Source of the DNA: an uncultured Clostridia bacterium
GTDB lineage: Bacteria > Bacillota > Clostridia > Christensenellales > Borkfalkiaceae
Direction of reading: 5' to 3'
Assembly (NCBI GenBank): GCA_947624805.1
Contig: CANQLW010000006.1
Location: forward strand, 1-48,262
DNA: 48,262 nucleotides
The position numbers and the translations under genes were made by a program. Under the pieces are notes generated by a model that was not told the DNA's origin, made no database searches, and saw nothing but the letters and a program-made list of their open reading frames with translations. Below are positions 1-48,262 of this stretch, in pieces (the first letter of the stretch is position 1; the number at the start of each line of letters is the position of its first letter).

Positions 1-72
1 CGCCTGAAGAGATTCGAACTCCTGACACACGGCTTAGAAGGCCGTTGCTCTATCCACCTGAGCTACAGGCGC
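1..72 (-). tRNA. tRNA-Arg (anticodon TCT), 3' end cut by window
   Basis: Read on the minus strand this folds as a cloverleaf. The acceptor 5' strand is GCGCCTG (72 to 66), the D stem is GCTC/GAGC, the anticodon stem ACGGC/GCCGT holds loop CTTCTAA (anticodon TCT), and the T arm has loop TTCGAAT. The 3' acceptor strand reaches position 1 and lacks its last paired base, the discriminator and any CCA, which lie outside the window. It decodes AGA. Confidence 0.93.
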
Positions 73-121
73 ATATTCGACTTGCCTTGAAGTTTCGCAC
101 AATCTCTGAGACTTACGAAAG

Positions 122-195
122 TGGAGCGGGTGATGGGAATTGAACCCACGCGACCAGCTTGGAAGGCTAGTGTTCTACCACTGAACTACACCCGC
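122..195 (-). tRNA. tRNA-Gly (anticodon TCC)
   Basis: On the minus strand the acceptor stem is GCGGGTG (195 to 189) with CACCCGC (132 to 126), the discriminator is T, and CCA is encoded in the gene (124 to 122). The D stem is GTTC/GAAC, the anticodon stem CTAGC/GCTGG holds loop CTTCCAA (anticodon TCC), and the T loop is TTCAATT. It decodes GGA and GGG. It lies about 50 nt upstream of the Arg tRNA on the same strand, so the two may be one transcript. Confidence 0.95.
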
Positions 196-332
196 AATCG
201 ATCAACGCTTGATTATTCTATCAAAGTTTGGGCGAGATGTCAAACGTTTTTTATGGGTTTGGAAATATTTTTCATAAAAAATCTTTTTCCCGATTTCATG
301 GCGCGATTCATAGCCGAGTTCGTGCAGAAAAC

Positions 333-361
333 TTGCATTCGTTCTTTTGTTGTGGTATAAT
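333..361 (+). promoter_or_regulatory. Sigma-A type promoter for the HAD phosphatase gene
   Basis: TTGCAT (333-338), a 17-nt spacer and TATAAT (356-361) sit about 50 nt before the ATG at 412. The stretch from 196 to 411 holds no gene, only this promoter and a roughly 45-nt leader without an obvious strong ribosome-binding site. Confidence 0.65.
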
Positions 362-411
362 TCTTTTGCATCCGTTCTCATAAAGCAATAAAACAAACAT
401 ACGGTGAATAT

Positions 412-1239
412 ATGGGAAAGACGCTCTACATTTCCGATCTTGACGGGACGCTGCTCACGAAGGAGGAGCGGGTCTCTGCTTACAGCCGTGAAAAGCTGAA
501 TGCTCTCATCGACCGCGGGATGATCTTGTCCTTTGCGACGGCTCGTTCGGCGCTCAGCGCCAAGATCGCGCTCGGCGGTGTGAAGATCATATCTCCCGTC
601 GTGCTGTACAACGGCGGGCTCATCTTCGACTACGGAACGGGGGAGACGCTCCGTTCCGTCCTCTTTACCGATGAAGAAAAATATTACGTCTATTCCGTCC
701 TGAAACGGTTCGGCATCCCGCCCTTTATCTTCGGCGCGCGGTGCAGAGAACGCGAACGGGTCGCATATCAGATAGGGCAGGAGAATTTCGGCATCAAACG
801 CTATCTCTACCGCCGCAGGGACGACGCCCGTATCGACCCCGTTGCCACCGAGGAGGAGCTCCTCGACGGGTATATCTTCTATTTTAAGTGTATCTGCCCG
901 CGCGAGCAGCTCGAAAAAGCGTGGGATATCCTCAAATACGATGACCGCTTCATCTGCATATTTCATCAGGAGAAATACCAGAACGATTTCTGGATGGAGA
1001 TCTCTCCGCGCGAGGCGACGAAGGCGAACGGCGTGAAGTTCCTCAAATCCTATCTCGGCTGCGAGAAAGTCATCTGCTTCGGCGATACCTCCAACGACTC
1101 GGATATGTTCGACGTCTGCGATGAAAAGTACGCCGTGATGAACGCGGACAGCTGGCTCATGGAGAAGGCGACGGGGGTCATCGGCTATTGTGAGGAAGAC
1201 GGCGTCGCAAAGTGGCTGGAAGAGCATTACAGCGGCTGA
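412..1239 (+). CDS. HAD-superfamily (Cof-type) phosphatase
   Basis: This is a 275-aa cytosolic haloacid-dehalogenase-type hydrolase of the Cof/YwpJ group. These enzymes remove phosphate from small sugar phosphates or flavin-type metabolites, and the substrate cannot be read from sequence. Motif I is DLDGTLLT (residues 9-16), with the nucleophile and general acid aspartates. Motif IV is GDTSNDSDMF near residue 223, which binds Mg. The large insert between them fits the C2 cap of this group, and the length is normal. A promoter lies upstream. The ribosome-binding site is weak (GGTG 7 nt before ATG), but motif I directly after the start supports it. The minus-strand ORF across the same bases is a shadow. 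Confidence 0.85.
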   Translation: MGKTLYISDLDGTLLTKEERVSAYSREKLNALIDRGMILSFATARSALSAKIALGGVKIISPVVLYNGGLIFDYGTGETLRSVLFTDEEKYYVYSVLKRFGIPPFIFGARCRERERVAYQIGQENFGIKRYLYRRRDDARIDPVATEEELLDGYIFYFKCICPREQLEKAWDILKYDDRFICIFHQEKYQNDFWMEISPREATKANGVKFLKSYLGCEKVICFGDTSNDSDMFDVCDEKYAVMNADSWLMEKATGVIGYCEEDGVAKWLEEHYSG

Positions 1240-1252
1240 GCCGCCCGAGATT

Positions 1253-1543
1253 TCAGAAAAACATATAGATGCCGCGGAAGCCGAGGAAGAAGCAGTACAC
1301 GTTGAGGACGGCGATGAGCGGCATGAAGATCATAAAAAAGAGATTGCCGAGGCGGTAGTGCATGGCAAACATGGATGCATAGACGGCGATCGCGCCGCCG
1401 AGCACCGCAGCGAGCAGGAGCTTTCCGTCTCCCTTGATTTCGCCGCCCGCCTCATAGCTTTCCTTCTGCGATTTCAGGAATCGGAACGCATAAAAGTTGA
1501 CGGCCAGAATATAGACCGTAAAACTTACATACAGGATCGTCAT
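1253..1543 (-). CDS. DUF1294-like small membrane protein
   Basis: A 96-aa protein with about three hydrophobic segments. The pattern of a first helix, a short polar loop with basic residues, then LLLAAVLGGAIAVYASMFAMHY and a final helix resembles the DUF1294 family of unknown function, whose central helix carries a GG motif. A TTG start at 1579 would add 12 residues. Neither start has a good ribosome-binding site, and I chose the ATG because a membrane segment follows at once. It is convergent with the HAD gene (14 nt apart) and divergent from the serine dehydratase. Family membership is by resemblance and no function is implied. Confidence 0.6.
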   Translation of the reverse strand: MTILYVSFTVYILAVNFYAFRFLKSQKESYEAGGEIKGDGKLLLAAVLGGAIAVYASMFAMHYRLGNLFFMIFMPLIAVLNVYCFFLGFRGIYMFF

Positions 1544-1613
1544 ACTTACAGTATTGCCAATTTCAGGCGAAAAGGGCAAGCCGGAGAGAAATTTTTCGGT
1601 TGAGAGGGGAAAT

Positions 1614-2816
1614 ATGCAGTCACTCAGAGAACTTTACAAGATCGGAAGGGGACCTTCGAGCTCGCATACGATGGGCCCCGAACGTGCCGCCCGTGACTTC
1701 CTCAAACGTTACCCGTGCGGGGAGCGTTACCGTGCGACGCTCTACGGCTCTCTTGCCCTCACGGGGAAGGGGCACCTCACGGACAGGGCGATCGCCGATG
1801 CCTTCGAGGCACAGGGGAAGCAGATCGAGATCGTGTTCGATCCCGCCAAAAAGGACCTGCCCCATCCCAACACGATGGAGTTTACCGCCTTCGGCGCGGA
1901 GGAGCATTCGCTGACCTATCTGTCCGTGGGCGGGGGAACCGTGCGGGCGCTCGGCGAGCCCGAGATCGAGGCATCGGAAGTTTACCCGTTCAAGACCTTT
2001 TCCGAGATCATGGACTATGCGAAGGAGCGGAATATTCCGCTCGAGCAGATCGTCTATGAATTCGAGGGGACGGAGATCGTGGAGTTCCTCACCGACGTCT
2101 GGCACTCGATGGAGTCCACCATCCACAGGGGGCTCGTCACCTCGGGAAAGCTCCCGGGGACGCTCGGCGTGGACAGGAAAGCCAAGATCCTCTTCGAGAC
2201 GAAGGGAGAGGAGGAGCAGCCCGAACAGCGCGAGAAGCGTATCCTCTGCGCGTTTGCATTTGCGACGAGCGAGGAGAACGCGGGCGGGGGAACGGTCGTT
2301 ACAGCGCCCACCTGCGGTGCGAGCGGAGTTTTGCCCGCAATCCTTTTCTATATGAGCCGTAAATACGGCTATTCGGACCGCAAGATCGTTGCGGCGCTCG
2401 CCGTCGCGGGGCTCATCGGGATCACCGTCAAGCAGAACGCCTCCGTCAGCGGCGCAGAGGCGGGGTGTCAGGCGGAGATCGGGACGGCGACCTCCATGGC
2501 GGCGGCGGCCGTCACGAGCCTGTTCGGCGCCCCGATTGAGGAGACGGAGTATGCTGCCGAGATCGCACTTGAGCACCAGCTCGGGCTCACCTGCGATCCC
2601 ATCTGCGGCTATGTGCAGATCCCCTGCATCGAACGCAATGCCGTTGCGACGATGAGAGCGCTCGAGAGCGCCGAGCTCGCAAAAGTCCTCACGGGGACGA
2701 GAAAGATCTCCTTTGACCTCATCGTAGAGACGATGTACGAGACGGGGAAGGACATCAACGCCCGTTACCGCGAGACGAGCGAGGGCGGGCTTGCGGTCAG
2801 CTATAAAGTGAGCTGA
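1614..2816 (+). CDS. sdaA: L-serine dehydratase, iron-sulfur type, single chain
   Basis: A 400-aa enzyme that deaminates L-serine to pyruvate and ammonia with an oxygen-sensitive [4Fe-4S] cluster. The N-terminal beta-type domain carries the signature IGRGPSSSHTMGP (residues 10-22). The C-terminal alpha-type domain has TAPTCGASGVLPA, then VKQNASVSGAEAGCQAEIG and CDPICGYVQIPC, whose cysteines bind the cluster. Both halves are fused, as in E. coli SdaA, rather than split as in B. subtilis SdaAA/SdaAB. The ATG at 1614 is chosen for its ribosome-binding site (GAGAGGGGA, 3-10 nt upstream). The ORF is open further upstream, but that part overlaps the divergent gene. It appears monocistronic. Confidence 0.93.
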   Translation: MQSLRELYKIGRGPSSSHTMGPERAARDFLKRYPCGERYRATLYGSLALTGKGHLTDRAIADAFEAQGKQIEIVFDPAKKDLPHPNTMEFTAFGAEEHSLTYLSVGGGTVRALGEPEIEASEVYPFKTFSEIMDYAKERNIPLEQIVYEFEGTEIVEFLTDVWHSMESTIHRGLVTSGKLPGTLGVDRKAKILFETKGEEEQPEQREKRILCAFAFATSEENAGGGTVVTAPTCGASGVLPAILFYMSRKYGYSDRKIVAALAVAGLIGITVKQNASVSGAEAGCQAEIGTATSMAAAAVTSLFGAPIEETEYAAEIALEHQLGLTCDPICGYVQIPCIERNAVATMRALESAELAKVLTGTRKISFDLIVETMYETGKDINARYRETSEGGLAVSYKVS

Positions 2817-2870
2817 GCGGCAGGATCTTTTCAAAAAACGCCGTTAGGCGGATGTTCACAGAGATTCAGA

Positions 2871-3127
2871 ATCAAGCGGTCTGGTGAGAAGCTGTTCCTC
2901 GATTCCGGAACGCTGACTCCCGTTCTGAAAAGCCTCGAAAAAAGGGGCCTGTGAAGCGGGAGCGCTTCTCTTTGGATGAGCGTTTGCCCGACGTGAGCAT
3001 TACCGAAAAAGGGATGGAGCTTCGGGAATGTGCGGTTGAAGTACCGGGCAAGATTGCAGGCTGTATCGATCTTGACGGCGAAGAAGCAATGACGCTCTAC
3101 CGTATTCTTTATAAAATTCTTTCGTAA
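2871..3127 (+). pseudogene. Remnant of an OhrR-like MarR-family regulator (truncated and frameshifted)
   Basis: Two frames join into the C-terminal half of an OhrR-type MarR repressor. From 2887 the reading is [20 protein letters not shown] and GL, the recognition-helix region of the winged helix. A TGA follows at once, but shifting by one base at 2949-2951 continues with [20 protein letters not shown], the wing, and on to a terminal helix ending TLYRILYKILS and TAA at 3125. A CTGGTG to CTGTG loss of one base explains the break. The N-terminal dimerisation helix and the peroxide-sensing Cys region are missing. No ohr peroxidase gene is nearby. The gap 2817-3306 holds only this remnant, a terminator and the next promoter. 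Confidence 0.8.
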
Positions 3128-3173
3128 AAACCGGAAAAATGTGCAGGTTGACATTCGCAAGCAACGATACACA

Positions 3174-3201
3174 AGCGGCGGGAGTTTTTCTCGCCGCTTT
3201 T
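3174..3201 (+). terminator. Rho-independent terminator after the regulator remnant
   Basis: AGCGGCG (3174-3180) pairs with CGCCGCT (3191-3197) around an 11-nt loop, followed by a short T run. It sits about 50 nt after the remnant's stop and is probably its old terminator. Confidence 0.55.
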
Positions 3202-3266
3202 ATGACGCATCCAAAGATATCTCAATAAAAAATTTTCTCAAAATCTTGTAAATTTCCGTGCAATGA

Positions 3267-3295
3267 TTGACAGACGTCCGCGAATATGATATGAT
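3267..3295 (+). promoter_or_regulatory. Promoter abutting the start codon at 3307 (leaderless mRNA candidate)
   Basis: TTGACA (3267-3272), a 17-nt spacer and TATGAT (3290-3295). The -10 box ends only 11 nt before the ATG at 3307, so a normal start site would leave about 5 nt of leader, and no Shine-Dalgarno sequence is present. Confidence 0.7.
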
Positions 3296-3306
3296 AATGA
3301 CGAATT

Positions 3307-5136
3307 ATGTCGATTGAAACGGAGCCCTCGGCGGAGGATCTTCTCGAACCGCTCGAGGCATACAGAAAAATTTACAGGGATTCCTTCAAGACGAACTGCG
3401 AGAAGTACTACGACGGCCTCGTTAAAGCATCGGGGGTCGACGCGGAGGCAAACCGTCTGACCGTCAAGTCGTATAACGATCATCTGGCGCAGCTCTCCGC
3501 GGTCGAAAAACTCCTCGCAAAGAACAGGGGACTCAAGGGCTTCTTTATCTTCCTGATCGTGCTCGGCGCGATCCTGATGATCGCGGGGATCTTCCTGCTC
3601 GTCGGCGGGAGCTATGCCGCGGGAGGGGGGATGCTTGCGGTCGGGGCAGTCTTTGTCGTCCTCTTTCCCATCATCCTCGCCGTCAAGACCATTCCCATCA
3701 TCAAGAACGCCGAACAGCGGCGGGATGTGCTCCGCCAAAAGGCAGACGCCCTGAAACAAGAGGCCTACGCGCAGATGGTGCCCCTCAACAGCCTGTTCGA
3801 GGGGAATCAGTTCAAACAGCTCGTCGAAAAGACCGTCCCGCTCATCAAGATCGACGAAAATTTCAATGTGCACCGCTACGACTACCTCAACGGGAAGTAT
3901 GGGTACGGGGAGACGGACGATCCCGAGATCTCAACGCTCGGCATCCTTTCGGGGGAAATCCTCGGCAATCCCTTCGTCGAAGAACGCCAGCTCATCCACA
4001 GCATGGGCAGTTGTACCTATACGGGCTCGATTGTGATCTCATGGACGACACAGGAGACGGACGCGGAGGGGCACGTCCACACGGAATACCACACCGAAAC
4101 GCTCACGGCGAGCGTCGTCAAGCCGAAGCCGTACTATTCCCGCCAGACGCGTCTCGTCTATGCCAACGAAGCGGCGCCCGATCTGCATTTCTCACGCAGA
4201 CCCAGCCATGCCGACGACCTCACCGAGGGGCAGCGGGAGCGTAAAGTCAAGCGGGGCATGAAAAAGATCCGTAAAATGCGGCAGAAGGCGGTGGAGACGA
4301 GCGGGAGCTTTACGGAGATGGGGAACGCCGAGTTTGACGTCCTTTTCGGCGCACTCGACCGCGACAACGAGGTGCAGTTCCGCCTCCTGTTTACACCCTT
4401 GGCGCAAAAGAACCTTCTCGCCCTCATGACGGACAACGAGGGCTTCGGCGACGACTTCGCCATGCGGAAATCGGGCTGCCTCAACTATATCTCCTCCGAG
4501 CATTCGGCGGGTTGGGAGATGGATGACGGGAGAGAGCAGTATATGTCCTATTCCGTCGACCTGTCCCGTGAGAAGTTTCTTTCGGTTCAGCAGAAAAATT
4601 TTGCAAATCTCTATTTCGACCTCGCGCCGCTCCTGTCCATCCCGCTCTATCAGCAGCGCAAGCCGCGCGAATATATCTATCGGGAGAGCTATGCGGGGAA
4701 CTACACGCGGCAGGAGGCAGAATGCGCCGTCAACCGTATGGCGGAGGCATTTTCGCCCTTCGGCGCCGTGACGGAGAGCATTCTGAAGACTTCTGTCCTC
4801 AAAAAGAACGGCAAGAGCGACTGTGTCAGCGTGACGGCGTATGCCTATGAGGGTATTCCGCGTACGGACTATGTCGCAGAGTGGGGCGGGGACGGCTGTA
4901 TGCACGAAGTGCCCGTCAACTGGATCGAATATATCCCCATCGAACGGGAGAGGACGGTGTGTCTCAAAGAGCTCGGGCTCTCGGACAGAGACTTCGAGTC
5001 CGAAGTCAGGACGGGCAGACTCAAGGGGGCGCTCGACAAGCGCGGCAGTGAATACAGCTACGGTCACGGCATCTTCTGTTGTGTCTCCGATGAGACGGAC
5101 GAGATGTTCGATTCTGAATTTACTTTGAAATCATAA
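3307..5136 (+). CDS. Large two-TM protein paired with LemA, function unknown
   Basis: A 609-aa protein. Residues 1-75 are polar and helical. Two adjacent membrane segments follow at about 77-100 (GFFIFLIVLGAILMIAGIFL) and 104-125, then a charged helix and roughly 450 soluble residues with no motif I recognise. A stretch rich in basic residues (RERKVKRGMKKIRKMRQK) lies near the middle. The architecture and position directly before lemA recall the DUF3137-type partners often encoded beside LemA, but I cannot confirm that family. It is probably a membrane-anchored cytosolic protein co-transcribed with lemA (18-nt gap). It has no ribosome-binding site, and its promoter nearly touches the ATG. Confidence 0.75.
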   Translation: MSIETEPSAEDLLEPLEAYRKIYRDSFKTNCEKYYDGLVKASGVDAEANRLTVKSYNDHLAQLSAVEKLLAKNRGLKGFFIFLIVLGAILMIAGIFLLVGGSYAAGGGMLAVGAVFVVLFPIILAVKTIPIIKNAEQRRDVLRQKADALKQEAYAQMVPLNSLFEGNQFKQLVEKTVPLIKIDENFNVHRYDYLNGKYGYGETDDPEISTLGILSGEILGNPFVEERQLIHSMGSCTYTGSIVISWTTQETDAEGHVHTEYHTETLTASVVKPKPYYSRQTRLVYANEAAPDLHFSRRPSHADDLTEGQRERKVKRGMKKIRKMRQKAVETSGSFTEMGNAEFDVLFGALDRDNEVQFRLLFTPLAQKNLLALMTDNEGFGDDFAMRKSGCLNYISSEHSAGWEMDDGREQYMSYSVDLSREKFLSVQQKNFANLYFDLAPLLSIPLYQQRKPREYIYRESYAGNYTRQEAECAVNRMAEAFSPFGAVTESILKTSVLKKNGKSDCVSVTAYAYEGIPRTDYVAEWGGDGCMHEVPVNWIEYIPIERERTVCLKELGLSDRDFESEVRTGRLKGALDKRGSEYSYGHGIFCCVSDETDEMFDSEFTLKS

Positions 5137-5154
5137 ACGGAGGTTAATAATATT

Positions 5155-5826
5155 ATGGCAAATGAACTTGATGAAATGAGCGGCCCCGAACTGGCCGCGG
5201 GAAACGATGTAAAGGTCATCGCCAAGCAGCTTCCCGTGACGATCGGGACGGGATCCAAGATCTTCGACATCATCTGGTGGTTCCTGCCGCCTCTCATCGG
5301 CGGCATCATCTGGGCGATCATGAAGGTCAGGGCAAAGAGCTATCTGCAACAGCTTCAGCAGAAGATCCAGCAGGCGGCTTCGCAGGTGGATAACTACCTC
5401 GAACAGCGCGTTCAAATCCTCAAGAACTGTGCGAGATTGCTCGATAAGGCGATCGATCTCGACAGGGATGTGTTCACGAAGATCGCCGAATCCCGCAGCC
5501 GTATCGCGACGGAAGGGGACAGCGCACGTCTCGAATATGCCGAAGCGCTCGACAGCGTTTCCCGCAGCGTGAACATCGTCTTCGAAAACTATCCCGAGCT
5601 CAGAGCGCACGGGGAGATCGCCGACGCGATGCAGCAGAATTCTTATCTGCAGCGGGAGATCACGGCGGCGCGGGAAGTTTATAACGACACCGTCAATACA
5701 TGGAACACGGAGATCTTCCGCTGGCCGACCAAGATGATCGTCGCGGCGAAGGCGGGCTATACGACCCGTATTCCCTTCATCGCCGACAAGGAGACCAAGG
5801 AAGCGGCGCGCGGGACATTCTTCTGA
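5155..5826 (+). CDS. lemA: LemA family membrane protein
   Basis: A 223-aa LemA-family protein. One membrane segment lies at about residues 36-57 (FDIIWWFLPPLIGGIIWAIM). A long helical domain follows with the family pattern of a coiled bundle, including NYLEQRVQILKN, an FENYPELRA segment and a conserved YNDTVNTWNTEIFRWP near the C-terminus, which matches the usual YN..V..YN..I..FP signature. The N-terminal extension of about 35 residues is longer than in classical LemA. The ribosome-binding site GGAGG lies 11 nt before the ATG. The role of LemA is poorly known; family members are membrane proteins linked to envelope stress. It forms an operon with the 609-aa gene and ends before a bidirectional terminator. 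Confidence 0.9.
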   Translation: MANELDEMSGPELAAGNDVKVIAKQLPVTIGTGSKIFDIIWWFLPPLIGGIIWAIMKVRAKSYLQQLQQKIQQAASQVDNYLEQRVQILKNCARLLDKAIDLDRDVFTKIAESRSRIATEGDSARLEYAEALDSVSRSVNIVFENYPELRAHGEIADAMQQNSYLQREITAAREVYNDTVNTWNTEIFRWPTKMIVAAKAGYTTRIPFIADKETKEAARGTFF

Positions 5827-5874
5827 GCCACGCACGGCCTTCCGCCGTATGCAGAAATCAGGTCAAAACAAACG

Positions 5875-5906
5875 CCCCGAAGGGAGACCTTCGGGGTGAT
5901 CGTTTT
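5875..5906. terminator. Bidirectional terminator between lemA and the TSCPD gene
   Basis: CCCCGAAGG (5875-5883) pairs with CCTTCGGGG (5888-5896) around GAGA. T-rich tails lie on both strands (GTTTTT after it on plus, GTTTGTTTTG on minus), which suits the convergent genes on either side. Confidence 0.8.
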
Positions 5907-5921
5907 TCTGAAATGTGCCGC

Positions 5922-6173
5922 TCAGACAGGGTTTTTGAGGTAAGGTTTGAGAGCCTGTGCGAGCTGGTCGGGGCAGGATGTATTCTGCCTGCAACGGATG
6001 CCCACGAGCAGAGGGTAGATCTCGTCGGGCGTCTTTCCCTCGACGAGCCGTGCAATCCCTTGCAGGTTGCCGCTGCAACCGCCGATAAACTTCAGGTTAT
6101 GGATCCTGTTGTCAGCATCGAGATCGAAGACGATCTGCTTTGCACAAGTGCCTCTTGTCGAATATGTTACCAT
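5922..6173 (-). CDS. TSCPD-domain protein (TIGR03905 type)
   Basis: An 83-aa protein carrying the diagnostic TSCPD motif (residues 66-70), preceded by GIRCRQN and by FIGGCSGNLQGIARLVEG. This matches the stand-alone TSCPD family, a short domain also found at the C-terminus of some ribonucleotide reductases. Four cysteines (in GTCAKQ, GGCSG, IRCRQ and SCPDQ) could bind a metal. The function is unknown. The start is supported by GGGAGG 7 nt upstream. It is the last gene of an operon with the HPr-like and DUF4364 genes (30 nt after the DUF4364 stop). Confidence 0.88.
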   Translation of the reverse strand: MVTYSTRGTCAKQIVFDLDADNRIHNLKFIGGCSGNLQGIARLVEGKTPDEIYPLLVGIRCRQNTSCPDQLAQALKPYLKNPV

Positions 6174-6203
6174 AGAGATACCTCCCGTCTTTTGCGAGTT
6201 GAT

Positions 6204-6728
6204 TTAATCCACCAGAACTTCATACACGGCGGAATATACGTCCTGTGCTTTGTCTTCCCATTTTTTATAGATATTATTCGCCGTACGCTTGTCCGGGACG
6301 ACGAATTTGAGTTCTAACATGGGCTGGATGGGGGCAAGGATCTTGAGGAACACGGTATAGGAGCCGTCTTTGTTCTGATAATAGTCCGCGCGGCAGTCCT
6401 GTTTGGTACGGAAACGCGCGCTGTTGTTTTTGATGAACTTCGAGATCTCCTCGCGCTTGCTCCGCGGGATGCTGATGTAGAAATTGGCGAGCGTTTCGCG
6501 GCCCTCGGGCGTGATCATGTAGAGGGGATCGTCGAGGCCCGGGATCTCGCAGAGGAACCCGTCGGAAATGAGCTTGTGAAGAAGCACCATGCAATCCATA
6601 TAATTGATCCAATCATTGGATGAAGTGCACATATCGATCAGCGTCCGCTCGGACAGCGGACTCTCCATTTTATCGAAGACAAACAGGAGTATTAACTTGT
6701 TGACCGATGTCTCGCCTTTTACTTGCAT
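6204..6728 (-). CDS. DUF4364 family protein
   Basis: A 174-aa soluble protein of the DUF4364 family. The N-terminal half (VNKLILLFVFDKMESPLSER to LLHKLISDGFL) looks like a winged helix-turn-helix, and ITPEGRETLANFY resembles the wing end. The C-terminal half is an alpha/beta domain. A DNA-binding regulatory role is inferred from the fold, and no target is known. The open frame extends to 6791, but the ATG at 6728 has AGGAAGG at ideal spacing while the upstream ATG has none, so I use the shorter form. It lies between the HPr-like and TSCPD genes on the minus strand. Confidence 0.87.
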   Translation of the reverse strand: MQVKGETSVNKLILLFVFDKMESPLSERTLIDMCTSSNDWINYMDCMVLLHKLISDGFLCEIPGLDDPLYMITPEGRETLANFYISIPRSKREEISKFIKNNSARFRTKQDCRADYYQNKDGSYTVFLKILAPIQPMLELKFVVPDKRTANNIYKKWEDKAQDVYSAVYEVLVD

Positions 6729-6806
6729 GGGACCTTCCTCGCCTTTGTAAGACATAAACGGGCCGCTTACTTGATCAAGCGGCTCCGTCATGTGATTGAG
6801 TGGGAT

Positions 6807-7034
6807 TTACGCTGCGAACTTCTTGAGTTTTTCGAGCAGATCGTCGCAGTTGTCGCTATAGATTTCGACGGTGAGGGGCTTGGATGTGTCGAGACTGAAA
6901 AGGCCCAAGATGGACTTTGCGTCTACGACATAGTGACCGCTCTTGATGACGATCTCGTAATCATAGCTCTGCGTGATGTTGACGAATTCTTTCACGCTGC
7001 TCGACATTTCGAGCGAAATTGTGACGGACTTCAT
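6807..7034 (-). CDS. HPr-like protein lacking the active-site histidine
   Basis: A 75-aa protein aligning over its length with HPr, the phosphocarrier of the sugar phosphotransferase system. The region that should hold the GIHARPA active site reads SSSVKEFVN and has no histidine, so it cannot carry the His15 phosphate. The serine regulatory site is kept: DAKSILGLFSLD matches the Ser46 motif KSIMGVMSL that HPr kinase modifies. That makes it more like the catabolite-repression protein Crh than HPr, although Crh keeps more of the active-site loop. The ATG at 7034 is chosen for AGGGAGG 8 nt upstream; the frame runs 21 codons further without support. It is first in an operon with DUF4364 and TSCPD. 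Confidence 0.85.
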   Translation of the reverse strand: MKSVTISLEMSSSVKEFVNITQSYDYEIVIKSGHYVVDAKSILGLFSLDTSKPLTVEIYSDNCDDLLEKLKKFAA

Positions 7035-7068
7035 GATGATATCCTCCCTAAGAATCATATTTTTCCCT

Positions 7069-7097
7069 ATTATACCTAAATTGCGGGATAAAATCAA
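7069..7097 (-). promoter_or_regulatory. Promoter of the HPr-like operon
   Basis: On the minus strand TTGATT (7097-7092), a 17-nt spacer and TATAAT (7074-7069), about 35 nt before the ATG. It is divergent from the Nudix promoter at 7116. Confidence 0.75.
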
Positions 7098-7115
7098 GAT
7101 ATTTCCGAAAAAAAC

Positions 7116-7144
7116 TTTAATATTTTTTCTGTTTATGATATAAT
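7116..7144 (+). promoter_or_regulatory. Promoter of the Nudix gene
   Basis: TTTAAT (7116-7121), a 17-nt spacer and TATAAT (7139-7144), followed by a leader of about 42 nt with GGAGG just before the ATG at 7193. Confidence 0.65.
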
Positions 7145-7192
7145 AGGAAAAAAGAGGCGGGGAATCTGCACGGATCCCGCCGCGGAGGGCGT

Positions 7193-8179
7193 ATGGAAGA
7201 CAAATTGGAAGCGATCGGACGGTTTCTTTCCGCCTGCGACGCCGTGATCACGGGGACGTACCGCGATGCCGGGGCAAGGATCTCGGAAGTTCTGAAAAGA
7301 CTTGCCGAGAGCGAGGATCTCACGGAGCTCTTCAACGCCGTGACCGAGGAATTCGATTACGCCGCGATGAAAAGTTTTTATCTGAGAGAAACGGCGGGGG
7401 GGCGCGGAAGGGCGTATCTTCCCGCGGGGCGGGTGGATGCGCTCGCCTTTGTATTCTGTCTGCTCGCCGAGATCGATTCGGGGAAGATCCGCTTCAACGA
7501 GTTCCTCCTCCGCTATTTCTATGTGGACGGCAGTTACACGGCGAGTTTCTCGCTCTTTGCAGAGCGAATCATGACGCCCTTCCGCGACATTGTGCGGGAG
7601 GCATATCCCGCCGCTTCCTATGTGCGTGAGGCGCCCGCGGCGGAGCCTATCGACTCCCTCGGCGAGAGGACGGTCAAGAGGAACGTCATCTATGCGGGGA
7701 AGATCGTGACCCTGCGCTGCGACGATGCCCTGCTCCCCGACGGTAAGCCGTGCAAACGGGAGATCGTGGAGCACCCGGGCGGGGCGGCTGTCCTGTGCGT
7801 CTCGGGCGGCAGGGTCGCGCTCGTGAGGCAGTTCCGTTACGCCTACGGGACGGAACTTTTAGAGATCCCCGCGGGCAAGCTCGAGGCGGGGGAGGATCCC
7901 GCCGTTGCCGCGGCGAGAGAGCTCGAAGAGGAAACGGGGCTCACTGCGGAAGGTCTGGATCTTCTCACCATTCTCTATCCGAGCCCCGGGTACACGAACG
8001 AGAAGATCTACATCTTTGAGGCAAAGGGGATCGGCGTAGGGACGCGGCATCCCGATAAGGACGAGTTTCTGAACGTCGAATATGTGTCCTTTGAGGAGGC
8101 GATCGGTATGATCGCCCGCGGCGAGATCCGTGACGCCAAGACCGTTACGGCGCTCCTCCTTCATAAGAATCGCGGATAA
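7193..8179 (+). CDS. Nudix hydrolase (ADP-ribose pyrophosphatase type) with extra N-terminal domain
   Basis: A 328-aa protein, nearly twice the usual ADP-ribose pyrophosphatase. Residues 160-328 form the Nudix domain, with KREIVEHPGGAAVL and the Nudix box GKLEAGEDPAVAAARELEEE followed by TGL, the Mg-binding G-x5-E-x7-REUxEExGU pattern. A proline about 16 residues after the box (SPGYTNEKIYIF) is typical of ADP-ribose-specific members. These enzymes split ADP-ribose to AMP and ribose 5-phosphate. Residues 1-155 are an alpha-helical domain I do not recognise. GGAGG lies 7 nt before the ATG. The gene is single and convergent with the small Cys-rich gene. Confidence 0.88.
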   Translation: MEDKLEAIGRFLSACDAVITGTYRDAGARISEVLKRLAESEDLTELFNAVTEEFDYAAMKSFYLRETAGGRGRAYLPAGRVDALAFVFCLLAEIDSGKIRFNEFLLRYFYVDGSYTASFSLFAERIMTPFRDIVREAYPAASYVREAPAAEPIDSLGERTVKRNVIYAGKIVTLRCDDALLPDGKPCKREIVEHPGGAAVLCVSGGRVALVRQFRYAYGTELLEIPAGKLEAGEDPAVAAARELEEETGLTAEGLDLLTILYPSPGYTNEKIYIFEAKGIGVGTRHPDKDEFLNVEYVSFEEAIGMIARGEIRDAKTVTALLLHKNRG

Positions 8180-8185
8180 ACCGAT

Positions 8186-8209
8186 AAGGCGGCGCAAAAG
8201 CGCCGCCTT
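8186..8209. terminator. Hairpin between convergent Nudix and Cys-rich genes
   Basis: AAGGCGGCG (8186-8194) pairs perfectly with CGCCGCCTT (8201-8209). The T run is minimal on both sides, so it is a strong hairpin but a modest terminator. Confidence 0.55.
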
Positions 8210-8235
8210 CTCCTACGGAACAGGCTTTTTATCGA

Positions 8236-8439
8236 TCAGTTGTTGCAACCGCAGCCGCCGAGGCCGAGTCTCGATGCGATCTCGCCGAGCGTGCCGTTTT
8301 TGCACATACAGTATGCGAGCGCGGCGACGAGCGGCCAGCCGCAGCCCGAGAGCGCCCTCGATTGAAGCACGTTGGTACCGAGGATGAGCGCAATGATGAG
8401 AATCCAAAGGCAGCTATTGCCGTTTTGACAGCAATTCAT
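8236..8439 (-). CDS. Small Cys-rich single-TM protein, unknown
   Basis: A 67-aa protein with cysteines at residues 3, 4, 10, 33, 44, 46, 63 and 65, one membrane segment at about 11-23 (LWILIIALILG) and a second weakly hydrophobic part (WPLVAALAYCM), ending GGCGCNN. It resembles the short Gly/Cys-rich hypothetical proteins common in clostridia, but I cannot assign it to a family. The ribosome-binding site AGGAGG 7 nt before the ATG and an empty opposite strand support a real gene. It is convergent with the Nudix gene and has its own leader toward 8500. Confidence 0.7.
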   Translation of the reverse strand: MNCCQNGNSCLWILIIALILGTNVLQSRALSGCGWPLVAALAYCMCKNGTLGEIASRLGLGGCGCNN

Positions 8440-8547
8440 GGTTTTTCCTCCTTGATGGGCGCGTCCTATGTATTTGTCTTTTCGCGCCTGTATATTAAAT
8501 GATATGCCCCGAGAGGGAAATTTGTTCCGTCAAGGTTGTTCATTTGG

Positions 8548-8576
8548 TTGCAATGGGGGAAGTTTTTTGATATAAT
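8548..8576 (+). promoter_or_regulatory. Promoter of the ECF transporter-coaX-hom operon
   Basis: TTGCAA (8548-8553), a 17-nt spacer and TATAAT (8571-8576) place the transcript start near 8583, at the first base of a perfect palindrome. The stretch 8440-8697 has no gene, only this promoter, the leader that follows and upstream signals of the minus-strand Cys-rich gene. Confidence 0.8.
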
Positions 8577-8582
8577 GAGACT

Positions 8583-8697
8583 GCAACGGCCGTTGCGCAA
8601 AGGATACGCAGGACGATCCTATTGCGGCTCAGGCGCTGCAAATACATTTTTTTCTGCGGATATTCCGAAGACGGAAATCCGATGGAGGTAACTGAAT
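8583..8697 (+). promoter_or_regulatory. Structured 5' leader of unknown class (candidate riboswitch)
   Basis: The leader holds three dyads. GCAACG-GC-CGTTGC (8583-8596) is a perfect palindrome at the transcript start. CGCAAAGGAT (8595-8604) pairs with ATCCT-A-TTGCG (8615-8625) around a loop ACGCAGGACG, a 10-bp stem with one bulged A. CGGAT-A-TTCCG (8657-8667) pairs with CGGAAATCCG (8672-8681) around AAGA, a 10-bp stem that ends 2 nt before the GGAGG ribosome-binding site (8684-8688). The third stem is placed to control translation start. It does not match TPP, folate, purine, biotin or cobalamin riboswitches that I know. Being ahead of pantothenate-type genes, a coenzyme A precursor is one possible signal. 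Confidence 0.55.
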
Positions 8698-9390
8698 ATG
8701 CAACACAAGTACCTTACGGCGAAAAACATCGCCTACTTCTCCGTGCTGCTGGCGCTCGTCGTCGTTTTACAGTTGTTTGCGAGCGCTATCCCGATGTTTG
8801 GGATCACGCTGAATTTCAGCCTCATTCCCATCGTGCTCGCGGGCATCTTTTTCGGGGCGATCGGCGGCGGTATCATGGGGCTGGTCTCGGGGTTCATCAC
8901 GTTTATCACGGCGGCAGTCATGGGGGGAGAAGCGGCGACGGCATTTTTGTTTCAGGCGAACCCCGCCGTCCTTACCCTCGTATGCCTCGGTAAAACGACG
9001 GTCGCAGGCGTCGTGGCAGGGCTTCTGTATCGCCCGATCGCAAAGAAGAACACCATCGTTGCGGCATATACATCCTCGCTCGTCATGCCTGTCGTCAATA
9101 CGGGGATCTATATGCTCGGCATGGTCATCATGAAGGAAGATGTTGCGGAGTTTTTAGGTTGCGGCTCCTCTGCAAACGTCGTGTTTGTGACCGTGTTCGG
9201 TCTCATCTGGCTGAACTTCGTCTTGGAAATCGCAGTCAGTGCCCTGCTTGCACCCGCCGTCCACCGCATTGTCCTCATCGCCGAAAAGCAGATCGGCAAA
9301 AGGAAGAAGGCCGTGCATCCCGCAGCCGAAGAGCCCGTCGGGCCCATTGCCGAGGGAGAAAAAACGAATACATCGGAGAATTTATCTTGA
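8698..9390 (+). CDS. ECF transporter S component, probably for pantothenate
   Basis: A 230-aa membrane protein with about six hydrophobic segments starting near residue 11. The pattern ALVVVLQLFASAIPMFG, then NFSLIPIVLAGIFFGAIGGG and a helix with GLVSGFI, is typical of the substrate-binding S components of energy-coupling-factor importers. The last 35 residues are a charged cytosolic tail. Substrate is inferred from context: the next gene, coaX, overlaps it by 4 nt, which points to pantothenate (PanT-like). The shared energising module (EcfA/A'/T) is not in the window. GGAGG lies 9 nt before the ATG. Confidence 0.85.
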   Translation: MQHKYLTAKNIAYFSVLLALVVVLQLFASAIPMFGITLNFSLIPIVLAGIFFGAIGGGIMGLVSGFITFITAAVMGGEAATAFLFQANPAVLTLVCLGKTTVAGVVAGLLYRPIAKKNTIVAAYTSSLVMPVVNTGIYMLGMVIMKEDVAEFLGCGSSANVVFVTVFGLIWLNFVLEIAVSALLAPAVHRIVLIAEKQIGKRKKAVHPAAEEPVGPIAEGEKTNTSENLS

Positions 9391-10169
9391 TTATTTGCAT
9401 AGATGTCGGAAATTCCAACATAAAATATGCCGTGTTCGACGGGGACGAGCCCCGTTTCACCTTCCGCGTGGCGACCGATCTCAAAAAGACATCGGATGAA
9501 TACGGAACACAGCTTTTCACCATGCTTGAGATCAACGCCGTGAAGCGCGAGGAGATCACGGGGGGGATCATCTCTTCCGTCGTGCCCTCCCTTGATTATA
9601 CGCTTTGCCATATGTTGAAGGTTTACTTCGGCGTGGAACCCAAGCAGATCGCCCCGGGGCTCAGGACGGGACTGAGAATGCGTGCCGACAACGCACGGGA
9701 AGTGGGCGCGGACCGCATCGTCAACAACGTCTCCGCCCTCAGAAAGTACGGGGCGGAGCAGCCGATCATCATCGTGGATTTCGGCACGGCGACGACGTTC
9801 AACATCTTAAAGGACGGCGAATTTATCGGCGGCGTCATCGCCCCGGGGATCAAGGGCTCGCTCGACAGCCTCATCTCGGGGACGGCAAAGCTCCCGCGGG
9901 TGGAGATTGCGGCGCCTAAGAGCGTCATCGCGACGAATACGGTCACAAATATTCAGGCGGGCGTCGTGTTCGGCTTTGCGGGGCTCGTGGAATTTATTGT
10001 CAAAAAGATCAAACGGGAGCTCGGCTGTAATGCCCTTACGGTCGCGACGGGCGGGCTCGCCGAGGTCATTGCACATGAGACGGATTGCATCGACGTCATC
10101 GACAAGATGCTCACGCTCAACGGATTAAAATATTTATACGATATGAACAGTTCGGAGGAAGGAAGATGA
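9387..10169 (+). CDS. coaX: Type III pantothenate kinase
   Basis: A 260-aa kinase that phosphorylates pantothenate, the first step of coenzyme A synthesis. The N-terminal phosphate loop is IDVGNSNIK (residues 4-12). The central nucleotide and Mg site is IVDFGTATTFN, followed by GGVIAPGIKGSLDSL, all hallmarks of the CoaX branch of the ASKHA fold, and VATGGLAEVI is the C-terminal adenosine motif. The start is TTG, overlapping the ECF stop as TTGA, with GGAG 8-9 nt upstream; starting earlier would run through the ECF gene. Its stop overlaps hom as ATGA. The cell would therefore import and phosphorylate pantothenate from one transcript. Confidence 0.94.
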   Translation: MIICIDVGNSNIKYAVFDGDEPRFTFRVATDLKKTSDEYGTQLFTMLEINAVKREEITGGIISSVVPSLDYTLCHMLKVYFGVEPKQIAPGLRTGLRMRADNAREVGADRIVNNVSALRKYGAEQPIIIVDFGTATTFNILKDGEFIGGVIAPGIKGSLDSLISGTAKLPRVEIAAPKSVIATNTVTNIQAGVVFGFAGLVEFIVKKIKRELGCNALTVATGGLAEVIAHETDCIDVIDKMLTLNGLKYLYDMNSSEEGR

Positions 10170-11443
10170 AGAAGGTCGGAGTAGCGATTCTCGGATTGGG
10201 TATCGTCGGCGGCGGGGCATACAAGATTCTGACGCAGAACAGAGATTTTTACTGCAAGACGCAGAATGTGGATATTTTCGTCAAGAGCGTGCTCGAATGC
10301 GACAAGGCACGCATTGAGTCGCTCGGCGTCCCGCAGGAGCAAATCGCGGAGAACATTTTCGAGATCGTTTCCGATCCGGATGTGAATATCGTCGTGGAGT
10401 GCATCGGCGGCATCACGGATGCCAGGAGCTATGTGATTGACGCGCTCAACGCGGGAAAAACGGTCGTGACGTCCAACAAGGAGCTCATCTGTAAATACTC
10501 TCATGAGCTCGAGAGGACGGCAAAACGGCTGAATGCGGGGCTGTATTTCGAAGCCAGCTGCGTCGGCGGCGTGCCGATCGTGAGGACATTGCTCGACGGC
10601 GTCCAGAGCAATAAGATCTCGTCCATCGAGGGCATCATCAACGGGACGACCAACTATATCCTGACGGAGATGTCCAAGGAGGGCGTCGGCTATCAGGACG
10701 CCCTTGCGGCGGCACAGCGGCTCGGCTATGCGGAATCTGATCCGACTGCCGACGTGGAAGGGTTCGACGCTGCCTATAAACTCTCGATTCTTTCCTCGCT
10801 CGCCTTCCATACGAAGGTGCCGTTCTCGAAGGTGTTCCGTGAGGGGATCTCCTCCGTGACGCCCGAGGATATCTCCAACGGCAGCGATCTCGGCTATACG
10901 CTCAAACTCCTTGCCGTCGGCAAGGACACGGGCGACGGGATCGAAGTACGCGTTCATCCCACATTCGTCAAGAAAAGCCATCCGCTCGCGGGCGTGGACG
11001 GGAGTTTCAACGCCGTGTATCTCACGGGTGACGCCGTCGGCGAGGTCATGCTCTACGGCAGAGGCGCGGGCGAGCTTCCTACGGGCAGCGCGATCGTCTC
11101 GGACATCATCTACGCGGCGACGCATGAGGGAAGCAGGTATTCTACATTCAAAAACAATGCAACGGCGGAAAAGGACGTCAAATTCGTCTCCGATTTCGCC
11201 AGTGCATACTATATGCGGCTGGACGTCACGGACCGCGCGGGCGCTCTCGCAAAGATCACGGCGATGCTTGCACGCAAAAACATCTCCATTGTCGAATTGC
11301 TGCAAAAATCCAACGGCGCGGAGAGTGCGACGGTCGTCCTTGTCACACATTCCACCCATGAGACAGCGATCAAAAACGCCGTTTCGCGGATCAATGCCTC
11401 GGGCGTTGCGAGCGTTCGGTCCGTGATCCGCGTCCTGTCCTGA
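10166..11443 (+). CDS. hom: Homoserine dehydrogenase with ACT domain
   Basis: A 425-aa enzyme reducing aspartate semialdehyde to homoserine with NAD(P)H, the branch toward threonine and methionine. The Rossmann fingerprint is GLGIVGGG near the N-terminus. SNKEL and GIINGTTNYIL are catalytic-domain signatures, and ESDPTADVEGFDAAYKL carries the conserved Asp and Lys of hydride transfer. The ACT domain (about residues 350-425, YYMRLDVTDRAGALAKITAM) suggests threonine feedback. Length is normal. It overlaps coaX by ATGA and has GGAGGAAGGAA just upstream, so it is translated from the ECF-coaX transcript, an uncommon pairing. A terminator follows. Confidence 0.95.
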   Translation: MKKVGVAILGLGIVGGGAYKILTQNRDFYCKTQNVDIFVKSVLECDKARIESLGVPQEQIAENIFEIVSDPDVNIVVECIGGITDARSYVIDALNAGKTVVTSNKELICKYSHELERTAKRLNAGLYFEASCVGGVPIVRTLLDGVQSNKISSIEGIINGTTNYILTEMSKEGVGYQDALAAAQRLGYAESDPTADVEGFDAAYKLSILSSLAFHTKVPFSKVFREGISSVTPEDISNGSDLGYTLKLLAVGKDTGDGIEVRVHPTFVKKSHPLAGVDGSFNAVYLTGDAVGEVMLYGRGAGELPTGSAIVSDIIYAATHEGSRYSTFKNNATAEKDVKFVSDFASAYYMRLDVTDRAGALAKITAMLARKNISIVELLQKSNGAESATVVLVTHSTHETAIKNAVSRINASGVASVRSVIRVLS

Positions 11444-11459
11444 ATCTGACCGTAAAAAA

Positions 11460-11478
11460 GGCGCACGGGCGCCTTTTT
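11460..11478 (+). terminator. Terminator after hom
   Basis: GGCGC (11460-11464) pairs with GCGCC (11469-11473) around ACGG, with an A run before it and TTTTT after it. The next gene's ATG is only 5 nt past the T run. Confidence 0.8.
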
Positions 11479-11482
11479 CCTT

Positions 11483-12340
11483 ATGAAAAAAGCAGTCATC
11501 CTCATCAACCCGTTTCTGTGCACAGAGGCGGAACAATACCAGCCGCGCCGCATCGCAGAGGAACTCTCCGCGCTCGGCGTACAGGCGGACATCCTCCCGA
11601 ACAGATTTTTCGCCCGTATCGAGGGCGGCAGGATCGCGGAGGAACTCTCTGCGCGCTACGATTTCTGCGTCTATCTCGACAAGGATAAGTATGTGCCCCG
11701 TATGCTCGAAAAGCGGGGGATGCGGCTCTTCAACCGCGCGGAAGCGGTGGAGCTCTGCGACGACAAGATGCTCACCCACATCGCGCTCTCGGATCGCGGG
11801 ATCCCGATGCCGAAGACGATCCCCGCGCCGCTTTGCTACAAAGAGGGCGCCGCGGCGGAGATCTGCGAGGCGCTCGGCTATCCCGTTGTCGTGAAGGAGT
11901 GCTACGGCTCTCTCGGGCAGCAGGTCTATCTGGCGCGGGACCGCGGGGAGCTCATTGCGCTTTCGGAGCGGCTCAAACTTCGACCCTATCTCCTTCAGGA
12001 GTATATTCCCGAAAGTGCGGGGCGGGACCTTCGCGTCATCTGTATCGGCGGGGAAGCCGTCGCCTGCATGGTGCGTCGGAGCAGATCGGATTTCCGTTCC
12101 AATCTCTCATGCGGCGGGAGAGGGGAGCCGTTTCCGCTTGACGGGAAGATCAGAACCCTCGCCAAAGAGATCTCGGACACGCTCGGGCTCGATTACTGCG
12201 GGATCGACTTTCTCTTTCAGGGCGATGCCTACCTGCTCTGCGAGGTCAATTCAAACGCTTTCTTCGGCGGGATCGAAGGCGTCACAGGCGTCAACATTGC
12301 CCGAAAATATGCCGAATATATGGTGAAAAATGCAGATTAA
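11483..12340 (+). CDS. RimK-type ATP-grasp ligase, substrate unknown
   Basis: A 285-aa ATP-grasp enzyme resembling RimK/LysX glutamate ligases, which join a carboxylate to an amine via acyl-phosphate. The preATP-grasp part is residues 1-95. DDKMLTHIALSDRGIPMP and GYPVVVKECYGSLGQQVYLA give the ATP-binding lysines. LLQEYIPESAGRDLRVICIG and the terminal CGIDFLFQGDAYLLCEVNSN provide the Mg-binding acidic and Asn residues. Putative partners range from ribosomal protein S6 or an amino-group carrier protein to small peptides; no carrier protein gene is adjacent. The ATG follows the hom terminator by 5 nt and has no ribosome-binding site or clear promoter, so it may rely on readthrough. Confidence 0.85.
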   Translation: MKKAVILINPFLCTEAEQYQPRRIAEELSALGVQADILPNRFFARIEGGRIAEELSARYDFCVYLDKDKYVPRMLEKRGMRLFNRAEAVELCDDKMLTHIALSDRGIPMPKTIPAPLCYKEGAAAEICEALGYPVVVKECYGSLGQQVYLARDRGELIALSERLKLRPYLLQEYIPESAGRDLRVICIGGEAVACMVRRSRSDFRSNLSCGGRGEPFPLDGKIRTLAKEISDTLGLDYCGIDFLFQGDAYLLCEVNSNAFFGGIEGVTGVNIARKYAEYMVKNAD

Positions 12341-12341
12341 A

Positions 12342-12368
12342 ATAGTATTATGTCTGACATAATACTAT
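12342..12368. repeat. Dyad repeat copy A (core TATGTC-N-GACATA)
   Basis: A perfect inverted repeat with 13-nt arms around one base: ATAGTATTATGTC, T, GACATAATACTAT. It starts 2 nt after the ATP-grasp stop codon and precedes the leuS terminator. It belongs with copies at 15989, 36543 and 39792. It is strikingly AT-rich against GC-rich neighbours. Confidence 0.85.
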
Positions 12369-12396
12369 GTAAAACCTCAAAAATGTGTAAAAACAA

Positions 12397-12425
12397 GCTC
12401 CGAGCACGCTCGGAGCCTGTTTTTT
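12397..12425. terminator. Bidirectional terminator between ATP-grasp gene and leuS
   Basis: GCTCCGAG (12397-12404) pairs with CTCGGAGC (12409-12416) around CACG. A run of T follows on the plus strand and GTTTTTAC follows on the minus strand, serving both convergent genes. Confidence 0.88.
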
Positions 12426-12433
12426 TCTTACTG

Positions 12434-14863
12434 TCAGCCGACGATCAGATTGACGAGTCTGCCCTTGACCACGACGCATTTTTTCAGCGTCTTTCCTTCC
12501 GTGCGGGCAGTGACTTCGGGAAGGGCGAGCGCGGCAGTCTTGATCTCTTCGTCGGTGGCGTCGCTCGGGAGCATCGCCTTGCAGACGATCTTGCTGTTGA
12601 CCTGAATGGCGTATTCCGTTTCTGCGAGCCTGAGCGCCGAGGGATTTTCAACGGGATATTTCTGTTCGAAGACAAACCCTTTGCCGCCCGTCTGCTCGAA
12701 GAGTTCTTCCGCAAAATGGGGCGCGCAGGGGGCGAGCATCAGGATGAGGTCTCTCACCGATTCCTTGAAGAGCTTTGCGTTCTTCTCGCCCGGGAGAGCG
12801 TCGTATTTGTACAGTGCGTTCGTGAACTCCATCATACGGGCGATCGCCGTGTTGAAGGAGAAGGACTCCATATCGCGGGAGACCTGACGGATGCAGTAGT
12901 TTCTTGCATAGTCGAGCGCACGTTCCTCGCGCTCGAAGGGGCCGTAACCGAAGTATTCGTTGGATTTGAGCGCGATCTTTTCCACCCTGTCCATGAACCT
13001 CGAGATCGCTTTGATCCCGTCATCGCTCCAAGGACCGCCCTCCGTATAGGAGAACCCGAACATCAGATACATTCTGAACGCGTCTGCGCCGTATTCCTTG
13101 ATATAATCGTCGGGAGAGACGACGTTGCCGTGCGATTTGGACATACGGTTGCCGTCGGGACCGAGGATGACGCCCTGATGGACGAGCCGCTTGAAGGGCT
13201 CATCGAAGTCGAGATACCCCATATCCCGAAGCGCCTTTGTGAAGAATCTTGCATACAGCAGGTGCATACAGGAGTGCTCGGCGCCGCCGACATAGGTATC
13301 GACGGGAAGAAGCCTGTCCACGGCCTCTCTGTCAAAGGGCTCCTTGTCGTTGTGCGGATCTGCATAGCGCAGGAAGTACCAGCTCGAGCAGACGAAGGTG
13401 TCGAGCGTGTCGGGATCCCGTTTTGCGGGACCGCCGCACTTCGGACAGGTCGTATTCATGAATTTTTCATGCTTTGCGAGGGGGGACTTCCCATCGGGAC
13501 GGAATTCGACGTCGTAGGGGAGCTTGACGGGCAGATTTTTCTCGGGCACGGGGACGGCGCCGCACTTTTCGCAATGGATGATGGGGATAGGCGCCCCCCA
13601 ATAGCGCTGGCGGGAGACGAGCCAGTCGCGGAGACGGTAATTGATCTTCTTTCCGCCTTTCCCGATCTTGCTGATGTAGGAAGCGATCGCGCTTCTGGCC
13701 TCTTCGCCGCAGAGCCCGTCAAATTGCAGAGAACCGACGACGATCCCGTCTTCCGTGTAGGGGAGTACCGTCTCGCCGCCCTGTTTTTCGATGACTTTCA
13801 CGATGGGGAGACCGTACTTTGTCGCAAAGGCGAAATCTCTCTCGTCGTGGGCGGGGACCGCCATCACCGCGCCCGTGCCGTAGGAATAGAGCACATAATC
13901 GGCGAGATAGACGGGGACTTTCTTCCCGTTGACGGGATTCGTGCAGTACGCTCCCGTGAAGACGCCCGTCTTTTCTCTGGTCGAGGAGAGACGTTCGATC
14001 TCGCTCGAGCGGGCGGCATAGTCGATGTAAGCCTCCACGGCCTCGCGCTGCTCCGGGGTCGTGATCTTGAGGGCGAGGGGATGCTCGGGCGCCAGAACGA
14101 CGTAAGTCACGCCGAAAACGGTGTCGGGACGGGTCGTATAGACGCGGAAGGTGTCGCCGCTCTCGCATTCAAACTCGATCTCGCAGCCCGTGGACTTCCC
14201 GATCCAGTTGCGCTGCATATTCTTTGTCTTCTCGGGCCAGTCGAGGTCGATGAGCCCCGAGAGGAGTTCCTCGGCATATTCCGTGATCTTAAAGAACCAC
14301 TGCGTCAGGTTTTTGCGGACGACGGGCGTATCGCAGCGTTCACATTTGCCGTCGATGACCTGCTCGTTCGCGAGCACGGTGTTGCAGGAGGGGCACCAGT
14401 TGACGGGCGCCTCTTTTCTGTACGCGAGTCCCTTCTTATAGAGCTGAAGGAACATCCATTGCGTCCATTTGTAGTATTCCTCGGTGCAGGTCTTGACCTC
14501 TGCCGACCAGTCGAACATGGCGCCCATGGCCTTGAGCTGCTGTTCCATCGTGGCGATGTTCGCCTCGGTGGAATCCTTGGGGTGCACGCCCGTCTTGATC
14601 GCATAGTTCTCTGCGGGGAGCCCGAACGCGTCGAATCCCATCGGCTGGAACACATTGTAGCCCTGCATCCGCTTGAAACGTGCATAGGAATCGGCGGGAC
14701 CGTAGTTATACCAATGCCCCACATGGAGTTTGGCGCCCGAGGGGTAAGAGAACATCTCAAGGACATAGAATTTCTTCTTTTCGGTGTCCTTGACGTCGAA
14801 ACGGTTGAATTTCTCCTTCTCCCAGCGCATCTGCCATTTTTTCTCGATTGCTTTAATATCCAT
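12434..14863 (-). CDS. leuS: Leucyl-tRNA synthetase
   Basis: An 809-aa class I synthetase charging tRNA-Leu. The HIGH-type motif is HVGH (residues 47-50 in [14 protein letters not shown]) and the KMSKS motif is RMSKS in [13 protein letters not shown] zinc knuckle is present (WCPSC and CERC). The CP1 editing domain carries [20 protein letters not shown] and [17 protein letters not shown], whose aspartate anchors hydrolysis of mischarged amino acids. The anticodon-binding and C-terminal domains are complete and the length is normal. The ATG has AGGAG 5-6 nt upstream. Its promoter at 14884-14912 leaves a short leader, so there is no leucine T-box. The large open frame on the opposite strand is a shadow. 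Confidence 0.97.
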
Positions 14864-14883
14864 ATTTCTCCTTTCGAATCCTC

Positions 14884-14912
14884 ATTTTACACGATTCATG
14901 CGGAGAAGTCAA
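14884..14912 (-). promoter_or_regulatory. leuS promoter
   Basis: On the minus strand TTGACT (14912-14907), a 17-nt spacer and TAAAAT (14889-14884). The start site would lie about 15 nt before the ATG at 14863, leaving room for the ribosome-binding site but not for a T-box. Confidence 0.78.
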
Positions 14913-15045
14913 GCGCAGAGGGGTAAAAATTGGGAATTCTTACACATTCCCGACCATTTTCCCCTTATTTTTCATGATTTTTTGCCGATCGTCACCACAG
15001 GAAACTCGCGTAAATAAATCGGAGAAAGAAGCATACAATAATTGC

Positions 15046-15732
15046 GTGGAAGAAATCACGGTCTCGGACGGCATCGAAAACAGCCTGTTCATCACCTATC
15101 TATACAACGCGCTGTCGGGCGTGCTCTCGCGTACGGGCGGAGGAGAGGAACTCATGTTCGGCGCCGAACGTGCCGCCCTGCGCATCCGTTCTCAGGACAC
15201 AGAGGCGGCACTCCTGCTCCGAGAATTGCTCACGGAGATCATCGGGATCGGCTATAAATATCGTTATCTCGACGCCAATCTGAAGGTCGCCCTCTCGAAA
15301 CGGGACAGAAAACTGCTCTGCGCGGCGCTCATCGCGGCGGATTATGAGGGGGATAAAGGGTATATCGCGAGAAAGATCGGGCAGAGCGATGAGTACAACA
15401 TCGACGGGATCTACCTCTTCCGCCTCGGCCCGCTCAAGGAGAAGTGGCAGCACATCGTCGAATACGTCCCGGGCGGGTTCACGGGGAGCGACCTCAAACA
15501 ATTCTGCGATTTTCTCGTGGGGGAGAGCCGTAACAAGATCTATCTCAGGGGGAAAACCGTCTTCGGCGAGAATTTCCGCCCGCTCCGCCGCAGCCTTCTG
15601 CTCGGCGAAGAGGACACGGAGGCAGAGATTATGCTCTCGGATGCAGGGTATGTCTACTGCCTCGGGGACGTGGGCGAGGAGCTCAGCGATTTCCTGCAAA
15701 AATTTTATGCGGAACGGGCCATATTCTCTTGA
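15046..15732 (+). CDS. Possible YtxC-like protein upstream of thrS
   Basis: A soluble protein of about 228 aa. A central helical part (YNIDGIYLFRLGPLKEKWQH and on) has the spacing of the FxFExFxxFRLKxY region of the putative sporulation protein YtxC. The end (MLSDAGYVYCLGDVGEELSDFL) recalls YtxC's C-terminal beta-hairpin and helix. Location right before thrS is also where ytxC sits in many Bacillota. This resemblance is weak, so treat it as a suggestion. The start is unsure: the frame is open from 14974, but GTG at 15046 begins the globular part; GGAGAAAG lies about 20 nt upstream and a TACAAT box 6 nt upstream. The thrS promoter overlaps its stop. Confidence 0.6.
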   Translation: MEEITVSDGIENSLFITYLYNALSGVLSRTGGGEELMFGAERAALRIRSQDTEAALLLRELLTEIIGIGYKYRYLDANLKVALSKRDRKLLCAALIAADYEGDKGYIARKIGQSDEYNIDGIYLFRLGPLKEKWQHIVEYVPGGFTGSDLKQFCDFLVGESRNKIYLRGKTVFGENFRPLRRSLLLGEEDTEAEIMLSDAGYVYCLGDVGEELSDFLQKFYAERAIFS

Positions 15733-15757
15733 CAAAGGCGAAAAAGAAGATTACAAT
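15729..15757 (+). promoter_or_regulatory. Promoter of the thrS T-box transcript
   Basis: TTGACA (15729-15734), a 17-nt spacer and TACAAT (15752-15757). The -35 box overlaps the stop codon of the preceding gene. Confidence 0.82.
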
Positions 15758-15763
15758 AAATAT

Positions 15764-15969
15764 ACTTAAAGACAAGTAGCGCCGAGGGCGTCATCCCAGA
15801 GAGCGGATCCGTGGCTGGAAGATCCGTATGAGGACTCGGAGAGCGAAACCGCTTTATTTCAGACAATCGGTGTAAAAGAGGCTCTTTGTAGAGCAATTAA
15901 GGTGGAACCGCGCAAAGGGAATTTGCGTCCTTAAATGAACCCGAAAGGGGAATTTTGAGGGCGTTTTTT
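15764..15969 (+). ncRNA. Threonyl T-box leader of thrS
   Basis: This leader senses uncharged tRNA-Thr and controls transcription into thrS. The conserved T-box AAGGTGGAACCGCG (15899-15912) is present. Upstream lie the stem I features AAGTAG, AGAGAG and GGCTGGAAGATCC. The sequence GAA-ACC-GC near 15846 puts ACC, a threonine codon, where the specifier should follow the GAA of the S-turn. The terminator is CGTCCTTAAA (15926-15935) with TTTGAGGGCG (15954-15963) and a T6 run (15964-15969). It competes with an antiterminator built on the T-box. Only the exact specifier position is uncertain. Confidence 0.93.
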
Positions 15970-15988
15970 GTTTTTTCGCGATAAGCGA

Positions 15989-16010
15989 AGTACTATGTCA
16001 GACATAATGG
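15989..16010 (+). repeat. Dyad repeat copy B, between T-box terminator and thrS ribosome-binding site
   Basis: AGTACTATGTC-A-GACATAATGG: the core TATGTC/GACATA is intact and the left flank GCGAAGTAC is identical to copy C at 36546. The right flank has run into the AATGGAGG ribosome-binding site of thrS, so protein bound here could block translation start or the promoter-distal leader. Confidence 0.75.
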
Positions 16011-16021
16011 AGGTAAAAACC

Positions 16022-17980
16022 ATGAAAATTTCACTCAAGAACGGGGATCTGCTCGAAGTTGCGGACGGAGCGACCTGCTACGATGCCGCGCTCGTGATCT
16101 CGGAGGGACTTGCACGGAATGCCGTTGCCGCCAAGGTGAACGGCGTGCTCGTCGATCTCAAATCTTCCCTGAAAGAGGGGGACGGCCTCGAGCTCGTCAC
16201 GCTCAAGGACAAGGAGGGACTCGAAGTCTACCGCCATACCTGCGCTCATGTGCTCGCGCAGGCGCTCAAAACCATCTATCCCACCTGCAAACTCGCGATC
16301 GGACCCGTGATCGACAACGGCTTCTACTACGATGTCGACTTCAAGACGCCCATCACGATGGAGGATTTTTCCAAGATCGAGGCGGAGATGAAGGCGATCA
16401 TCAAGAGCAATCTGCCCATCGAACGCTTCACGCTTCCGCGGAACGAGGCGATCGCCCTCATGGAAGGGTTCAGCGAAAACTACAAGGTCGAGATCATCAA
16501 GGATCTTCCCGAGGACGCCGAGATCTCGTTCTATAAGCAGGGCGCATTCGTCGATCTCTGCCGCGGGCCCCACCTTCCCTCGACGGGCAAGATCAAGGCG
16601 TTCAAACTCCTTTCCATCACGGGGGCATACTGGAGAGGGGATTCGAGCAAAAAGATGCTCACCCGTATCTACGGCACCGCCTTTGCCAAGAAGGACGAGG
16701 TGGATGCCTACATCCTTCAGCTCGAGGAGGCAAAAAAGCGCGACCACAACAAGCTCGGCAGAGACCTCGGCATCTTCATGACGAGCGATGTCATCGGCCA
16801 AGGCCTTCCCATTCTCATGCCGAAAGGGGCGAAGATGCTTCAGATCCTCACCCGTTTCGTCGAGGACGAGGAAGCGCGGCGCGGGTTCATGATCACCAAG
16901 ACCCCCAACATGGCGAAATCCGACCTCTACAAGATCTCGGGGCACTGGGCACATTACCGCGACAAGATGTTTGTGCTCGGCGAGATCGACGAGCACGGCG
17001 AGGCCATCGATAAGGACGAAGAGATCATGGCGCTCCGTCCCATGACCTGCCCGTTCCAGTATCAGATCTATAAGAACGGCTTAAAATCTTACCGTGATCT
17101 GCCCTGCCGCTATTCGGAGACGGCGACCGAGTTCAGGAACGAGGCATCGGGCGAGATGCACGGGCTCATCCGCATCCGCCAGTTCACCCTCTCCGACGGG
17201 CACATCATCTGCACCAAGGAGCAGGTGGAGGACGAATTCAAGCGCTGTCTCGATCTTTCCTATTATATTCTCGATTGCCTCGGAATGCGGCAGGACGTCA
17301 CCTTCCGCTTCTCCAAGCGCGGGAAATCCAAGTCCGATAAATATATCGACGACGACGAGGCATGGAATGCAACGGAGGCGATGATGAAGAAGATCCTCGA
17401 CGATCTCGGGCTCGACTATGTCGAGGCGGACGACGAAGCCGCCTTCTACGGTCCCAAGCTCGACGTGCAGACAAAGAACGTCTACGGCAAAGAGGACACC
17501 CTCATCACCATCCAGATCGACTTTGCCGCGGGGCACAGCTTCGGCATGGAATATGTCGATGCGGACGGCACCCGCCAGACCCCTTATGTCATCCACCGCA
17601 GCTCCATCGGCTGCTATGAGAGAACGCTCGCCATGCTCATCGAGAAATACGCGGGCGCCTTCCCGCTCTGGTTTGCGCCTGAGCAGGTCAAGGTTCTCCC
17701 CGTCACGGACAGAGCGGCGGACTATGCGAAGGAGCTCGTCGAAGAGCTCACCGCGGTCGGCATCCGCGCCTCCGCCGATTACCGCAACGAGAAGATCGGC
17801 AGGAAGATCTTTGACGCCGAGCAGGAGAAGGTACCCTATAAACTCGTCGTCGGCGACAAAGAAGTGGAGGACGGCAGCGTCTCGGTGAGAAAGCGCGGCG
17901 CGGGCGACATCGGCTCCATGGCAAAGGACGACTTCATCGCCCTCGTCGTCGAAGAGGACGAAAACAAAGTCATCTTTTGA
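16022..17980 (+). CDS. thrS: Threonyl-tRNA synthetase
   Basis: A 652-aa class II synthetase. The TGS domain covers residues 1-60. The N-terminal editing domain carries HTCAH and DLCRGPHLPSTG, which hydrolyse Ser-tRNA-Thr. The catalytic core has the zinc ligands Cys (LRPMTCPFQ), His (SDGHIICT) and His (PYVIHRSSIG), plus class II motif 2 in RYSETATEFRNEASGEMHGL. The anticodon domain closes the protein. GGAGG lies 8 nt before the ATG at 16022; the frame is open upstream only through the T-box terminator. It is controlled by the T-box in front of it. Confidence 0.97.
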   Translation: MKISLKNGDLLEVADGATCYDAALVISEGLARNAVAAKVNGVLVDLKSSLKEGDGLELVTLKDKEGLEVYRHTCAHVLAQALKTIYPTCKLAIGPVIDNGFYYDVDFKTPITMEDFSKIEAEMKAIIKSNLPIERFTLPRNEAIALMEGFSENYKVEIIKDLPEDAEISFYKQGAFVDLCRGPHLPSTGKIKAFKLLSITGAYWRGDSSKKMLTRIYGTAFAKKDEVDAYILQLEEAKKRDHNKLGRDLGIFMTSDVIGQGLPILMPKGAKMLQILTRFVEDEEARRGFMITKTPNMAKSDLYKISGHWAHYRDKMFVLGEIDEHGEAIDKDEEIMALRPMTCPFQYQIYKNGLKSYRDLPCRYSETATEFRNEASGEMHGLIRIRQFTLSDGHIICTKEQVEDEFKRCLDLSYYILDCLGMRQDVTFRFSKRGKSKSDKYIDDDEAWNATEAMMKKILDDLGLDYVEADDEAAFYGPKLDVQTKNVYGKEDTLITIQIDFAAGHSFGMEYVDADGTRQTPYVIHRSSIGCYERTLAMLIEKYAGAFPLWFAPEQVKVLPVTDRAADYAKELVEELTAVGIRASADYRNEKIGRKIFDAEQEKVPYKLVVGDKEVEDGSVSVRKRGAGDIGSMAKDDFIALVVEEDENKVIF

Positions 17981-18018
17981 TCGTAAGCGGCAAGACCGCG
18001 GAAATTAGGAGAGATCCC

Positions 18019-18501
18019 ATGAAAAAATTTCGCTATCATATCCTGAGCATCCTCTTGGTCTGCTTTGCGGCGGTCCTGCTCCTCTGTGCGTGCGGATGCA
18101 AGTGCGGCACGGACGGCGCCTGTGCTACGGGAAACGGGCTCGTGTTCAATAAGAAGTATGTCCACGGCGCCTTCGGAGAGGAAAGAGAGAACTACTTTAT
18201 CTTCCGTGAAGACGGGACGGGGGACTTTGTCCGCAACTGGGATTTTGAATATACTGCGGCCCAGCACTACACCATGCACTTCAAGTGGTTCTATGCGGAT
18301 AAAGACGAGTCTGCCGTCGTATGCTTCTACGACGGTTGGGAAAAAGACCCGGTCAAACACGAAGGAGCGTCGGTCAATGACGACACCACCTATCTCGTCA
18401 CCATCTCGGGATATGTCCTCTGTTCGAACAACGGCACCTCGACCGCCTATTACATCAACGAGGATTACGTCGACGGGCTCCAGAATTACGCGAAGGACTG
18501 A
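18019..18501 (+). CDS. Putative lipoprotein, unknown function
   Basis: A 160-aa exported protein. The start MKKFRYHILSILLVCFAAV gives a basic N-terminus and hydrophobic core, ending LLLCACGCKCG, where a lipobox-type cysteine (LCAC or ACGC) could be lipidated. The mature part is about 130 residues, rich in Tyr, Phe and Asp, and looks like a small beta-rich domain; I recognise no family. AGGAG lies 6-8 nt before the ATG. It starts 38 nt after thrS with no terminator between, so it may be co-transcribed, though the two have no evident functional link. Confidence 0.75.
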   Translation: MKKFRYHILSILLVCFAAVLLLCACGCKCGTDGACATGNGLVFNKKYVHGAFGEERENYFIFREDGTGDFVRNWDFEYTAAQHYTMHFKWFYADKDESAVVCFYDGWEKDPVKHEGASVNDDTTYLVTISGYVLCSNNGTSTAYYINEDYVDGLQNYAKD

Positions 18502-18549
18502 CTTTTCCCGTGACGGGACGAAAAAATCGGAAAATAGTCCCAAAAACAC

Positions 18550-18578
18550 TTGACAAAAGGGTTTGCTTATGATAAAGT
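18550..18578 (+). promoter_or_regulatory. Promoter of the infC operon
   Basis: TTGACA (18550-18555), a 17-nt spacer and TAAAGT (18573-18578), giving a leader of about 140 nt before the ATG at 18726. Confidence 0.65.
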
Positions 18579-18584
18579 ATCAAC

Positions 18585-18725
18585 GTCAAGCAGAGGTGAA
18601 CCCTTCTCCCCGCGATCGCAGAGGCGATACGGGTCAATGATCTTTCGGATGTGCCGCGGTGAATCCGCGCATTACAAAGTTCAACGGGTTTGTCTGTGCA
18701 AACCCGTTTATTTTTTGAGAGGAAC
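18585..18725 (+). ncRNA. Probable ribosomal protein L20 leader (infC attenuator)
   Basis: The long leader ends in a terminator-type hairpin: AACGGGTTTG (18683-18692) pairs with CAAACCCGTT (18699-18708), then TATTTTTTG. The upstream GTGAACCC (near 18596) can pair with the GGGTT of that hairpin and so act as antiterminator. Bacillota infC-rpmI-rplT operons are autoregulated by L20 through such an attenuator. Gene order and layout match; the detailed L20-binding fold was not verified. Confidence 0.7.
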
Positions 18726-19244
<519 letters not shown>

Positions 19245-19274
19245 AACCGATAAATATTTTGGAGGAATACAGTT

Positions 19275-19475
19275 ATGCCCAAACAGAAATCGCACAGCGG
19301 TTCGAAAAAGCGCTTCTGGCTCACGGGATCCGGTAAGGTGAACAGGGCTCACGGCGGCAAGAACCACAAGGCAGAGACCAAGAACAGAAAGAGAAAGAGA
19401 AATCTGCGCAAATCCACGCTCGTCTCCGAGACGCAGGAAAATACCGTCAAGCGCATGATTCCCTACAAGGATTAA
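19275..19475 (+). CDS. rpmI: 50S ribosomal protein L35
   Basis: A 66-aa, highly basic protein of the large subunit: MPKQKSHSGSKKRFWLTGSG, then KVNRAHGGKNH and a Lys/Arg-rich stretch (NRKRKRNLRK). The sequence, size and position between infC and rplT are diagnostic. GGAGG lies 10 nt before the ATG. Confidence 0.97.
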   Translation: MPKQKSHSGSKKRFWLTGSGKVNRAHGGKNHKAETKNRKRKRNLRKSTLVSETQENTVKRMIPYKD

Positions 19476-19488
19476 CGGAGGGTAGAAT

Positions 19489-19839
19489 ATGAGGATTAAG
19501 AGAGGCGTAAACGCCGTTAAAAAACGTAGAAAGATCTTTAAGCTGTCCAAAGGCTATTTCGGATATAAGAGCAAGAACTATCGCATCGCCCGTCAGGCGG
19601 TGATGAAGTCCCTCAAATACGCTTATATCGGCAGGAGACTGAGAAAGCGCGATATGCGTTCGCTCTGGATCGCCCGTATCAATGCAGGCGCACGGATCAA
19701 CGGGCTTTCCTATTCCAAGCTCATCCACGGGCTCAAAGTTGCGGGGATCGGTCTGAACCGTAAGATCCTCGCGGATCTCGCCGTCAACGACGCGGCAACT
19801 TTTGCCGACCTCTGCAGCAAGGCGAAAGCCGCCCTGTAA
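19489..19839 (+). CDS. rplT: 50S ribosomal protein L20
   Basis: A 116-aa protein of the large subunit with the N-terminal RNA-binding extension ([20 protein letters not shown]) and globular domain ([20 protein letters not shown]). It assembles 23S rRNA early and, in this operon type, represses its own transcript through the leader at 18585. GGAGGG lies 6 nt before the ATG, and the stop precedes a terminator. Confidence 0.97.
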
Positions 19840-19848
19840 GAAGCAAAG

Positions 19849-19872
19849 AGCCTTTCTCGGAAAGGCTTTTTT
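19849..19872 (+). terminator. Terminator after rplT
   Basis: AGCCTTTC (19849-19856) pairs with GAAAGGCT (19860-19867) around TCG, then TTTTT. The next gene's ATG at 19879 lies 7 nt beyond. Confidence 0.85.
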
Positions 19873-19878
19873 GTCATT

Positions 19879-20640
19879 ATGGTCATTGTCTCCAAACAAA
19901 ATCCCGTCGTAAAAGCGCTCGCCTCCCTCAAAGAGAAGAAGGGGAGACGGGAGCGCGGGACCTTTCTCGTCGAAGGGAGCAAGATGTTTTCGGAGTGTGC
20001 GGAGAGCGGTATGGAGATCGTTCGCATCGCACTGCTTGCTTCCAAAGAGCATATCGCACGCGCGGAGACGCCGCATTTCGGGGATCTCGGCGCAGAGGTC
20101 GTCCTGCTCGGCGAGGATGCTTTCAAAGCGGTCTCGGACGAAAAGACGCCGCAGGGGATCATTGCCGAAGTGAAGATTCCGACGAGCCCGCTCGTGCCGC
20201 CGCAGGGACGCTGTCTGCTCCTCGACGGGGTCTCCGATCCCGCCAATGTGGGCGCGGTCATACGGACAGCTGCAGCGGCGGGGTACCGTGAAATCTATCT
20301 TGCAGACTGCGCCGATCCGTATGCACCGAAGAGCGTTCGGGCGTCGATGTCGGGGATCTTCTTCTGCAAGCTCTTGTGCGGGACGCGGGAAGCAATTCTG
20401 GAAACGCTCGGCGGGGTACCGCTCATCGCGGCGGACATGGACGGGGAAGACGTCTTTTCCTTCGTCCCCCCCGAAAAACATTGTATCTGTATCGGAAATG
20501 AGGGAAACGGGCTCTCGGAAGAGGTTCGTGCGCGGGCGGCGCATACCGTCGGCATTCCCATGCAACACCCCGTGGAGAGCCTCAACGCGGCTGTCTCCGC
20601 AGGGATCATGATGTACCTCATGGGGTACGCGAAGAAATAA
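19879..20640 (+). CDS. SpoU/TrmH-family rRNA 2'-O-methyltransferase
   Basis: A 253-aa SPOUT enzyme using S-adenosylmethionine to methylate ribose 2'-OH in RNA. Residues 1-95 are the L30e-like substrate-binding domain (RERGTFLVEGSKMF). The C-terminal SPOUT knot has motif 1 DGVSDPANVGAVIRTAAA, motif 2 IGNEGNGLSEEV and motif 3 IPMQHPVESLNAAVSAGIMM. It is closest to RlmB/TsnR-like proteins acting on 23S rRNA, and clostridia often place it after rplT. The ATG follows the rplT terminator by a few bases and has no ribosome-binding site, so expression may rely on readthrough. Target nucleotide unknown. Confidence 0.92.
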   Translation: MVIVSKQNPVVKALASLKEKKGRRERGTFLVEGSKMFSECAESGMEIVRIALLASKEHIARAETPHFGDLGAEVVLLGEDAFKAVSDEKTPQGIIAEVKIPTSPLVPPQGRCLLLDGVSDPANVGAVIRTAAAAGYREIYLADCADPYAPKSVRASMSGIFFCKLLCGTREAILETLGGVPLIAADMDGEDVFSFVPPEKHCICIGNEGNGLSEEVRARAAHTVGIPMQHPVESLNAAVSAGIMMYLMGYAKK

Positions 20641-20652
20641 AGGAGGATCGAT

Positions 20653-21387
20653 ATGTCAGGACACAGCAAATGGCACAATATACAGGCCAAAAAAGGCAAG
20701 GCAGACGCCGCGAGAGGGAAGCTCTTCACCAAGATCGGGAGAGAGCTCGCCGTTGCGGCCAAGGGGAATCCCAATCCCGCGACGAACTCCAAACTCGCCG
20801 ATATCATCGCCAAGGCGAAGGCGGCGAATATGCCCAACGACAACATCGACCGCTGCATCAAGAAGGCGGCGGGCGAACTCGGCGATAAGGAGTACAAGGA
20901 GCTCACCTACGAAGGGTACGGCGCGGGCGGCGCGGCGGTCATCATCACCACGCTTACCGACAATAACAACCGTACGGCGAGCGACATCCGTGCGATCATG
21001 TCGAAATGCGGCGGCTCCCTCGGGACGAGCGGAAGCGTCTCGTATATGTTCGACACCAAGGGGATCATCGTCATCGAGAAGACGCTTTCCGAGGACGAGA
21101 TCATGGATATGGCGCTCGAGGCGGGCGCGGACGACGTCATTACACAGGAAGATATCTTTGTGATCTATACGACGCCCGCGGCATTCTCCGAGGTCAGAAA
21201 GTTCCTCGAAGGGAAGGGGCTCGAGTTCTTGCAGGCGGAGATCACGATGATCCCGCAGAACAAGATCACGCTCGAGGGCGAGAAGCTGGAGCTCTTCAAA
21301 AAGATGCTCGAGCGGCTCGAGGAAAACGACGACGTACAGGACGTCTACCACAACGTCGAGCTTCCCGAAGAAGCAGACGAAGAATGA
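20653..21387 (+). CDS. YebC/PmpR family protein
   Basis: A 244-aa protein beginning MSGHSKWHNIQAKKGKADAA, the invariant YebC signature. The three-domain layout and NNRTASDIRAIMSKCGGSLG are typical. Family members act as transcription regulators or, as recent work on YebC shows, relieve ribosome stalling at proline stretches; which applies here cannot be told from sequence. AAGGAGG lies 7 nt before the ATG, 12 nt after the methyltransferase gene, so they share a transcript. A strong terminator follows. Confidence 0.95.
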   Translation: MSGHSKWHNIQAKKGKADAARGKLFTKIGRELAVAAKGNPNPATNSKLADIIAKAKAANMPNDNIDRCIKKAAGELGDKEYKELTYEGYGAGGAAVIITTLTDNNNRTASDIRAIMSKCGGSLGTSGSVSYMFDTKGIIVIEKTLSEDEIMDMALEAGADDVITQEDIFVIYTTPAAFSEVRKFLEGKGLEFLQAEITMIPQNKITLEGEKLELFKKMLERLEENDDVQDVYHNVELPEEADEE

Positions 21388-21393
21388 CCGATT

Positions 21394-21422
21394 GCGGCGC
21401 GTCCGAAGGACGCGCCGCTTTT
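21394..21422 (+). terminator. Terminator after yebC
   Basis: GCGGCGCGTCC (21394-21404) pairs perfectly with GGACGCGCCGC (21408-21418) around GAA, followed by TTTT. Confidence 0.88.
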
Positions 21423-21436
21423 CACGGGAGAACGCC

Positions 21437-22372
21437 ATGATCAAAACCGCGCTGAAAAATTTCTTTGGCAGTATCATCTATATCTTTGTGCCGATGGGGA
21501 TCGTCTACCTCTTCGTGCTCTTCGCCCTGTTCCTCTTTGCGCTCTCCGCGATCGGCAGTGCGTCGGCGATGATCGGGTCGCTCACGGATCTCGTCTCCGA
21601 AACCGTCACGGTATCGGGGATCTCCGTTTCCGAGTTCATCGTCTATGCAGGAGAGAAACTCACATGGGATGGGAATATCTTCCATTACATCGCCCAGATC
21701 ATCGATACGAACTGGGTACAGACGACGGTCATGGAGTTTTTTGAGCTGCTCGACGTATCCTCCGAATCCTTTGCGGAGAGCTTTCTGGGCGTCGTGACGG
21801 AGTTTACGGAGTCTGTCAAGGCAGCCTTGGCGCTTTCCGTCACCCTCTCCGCGCTCGGCTTCGTCCTCGCAAACTATGCGACGGGCATTGTCGTCCGCAG
21901 AAAAAATGCACGGCGGGGATTCAAACGGTGGGTCATCGCGAATACGGTCATCCCGTTTGTCGAATCCATCGTGCTCGGCAGCGCGTTCGCACTCGCGGGG
22001 ATCATCCGTTACTACGTTTTACTCGTTTTTCTCGTCCTCATCTGTGCATACGGCTATCTGGCGCTCACGTCCTCGTGGATCGTGTACGGCGGGGGGAAGA
22101 TCGGCTACAAAGAGGTCGTCAATGTCAGAAATCTCCTGACCCAGCTCGGGGCGATCGCGATCGTGGTCCTCATTGTCGCCCTGATCTTCGTGCTCGTCAT
22201 GCTGCTGAATTTTATCCTCGCGGCGCTCGTCATCATACCCGTGTCGCTGTATGCGATGAATATCATCAAGGTCAATTCGGACGCCTATGTGTTGCAACTC
22301 GTTGAAGGAGAGGGGAGTACAGACGGCAAGAAGCAGGAAGCGCCCGCCGAGGATCTGCAAGAGCAAAAATAA
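21437..22372 (+). CDS. Polytopic membrane protein, unknown
   Basis: A 311-aa protein with about six hydrophobic segments: one at 12-40 (IYIFVPMGIVYLFVLFALFL), a soluble stretch at about 45-120 probably outside or between helices, then helices near 130, 165-190, 195-215 and 235-275. The C-terminus (GEGSTDGKKQEAPAEDLQEQ) is a charged tail. No family recognised; the segment spacing resembles generic DUF-type membrane proteins of clostridia. GGGAG lies 8 nt before the ATG, which is 15 nt after the yebC terminator. It is convergent with the Nudix gene. Confidence 0.75.
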   Translation: MIKTALKNFFGSIIYIFVPMGIVYLFVLFALFLFALSAIGSASAMIGSLTDLVSETVTVSGISVSEFIVYAGEKLTWDGNIFHYIAQIIDTNWVQTTVMEFFELLDVSSESFAESFLGVVTEFTESVKAALALSVTLSALGFVLANYATGIVVRRKNARRGFKRWVIANTVIPFVESIVLGSAFALAGIIRYYVLLVFLVLICAYGYLALTSSWIVYGGGKIGYKEVVNVRNLLTQLGAIAIVVLIVALIFVLVMLLNFILAALVIIPVSLYAMNIIKVNSDAYVLQLVEGEGSTDGKKQEAPAEDLQEQK

Positions 22373-22393
22373 AAACGCCCGACGAACCGTCGG
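22371..22393 (-). terminator. Terminator for the minus-strand Nudix gene
   Basis: On the minus strand CCGACG (22393-22388) pairs with CGTCGG (22384-22379) around GTT, then GCGTTTTT (to 22371). The T run lies only on this strand. Confidence 0.7.
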
Positions 22394-22419
22394 ACGCTCA
22401 TGCCGTGCAATCTGCGCGG

Positions 22420-22911
22420 CTATTTTCTTTTTCCGAGCTCTGCGAGCGCGAGATTCAGGAAGTATTCCGCGGTGGAATCCTTTTTGATGAGCGCTCTCGC
22501 CTCATCGGGCGTGCACCAGTGCGCCTCCTCGATCTCTTCCCCGCGCGTGATCTCCTTCTCCTCGGCCGTCACGAGAAAGCCGAGCATGAGAAGGTTCTTT
22601 GCGTCGTGATAGCGCGAAGAGAGATACCGCCACTTGACGGCGGGGAGCCCCGTTTCTTCCCTGAGCTCGCGCGGGATGGCTTTTTCGGCGCTTTCGCCCT
22701 TCTTGATATACCCCGCAAAGAGCTTGTAATCCTCGTCTCCGACGTGTTTTGCGAGCAGGATCTTATTCTCTGCACGGTTGACCACGGCCATTGAGACAGC
22801 GACGGGAAAGAATGGAAATTTGAACTTTTCGCACCGCGGGCAGTAGGGGACCAATCCTTCCTGCTCTAAAAACCGAAGCGCGAGTTTTTCTCCGCAATCC
22901 CTGCAATACAT
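22420..22911 (-). CDS. Nudix hydrolase with N-terminal zinc ribbon (NudC-like)
   Basis: A 163-aa protein. Two CxxC pairs (MYCRDCG at 3-6 and YCPRCEKF near 24-27) form a zinc ribbon as in NADH pyrophosphatase. The Nudix box is GYIKKGESAEKAIPRELREE followed by TGL. NudC enzymes also carry an SQPWPFPxS motif after the box; here the segment reads YLSSRYHDAKNLLMLGF, so the NAD-specific motif is absent and the substrate is open. AGGGAGG lies 6-7 nt before the ATG. It has its own promoter at 22938-22966 and is divergent from purA. Confidence 0.88.
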   Translation of the reverse strand: MYCRDCGEKLALRFLEQEGLVPYCPRCEKFKFPFFPVAVSMAVVNRAENKILLAKHVGDEDYKLFAGYIKKGESAEKAIPRELREETGLPAVKWRYLSSRYHDAKNLLMLGFLVTAEEKEITRGEEIEEAHWCTPDEARALIKKDSTAEYFLNLALAELGKRK

Positions 22912-22937
22912 GATGTTTCCTCCCTTATATTTTTATC

Positions 22938-22966
22938 ATTTTACGACGAAATGAACAAAATGTCAA
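22938..22966 (-). promoter_or_regulatory. Promoter of the zinc-ribbon Nudix gene
   Basis: On the minus strand TTGACA (22966-22961), a 17-nt spacer and TAAAAT (22943-22938). The intergenic region 22912-23169 otherwise holds an AT-rich stretch and the purA promoter. Confidence 0.85.
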
Positions 22967-23084
22967 CCCGTTTTTGTAAATAAATTCAAAAAAAAGTAAA
23001 AAATTTTAAGAGTGCAGTGTATAAAAATGTACTTTTCCATACAGAAACGCGAAAAACTTTCAAGCGGATTTTGAATGCGGACGC

Positions 23085-23114
23085 TTGACAGGCGCGTTTT
23101 GCGTATAGTATAAT
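23085..23114 (+). promoter_or_regulatory. purA promoter and short hairpin leader
   Basis: TTGACA (23085-23090), an 18-nt spacer and TATAAT (23109-23114). The leader of about 48 nt holds a small hairpin (GACG-T-CGGG / CCCG-C-CGTC, 23133-23155) ending shortly before the ribosome-binding site. No purine riboswitch is present. Confidence 0.8.
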
Positions 23115-23169
23115 AAAACGTACTGTTAAACAGACGTCGGGGAGTTCCCGCCGTCGAAGGGAGGGGTTC

Positions 23170-24444
23170 GTGCTTACATCCATCTGCGGGATCAACTGGG
23201 GCGACGAGGGCAAGGGACGCATGGTCGACCTGCTCTCTGCCGACTACGATATCGTATGCCGCTATCAGGGAGGAAACAACGCGGGACACACCGTCATCAA
23301 CGAAAAGGGACAGTTCATCCTGAACCTGCTCCCCTCGGGGATCTTGCGGGACAACGTCGTCAACGTGCTCGGGCTCGGGATGGTCATCGACATCAGGCAC
23401 CTGTGCGAAGAGATCAGTCGGCTGAGGGAGAAGGGGATTCGTATCACCCCCGAAAACCTGAAGATCAGCGACAGGGCGGTCATCACGATGCCCTATCATG
23501 TCCTCATGGATTGCCTCGAAGAGGACCGTCTGGCGGGGAAAAAATTCGGCTCCACGAGACGGGGGATCGCGCCCGCCTATGCCGACCGCTACATGAAGAA
23601 GACCTTCCGCATGGGGGAGCTTCTCCACCCCGAGCTTCTGCAAGGGAAAATCTCGGACATCGCAGAATGGAAAAATCTCACCGTCGAGGGGGGATACCGC
23701 CATGCGCCCGTGACCGCAGCCGAAATCGGGGAATATTTCAAAACATTCGGTGAGCCGCTCAAAGATTATATCTGCGATACGGGGCTCTATCTCAACGAAG
23801 CGCACAGGGCGGGCAAGAAGATCCTGTTCGAGGCCCAGCTCGGCGCCCTCCGCGACATCGACTACGGGATCATTCCCTATACGTCGAGCTCCTACACGAT
23901 CGCATCCTATGCGCCCATCGGCGCGGGTGTGCCCAACCTCAAACTCGATAAGTCCATCGGCATCATGAAGGCGTATTCGACCTGTGTGGGAGAGGGCCCG
24001 TTCACTGCCGAGTACTTCGGAGAGAAAGCGGAGAAACTCCGCGAAGCGGGCGGGGAGTACGGCGCCGCGACGGGAAGGCCGAGGAGAGTCGGACCCTTCG
24101 ACGTCGTCGCCTCTTCCTACGGCATCCGCTGTCAGGGCGCGGACGAGATCGCGCTCACCAAGCTCGATATCCTCTCGGGGTATCGGGAGATCGAGATCTG
24201 CACGGCCTATGAGCTCGACGGAAAAATTTTACATGAATTTCCTTATCCCGACGAACTCGGCCGCTGCAAGCCTGTCTTTGAGACGGTCAAGGGCTGGAAT
24301 TGCGACATCTCGGGCTGCAGAAAGCCTTCCGACCTACCCAAGGAGGCGCTCGATTATATCCACCTGCTCGAAAAACTCTGCGCCTGCAAGATTACTTACG
24401 TCTCCGTAGGGGCAGAACGCGACGCTTATGTGAGGTTGCAATGA
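23170..24444 (+). CDS. purA: Adenylosuccinate synthetase
   Basis: A 424-aa enzyme joining aspartate to IMP with GTP, the first step to AMP. The GTP P-loop region is GINWGDEGKGRMVD (residues 7-20). GGNNAGHTV, GSTRRGIAPAYADR and VGEGPFTAEYF are family signatures, and TGRPRRVGPFD carries the IMP-binding residues. Length is normal. The start is GTG with AAGGGAGG upstream. It heads a tightly coupled cluster with dapF (ATGA overlap), pyrG and dapL. Confidence 0.96.
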   Translation: MLTSICGINWGDEGKGRMVDLLSADYDIVCRYQGGNNAGHTVINEKGQFILNLLPSGILRDNVVNVLGLGMVIDIRHLCEEISRLREKGIRITPENLKISDRAVITMPYHVLMDCLEEDRLAGKKFGSTRRGIAPAYADRYMKKTFRMGELLHPELLQGKISDIAEWKNLTVEGGYRHAPVTAAEIGEYFKTFGEPLKDYICDTGLYLNEAHRAGKKILFEAQLGALRDIDYGIIPYTSSSYTIASYAPIGAGVPNLKLDKSIGIMKAYSTCVGEGPFTAEYFGEKAEKLREAGGEYGAATGRPRRVGPFDVVASSYGIRCQGADEIALTKLDILSGYREIEICTAYELDGKILHEFPYPDELGRCKPVFETVKGWNCDISGCRKPSDLPKEALDYIHLLEKLCACKITYVSVGAERDAYVRLQ

Positions 24445-25286
24445 AACGTCAGTTTGTAAAGATGCACGGCATCGGGAACGATTATATCTATTTCGACTGT
24501 CTGGAACAGCCCTTCAAAACCCCCTCTGCGGCGGCTGTAAGGCTGTCCGACCGCCATTTCTCGGTGGGAGGGGACGGGATCGTGCTCATCCTTCCGAGCA
24601 AGACCGCGGACGCACGGATGCGGATGTTCAACGCAGACGGCAGTGAGGGGGAGATGTGCGGCAACGCCGTGCGCTGCATCGCAAAATATCTCTATGACAT
24701 CAAGGGGATCAAAAAGAAGACGCTCACGATCGAGACGAAAGCGGGCGTCAAGACGATTTCCGTACGCACCAAAAAGCACACGGGCGAGGCAATTGCTTTC
24801 TCCGTGGATATGGGGAAGCCGATCCTGACTCCTCTGCGCATCCCTGCGCTGTTTACGGGGAAGAAGATCGTTTCCCAGCCGCTCATCGTGGGGGAGGAGA
24901 CCTACCGCGTCACCTGCCTGTCGATGGGGAATCCCCATTGCGTCGTCTTCGGCGGAGATCCCGATGCGCTCGATCTTGTAGCGATCGGTCCGCTTTTTGA
25001 GAGCCATCCCGCCTTCCCCGAGCGGACGAACACGGAATTTGTAGAAGTCCTTGCCCGCAACGAGCTCAAAATGCGCGTCTGGGAGCGTGGGAGCGGAGAG
25101 ACGCTCGCCTGCGGGACGGGCGCCTGCGCCGCGGCGGTCGCCTCCGTTCTGAACGGGTATTGCGACGGGAACAGCGAGATCGTCGTGCACCTGCGGGGCG
25201 GGGATCTCACCGTAAACGCGAAGGGGAGATCTGTTTTGATGACGGGTCCCGCGGAGATCGCTTTCACGGGCGAAGTCGACCTGTGA
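24441..25286 (+). CDS. dapF: Diaminopimelate epimerase
   Basis: A 281-aa enzyme converting LL- to meso-diaminopimelate for peptidoglycan and lysine. Start [20 protein letters not shown] is the family N-terminus. The two catalytic cysteines lie in MCGNAVRC (the first, near residue 73) and [11 protein letters not shown]. The symmetrical two-domain layout is complete. The ATG overlaps the purA stop (ATGA); the frame is open further upstream but only inside purA. It works with dapL three genes on, giving the aminotransferase route of lysine synthesis. Confidence 0.96.
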
Positions 25287-25317
25287 GTTTTCGGAAACAG
25301 ACACAAGAGGTAGATCC

Positions 25318-26922
25318 ATGACGAAATATATCTTCGTGACGGGAGGCGTCGTCTCGGGGCTCGGGAAGGGCATCACGGCCGCCAGTTTGGGCAGGCTTCT
25401 CAAAATGCGGGGCTATAAAGTGGCTGCGCAGAAGCTCGACCCATATATCAATATCGACCCCGGCACGATGAGTCCCTATCAGCACGGCGAGGTGTTCGTC
25501 ACCGAGGACGGCGCCGAGACCGATCTCGATCTCGGGCACTATGAACGCTTTATCGACGAAAATCTCAATAAATTCTCCAATCTGACGACGGGAAAAGTTT
25601 ACTGGAACGTCCTCAACAAGGAGAGAGCGGGGGAATATCTCGGCCAGACCGTCCAGATCATCCCGCACATCACCAACGAGATCAAATCTTTCATCTATCA
25701 GGTGGGGAAGACGGCGAATGCCGACATCGTCATCACCGAGATCGGCGGGACGACGGGCGACATCGAATCCCAGCCCTTCCTCGAAGCCATCCGTCAGGTC
25801 GCCCGAGAGGTCGGCAGGGAGAACTGTTGCTATATCCACGTTACCCTCGTGCCCTTTATCTCGGGCTCCGAGGAATTCAAGAGCAAACCGACCCAGCATT
25901 CCGTCAAGGAATTGCAGGGCATGGGGATCTTCCCCGACATCATCGTCGCCCGTGTGGATAAACCCATGCCCGAGAGCATCCGTGAGAAGATCGCGATGTT
26001 CTGCAATGTGGAGCCCGAATGCTGTATCGAGAACCTCACCGTGCCCGTCCTCTATGAGGCGCCCATGATGCTCGAGAAGAGCGGCCTGTCGTCGACGGTC
26101 TGCAAGATCCTGCATCTCGATCCGAACGCGATCGACCTGACGGGATGGCAGGAAATGCTTTCCCGCATCCACGCCCGCAGCAAGACGGTGAGGATCGCCC
26201 TCTGCGGCAAATACGTACAGCTCCACGACGCCTATCTCTCCGTCGCCGAGGCGCTCGCCCACGGCGGCTATGAATCGGACGCCAAGGTCGAGATCGAGTG
26301 GGTAGATACAGAGAAACTCACCGATAAAAACGCTCCGACGATCCTGAAAGGGGTGGACGGGATCATCGTCCCCGGCGGATTCGGCGCGAGGGGGATCGAG
26401 GGGATGGTCGTCGCCTGCAAATATGCCCGCGTGCATCGGATTCCCTATCTCGGGATCTGCCTCGGGATGCAGGTCGCCGTCATCGAGTATGCGAGAAACG
26501 TCCTGCATATCGGGGATGCGAACTCCTCGGAGTTCTTTCCCGAGGGGAAGCATTCCGTCATTGACCTCATGCCCGACCAGTACGGTGTCAAGATGGGGGG
26601 GACGATGCGTCTCGGCGCATACCCCTGCAAAGTCCTCGGGACACAGATGAAGCGTGCATATGACGCCGATCTCATTCAGGAGAGGCATCGCCACCGCTTC
26701 GAAGTCAACAACGATTACCGTGCCGCACTCGAAGAGGCGGGCATGACGATTGCGGGGACCTCCCCCGACGGGACCCTGTGTGAGGCGGTCGAGATCGACG
26801 CGAACGATTTCTTCATCGGCGTACAGTTCCATCCCGAGTTCAAGTCCCGTCCCAACGGTGCACACCCGCTCTTCCGTGAGTTCATCCGCGCGGCGGTGAG
26901 GTATCAGGAGGCGCGCTCATGA
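25318..26922 (+). CDS. pyrG: CTP synthase
   Basis: A 534-aa enzyme making CTP from UTP with ATP and glutamine. The synthase domain opens [20 protein letters not shown], with [20 protein letters not shown] holding the Mg/UTP site. The C-terminal class I glutamine amidotransferase has the nucleophile in [10 protein letters not shown] and the His-Glu pair in FHPEFKSRP. Complete and of usual length. It starts 31 nt after dapF with AGAGGT upstream of the ATG, and overlaps dapL as ATGA. Confidence 0.97.
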
Positions 26923-28112
26923 AAATCAACGAAAATTTCTTAAAACTCAAGGATTCCTATCTGTTTGCGACGGTCGGCGCCAAGACTGCCGCCTATAAAC
27001 GGGCACATCCCGACAGAGAGGTCATCCGTCTCTCTATCGGGGACGTCACGCTCCCGCTTGCGCCCGTTGTCATCGATGCGATGCACCGCGCCGTGGACGA
27101 TATGGCAAACAGGGCGACCTTCAAGGGCTATGCTCCCGATCAGACCTGCTACGGCTACGACAGGCTCCTCGATTCCATTCTTGACAGCTATGCCCGTAAG
27201 GGCGTGACCCTCGGGAAGGGGGACATCTTCATCTCGGACGGCGCAAAGTCCGACTGCGGGAATATCCTCGATATCCTCTCCGCCGACAATACCGTCCTCG
27301 TGCCCGATCCCGTCTATCCCGTCTATCTCGATACGAATATCATGGCTGGCAGAAAGATCCTCTTCGCCGATGCAAACGAGGGGAACGGATTCCTTCCAAT
27401 GCCCGATCCGAACGTCAGGGCGGACATCATTTATCTTTGCTCTCCCAACAATCCCACGGGGGCGGCATATACCAAGGAGCAGCTCAAGGCATGGGTCGGA
27501 TATGCCCTCATGCAGGACGCGCTCATCCTCTACGATGCCGCGTACGAGTATTTCGTTACGGACAGCTCGCTCGCCCGCAGCATCTATCAGATCGAGGGAG
27601 CGAAGAATTGTGCGATCGAGATCTGTTCATACTCCAAGACGGCGGGGTTTACGGGCGTGCGCTGCGGCTATACGATCGTCCCGCAGGAACTCACACGGGA
27701 TGGGGTCTCTCTCAATAAACTCTGGGCGAGAAGGCAGTCGACAAAATTCAACGGGACGTCCTACATCACACAGATGGGGGCGGCGGCCGTCTTTACCGAG
27801 GAGGGAGAGCGGCAGATCGGCGAAAATATCGCCTATTACAGAGAGAATGCTCGGATCATCTCCGCGGGGCTCGACAGCCTCGGCATCTGGTACACGGGCG
27901 GGAAAAATTCACCCTATATCTGGATGAAATGTCCGAACGGCATGGGGAGCTGGGAGTTCTTTGACGAGCTGCTCGAAAAAGCGAGCGTCGTGGGGACGCC
28001 CGGGTGCGGATTCGGCAAGAACGGGGAAGGCTTCTTCCGCCTGACTGCGTTCAATACACATGAAAATACTTTGGAAGCGATGCAGAGGATCGCAAAACTT
28101 TTGAAAGCATAA
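26919..28112 (+). CDS. dapL: LL-diaminopimelate aminotransferase
   Basis: A 397-aa PLP-dependent class I aminotransferase converting tetrahydrodipicolinate directly to LL-diaminopimelate, bypassing DapD/E. Start [20 protein letters not shown] and [20 protein letters not shown] are DapL hallmarks. [15 protein letters not shown] and YDAAYEYF position PLP, and the Schiff-base lysine is in [15 protein letters not shown]. Together with dapF in the same operon it completes meso-DAP synthesis. It overlaps pyrG by ATGA. Confidence 0.96.
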
Positions 28113-28121
28113 GAGACTTTT

Positions 28122-29621
28122 ATGGATATCACAGCAAGAAGCGCGGGCGTTTTGTGCCACATCTCCTCGCTTGCGGGAAGGTACGGCATCGGATCGCTCG
28201 GGAAAGAAGCATACGCGTTTGCAAGGTCGCTCGCCGCAAACGACGTCAAATACTGGCAGATCCTGCCCCTCGTGCAGACGGGGTACGGCGACAGTCCCTA
28301 CCAGTCTGTCTCCTGCATCTCGGGAAATCCCTATTTCATCGACCTCGATGCACTGGGCAGTGAGGGACTTTTGACGCGGAAGGAGCTCAAAGACCTTCGT
28401 GACCGCTATAAAGATACCGTTTCGGTCGACTACGGCGCCCTGTACGAAGAGAGATACCGGACGCTCAGGCTCGCCTTTTCCCGTTTTCGGTTCGACGGCG
28501 ACGAGTTCCGTAATTTCGTCAAGATGGGGAAATTCGAGGATTACGCCCTCTTCATGACGGCAAAGACGGTGCTGGGCGGATGTTTCTGCGATTGGGAGGA
28601 GCCCATAAGGACCCGCGATCCCGACGCGCTCGAAAAATTCCGTACCGACCATCACGAGGAATATCTCTTCTGGCAGTTCCTGCAATACGAATTCTGGACC
28701 CAGTGGAATGCGCTCAAGGAGTATTGCGGGAAGATCGGCATCACGATCGTCGGAGATATTCCGCTCTATGTCGCCTATGACAGCGCAGACGTCTGGGCAC
28801 ATCCGACGCTCTTCAAGCTCGATGAGGCTCTTCGGCCGACCAAGGTGGCGGGCGTTCCTCCCGACTATTTCTCGGCGACGGGGCAGCTCTGGGGCAATCC
28901 CGTCTATGATTGGAAGGAGCATGGGGCGACCGGTTACAAGTGGTGGACGGAGCGTCTCCTTGCGGCGCTTTCCACATACGATATGGTCCGTATCGACCAT
29001 TTCCGCGGGATCGACCGTTACTATGAGATCGATGCAGACGCCGAGAACGCCATCCGCGGTAAGTGGTGCGAGGGGCCCAAGGAAAAGCTCTTCACGGGGA
29101 TTGGTAAGGAGAAAGACCGTATCATCGCAGAGGACCTCGGGATCATCGATGACGGCGTGAGATCGCTCCTCAAAAAGACGGGCTTCCCCGGGATGAAGGT
29201 CCTGCTCTTCGCCTTCGACGGCAATCCCGACAATGAGTTTTTACCCAAGAACATCACGGAAAACAGCGTCTGCTACACGGGGACGCACGACAACGACACT
29301 GTGAAGGGGTATTCCGACTCGCTCGCCGCAGAGGATTTTATCCTGTTCCGCGCGAGGCTCGCCATGGCGCTCGAGGAGAGTGGCGTCGGGATGAAGCTCA
29401 TGAAGAACGGGGAAAATTTCCCCGAGGCAATGATACGGCTGGCGTTTTCCTCCCGCGCGGCGATCGCTGTCGTGCCCATTCAGGACGTTTTGGGGCTCGG
29501 CAATGAGGCGCGTATGAATATCCCCGGGACGGAAGGACAAAATTGGCGGTTCCGTCTGGACAGACCCATCGGGCGTGCCCTGACGAAATTGAAAAAAATC
29601 ATAAAACTTTATCGGAGGTAA
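28122..29621 (+). CDS. malQ: 4-alpha-glucanotransferase (amylomaltase)
   Basis: A 499-aa GH77 enzyme that moves glucan segments between maltodextrins, used in glycogen or starch breakdown. N-terminal SAGVLCHISSLAGRYGIGSL and WQILPLVQTGYGDSPYQSVS are signature blocks. The catalytic triad appears as Asp in VRIDHFRGIDRYYEI, Glu in IIAEDLGI and Asp in GTHDNDTVKGY. Length is normal. The ribosome-binding site is weak (AGAGA). It lies 9 nt after dapL, so it is probably read from the same transcript although unrelated in function. Confidence 0.95.
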   Translation: MDITARSAGVLCHISSLAGRYGIGSLGKEAYAFARSLAANDVKYWQILPLVQTGYGDSPYQSVSCISGNPYFIDLDALGSEGLLTRKELKDLRDRYKDTVSVDYGALYEERYRTLRLAFSRFRFDGDEFRNFVKMGKFEDYALFMTAKTVLGGCFCDWEEPIRTRDPDALEKFRTDHHEEYLFWQFLQYEFWTQWNALKEYCGKIGITIVGDIPLYVAYDSADVWAHPTLFKLDEALRPTKVAGVPPDYFSATGQLWGNPVYDWKEHGATGYKWWTERLLAALSTYDMVRIDHFRGIDRYYEIDADAENAIRGKWCEGPKEKLFTGIGKEKDRIIAEDLGIIDDGVRSLLKKTGFPGMKVLLFAFDGNPDNEFLPKNITENSVCYTGTHDNDTVKGYSDSLAAEDFILFRARLAMALEESGVGMKLMKNGENFPEAMIRLAFSSRAAIAVVPIQDVLGLGNEARMNIPGTEGQNWRFRLDRPIGRALTKLKKIIKLYRR

Positions 29622-29625
29622 CTTT

Positions 29626-30234
29626 ATGGCAAAAGAAAAGAAAGGGTTCTTCAAAGAATTCAAGGCGTTCATTATGAGGGGCAACGTCGTTGACATGGCC
29701 GTCGGCGTCATCATCGGCGGCGCGTTCAGTGCAATCGTCACGGCGCTCACCAACCAGATCCTGATGCCCATCATCAACTTCATCCTGTTCGCGATCACGG
29801 GCGGTCAGGGTCTTGAAGAAGTCTACACCTATCTGCACAAGGCGTATTTGCTCGATGAAGCGGGTGCGGTGACGACGCAGATCGATCTTGCGAACTCCAT
29901 CTATATCGACTGGGGCGCATTCATCTCCGCGGTCATCAACTTCCTTCTGATCGCGCTCGTGCTGTTCCTCATCATCAAGCTCATCAATGCCGTGCATGAG
30001 GGCGCCGCGAAGCAGAAGAATAAATATGACCCCCTGACGAAGGACGAAGTCAAGGCGCTCCGCAGGGAAGGGAAGTCGTCTGACGAGATCCTTGCAGCCG
30101 CTGCAAAGAAGAAGGCAGACGAGGAAGCAGCCGCCGCCGAGGCAGCCAAGAATGCTCCCGCCCCCGCTCCCACGACGGAAGAACTCCTTGCCGAGATCCG
30201 CGATCTGCTCAAAGCACAGCCGCCGAAGGCATAA
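29626..30234 (+). CDS. mscL: Large-conductance mechanosensitive channel with long C-terminal tail
   Basis: A 202-aa channel that opens on hypo-osmotic membrane stretch. TM1 is DMAVGVIIGGAFSAIVTALT (residues 23-42) and TM2 is FISAVINFLLIALVLFLIIK (about 105-124). At 202 aa it is about 70 longer than E. coli MscL (136 aa). The extra length is an external loop (LEEVYTYLHKAYLLDEAGAV) and a tail rich in Ala, Lys and Glu (AAAEAAKNAPAPAPTT) before the usual EELLAEIRDLLK helix. GGAGG lies 8 nt before the ATG. It starts 5 nt after malQ. Confidence 0.94.
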   Translation: MAKEKKGFFKEFKAFIMRGNVVDMAVGVIIGGAFSAIVTALTNQILMPIINFILFAITGGQGLEEVYTYLHKAYLLDEAGAVTTQIDLANSIYIDWGAFISAVINFLLIALVLFLIIKLINAVHEGAAKQKNKYDPLTKDEVKALRREGKSSDEILAAAAKKKADEEAAAAEAAKNAPAPAPTTEELLAEIRDLLKAQPPKA

Positions 30235-30265
30235 CGCTATAGACGGAAATTTTATCAAAGGAACG

Positions 30266-30303
30266 CAAATGCGCATACAATGCTTTGTATGCGCATTTGT
30301 TTT
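30266..30303 (+). terminator. 15-bp hairpin after mscL that contains the next start codon
   Basis: CAAATGCGCATACAA (30266-30280) pairs perfectly with TTGTATGCGCATTTG (30285-30299) around TGCT, then TTTTG. It looks like the mscL terminator, yet the ATG of the following gene (30289) lies in its 3' arm. A TACAAT box spans 30276-30281. Confidence 0.8.
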
Positions 30304-30963
30304 GTAACGGGCGGAAGCCTCGGCGATTTTGCGGACGGGTATGAGGGAGAGCGGGCGGACATCGTCTGCTGTTCCTTTCAGGCGCTCGGGAAAGTCAGCT
30401 ATGAGCGCGAGCTCAAAGGGGAGACCAATCTCTTTGAGGACGTCGCGCTTCTCTCCAAAGAACAGAAGAACGTCGTCGTATGCGGTTGCTATACGGACGC
30501 CCGCGGCATCAGAAGAAAATCCGTCGTCGTCGCCGAGCGGGGCAGGATCCTCGGCGTTACGGATATGGTCAACCGTCTCGACGGCGGGGAATACAGGAGC
30601 GGCGCGGGGATCAAGATCTTCGATACCTCCGCAGGAAAGTTGGGCGTCGTGGTCGCGGAAGATCTCTACTTCCCTCAGGTCATGCAGACACTCTCCGTCT
30701 GCGGGGCGGAGGTCGCGCTCTGCATCTTTGAGGAACTCTCCGAGAGCCTCGAGCAGACCCTCATGAAGGCGGAGGCCTTCCTCTATGGCATCCCCGTCTG
30801 CGTCTGTGCATTCGGCTATGCGCAGGCGGCGGATATCGCGGGAAAACTGAGCTTTGCCTCCCCCAAAAGCCCCTGTATCTACGATCTCAAGCGGGAACAG
30901 GAATATCACCTCGTGGAGATGCGCCAGAGGGGCTTTTACAGGCGGAAACGGGGCACTTTTTGA
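30289..30963 (+). CDS. Nitrilase-superfamily-like protein without catalytic residues
   Basis: A 224-aa protein shaped like the carbon-nitrogen hydrolase fold: VVVCGCYTDARGIRRKSVVV, then GEYRSGAGIKIFDTSAGKLG and VVVAEDLYFPQVMQTLSVCG, AEVALCIFEEL, in the usual order. The catalytic Cys that normally sits in the xICYDxxFP block is Ala here (VVAEDLYFP). The usual catalytic Glu block (PExFxTGY) reads SFQALGKVSYE. So it is probably inactive as an amidase. A further ATG at 30280 would add three residues. The start lies inside the hairpin after mscL and has no adjacent ribosome-binding site. Confidence 0.7.
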   Translation: MRICFVTGGSLGDFADGYEGERADIVCCSFQALGKVSYERELKGETNLFEDVALLSKEQKNVVVCGCYTDARGIRRKSVVVAERGRILGVTDMVNRLDGGEYRSGAGIKIFDTSAGKLGVVVAEDLYFPQVMQTLSVCGAEVALCIFEELSESLEQTLMKAEAFLYGIPVCVCAFGYAQAADIAGKLSFASPKSPCIYDLKREQEYHLVEMRQRGFYRRKRGTF

Positions 30964-30982
30964 TGCCTTTTTGCCGCTCCTC

Positions 30983-31107
30983 CGCGTCATCCTGAGCCGA
31001 AAACGCAGTACGCAGTCCGAATCGCATTTCCGCGAAGGATCCCGAAACGGAGTCCGAACTCTCATCCTCGGGATTGCTTCGACTACGCTCAGGGTCAGAA
31101 TGACGCG
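30983..31107. repeat. Long imperfect inverted repeat, intergenic
   Basis: The outer arms are CGCGTCATCCTGAGC (30983-30997) and GCTCAGGGTCAGAATGACGCG (31087-31107). Inside are CGAAGGATCCCGA (near 31034) and TCGGGATTGCTTCG (near 31069), so the element folds back twice along about 125 nt. GTCATCCTGAGC with GAAGGAT pieces is a familiar motif of intergenic palindromic elements in many bacteria. It lies in the 230-nt gap between the nitrilase-like gene and degV, which holds no gene. Confidence 0.75.
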
Positions 31108-31162
31108 CTTCACCCTCGGCTCCCCTCATAGAAGAGCTGTCGCGCGTAGCGCGAGTATGAAA

Positions 31163-31186
31163 AAGGCTTGCCTTGCGGCAAGCCTT
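31163..31186 (-). terminator. Terminator of degV
   Basis: AAGGCTTGCC (31163-31172) pairs perfectly with GGCAAGCCTT (31177-31186) around TTGC. On the minus strand it is followed by TTTTTC, 7 nt after the degV stop. Confidence 0.85.
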
Positions 31187-31192
31187 CGTGTC

Positions 31193-32062
31193 TTATTTGA
31201 TGACCCTTGAGCAAGCGATCGCGAGTGCCCCGGGCCCGATGTGGCAGGAGACCGACAGGGACAGCGGATCGATGAACGTGAGGGGAACGGTCGGGAAGAC
31301 GGCCTTCACTTCCTCCGCGAAGATCTTCGCCTCCGTGTCCTCCGCCGTGTAGGCGATGGAGACCTGCATCACCCCGTTTTCGACAAGCGTTTTGAACCGT
31401 GTCTCAAAGTCCTTGGCGATCGCGGCGATCATGGTCTCCTTTGCCTTTCGCAGCGTATTGACCTTTTTGAACGCGTCGAGCTTTTCGCCTTGGATCTGCA
31501 AGACGGGTTTAATCTTGAGAATGGTGCCGATGAGCGCCGCGGCGGGGGTGAGCCTTCCGCCTTTTTTCAGATATTTGAGCGTATCGAGCGAGATATAGAT
31601 GCTGCTGTCGAACTTGGTTTTCAGCAGGATCTCTTTGATCTCCGCCGCGCTCTTGCCCTGACCTGCGAGGGTGATTGCGTCATAAACGCTCTGCCGCTGC
31701 GTAATGGAGATTCTTTGGTTATCGACGACCTGCACTCTCCCGCCATAGCTCTTTGCAAGGCTCTCTGCCGTATGGCAGGATTCCGAGAGACCGCTCGACA
31801 TGGGAATATGCACGATCTCGCTCCCGTCGCTCAAAAGTTCGTCCCAAAGGTCGGTCACGCTGCCGACGGCGGGCTGGGAAGTCGAAACGTTCGCGTCGCC
31901 GCGAAGATGGACATAAAATTCTTCCTGTGTGAGGTTGATATCCTCAAAATACTCTTTGCCATCGATGAGAAAGGGCATCGGGATCACGAAAATTCCCAGT
32001 TTTTTCGCGTCCGCCTGTGTGATGCCGCTGTTCGAATCGGTGACGATCTTGACCCTTGACAT
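31193..32062 (-). CDS. DegV family fatty-acid-binding protein
   Basis: A 289-aa DegV protein. These bind a fatty acid and hand it to the FakA kinase for phospholipid synthesis. N-terminal VKIVTDSNSGITQADAKKLG, then STSQPAVGS and the acyl-binding signature IPMSSGLSESCHTAESLA are clear. LKYLKKGGRLTPAAALIG and LKIKPVLQIQGEKL are family blocks. The frame opens with GTG at 32068, but the ATG at 32062 has CGGAGAG at better spacing. No fakA is in the window. Single gene with its own promoter (32100-32128), divergent from nfnA. Confidence 0.93.
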   Translation of the reverse strand: MSRVKIVTDSNSGITQADAKKLGIFVIPMPFLIDGKEYFEDINLTQEEFYVHLRGDANVSTSQPAVGSVTDLWDELLSDGSEIVHIPMSSGLSESCHTAESLAKSYGGRVQVVDNQRISITQRQSVYDAITLAGQGKSAAEIKEILLKTKFDSSIYISLDTLKYLKKGGRLTPAAALIGTILKIKPVLQIQGEKLDAFKKVNTLRKAKETMIAAIAKDFETRFKTLVENGVMQVSIAYTAEDTEAKIFAEEVKAVFPTVPLTFIDPLSLSVSCHIGPGALAIACSRVIK

Positions 32063-32099
32063 TGTCACTCTCCGAATATTTATTTTGTGAACTGATCTT

Positions 32100-32128
32100 A
32101 TTATAGCGGAAAGAAAGGTTTAAGTCAA
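32100..32128 (-). promoter_or_regulatory. degV promoter
   Basis: On the minus strand TTGACT (32128-32123), a 17-nt spacer and TATAAT (32105-32100). Confidence 0.85.
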
Positions 32129-32157
32129 GAATTTCAACTGCCGATTTTGGGAAATTA

Positions 32158-32187
32158 TTGACAAAAGCATGGAAAAAGTGATAGGAT
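32158..32187 (+). promoter_or_regulatory. Promoter of nfnA-nfnB
   Basis: TTGACA (32158-32163), an 18-nt spacer and TAGGAT (32182-32187), with AAGGAGG just before the ATG at 32205. Confidence 0.65.
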
Positions 32188-32204
32188 AGACCAAGGAGGT
32201 GCGT

Positions 32205-33047
32205 ATGTACAGGATCCTGACGCGCAAGTCGCTCAATCCGTCCGTGACCATGATCGAAGTAGAGGCTCCGAGGATCGCCATGAAGGCCCGCGCGGGGCAA
32301 TTTGTCATTTTGCGTGCAGATGCGCGCGGGGAACGGATCCCGCTCACGATCGCGGGCTGTGACAGGGCGCGCGGCGCCGTTACGGTAATTTTTCAGATCG
32401 TCGGCGGGGCGACGCTCTCTCTGGACCGCAAACAGGCGGGGGAGGAGATTGCAGATTTTGTCGGACCGCTCGGCAATCCTACGGATGTTGCAGGCGTGAA
32501 GAAGGCGATCGTGGTCGGCGGGGGCGTCGGCTGTGCGATTGCGCTCCCCGTTGCAAGGCGGCTCAAAGAACTCGGCGCGGATGTACGCTCCGTCATCGGG
32601 TTCAGAAGCCGCGATTTCGTCATTTTAGAGGAGGAATTCCGTGCCGTCTCCGATACCCTCGACATCACGACGGACGACGGCAGCTACGGTGAGAGGGGAA
32701 ACGTCTGTGCGCCCTTAAAACGCCTTCTCGACGGGGAAACATTTGATGCCGTCTATCTGGTCGGACCGCTCGTCATGATGAAGTACGCCGCCCTGACAGC
32801 GAAACCGTACGGCGTGAAGACGGTCGCGAGTATGAACCCCATCATGATCGACGGGACGGGGATGTGCGGTTGCTGCCGCATCCGTGTGGGCGGAGAGACC
32901 AAATTTGCCTGTGTGGACGGCCCCGATTTCGATGCACAGCTCGTGGATTTCGACGAAGCGATCATGCGTTCCCGTACCTATCTCGCCTTCGAAGCGGAAG
33001 CGAGGGAGCGCCATTGCAATCTCTATAAAAAGGAGGTGCGGGGATGA
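32205..33047 (+). CDS. Ferredoxin-NADP reductase alpha subunit (NfnA-like; PyrK family)
   Basis: A 280-aa flavoprotein of the dihydroorotate/sulfide dehydrogenase electron-transfer family. The FAD-binding motif is RIPLTIAG (about residues 45-52), the NAD(P) loop is AIVVGGGVGCAIALPVARRL, and a C-terminal cysteine cluster GTGMCGCCRIRVGGETKFAC holds a [2Fe-2S] centre. With the next gene it matches NfnA of the NADH-dependent ferredoxin:NADP oxidoreductase, which couples NADH and reduced ferredoxin to make NADPH. No pyrD is nearby, which disfavours a PyrK role. The two genes overlap by ATGA. Confidence 0.88.
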   Translation: MYRILTRKSLNPSVTMIEVEAPRIAMKARAGQFVILRADARGERIPLTIAGCDRARGAVTVIFQIVGGATLSLDRKQAGEEIADFVGPLGNPTDVAGVKKAIVVGGGVGCAIALPVARRLKELGADVRSVIGFRSRDFVILEEEFRAVSDTLDITTDDGSYGERGNVCAPLKRLLDGETFDAVYLVGPLVMMKYAALTAKPYGVKTVASMNPIMIDGTGMCGCCRIRVGGETKFACVDGPDFDAQLVDFDEAIMRSRTYLAFEAEARERHCNLYKKEVRG

Positions 33048-34432
33048 AGACCTTCAACGATCGTGCAACGAAATATCCGATGCCTGTGCAGGATCCCCTG
33101 GTCAGAAGTCAGAATTTTGAAGAGGTCGCCCTTGGCTATGATGCCGAGACTGCCGTGCTCGAGGCAAAGCGTTGCCTGCATTGCAAAAACCGTCCCTGCG
33201 TCAAGGGGTGTCCCGTTGCCGTAGACATTCCCGCCTTTCTCGGCAAGATCGCAGAGGGGGCGTTTGAGGAGGCATATGAGGTCATTTCCCGTACGTCTTC
33301 CCTTCCTGCCGTCTGCGGGCGGGTGTGCCCGCAGGAACGCCAGTGTGAAAAGGAGTGTACCCGCGGCATAAAGGGGGAATCGGTCGCGATCGGGCGGCTG
33401 GAACGCTTCGCCGCCGATCATCATTTCGCCCATACACAGGATAAACCCAAACCTCCCGCGCCGAACGGGCATCGTGTCGCCGTCGTCGGCTCGGGCCCCG
33501 CGGGGCTCGCCTGTGCGGGGGATCTCGCCAAAATGGGGTATGAAGTGACCGTTTTCGAAGCGCTCCATACAGCGGGCGGCGTGCTCGTCTATGGGATCCC
33601 CGAGTTCCGTCTTCCCAAAAAGATCGTCGCACGGGAGATCGAAAATCTCGTCTCGCTCGGCGTCAGGATCGAGACGAACAGCGTCGTCGGGCGGCTCTAT
33701 ACGGTGGAAGAGCTTCAGGAGGAGGGATTCGAAGCGATCTTTCTCGGCACAGGGGCGGGGCTTCCCCGCTTTATGGGGATCAAGGGGGAGAATGCCAAGG
33801 GCGTCTTCTCGGCAAATGAGTATCTCACCCGCGCAAACCTCATGAAGGCATACGAAGAGGACGCCGAAACGCCCATTTACCGTGCCAAACGGGTCGCGGT
33901 CGTGGGCGGGGGGAACGTCGCCATGGACGCCGCACGGACGGCAAAACGGCTCGGTGCAGACGTCTGCATCGTCTATCGGCGGGGCAGAGAAGAACTCCCC
34001 GCGCGGAAGGAAGAGGTCGTGCACGCCGAAGAAGAGGGGATAACATTCCGCTTTCTCACCAATCCCGTTGAAGTCATAACGGATGCCGACGAGAACGTCG
34101 TTGCGCTCAGATGCGTGGAGATGGAGCTCGGCGAACCGGACGGGAGCGGCAGACGGAGGCCTATTCCCAAGGAGAACAGCGAATTCGAACTGCCCGTTGA
34201 CTGTGTGATCATGGCGCTCGGGACTTCGCCGAATCCGCTCATCAAACAGACGACGGCGGGACTGGAGACGGGACTGCACGGGGAGATCGCCGCCGACGGG
34301 GAGGGCAGAACATCGCTTCCCGGTGTCTTCGCGGGCGGGGACGCCGTGACGGGCTCCGCCACCGTGATTCTTGCAATGGGAGCGGGCAAGAACGCCGCGA
34401 GGGCCATCGACGAATATATCCGCGGCAAATGA
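33044..34432 (+). CDS. NADPH-binding flavoprotein beta subunit (NfnB-like; GltD family)
   Basis: A 462-aa protein. The N-terminal [4Fe-4S] domain has CLHCKNRPCVKGC and CGRVCPQERQCEKEC. The FAD Rossmann loop is VAVVGSGPAGLACAGDLA and the NADPH loop is VAVVGGGNVAMDAARTAKRL. The C-terminal GVFAGGDAVTGSATVILAMG places FAD again. This is the GltD/NfnB family. Adjacent NfnA and absence of a GltA large subunit favour the bifurcating NfnAB complex over glutamate synthase. Start ATG overlaps nfnA (ATGA). A terminator-like hairpin follows in the start region of cwlD. Confidence 0.9.
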   Translation: MKTFNDRATKYPMPVQDPLVRSQNFEEVALGYDAETAVLEAKRCLHCKNRPCVKGCPVAVDIPAFLGKIAEGAFEEAYEVISRTSSLPAVCGRVCPQERQCEKECTRGIKGESVAIGRLERFAADHHFAHTQDKPKPPAPNGHRVAVVGSGPAGLACAGDLAKMGYEVTVFEALHTAGGVLVYGIPEFRLPKKIVAREIENLVSLGVRIETNSVVGRLYTVEELQEEGFEAIFLGTGAGLPRFMGIKGENAKGVFSANEYLTRANLMKAYEEDAETPIYRAKRVAVVGGGNVAMDAARTAKRLGADVCIVYRRGREELPARKEEVVHAEEEGITFRFLTNPVEVITDADENVVALRCVEMELGEPDGSGRRRPIPKENSEFELPVDCVIMALGTSPNPLIKQTTAGLETGLHGEIAADGEGRTSLPGVFAGGDAVTGSATVILAMGAGKNAARAIDEYIRGK

Positions 34433-34462
34433 CGCGGACAGGTTCGCTTCTAAATATTTCCG

Positions 34463-34492
34463 AAAATTCATACAATAGCGTATGAATTTTTT
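34463..34492 (+). terminator. 11-bp hairpin after nfnB that contains the cwlD start codon
   Basis: AAAATTCATAC (34463-34473) pairs perfectly with GTATGAATTTT (34480-34490) around AATAGC, then more T. It is a terminator-like hairpin for nfnAB, but the ATG of the next gene (34482-34484) lies in its 3' arm. A TACAAT box covers 34471-34476. Confidence 0.75.
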
Positions 34493-35183
34493 CTTTCGTC
34501 ATCGCGTCGCCCTCGGATTTTGCGCGATCCTTCTCGCCGTCGTCTTTGTCTTCGGCGTGTGCTTTTTTGCACTTTCCCGCACGGCCGCCGAAACGACCCG
34601 ACTCGTTGTCGTCATCGATGCGGGACACGGGGGAGTGGACGGGGGCGTCGTGGGGATCGAAACGGGGACGAAAGAGAGTGATATCAATCTCTCCCTATCC
34701 CGCATTCTTCAGTCTGCCTTTGAGGATGCAGGCTTTTATGTGGTCCAGACCCGTCCGACGGAGGCGGGACTGTACGGCGCCGCAACGAACGGCTATAAAA
34801 AGAGGGATATGCAGAAACGCGCCGACATCATCCGTGAAAGCGTCCCCGCGCTCGTCATTTCCCTGCACCAAAATTTCTTTTCCATGCGCTCCCGACGCGG
34901 CGCACAGGTATTTTTCAGGGAGGATTCCGAGCGCTCCGCGGCGCTTGCCCGCTCGATCCAGACTTCACTCAATACGATGCCCGAATGTGTCAAGCAGACC
35001 GATGCGCTTAAAGGTGACTATTACGTCCTGAATTGCAGCGATTATCCCTCCGTCATCGTCGAATGCGGCTTCCTGTCCAATGCCGAGGACGAGGCGCTCC
35101 TCGTGACGCAGGTGTATCAGGAGAAGATCGCCGCGGCGATCCTGTCGGGAAGTCTTTCCTTCCTTGCAACGGAAACGGCGTGA
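34482..35183 (+). CDS. cwlD: N-acetylmuramoyl-L-alanine amidase, CwlD-like
   Basis: A 233-aa Amidase_3 enzyme that removes the peptide from muramic acid in peptidoglycan, with zinc. One N-terminal membrane anchor lies at residues 9-30. The zinc site is DAGHGGVDGG, ESDINLSLS and SLHQNFF, and the catalytic Glu is in VIVECGFLSN. The block SMRSRRGAQVFF suits CwlD, which prepares spore cortex for muramic-lactam formation. Whether the organism forms spores is not shown here. The start codon is inside a hairpin and has no ribosome-binding site. Confidence 0.85.
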   Translation: MNFFFRHRVALGFCAILLAVVFVFGVCFFALSRTAAETTRLVVVIDAGHGGVDGGVVGIETGTKESDINLSLSRILQSAFEDAGFYVVQTRPTEAGLYGAATNGYKKRDMQKRADIIRESVPALVISLHQNFFSMRSRRGAQVFFREDSERSAALARSIQTSLNTMPECVKQTDALKGDYYVLNCSDYPSVIVECGFLSNAEDEALLVTQVYQEKIAAAILSGSLSFLATETA

Positions 35184-35188
35184 ATGAT

Positions 35189-35217
35189 TTGACAGAACGA
35201 AAAAGGCGTGTTATAAT
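35189..35217 (+). promoter_or_regulatory. Consensus promoter ending 9 nt before the thioesterase ATG (leaderless candidate)
   Basis: TTGACA (35189-35194), a 17-nt spacer and TATAAT (35212-35217): near-perfect sigma-A promoter. The ATG at 35227 is only 9 nt past the -10 box, so the leader would be about 3 nt, with no ribosome-binding site possible. Confidence 0.88.
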
Positions 35218-35226
35218 TTCAGTATC

Positions 35227-35973
35227 ATGGAAGGTTATTGCAACAGAAAAACATATGAATTGCGCTATTCCGACTTCGATTTCAAGGACGAGCTGACGAT
35301 GACTGCGCTCCTCGCGCTCGTGCAGGAGTCTGCTTGCCGCAGCGCTGACGAACTCGGCTTCGGCTATGACGATCTCCGCCCGCTCAACTTCGGGTTTCTG
35401 GTCGTCAATACCTATTGCCGCCTGAAACGGCCGATCCGCCTCGGGGAGAATATCACCATCGAGACATGGCCGCTGCCGCCCCGCCACGTCATATTCGAGC
35501 GTGATTACCGCGTGCTGTCGGGAGAGGAGGAGGTTGCCGCCGTCGCTTCCCGCTGGTGCCTCGTTGATATGGGCTCATTTGCGATGCTCACGCCCGATAA
35601 AATGGGGGAAGTGCACGAAAAATGCCCTTATCGGAATGAAAAGACGGTCGAAGTCCCGTCATGGAAGATCCCGAAGCTCACAGAGGACGCACGGGAAGTC
35701 TACACTATGCAGGTTCGGCAGAGCCACTGCGACCACTATATGCACGCCAACAATACGCAGTATCTCGACTTTTTCGGCGACTGCTTCACGATGGACGAGC
35801 TTGCCGCCCGCCGCATTTCCTCTTTCCAGATCTCCTACCAGAAACAGGCGAAGGAGGGGAAGGAGCTCCGCCTTTACCGAAAAGATTTTGACGGCTACAC
35901 GGTCTGCGAGGCGAGAGCGGACGGGGAGCTTTTGACACAGTTCCGCGTGGATTTTTGCGGGGAAGAGGTATGA
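35227..35973 (+). CDS. Acyl-ACP thioesterase family protein
   Basis: A 248-aa double hot-dog thioesterase of the FatA/bacterial acyl-ACP type, which releases fatty acids from the carrier protein. The first hot-dog includes YELRYSDFDFKDELTMTALL and ESACRSADELGFGYDDL, followed by FGFLVVNTYCRLKRPIRLGE and ASRWCLVDMGSFAMLTP. The second holds SHCDHYMHANNTQYLDFFGD, with the Asn-His region of the active site. Length fits the bacterial members. The strong promoter at 35189 nearly abuts the ATG. Its stop overlaps the next gene by ATGA. Confidence 0.88.
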   Translation: MEGYCNRKTYELRYSDFDFKDELTMTALLALVQESACRSADELGFGYDDLRPLNFGFLVVNTYCRLKRPIRLGENITIETWPLPPRHVIFERDYRVLSGEEEVAAVASRWCLVDMGSFAMLTPDKMGEVHEKCPYRNEKTVEVPSWKIPKLTEDAREVYTMQVRQSHCDHYMHANNTQYLDFFGDCFTMDELAARRISSFQISYQKQAKEGKELRLYRKDFDGYTVCEARADGELLTQFRVDFCGEEV

Positions 35974-36434
35974 AAGTCGACAAACCCGCCGTTGCCAAAT
36001 ATGTCAGGTTCCGAAAAAAGCTCCTGATCGCGGTCAGCATTGTCGTGCTGCCTATCCTTATGGTCTGTCTCGTGTTCGCCTGTCTCGGCTATGCGGCATT
36101 CTGGATCATATCGCCCGCGGTCGCGATCGGCTACATCGTCTTCTATGCCTTCTATGCGATGAACGTCTCCATGGGGACGGTGATCGGGTTCGAGGCGACG
36201 GATCTTGTCGTGCATCTCACGACAAAGCGCAGAACCTATACCTATGACGTAAAACGCGGTTGCGTCGGCATCAGGACGACGAAGCGGAAGTTCATCGCGA
36301 CATTTGAGACGCAGGACTCGCGGGACACATTCACGTTTTATCGTCGGACGCCTTTCACGAAATCGTACGAAGAGCAATTTACGCCCGATGAGATCGCCGT
36401 CTTTTATCCCGAGATCCTGAATATGATCTCCTGA
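35970..36434 (+). CDS. Small two-TM protein with PH-like C-terminal domain, unknown
   Basis: A 154-aa protein. A basic N-terminus precedes two membrane segments (KLLIAVSIVVLPILMVCLVF at about 17-37 and a second at 42-66). The C-terminal 85 residues form beta strands (VIGFEATDLVVHLTTKRRTY and FIATFETQDSRDTFTFYRR) ending in a helix, like a bacterial PH-type domain; this is inference. It overlaps the thioesterase gene (ATGA), so the two are translated together. The overall plan resembles the next gene, at 36715. No family recognised. Confidence 0.7.
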   Translation: MKVDKPAVAKYVRFRKKLLIAVSIVVLPILMVCLVFACLGYAAFWIISPAVAIGYIVFYAFYAMNVSMGTVIGFEATDLVVHLTTKRRTYTYDVKRGCVGIRTTKRKFIATFETQDSRDTFTFYRRTPFTKSYEEQFTPDEIAVFYPEILNMIS

Positions 36435-36439
36435 ATTTT

Positions 36440-36478
36440 GTGCGCCCGCCGACAATGTCGGCAGGCGCACAGCTTTTA
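36440..36478 (+). terminator. Terminator after the thioesterase operon
   Basis: GTGCGCC (36440-36446) with GGCGCAC (36464-36470) and GCCGAC (36448-36453) with GTCGGC (36457-36462), one C-A mismatch between, then AGCTTTTATC. The region 36435-36714 otherwise holds repeat copy C and a promoter. Confidence 0.75.
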
Positions 36479-36542
36479 TCGCTACTCCCTTTTCATCGCG
36501 GAGGAGAGGGGAAAATTGAAATGAAAATTTGGTTTTTCTCGT

Positions 36543-36579
36543 TTTGCGAAGTACTATGTCAGACATATTATATCGCAAA
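36543..36579. repeat. Dyad repeat copy C (core TATGTC-A-GACATA) with terminal inverted repeats
   Basis: The core GTACTATGTC-A-GACATA sits inside outer arms TTTGCGA (36543-36549) and TCGCAAA (36573-36579). The 22 bases from GCGAAGTAC through GACATA are identical to copy B at 15986-16007. It lies in an AT-rich gap before the next promoter. Confidence 0.85.
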
Positions 36580-36623
36580 TCCCCTCAATTCGGGGCGAAA
36601 AGAAATCAAATGGCCCGAAAACT

Positions 36624-36652
36624 TGACGGAGCGCGGCGTCCGTGATATAATA
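36624..36652 (+). promoter_or_regulatory. Promoter of the two-TM protein-cysteine desulfurase-thiI operon
   Basis: TTGACG (36624-36629), a 17-nt spacer and TATAAT (36647-36652), with a leader of about 55 nt and AAGGAG before the ATG at 36715. Confidence 0.8.
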
Positions 36653-36714
36653 TCAAAGCAGTGCGGGCAGTCATTGGATGCGCCCGTGCGACACGTCCGA
36701 AGGAGTGAGCTTTG

Positions 36715-37314
36715 ATGCAGAGAAATACATTATATGAGGAAAGCGCGATCTCGAACATCGAGGAAAAGGAGAGGAAGTTCTATAATTTTTTTCATATTCT
36801 CTCCATCATCTGCTTTGTGATCGCGGCGATTTTGGCGTTCTTTTCCGTCATGGTCATCCAGTCCTATCTGTACGGCGAGTATGAGACGGCGCAAAAGGTC
36901 GTAGGCATCGCTTCGCAGGTCTTTTTTATTCTGCTCATGATCGGCGCCGCGCTCATTTTTCTTTTTATCAAGAAAAAGTTCAATCGTAGCTACGATTATT
37001 CGTTCGTGGAGGATGAACTTCGCATCACGCAGGTCTTCAACGGCAAATCCAGAAAGTTTTTGACGACGGTCAGGGCGGATCAGATCCTCAAGATCGGTTG
37101 GTATGGAAAGCCCTCCTATGAAAATACGGTGCGCGGCCTGAAAAAGAAACCCGTCTGGCTCACCCCGAACAAGTCGCCCGCGGACGGTAAAGAATTTATT
37201 TATGTGTTTACGAGCGGAACGCTCGGCAATACGCTCTATATCCTCGAGTGCAGGCGGGAACTTCTGGAGTGCCTCGTGAGAGCGGCGGGCGTCACTAAGC
37301 TGGAGAGAGAATGA
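36715..37314 (+). CDS. Two-TM protein with PH-like domain, unknown
   Basis: A 199-aa protein. After 25 polar residues come two membrane segments (HILSIICFVIAAILAFFSVM at about 28-50 and ASQVFFILLMIGAALIFLFI at 66-85). The cytosolic part starts DYSFVEDELRITQVFNGKSR, a beta-rich stretch resembling a bacterial PH-type domain, and ends in a helix (RRELLECLVRAAG). The plan is close to the protein at 35970. I cannot name the family. AAGGAG lies 9-10 nt before the ATG. It overlaps the cysteine desulfurase gene by ATGA. Confidence 0.78.
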   Translation: MQRNTLYEESAISNIEEKERKFYNFFHILSIICFVIAAILAFFSVMVIQSYLYGEYETAQKVVGIASQVFFILLMIGAALIFLFIKKKFNRSYDYSFVEDELRITQVFNGKSRKFLTTVRADQILKIGWYGKPSYENTVRGLKKKPVWLTPNKSPADGKEFIYVFTSGTLGNTLYILECRRELLECLVRAAGVTKLERE

Positions 37315-38432
37315 TTTATTTCGATAACGCGGCCACGACGAGGCCTAATCCCGAGGCGCTTGAACGTGCCAAAGAATTTACAGAGGGATTGTTTTACAAC
37401 CCTTCCGCCAAGTACGGCGGGGGGTTTTCCGTGCGGAAGCAAATCGAGACATTTCGCGGGGATCTCCTCCGATTCTCCCATGCGGAGGGGAGATATGATC
37501 TTATTTTCACCTCCTGCGGGACAGAGGCGGATAATCACGCGATCTTTTGCGGCGGGCGGCGCGGGAATGTCGTGACGACGCAGGGGGAACACGCCGCGGT
37601 CTTCTCCGCCTGTACGGAATTGAAAAACAGGGGCGTTGAGCCCCGTTTTGCGCCTGTTTTACGGGACGGGAGCGTGGATGTCGGCGCACTTTTGTCCATG
37701 GTCGACGAAAAGACGAGTCTCGTCTCCGTTGTTCACGTCAACAATGAGACGGGCGCCGTCAACGACATCGCGGCGATCGCCAAGGCCGTAAAGGCCAAAA
37801 ATCCGCGTACGCTCTTCATGAGCGACGGCGTACAGGCGTTCGGGAAACTGGATTTTACGCTCCCGAAGGAGGTCGACCTCTATGCGGTGAGTGCGCATAA
37901 GATCGGCGGGCTCAAAGGGACGGGGGCGCTCTTTAAACGCAAGGGGGTCGCAATCGGCCCGTATCTCTTCGGCGGTGGACAGGAGGCGGGCCTCAGAAGC
38001 GGCACGGAAAACACCTTCGGGATCGCCGTTTTTGCCTATGCCGCCGAGAAAAAGTTCTCGAATCTCAGGGCAGATGCTGAAAAATTACTCGCTTTCCGTG
38101 AAAAACTTGCCCAAGGCCTCGATCCCGAGATTTTTTCAAGGCTTTCCCCCGAAAGCGGGTCGCCCTATATCCTCACCGTCTCGGCGGCAGGGATGCGCGG
38201 CGAAGTGCTTCAGCGGATGCTATGGGACAGAGGACTCTGCGTCGGGACGGGCAGCGCGTGCTCGTCCAAGAATCGATTCAGCCGCGTCATGACCGCCTGC
38301 GGTTATCCCGAAAAGGTGCTCGACGGAGTGCTCAGGATGAGCTTTTCCCCGAATACCGCCGAGGAAGAGATCGACAGCGCGGTCAGGATCTTAAACGAAA
38401 CGGCAAGAGAATATCAAAGGAATACACAGTAA
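37311..38432 (+). CDS. Cysteine desulfurase (NifS/IscS family), thiI partner
   Basis: A 373-aa PLP enzyme turning cysteine into alanine plus an enzyme-bound persulfide. MIYFDNAATTRPNPEAL is the family start. The PLP lysine is in AVSAHKIGGLKGTGALF and the sulfur-carrying Cys in GTGSACSSKN. GQEAGLRSGTENT is conserved. Its gene overlaps thiI, so it most likely feeds sulfur to ThiI for 4-thiouridine in tRNA, as NifZ does in B. subtilis. No iscU or sufU gene is adjacent. Confidence 0.94.
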   Translation: MIYFDNAATTRPNPEALERAKEFTEGLFYNPSAKYGGGFSVRKQIETFRGDLLRFSHAEGRYDLIFTSCGTEADNHAIFCGGRRGNVVTTQGEHAAVFSACTELKNRGVEPRFAPVLRDGSVDVGALLSMVDEKTSLVSVVHVNNETGAVNDIAAIAKAVKAKNPRTLFMSDGVQAFGKLDFTLPKEVDLYAVSAHKIGGLKGTGALFKRKGVAIGPYLFGGGQEAGLRSGTENTFGIAVFAYAAEKKFSNLRADAEKLLAFREKLAQGLDPEIFSRLSPESGSPYILTVSAAGMRGEVLQRMLWDRGLCVGTGSACSSKNRFSRVMTACGYPEKVLDGVLRMSFSPNTAEEEIDSAVRILNETAREYQRNTQ

Positions 38433-39583
38433 TGGAAAAAGTCGTCATCATCCGCTATGCGGAGATTCATCTGAAGGGAAAGAACCGTAACTACTTTGAG
38501 CGCATATTTGCGATGAACCTCGAACGCGCGCTCAAGGGCATCCGCCATGAACTGCACCGCACGAGCGGCAGGTATCTTGTCGCCGACTTCGAGGAAGGGC
38601 AGACGGACGAGATCATGCGGCGCATCTCCCGCGTGTTCGGGGTACATTCCTACTCCACGGGGCTCTTGGTCGATGCCGATGAGGGCAGTATTTTTGCCGC
38701 CGCAAAGACGTTCGCGCCGACGAGCGGGACGTTTAAGGTCGAAACGCACCGGGGGGATAAGCACTATCCGCTCACTTCCATGGAGATCAATGCAAGGATC
38801 GGCGGCAGGCTCCTCGACGCCATTCCGACGCTCCGCGTAGACGTCCATGCGCCCGAACACACCGTCTATATCGATATCCGTGAAGGGCACAGGGCGCTCG
38901 TGTTCGGCTCTTTTGAAGACGGGCCACACGGGATGCCCGTGTCGACAGCGGGGAAGGGACTCCTCCTGATCTCGGGAGGGATCGATTCTCCCGTCGCGGG
39001 GTTTATGATGGCGAAGCGGGGGCTTACCGTCGAAATGCTGCATTTTCACAGCTATCCCTATACAAATGAAGCGGCGAAGGAGAAGGTCGTCGCCCTGTCG
39101 AAGATCTTGTCCGAGTATTCGCTCGTGACGCGCCTGACGACGGTGAAAGTCACTCACATTCAGGAGGAGATCCACAAAAAGTGCGCCGCCGAGCTCAACG
39201 TGACCCTATTAAGACGCTTTATGTTCCGCATTGCCGAGCGGATCGCCGCGCGGGTGGGGGCGAAATGCCTCGTGACGGGGGAGAGCCTCGGGCAGGTCGC
39301 GAGCCAGACGATGGAGGGGCTGACCTCGTCCAACGCCGTCGTCACGCTTCCCGTCCTTCGTCCGCTCATCGGATTCGATAAAGAGGACATCATCTCGATC
39401 GCTAAAAAGATCGGCACGTTCGAGACTTCCGTGCTTCCGTACGAGGACTGCTGTACCGTTTTTCTGCCCGATTATCCCGCGATCAGGCCGAAACTCTCCT
39501 TCATCGAAGAGGAGGAGAAGAAGCTCGACATTGAAGCGCTCGTCAGTGAGGCGCTGGAAAGCGCGGAGATCATTCGCTTTTAA
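38432..39583 (+). CDS. thiI: tRNA 4-thiouridine synthase ThiI
   Basis: A 383-aa enzyme that adenylates U8 of tRNA and inserts sulfur. Residues 1-60 are the N-terminal ferredoxin-like domain (YAEIHLKGKNRNYFE), followed by the THUMP domain (about 60-165). The PP-loop ATPase is LLISGGIDSPVAGFMMAKRG. There is no C-terminal rhodanese domain, as is usual in Bacillota, so the persulfide comes directly from the desulfurase. The ATG overlaps the desulfurase stop by one base (TAATG) with AAAGGAA upstream. The 3' end overlaps the PBP gene on the opposite strand by 4 bases. Confidence 0.95.
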   Translation: MEKVVIIRYAEIHLKGKNRNYFERIFAMNLERALKGIRHELHRTSGRYLVADFEEGQTDEIMRRISRVFGVHSYSTGLLVDADEGSIFAAAKTFAPTSGTFKVETHRGDKHYPLTSMEINARIGGRLLDAIPTLRVDVHAPEHTVYIDIREGHRALVFGSFEDGPHGMPVSTAGKGLLLISGGIDSPVAGFMMAKRGLTVEMLHFHSYPYTNEAAKEKVVALSKILSEYSLVTRLTTVKVTHIQEEIHKKCAAELNVTLLRRFMFRIAERIAARVGAKCLVTGESLGQVASQTMEGLTSSNAVVTLPVLRPLIGFDKEDIISIAKKIGTFETSVLPYEDCCTVFLPDYPAIRPKLSFIEEEEKKLDIEALVSEALESAEIIRF

Positions 39584-41748
39584 TCCCACCAGTTGTCGGG
39601 GAGCGCCGTCTCGCTCTCGATCCTGACGAGGGGGAGAAATACGGTTTCGCCCTCCGTTCCCCGATAGAGCGGCGTTACGCTGTAGCGGTAACTTTCTCCC
39701 GCGCGTACGGAATTGTCGCAAATGATTTTTTGATATTTCCCATGATAAATCGTGGCGATCTCGCCGCGATTTTCTCTTTTTATGAGATAATCATAGTATT
39801 CTGTCTGACATAGTACTATGCTAACGGTCCCATTTTTGACGGAAATTGTCGGTGTATCGATACGGGGAAGGGAGTAGCGGGTACTCGTCTCGAGCGGCGT
39901 ATTTTTCTTGAAGAGCTCTTTTCTGTCCGTTGCGAGCGGGGCAAGGGGATCGGCGAGGAGCACCCGATGGTTCGTCTCGTACTCTTTCCGATCATAGGCA
40001 AGCTCTTCAACTCCGTCGCATTGGGGGATCGCGGCGGGCGTATGGTCTGCATAGATTTTTTTCAGGGTCTCCCGCGCGAGGTTTGCGGGGAGCCCGCCTC
40101 CCGTCACGGAAAAGGGGGAGTTGTCCCTGTTGCCCATCCATACGGCGACGGTGTCCTCGGACGTATAGGAGATCGTATAGGCGTCCGTGTTGCCCCCGAA
40201 TCCCTCGGCGGTCCCCGTCTTGGCGTAGACGGGGAAGGGAAGAGAGCGGAGCGCGCGTGCCGTTCCCTCCGTTGCGGCCGTTTTCAGCATATCGCTCAGG
40301 AGGTAGCTCGTCTCCTCCGAAAAGACTCTTGTAGCATTCTCCGAGCGGCTGTAAACTGTCTTTCCCTTTTCATTTTCGATACGCTCGATCGTGCGTGACG
40401 GCGTGAACATTCCCCCGTTTGCAAAGGTCGTATAGGCATCTGCAAGCGCCGTGAGGGGGAGTCCTTCCCGCATTCCGCCGAGCGCGAGGGCGAGGGAGTA
40501 ATCGCTCTCATCGACGTGCAAGCCCATTTTTTCGAGATATTTTGCCGCTTTTTCACATCCGATCGTGTTCAGGAGCTTGACGGCGGGGATGTTCACGCTG
40601 TGGGACAGGGCGTATCTGGCGCTCATGTATTCTCCGCTCGCGCCGCCTGCATCATCGGGGCAGTATCCTCCGAAATCCGTCTTTTCGTCGAGGATCGGCG
40701 TCGCGGGGCAGATGTAATCCTCCTCGATCGCGGGGCCGTAGACGAGAAGGGGTTTTAAGGTGGAAGCAGGCAGGCGCTTCGGCGTTCCGCAGGTCGAATA
40801 GAGCGCCTTCATGGCGTGGGCGGCGTTGTCCTCAACGGCGATGCACACATCGCAGTCGGCTTCTGTCTCACAGAGCGATCTTTGAAGCGCGCTGTCGAGG
40901 TAAGTATGGATCTTCAGCGAGCCCATCTCTTTCCAGTCGGGCAGGATCTCGGAGAGCTCCCCGAACACGGCCTCCAGATAACTGTCCGATCCCTTTCTTT
41001 GCGCGGGAAGGGCGGGAAGGGGTTCTTCCAAGGCAGTTTGATACGCATTTTCGTCCAGATAGCCCTGTCCGACCATCAAGGAGAGTACAAAATCCCGCCG
41101 CGATCTGCACGTTTCGGCATCTTTGAAGGGGGAATATCGATTGGGTGAGCGGACGAGCGCGGCGAGCGTTGCTGCTTCCGAAGGCGTGAGCTCCTCCGCC
41201 TCTTTTCCGAAGTAAAAGACGGATGCGTCTGCGATCCCGAATGCGTCGTGTCCGAAGTAAATGGAGTTGAGGTAGAGCTCGAGGATTTCCCTTTTGCTGT
41301 ATTTTTTCTCGAGACGGCGGGTGAGTTTGATCTCCCGAAGTTTTCTGGCGATCGTCTTTTCGCTCGACAGATGTGTATTTTTTATGAGTTGCTGGGAGAT
41401 GGTCGAGGCACCCTCCCGAAAGGAAAACGACTTGATATTTTTGAGGAACGCGGCGCAGATGCGTCTGTAATCCAGCCCGTTGTGCGTATAAAAGCGTTTA
41501 TCCTCGACCGCAACGAAGGCGTTCGGCACATAGGAGGGGAGATCGTCGATCGAGACATTTCTGCGCTGCGCCGTCTCGATCTGCTCGCCGTCTGCGTCGA
41601 AGAGCCTCACGCAAGCCGTCGACAGCGTCAGTTTCTCCGCGTCGAGCCTCACGCCCGCCGTCACGCCGACGGCGTAAACACAAGCGGCGAGAAAGAGGAC
41701 AAAGAGTATGCCCGCCGCAATCAAAATTCCCTGAAAGACCCGTTTCAT
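39580..41748 (-). CDS. Class A penicillin-binding protein (transglycosylase/transpeptidase)
   Basis: A 722-aa bifunctional peptidoglycan synthase. One membrane anchor is near the N-terminus. The GT51 transglycosylase has EDKRFYTHNGLDYRRICAAF with its catalytic Glu, GASTISQQLIKN and KREILELYLNSIYFG. The transpeptidase has STLK (nucleophile Ser in LPASTLKPLL), SHSVN and KTGTAEGFGG. A C-terminal extension of about 110 residues follows. A TTG start at 41772 would add 8 residues; neither start has a good ribosome-binding site. Repeat copy D lies within the C-terminal extension and encodes SIVLCQTEYY. It is convergent with thiI and divergent from the sirtuin gene. Confidence 0.93.
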   Translation of the reverse strand: MKRVFQGILIAAGILFVLFLAACVYAVGVTAGVRLDAEKLTLSTACVRLFDADGEQIETAQRRNVSIDDLPSYVPNAFVAVEDKRFYTHNGLDYRRICAAFLKNIKSFSFREGASTISQQLIKNTHLSSEKTIARKLREIKLTRRLEKKYSKREILELYLNSIYFGHDAFGIADASVFYFGKEAEELTPSEAATLAALVRSPNRYSPFKDAETCRSRRDFVLSLMVGQGYLDENAYQTALEEPLPALPAQRKGSDSYLEAVFGELSEILPDWKEMGSLKIHTYLDSALQRSLCETEADCDVCIAVEDNAAHAMKALYSTCGTPKRLPASTLKPLLVYGPAIEEDYICPATPILDEKTDFGGYCPDDAGGASGEYMSARYALSHSVNIPAVKLLNTIGCEKAAKYLEKMGLHVDESDYSLALALGGMREGLPLTALADAYTTFANGGMFTPSRTIERIENEKGKTVYSRSENATRVFSEETSYLLSDMLKTAATEGTARALRSLPFPVYAKTGTAEGFGGNTDAYTISYTSEDTVAVWMGNRDNSPFSVTGGGLPANLARETLKKIYADHTPAAIPQCDGVEELAYDRKEYETNHRVLLADPLAPLATDRKELFKKNTPLETSTRYSLPRIDTPTISVKNGTVSIVLCQTEYYDYLIKRENRGEIATIYHGKYQKIICDNSVRAGESYRYSVTPLYRGTEGETVFLPLVRIESETALPDNWWD
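39792..39820 (-). repeat. Dyad repeat copy D inside the PBP coding sequence
   Basis: On the minus strand CATAGTACTATGTC-A-GACAGAATACTATG: 14-nt arms with two mismatches, centred on the same core as copies A-C. It is read in frame, encoding SIVLCQTEYY within the C-terminal extension. AT-rich compared with the surrounding codons. Confidence 0.82.
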
Positions 41749-41801
41749 CGATGACAGTATGCGTGATTTCAAAAAACTTTCTCGGAATCGAATCGCGATT
41801 G

Positions 41802-41830
41802 TTGAAAATTTCTTTTTTGTATGATATAAT
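41802..41830 (+). promoter_or_regulatory. Promoter ending 8 nt before the sirtuin ATG (leaderless candidate)
   Basis: TTGAAA (41802-41807), a 17-nt spacer and TATAAT (41825-41830). The ATG at 41839 is 8 nt beyond, leaving a leader of about 2 nt and no ribosome-binding site. Confidence 0.82.
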
Positions 41831-41838
41831 AGCTCTGT

Positions 41839-42549
41839 ATGAAGACATTACAGGAAATCATCGACGAAAGTTCAAAGATCGTTTTTTTCGGCGGAGCGGG
41901 CGTCTCCACCGAGAGCGGGATCCCCGATTTTCGCTCCGAAGACGGGCTTTACCGACAAAAGTACACCGTCTCTCCCGAGACGATGCTCTCTCGCGGCTGG
42001 TTTTTCTCACACACGGAGGAATTTTTCACCTTTTACCGTGAGAAGATGCTTCCGCTCGAGGCGAAGCCGAATGCGGCGCATAAAAAGCTCGCCGAGCTCG
42101 AGGAGAAGGGGAAGCTGCTCGCCGTCGTTACGCAGAATATCGACGGATTGCACCAGAAGGCGGGGAGCAAAAACGTCTTCGAACTGCACGGCTCCATTCA
42201 CAGAAATCACTGTCTCAGTTGCGGGAAATCCTATACGGCGGAGGAGATCGCCGCATCCGTCGGGGTCCCCAAATGTTCGTGCGGAGGGATCATCAAACCC
42301 GATGTCGTCCTGTACGGCGAACGGCTTGATGAAGATACGGTGAGCGGTGCAGTCCGTTCGATCGCATCGGCGGATACGCTCATCGTGGCGGGAACTTCGC
42401 TTACCGTCTATCCCGCGGCGAGCTATGTCGGGTTCTTCAGGGGGAAACATCTCGTCCTCATCAACCGCAGCACGACGCTGCTCGACAGGAAATGCGAGCT
42501 TGTTCTCCACGGAAAGGTCGGGGAGATCTTATCGGAGATCAAAGTATGA
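41839..42549 (+). CDS. Sir2-family NAD-dependent protein deacylase
   Basis: A 236-aa sirtuin that removes acyl groups from lysines using NAD. The NAD loop is FFGGAGVSTESGIPDFRSED. TQNIDGLHQKAG and ELHGSIHRNHC include the catalytic histidine. The zinc site is CLSC, with a CSC pair 18 residues later. GTSLTVYPAASY closes the Rossmann domain. Length is normal. It overlaps miaB (ATGA) and is the first gene of the sirtuin-miaB-mutS-mutL run. Confidence 0.95.
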   Translation: MKTLQEIIDESSKIVFFGGAGVSTESGIPDFRSEDGLYRQKYTVSPETMLSRGWFFSHTEEFFTFYREKMLPLEAKPNAAHKKLAELEEKGKLLAVVTQNIDGLHQKAGSKNVFELHGSIHRNHCLSCGKSYTAEEIAASVGVPKCSCGGIIKPDVVLYGERLDEDTVSGAVRSIASADTLIVAGTSLTVYPAASYVGFFRGKHLVLINRSTTLLDRKCELVLHGKVGEILSEIKV

Positions 42550-43856
42550 AATATCACATCGTTACTTACGGCTGCCAGATGAATCTGCACGAGTCCGAGA
42601 AGATCGCGGGGATCCTGCACGGGAAGGGTTATACCGAGGAATCGGACATCGACAGTGCCGACATCATCGTTTTCAATACCTGTTGCATCCGTGAAAATGC
42701 CGAAAACCATGCGTTCGGCAATATCGGAGCCCTCAAACAGCGCAAACGCCAAAATAAGGACCTCATCATTGCCGTCGGCGGATGTATGGCGCAGGAGGCG
42801 GGAAAGGCGGCGCTCATCAAGGAAAAATTTCCCTTCGTGGATATCCTCTTCGGGACCCATAATTTAGATGAACTCGGCGATCTCATCGATAAAAAGAGAG
42901 CGCAGCGGAAGCGGGTCTTCTCCCTGAAGGAGGAGCGCGGCGAGACGGAAGACGGGATCGTCCCCGTCCGTACGGGGTTCCCCGGGGCGTGGGTGAACAT
43001 CATGTACGGCTGCAATAACTTCTGTTCGTATTGCATCGTTCCCTATGTCAGAGGCAGGGAGCGTAGCCGCCGCGCCGAAGATATCGTCCGAGAGGTCGGA
43101 TCCCTCGCCGCGGAGGGATATAAAGAGATCACGCTCCTCGGACAGAACGTCAATTCTTACCGCGGAGAGGACGGGACGACCTTCCCCGAGCTTCTCGACC
43201 GCTGTGCCCGCGTCGAGGGAGATTTCCGTCTCCGCTTTATGACCTCGCACCCCAAGGATTTCACGGGAGAGCTCGTCGAGGTCATCAAGAGACACAAAAA
43301 GATATGCAACCAGATCCATCTGCCCGTGCAATCGGGCTCGGATCGCATTCTGTCTCTCATGAACAGGCGCTATACACGGGAGAAATATCTCTCCGAGATC
43401 AGGCTTTTACGGGAAGAGATCCCCGATTGCGCCGTCACGACGGACATCATCGTCGGCTTCCCGACCGAGACGGAGGAGGAGTTCTGCGAGACGCTCTCCC
43501 TTGTGAAAGAGGCGGGATTCTCCTCGGCATTCATGTTTATCTATTCCCCCCGCACGGGCACCAGAGCGGCGGCGATGGAGGGACAGATCCCAGAAGAGGT
43601 CGCAAAGGACAGGCTCGCCCGCCTCATCGAAGCCGTCAACGAACAGACGCGTGCGATCAGTGCATCCTATGTCGGAAAGACGGCAGAGATCCTCTGCGAA
43701 GGGTTCGACGAAAAGAAAAATCTTTACCTCGGACGGGATGAATACGGCAGGATGGGCTATTTTGAGAGCAAGACAAACCGCATCGGCGAATATGTGATGC
43801 TGAAGATCGACCGTGCGAACGGGATCTCTCTCTACGGGACTGCCGTTGACGCATGA
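42546..43856 (+). CDS. miaB: tRNA-2-methylthio-N6-dimethylallyladenosine synthase
   Basis: A 436-aa radical-SAM enzyme that adds a methylthio group to i6A37 of tRNA. The N-terminal UPF0004 domain (ITYGCQMNLHESE-type start, HIVTYGCQMNLHESEKIAG) holds three cysteines for the auxiliary cluster (Cys in GCQMN, NTCCIREN and GGCMAQE). The radical-SAM motif is CNNFCSYC near residue 157. The TRAM domain covers the last 60 residues (ILCEGFDEKKNLYLGR). The ATG overlaps the sirtuin stop; the upstream open frame is inside that gene. It precedes mutS as in many Bacillota. Confidence 0.95.
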   Translation: MKYHIVTYGCQMNLHESEKIAGILHGKGYTEESDIDSADIIVFNTCCIRENAENHAFGNIGALKQRKRQNKDLIIAVGGCMAQEAGKAALIKEKFPFVDILFGTHNLDELGDLIDKKRAQRKRVFSLKEERGETEDGIVPVRTGFPGAWVNIMYGCNNFCSYCIVPYVRGRERSRRAEDIVREVGSLAAEGYKEITLLGQNVNSYRGEDGTTFPELLDRCARVEGDFRLRFMTSHPKDFTGELVEVIKRHKKICNQIHLPVQSGSDRILSLMNRRYTREKYLSEIRLLREEIPDCAVTTDIIVGFPTETEEEFCETLSLVKEAGFSSAFMFIYSPRTGTRAAAMEGQIPEEVAKDRLARLIEAVNEQTRAISASYVGKTAEILCEGFDEKKNLYLGRDEYGRMGYFESKTNRIGEYVMLKIDRANGISLYGTAVDA

Positions 43857-43879
43857 GCAAGGCATAAACGGAGGATAAA

Positions 43880-46441
43880 ATGGGACTTTCACCCATGATG
43901 GAACATTGGCAGAATGTCAAGAAACAATACCCTGACTGCATCGTCTTTTACCGTCTCGGAGATTTCTATGAGATGTTTTTCGAGGATGCGGAGACGGCGA
44001 GCAAGATCCTCGATCTCACCCTGACGGGGCGGGATTGCGGGCTCGAAGACCGTGCCCCGATGTGCGGCGTTCCCTATCATGCCGCGGACGCCTACATCCA
44101 GAAACTTGTCGAGGCGGGGAAGAAGGTCGCGATCTGCGAACAGCTCTCCGATCCCAAGGCGGGGAAGGGGATGGTGGACAGGGACGTCATCCGCGTCGTC
44201 ACGGCGGGCACGGTCACCGAAGAGCGCCTGCTCGACGAGAAGAAGAATAACTTCATCGCCTGTGTCTATAAAAAGGCGGAAGTCCTCGCCCTTGCATGGG
44301 CGGATATCACGACGGGCGAGCTCAACTGTTCGGAGGAGAAGAGCGTGGATGCGGTCATCTCCGCGCTTTTGAACCTGTCCGTCGCCGAAGTCGTCTGCAA
44401 CGATGAATTTCTGTTTGCCGTAAAGGACAGAAACGAGGTCGAACGGGGGACGTTGCCGCAGTTCTCCTGTTATCTGCCGTATGCCTTTCAGAGGCTGAGC
44501 GCGGAGAAAGCGCTCAAAGAACAGCTGTCCGTCTCCTCGATGGAGGCGCTCGGCCTTTCCGAGCATCCTGCAGCCGTCATCGCGGCGGGTGCACTGTGTG
44601 CATATCTCACCGAGACGCAAAAACGCGCGCTCAAAAATATGAATTCTATCCGTTTCTCGGACAATTCCAAGCGGATGGAGCTGGATCCCGCGGCGGTCAG
44701 GAATCTCGAGATCCTGAGAAATAACGGCGACGGGAGAAAATTCGGGTCGCTTTTATGGATGCTCGACAGGACAAAGACGGGGATGGGGGCGAGAAAGCTC
44801 GCTTCGCTCCTTTTGAACCCGCTGAAGGATATCGAGCGTATCAACGCTCGGCTCGACGGTGTGGATGAGCTGTTCCGCGCGGGCGTCATCCGCATGGGGC
44901 TTTCGGATATGCTTGGCGGGATGAGGGATATCGAACGGCTCACGGGGCGGATCTCCAACGGAAATCTGCAACCGCGGGACTGTGTGGCGCTGTCCGCATC
45001 TCTGGCGATCGTGCCGAATATCCGTTTCCAGCTGACGGGATTCAATTCCGCGCTCTTGAAGTCGATCGCGTCACGCATGATCGACACAAAGGACATCTGC
45101 GACCTGCTCGATCGGGCGATCGATCCCTCTGCGACGACACTGAAAGAGGGCAGTTACATCCGTACGGGGTATAATCGGCAGCTCGATGAGCTTCGGAACG
45201 TCAAGTCGCACGGAAAGGCCCTTTTGGCAGAGCTTGAGGCGCGGGAGCGTGAACGGACGGGGATCAAGACCTTAAAAATCGGCTATAACCGTGTGTTCGG
45301 GTACTATATCGAGGTGAGTAATTCCTTCCGTGAGCGCGTTCCCTATTCCTATATCAGAAAACAGACGATTTCGACGGGAGAGCGATACACCTCGGACGAG
45401 CTCAAGACGCTCGAGGCGAAGATCCTCGGGAGCGATGAACAGGCCCTTCGCCTCGAGGAACACCTATACGGCGAACTTCTCGAGATCCTCGACAGGAACA
45501 TCGCCCTCTTGCAGAAGATCGCGGGGGCGATCGCTGAGCTCGATTGTCTCGTCTCCTTTGCGACCGTTGCCAAAGAAAATAAATATGTCAGACCGCAGAT
45601 GACGGAGGAGGACGCCCTCGAGATCGAAGAGGGAAGGCATCCCGTCGTGGAGGCGCTCTCCCGTGAGCGCTTTGTCCCCAACGATTGCAGGATGGACGGC
45701 GGGGAGAACCGTACGATGATCCTCACGGGGCCCAATATGGCGGGTAAGAGTACCTATCTGAGGCAGAACGCGCTCATCGTCTATATGGCACACATCGGGT
45801 GTTTCGTGCCAGCCAAGCGCGCCGTGATCCCGCTGACGGACAGGATCTTTACGAGGATCGGGGCGAGCGATAATCTCATCCTCGACAGAAGTACGTTTAT
45901 GGTCGAAATGACGGAGGTCGCAAACATTCTCCGCAATGCCACCAAGCGGAGCCTTCTCATTCTCGATGAGGTCGGACGGGGGACGAGCACGTACGACGGA
46001 CTCTCGATCGCATGGGCGGTCATCGAGTATCTCACGGAGAATGTACGTGCAAAGACGCTCTTTGCGACACATTATCAGGAACTCACAGAGCTCGAGGGCA
46101 AGCTCGACGGCGTCAAAAATTATAAGATCAACGTACGCGAGATCGGGGGGAGTATCGTATTTCTCCGTAAGATCGTGCGCGGCGGGGCTTCCCGTTCCTT
46201 CGGTGTGGAAGTTGCGGCGCTCGCGGGCGTTCCTGAAGCGGTGACGACCCGTGCCAAGGGGATCCTCCGCTCTCTTGAACGGAAGGAAAAGAACAGAGCC
46301 AAGGAAGAGATCCCTGAGGAGGAGCCCGAGGAAGAGACGGGTATCGATCTTTACGGCGAGCTGAAGGGGATCGATGTCAATCTTCTGACGCCGATGCAGG
46401 CGCTCGCACTCATTTCCGAGTGGAAGGAGAAACTGAAATGA
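43880..46441 (+). CDS. mutS: DNA mismatch repair protein MutS
   Basis: An 853-aa mismatch sensor. The N-terminal recognition domain has FYRLGDFYEMFFEDA, including the Phe-x-Glu that stacks on the mispaired base. Walker A is GPNMAGKSTYLRQ, Walker B is LLILDEVGRGTSTYDGLS, and ATHYQELTELE follows. The C-terminal tail (LYGELKGIDVNLLTPMQALA) is the dimer/tetramer helix. Complete length. GGAGG lies 6 nt before the ATG. Its stop overlaps mutL as ATGA, so the two are coupled. Confidence 0.97.
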   Translation: MGLSPMMEHWQNVKKQYPDCIVFYRLGDFYEMFFEDAETASKILDLTLTGRDCGLEDRAPMCGVPYHAADAYIQKLVEAGKKVAICEQLSDPKAGKGMVDRDVIRVVTAGTVTEERLLDEKKNNFIACVYKKAEVLALAWADITTGELNCSEEKSVDAVISALLNLSVAEVVCNDEFLFAVKDRNEVERGTLPQFSCYLPYAFQRLSAEKALKEQLSVSSMEALGLSEHPAAVIAAGALCAYLTETQKRALKNMNSIRFSDNSKRMELDPAAVRNLEILRNNGDGRKFGSLLWMLDRTKTGMGARKLASLLLNPLKDIERINARLDGVDELFRAGVIRMGLSDMLGGMRDIERLTGRISNGNLQPRDCVALSASLAIVPNIRFQLTGFNSALLKSIASRMIDTKDICDLLDRAIDPSATTLKEGSYIRTGYNRQLDELRNVKSHGKALLAELEARERERTGIKTLKIGYNRVFGYYIEVSNSFRERVPYSYIRKQTISTGERYTSDELKTLEAKILGSDEQALRLEEHLYGELLEILDRNIALLQKIAGAIAELDCLVSFATVAKENKYVRPQMTEEDALEIEEGRHPVVEALSRERFVPNDCRMDGGENRTMILTGPNMAGKSTYLRQNALIVYMAHIGCFVPAKRAVIPLTDRIFTRIGASDNLILDRSTFMVEMTEVANILRNATKRSLLILDEVGRGTSTYDGLSIAWAVIEYLTENVRAKTLFATHYQELTELEGKLDGVKNYKINVREIGGSIVFLRKIVRGGASRSFGVEVAALAGVPEAVTTRAKGILRSLERKEKNRAKEEIPEEEPEEETGIDLYGELKGIDVNLLTPMQALALISEWKEKLK

Positions 46442-48262
46442 GCATCAACATTCTCACGCCCGACGTCTATAACCGTATTGCGGCGGGGGAGGTCGTCGAC
46501 AGACCTTACTCCGTCGTCAAGGAGCTCGTGGAGAACTCCATCGATGCGGGAGCGACACAGATTTCCGTCGAGATCGTCTCGGGCGGGAAGAGCTTGATCC
46601 GCGTCACGGACAACGGCTGCGGCATTCCCGAAAACGAGCTGAAAAAGGCATATATGCCCCATGCGACGAGCAAACTTTCTTCCGCAGATGACCTTTTTAT
46701 CGTTTCCACGCTCGGATTCCGCGGGGAAGCGATCGCCTCGATCGCAGCCGTCTCCCGTATGAAGATCGTATCCGATGCGGGCGGTGGGGCATTTTCTCTC
46801 TCGTGTGAGGGCGGAAAACTCGGGGAGGTCGAGTCCGCTGCGGGGGCAAAGGGCACGGAGATCACCGTGGAAGACCTCTTCTTCAACACGCCCGCACGGC
46901 TCAAATTTATGAAATCGGACAGTCAGGAGGAGGGGGACGTCACCAACATGATGGCACGGTTCATCCTGTCCCGCCCCGCAATCTCCTTTGTCTATACCGT
47001 CAACGGAAAGGATAAATTCCGCTCCTTCGGAGAGGGGCTCGCGTCGGCGGTCGCCGTCGTCTACGGGACCTCCGTCCTCAACGAATGCCATGAGATCGAC
47101 GCCGAAAAGCACGGGCTTCGCCTCTACGGCTTTATCGGGAACAGAAATTACAGCAAGCCGAACAGGAGCTATCAAAGCCTGTTTGTCAATGGGCGGTATG
47201 TCGTCAACCAGACGGTCGGCGCGGCGATTGCCAATGCCTACGCCGCCTATCTCATGAAGCGGCAATATCCGTTTTACGTCCTCTTTCTGGACGTCCCGCA
47301 GGAGATCGTCGACGTCAACGTGCATCCAAATAAGGCGGATGTACGGTTTCAGGATAACCAAATTATTTACGGATGTGTCTATTCCGTCATTTCCGCGGTG
47401 CTCGACGGCAATTCCCGTGCGCTCGAATATCTCGTCAAAGAGCAAAAAAGCGACGGGACGCCCGCCGCAGTTTCCGCTCCTTCTCCCGATCCTGCCTCGG
47501 GGAGTTTACCCGATTCTGCACAGGCGATGACCCTTGAGGAGGCAAAGGAGGAGCTCCGTTTCGATATTTCAAGGCGGGACCGTGCATCCGAGCCCGTTCT
47601 TTTGATGAGTGAACCGGGGAAATACGAGGTCGCGGCGCCCTCGCCCACCGTACGCATGAATACGCGGGAGGATTTTTTTGAGGAGAACAGGAGAATGCTC
47701 CGCGAACAGGCCAAGCCGACGCAGGAACGGGTGGAAGTCGCCGCCCTCGAGTATAAGGGGGAGCTCTTCCATACCTATCTGTTCTATGAAGCGGGGGATG
47801 TCGCCTACATCGTCGACCAGCACGCCGCCCACGAACGGCTGAATTACGATCGGCTCCAGAAAAAGCTGTCGGAACGGTCTGTCGTCTCCCAGCCGATGCT
47901 CGTGCCTTACCTCATCGATCTGAACGGCGCCGAACACGCGTTTCTCGTCAAAAATTTCGATATTTTACGGGAAATCGGCTTTGAGATCGAGGATTTCGGC
48001 GGCAGTTCCGTGAAGGTCTCGGCGGTTCCGTCCGATCTTCTCGGGATGGACCTCAATGCCTTCTTCGGGGAGGTGCTCTCCTCGATGGAATCCCTCCGCG
48101 CGATCCGTCTCAATGACCTTTTGAAGGATAAACTCGCATCTGCGGCCTGCAAAGCGGCGGTAAAAGGGGGAGAAACGCTCACCGACGGAGAGGTGCGCTC
48201 CCTTCTCAAACGGATGGACGGGGATATGGAGCTGATCTCGATCGGATACGGCAGCTTCGTCT
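46438..48262 (+). CDS. mutL: DNA mismatch repair protein MutL (3' end outside window)
   Basis: At least 608 residues. The GHKL ATPase domain has ENSIDAGATQI, VTDNGCGIP and TLGFRGEAIASI, complete. The C-terminal domain begins near residue 430 and has DQHAAHERLNYD, where the last Glu of the DQHAx2Ex4E endonuclease motif is Asp. ACKAAVKGGETL follows. At the spot where Bacillota MutL has CPHGRP, this protein reads IGYGSF in perfect register, so the metal-binding Cys and His are gone. The gene runs off the window edge. The ATG overlaps mutS. Confidence 0.95.
   Translation, partial: MSINILTPDVYNRIAAGEVVDRPYSVVKELVENSIDAGATQISVEIVSGGKSLIRVTDNGCGIPENELKKAYMPHATSKLSSADDLFIVSTLGFRGEAIASIAAVSRMKIVSDAGGGAFSLSCEGGKLGEVESAAGAKGTEITVEDLFFNTPARLKFMKSDSQEEGDVTNMMARFILSRPAISFVYTVNGKDKFRSFGEGLASAVAVVYGTSVLNECHEIDAEKHGLRLYGFIGNRNYSKPNRSYQSLFVNGRYVVNQTVGAAIANAYAAYLMKRQYPFYVLFLDVPQEIVDVNVHPNKADVRFQDNQIIYGCVYSVISAVLDGNSRALEYLVKEQKSDGTPAAVSAPSPDPASGSLPDSAQAMTLEEAKEELRFDISRRDRASEPVLLMSEPGKYEVAAPSPTVRMNTREDFFEENRRMLREQAKPTQERVEVAALEYKGELFHTYLFYEAGDVAYIVDQHAAHERLNYDRLQKKLSERSVVSQPMLVPYLIDLNGAEHAFLVKNFDILREIGFEIEDFGGSSVKVSAVPSDLLGMDLNAFFGEVLSSMESLRAIRLNDLLKDKLASAACKAAVKGGETLTDGEVRSLLKRMDGDMELISIGYGSFV

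Follow-up and report, generated by a model that had tools for sequence, protein, structure and literature searches.

What joins the four copies of a short dyad that were noticed in a 48,262-nucleotide stretch of a Clostridia chromosome (hereafter, the window)? Dyad copies were present at all four places given in the initial annotation, and the core that it described, TATGTCWGACATA, occurred as three exact copies (12349–12361, 15994–16006 and 36555–36567) and one copy with a single mismatch (39800–39812). Its judgment that chance was an unlikely origin was upheld; a scan of the window gave 16 matches with up to three mismatches relative to 3.48 expected, and 16 or more were reached in 0 of 100 shuffles. 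Copies B and C have 22 bases in common, GCGAAGTACTATGTCAGACATA, and by predicted gene calls three copies (A, B and C) are intergenic and one (D) is intragenic, as had also been described.

Site A (12342–12368) is a perfect 27-bp dyad, ATAGTATTATGTCTGACATAATACTAT, between two convergent genes, a RimK-like open reading frame ending at 12340 on the plus strand and leuS ending at 12434 on the minus strand. Because both of its arms match the long-arm consensus equally, site A is without clear polarity. Site B (15985–16008, plus strand) reads GCGAAGTAC-TATGTCAGACATA-AT and lies 15 bp before the start of the threonyl-tRNA synthetase gene thrS (16022–17980, plus strand), a position that is also occupied in other species. 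The third copy, site C (36542–36567, plus strand), reads TTTTGCGAAGTAC-TATGTCAGACATA and is intergenic, 147 bp before an open reading frame at 36715–37314. Site D, the one-mismatch copy (39792–39821), reads GCATAGTAC-TATGTCAGACAGA on the minus strand and lies within a transglycosylase/transpeptidase (penicillin-binding protein) gene (39580–41748, minus strand), near codon 646 of 723. Among the window sites, it alone has its better orientation opposed to the contig's GC skew; in the other orientation it has two mismatches. An RNA element was considered and rejected: tRNAs were the sole Rfam matches in the window, and variants such as TATGCGTGACATA break the pairing instead of keeping it.

The initial annotation proposed counting the core across the genome and in close relatives, and both counts bore it out. 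In the 1.72-Mb genome, there were 15 exact cores and 23 sites with at most one mismatch, and a backward-read control gave 0. The exact core was present in 58 of 61 genomes of the same genus, which together held 513 sites relative to one place in the backward control, with 0–34 sites per genome. In the wider sample of the family, 88 of 151 genomes had an exact core; many genomes had few, with 0–3 in genus g8. A variant, TATGYGTGACATA, examined in a test for a motif shift in g8, was found at 0–8 copies per genome in 35 genomes and at 41 copies in genome G087, where 17 core sites were also present. This variant lies within ~250 bp upstream of the matched N-terminus of a PadR-domain protein in 12 of 17 g8 genomes, and because it is widespread and so placed, it was taken into the consensus. 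Open-frame length and site number were related with a Spearman coefficient of 0.24 (p 0.08; 55 genomes), and this correlation was dropped. The exact core string had no match in the literature searched.

A palindrome in many copies, some intragenic, whose number varies among the 61 genomes could be a small mobile repeat of the REP or RPE type, spread by insertion, and the initial annotation had offered such an element as one of its two readings. A site within miaA contradicted it. The codon position of this site was constant in 29 of 29 readable same-genus loci, where the site was exact in 23, had one mismatch in four and two mismatches in two. An alignment of 18 sequences had no gap column among the 35 around the site, and the flanking motifs of MiaA were 24 residues apart in genera with or without the site, the exceptions being a spacing of 22 in two g2 loci and of 25 in a g18 locus. 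A solved MiaA (2qgn) also aligned gap-free at this position. The codons that make up the site were there before it, and their synonymous positions are frozen. The pattern of an inserted repeat with empty sites in relatives (REP, RPE) failed at miaA, the sole locus examined; judged from these aligned sequences, the mobile repeat is refuted for miaA, and we give it virtually no chance as an account of the sites in general.

The other reading in the initial annotation was that the dyads are operators of one dimeric regulator, to be recognized by a matching site near its own promoter, and a protein answering to this was found. P0001 (G000:C3:48026-50185, minus strand) combines a PadR domain with a long linker and, at its C-terminus, about four membrane helices predicted from hydropathy alone. 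Residues 33–104 match Pfam PF03551 (E 2.4e-19; 69.5 bits, cut-off 27), and the protein has the winged-helix domain of the PadR family. Its best solved relative is 1xma (E 1.4e-24); another solved PadR relative, 5dym_A (117 residues), is presumably cdPadR1. The PadR protein was matched in 58 of the 61 same-genus genomes, as a single copy in 57. All 34 relatives that we fetched, two of which (L201 and L202) are doubtful orthologs, have 3–5 predicted C-terminal membrane stretches, at lengths of 387–993 amino acids; such a protein would not be the small soluble transcription regulator usual for the family. A coiled-coil tether, which we had assumed first, was not supported, the heptad contrast of P0001 being 1.56 versus 1.83 (sd 0.20) in shuffled sequences. 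P and G residues leave no long uninterrupted stretch in the linker of many relatives.

The promoter of the P0001-type gene is the place of the most conserved site. Within the genus, 23 of 30 PadR promoters have a site (up to two mismatches) 77–85 bp before the start, and the promoter dyad lies upstream of the −35 box. Sites were also found in the PadR promoters of genera g5, g8, g10, g11 and g14. The protein is present in genera without sites as well; three exact cores were counted in 45 genomes of the six genera without a site in the fetched PadR promoters, relative to 180 in the 81 genomes from seven others. A PadR protein of Clostridioides binds TACT(N11–12)AGTA in its own promoter (PMC5050560). 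The promoter dyad here is of this TACT-N11/12-AGTA form. Over its 27 bp, the full site, TTTGCATAGTAC-TATGYSWGACATA-AT, is asymmetric, and its right arm mostly reads AATA instead of AGTA (15% of 62 places have G at +7), so that the match to TACT-N11-AGTA is full on one side only. We compiled 157 sites, mostly from a search with a 17-mer carrying one long arm, and their arm statistics are therefore biased toward the long arm.

A promoter copy would be expected of an ordinary transcription regulon, in which a PadR-family repressor acts on operators at its own gene and many others; autoregulation and binding to dyads of this sort are known for PadR proteins (PMC5050560). The remaining places of the sites fit such a regulon badly. 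Predicted coding sequences contain 34 of the 157 sites, a further 21 lie between convergent genes, and the neighbors of the sites are unrelated housekeeping genes.

Their distribution along the chromosome, which throughout rests on draft genomes for the placement of the terminus, confined the sites to the terminus half. Terminus contigs of six genomes held 56 sites (up to one mismatch) in 1,173,400 bp and dnaA contigs of 10 genomes, which were picked irrespective of sites, held none (up to two mismatches) in 382,531 bp, a density ratio that is inflated because sites had already been noticed on the long terminus contigs when these were selected. Among 20 genomes with a full exact-core listing, the dnaA contig was without a listed site in 19, the exception being G190. 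In four genomes, 20 of 21 exact-core or YGTG-variant sites were within 131 kb of a xerS-like gene. The gene strand flips within ~4 kb of this gene in five of five contigs, and on contig C2 of the window's own genome the flip falls in the same 10-kb bin as the xerS-like gene. In 11 of 11 loci, a dif-like palindrome was present within ~0.7 kb upstream of the xerS-like gene, and its consensus had been derived from these same loci. The PadR gene is 44–72 kb from dif in the four contigs with both (G121, G175, G199 and G039); if its product is a terminator, the terminator gene would lie within the array and have a promoter site, as in a fork trap.

The sites form two opposed polar groups around dif. 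Toward the dif-like palindrome pointed 46 of 55 sites (84%), and nine pointed against it, four of them in G087:C7; one symmetric site was set aside, and orthologous sites within these counts are non-independent. Leading-strand coding amounts to 77–91% in terminus contigs, so a tendency to follow transcription could by itself yield the overall 84%. Sites in coding sequences had the orientation of transcription in 29 cases, the opposite in one and were symmetric in four; for the tandem class these numbers were 53, 13 and 10, and an 8-kb majority test left the matter undecided. The rules of transcription and replication can be told apart only by the seven sites that touch lagging-strand genes only, and seven of seven pointed toward dif (three of these may be one orthologous site). 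We had at first favored orientation by transcription only, and gave it up since sites next to genes on the lagging strand, that in the PadR promoter among them, follow replication. This orientation, together with the lack of sites in the dnaA contigs, also counts against the regulon, which we consider improbable. Of the operator claim, what stands is that the sites fit one dimeric regulator-type protein.

Sites that face dif, with a XerS/dif-type locus at the strand flip, might also be orienting sequences for an FtsK-type translocase. Motifs of this type (KOPS, AIMS) are spread over the whole chromosome, and the sites here, with none in the dnaA contigs, are not. The motif here is a long dyad common to the PadR promoter, whereas the known motifs have only seven or eight bases (PMC5357621), and we regard a translocase signal as very unlikely.

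With modest confidence, we propose that the sites are a polar array centered on the terminus, likely bound by the membrane-anchored PadR protein and probably fork-trap-like or terminus-anchoring. On the side facing the terminus, the strong core dyad would be occupied by a first PadR dimer of the P0001 type, the likely binder of the consensus; on the side facing the origin, the weaker dyad that overlaps it, CATAGTACTATG, would provide a second contact. A fork arriving from its own origin side would run through the sites; one that has gone past dif would reach the core before the rest of the site and be held there. The predicted membrane helices may additionally tie the terminus region to the membrane.

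Such a tie could be the whole function. A PadR protein might link the terminus to the membrane or divisome with no arrest of forks, in the manner of MatP/matS, RacA or RocS, with polarity serving, for example, the loading or removal of a translocase. The clustering at the terminus, the predicted C-terminal membrane stretches and the tens of sites in some genomes (the window's own and G087) agree with this account, and RacA and RocS are a precedent for membrane tethering by HTH proteins (PMC6593407, PMC11500499). A plain anchor needs no polarity, yet most sites face dif, and the site is asymmetric over its 27 bp; we find this account possible but rather doubtful.

The polar array may amount to more. 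We advance only tentatively that it is a third, independently evolved termination system, in which a membrane-anchored PadR protein and tens of polar sites converging on dif would combine fork trapping with membrane fixing and join termination, anchoring and dimer resolution. The array looks like an apparently undescribed bacterial way to stop or anchor replication at its end, and among the matches listed, in mostly open-access literature, none functionally tied a PadR protein to replication termination. Known fork traps are limited to a few groups of Proteobacteria (Tus) and a few Bacillus (RTP) (PMC10331603). If true, a PadR-based membrane-anchored trap shared by a family of gut Clostridia would solve the same problem in a new way; it would couple the terminus physically and directly to the membrane and allow a natural test of the reasons for which fork traps are maintained, and the PadR domain would serve chromosome biology, beyond transcription. 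The site, the dif-like palindrome and the protein also provide a sequence handle for mapping termini in unfinished MAGs.

MatP/matS has dispersed sites within one chromosomal domain, and we know of no polarity on record for matS or ram. Like these systems and RocS, the array combines features of dispersed sites in one domain or a membrane-tethered HTH protein (PMC6593407, PMC11500499), but the protein families differ. It is not of the MatP/matS kind, the candidate protein being a PadR protein and the sites polar, and it differs from RacA/ram in that ram is densest near the origin (PMC6593407) and the sites here are near the terminus. With cdPadR1 (Clostridioides difficile) and PadR-s2, the candidate has in common the PadR domain and the TACT-N11-AGTA dyad in its own promoter (PMC5050560). 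Unlike cdPadR1, a small transcription regulator, it has a linker and predicted membrane helices fused to this domain, and its putative sites mark the terminus.

Among known terminators, RTP is small and soluble, in contrast to the 387–993 amino acids, linker and predicted membrane helices of the candidate here. The Tus fold is unrelated to the PadR-type protein, and the Ter sites of Tus are not dyads. As in Tus/Ter of Enterobacterales, there are polar sites on both sides of dif, and the putative terminator gene has a site in its own promoter, just as the tus promoter contains TerB, occupied by Tus (PMC8707476). Unlike the dimers proposed here, Tus works as a monomer with polar action (PMC10331603). 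PadR-s2 dimers resemble RTP of B. subtilis in winged-helix dimer topology, with only the folds compared (PMC3506622), and a profile of eight PadR domains against PDB sequences gave 54 matches to E 10, none of them named RTP or Tus. The B site of RTP is strong and its A site weak (PMC10331603); the asymmetric sites here likewise pair a strong dyad with a weaker one that overlaps it and stand, as ter sites do, in two opposed groups around dif. The fork trap of B. subtilis has nine ter sites (PMC13220808), fewer than the putative trap here. The terI and terII sites of B. subtilis are ~0.1 kb apart (PMC13220808), and close pairs were likewise found here near the xerS-like gene, with sites 18–19 bp apart in contig C2 of the window's own genome, G039, L066 and L072.

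The initial annotation had listed four copies of a palindromic TATGTC-A-GACATA-type core in the window and judged so many unlikely by chance. All four were confirmed where it had placed them; as delimited here, the sites span 12342..12368 (A), 15985..16008 (B, plus strand), 36542..36567 (C, plus strand) and 39792..39821 (D, minus strand). In addition, TATGTCWGACATA occurred at 16 places in the window at up to three mismatches, compared with 3.5 expected. The whole source genome (1.72 Mb, 112 contigs, with the window as contig C6) held 15 exact cores and 23 places at up to one mismatch, whereas the core read backward, our control, gave 0. Conservation in relatives was likewise borne out; exact cores were present in 58 of 61 same-genus genomes and in 88 of 151 genomes of the family. 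The 17-mer GTACTATGTCWGACATA matched at least 119 stretches in a scan of named genomes, and the 80 matches listed were all from Bacillota, nearly all metagenome-assembled genomes, with Candidatus Gallimonas and Candidatus Borkfalkia among them.

A consensus drawn from 62 occurrences of the core TATGYSWGACATA across 12 contigs, with each site's better AGTAC arm setting its orientation, reads TTTGCATAGTAC-TATG(T/C)(C/G)(A/T)GACATA-AT. The left extension TTTGCA, which lies beyond the arm by which sites were oriented, shows conservation (T 82%, C 61%, A 68%), whereas the mirror positions on the right showed no conservation in the same 62 places. Thus, the site consists of two overlapping dyads, CATAGTACTATG and TATGTCWGACATA, about 8.5 bp apart, which give it a direction. 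In the termite-gut genome Lab288P3bin202 (loci L033, L048, L086 and L092) the site is extended differently; flanks resembling GGCA..GGGTTTTT often follow the core, with some of the copies lying in close pairs.

A mobile palindrome, the other reading offered in the initial annotation, was not borne out at miaA, the one locus examined. Thirty same-genus loci were fetched, and in all 29 readable at the site its codon position was identical (consensus STMSDI), with 23 exact copies, four with one mismatch and two with two. In the 18 genes extracted in full by script, the codons AGT ACT ATG TCA GAC ATA formed the most frozen window, with a synonymous excess of 1.0 (median of 245 windows, 0.24), and no gaps were present in the 35 alignment columns around the site. 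The spacing between the flanking motifs GYKE and YAKRQ was 24 residues in 30/30 same-genus loci, in other genera with the site (g8, g10, g11) and in genera without it (g3, g5, g6, g7, g14, g16); leaving out one unread g14 locus, the exceptions were both g2 loci (22) and the g18 locus (25). The solved MiaA structure 2qgn (B. halodurans) aligns gap-free through the region. Fixed codon position, motif spacing and gap-free alignment rule out an inserted element at miaA.

The probable position of the replication terminus was taken from a XerS-like recombinase gene (contig C2 of the source genome, 31702-32730; loci L005, L368) and a dif-like palindrome just upstream of it (31539-31566). This palindrome, TATTCGTAAAAGCTGYRTTTTRCGAATA, lay upstream of the gene in 11/11 loci with 0–5 mismatches to a consensus derived from those same loci. 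The gene matched NCBIfam XerS with an E value of 9e-55, below that model's cut-off. Gene strand flipped within ~4 kb of it on five long contigs, and in the same 10-kb bin on C2; GC and AT skew flipped nearby too, except for GC skew in G087:C7. Descriptions of XerS/difSL concern streptococci and lactococci (PMC5357621), so the XerS-like single-recombinase system of Borkfalkiaceae may be new.

The sites cluster at this inferred terminus. The 23 in the source genome were confined to 8 of its 112 contigs, which hold 19% of the bases; 21 random places fell on 17.9 contigs on average, with a minimum of 11 in 20,000 trials using partly interpolated contig sizes. The dnaA contig carried no listed site in 19 of the 20 genomes with all exact cores listed (exception G190, 61 kb apart), a result weak alone because contigs are many and short. 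At up to two mismatches, AGTACTATGYSWGACATA was absent from the dnaA contigs of 10 genomes (382,531 bp); terminus contigs of six genomes, picked for their known sites (1,173,400 bp), held 56 at up to one mismatch and 71 at up to two. In four genomes picked after clustering had been noticed (G121, G199, G039, G175), 20 of 21 exact core or YGTG sites lay within 131 kb of the XerS-like gene. G087 carried 17 core and 41 variant sites across many contigs, and none on its dnaA contig, C4. Genomes are drafts, genes were called with a simple script, and orthologous sites are not independent of each other.

When sites (at most one mismatch, six contigs) were read with the long arm facing the origin, 46 of the 55 pointed to dif and nine did not; one further site was symmetric. 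Leading-strand genes make up 77–91% of coding, which equals the pointing fraction, so this count alone cannot separate replication from transcription. Sites touching only lagging-strand genes do separate them: 7/7 followed replication, three of these being possibly one orthologous site. Near the XerS-like gene, site pairs were spaced 18–19 bp apart (C2 of the source genome, G039, L066, L072), and in G175 two opposed sites were separated by 0.3 kb. In the window, sites B and C agree with contig skew, A is symmetric and D is opposed. Right before site B, a T-box-like stretch bearing AAGGTGGAACCGCG along with a terminator-like run lies upstream of thrS (15899-15975), where Rfam at gathering thresholds made no T-box call.

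The regulator with a matching site near its own promoter that the initial annotation envisaged has a predicted counterpart in P0001 (L007:8527-10686, minus strand), in which a long, charged linker joins an N-terminal PadR domain to predicted hydrophobic helices at the C terminus. Two sites lie in its promoter. Its first 149 residues matched in 58/61 same-genus genomes (E ≤ 1e-15) and 127/151 family genomes (E ≤ 1e-10). Among 30 same-genus loci, 23 had a site of up to two mismatches 77–85 bp before the start, with a TTGACA-like box directly downstream of it; in five the scripted start fell inside the site, and two were unread. The gene is on the lagging strand, 44–72 kb from dif, in G121, G175, G199 and G039, with a promoter site that follows replication in each of these genomes. 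At up to one mismatch, the site was present in promoters fetched from g5, g11 and g14, in 2/3 from g8 (the third start mis-called) and in 1/2 from g10; g3, g7 and g18 had looser or displaced forms. No site at up to three mismatches was found in 12 promoters of g2, g6, g9, g13, g16 and g17, two g9 genes being doubtful orthologs. The 45 genomes of these six genera held three exact cores, compared with 180 in 81 genomes of g3, g5, g7, g8, g10, g11 and g14; the protein is kept also in genera without these sites. In its own promoter, a Clostridioides PadR binds GTACTAT(N2)ATTATA(N)AGTA, or TACT(N11-12)AGTA (PMC5050560). In G002 (95% complete) only a 38-residue piece matches (C1:107391-107504), the gene being lost, broken or absent from the assembly, and six exact sites remain.

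By analogy, location, polarity flip at dif, paired dyads, promoter site and PadR fold together match the hallmarks of a fork trap; P0001 is the likely binder, and fork arrest and membrane location are proposed. As the core faces the terminus, a fork that overruns would reach the stronger dyad first, the order in RTP/ter. The strong and weak overlapping dyads resemble the B and A sites of the RTP fork trap (PMC10331603; PMC13220808), the site in the likely binder's own promoter resembles TerB, which Tus occupies in the tus promoter (PMC8707476), and the PadR fold is described as sharing topology and dimer organisation with RTP (PMC3506622).

Three to five C-terminal hydrophobic helices were predicted in 34/34 fetched P0001 relatives. 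To our knowledge, RTP and Tus have no counterpart to them. The predicted helices suggest membrane anchoring, as in RacA and RocS (PMC6593407; PMC11500499). Analysis of the P0001 linker gave no support for a coiled coil. The linker, highly charged in the source genome, is highly variable between PadR domain and helices, with proteins of 387–993 aa among the 34 relatives (L139-L202) and open frames of up to 1223 aa.
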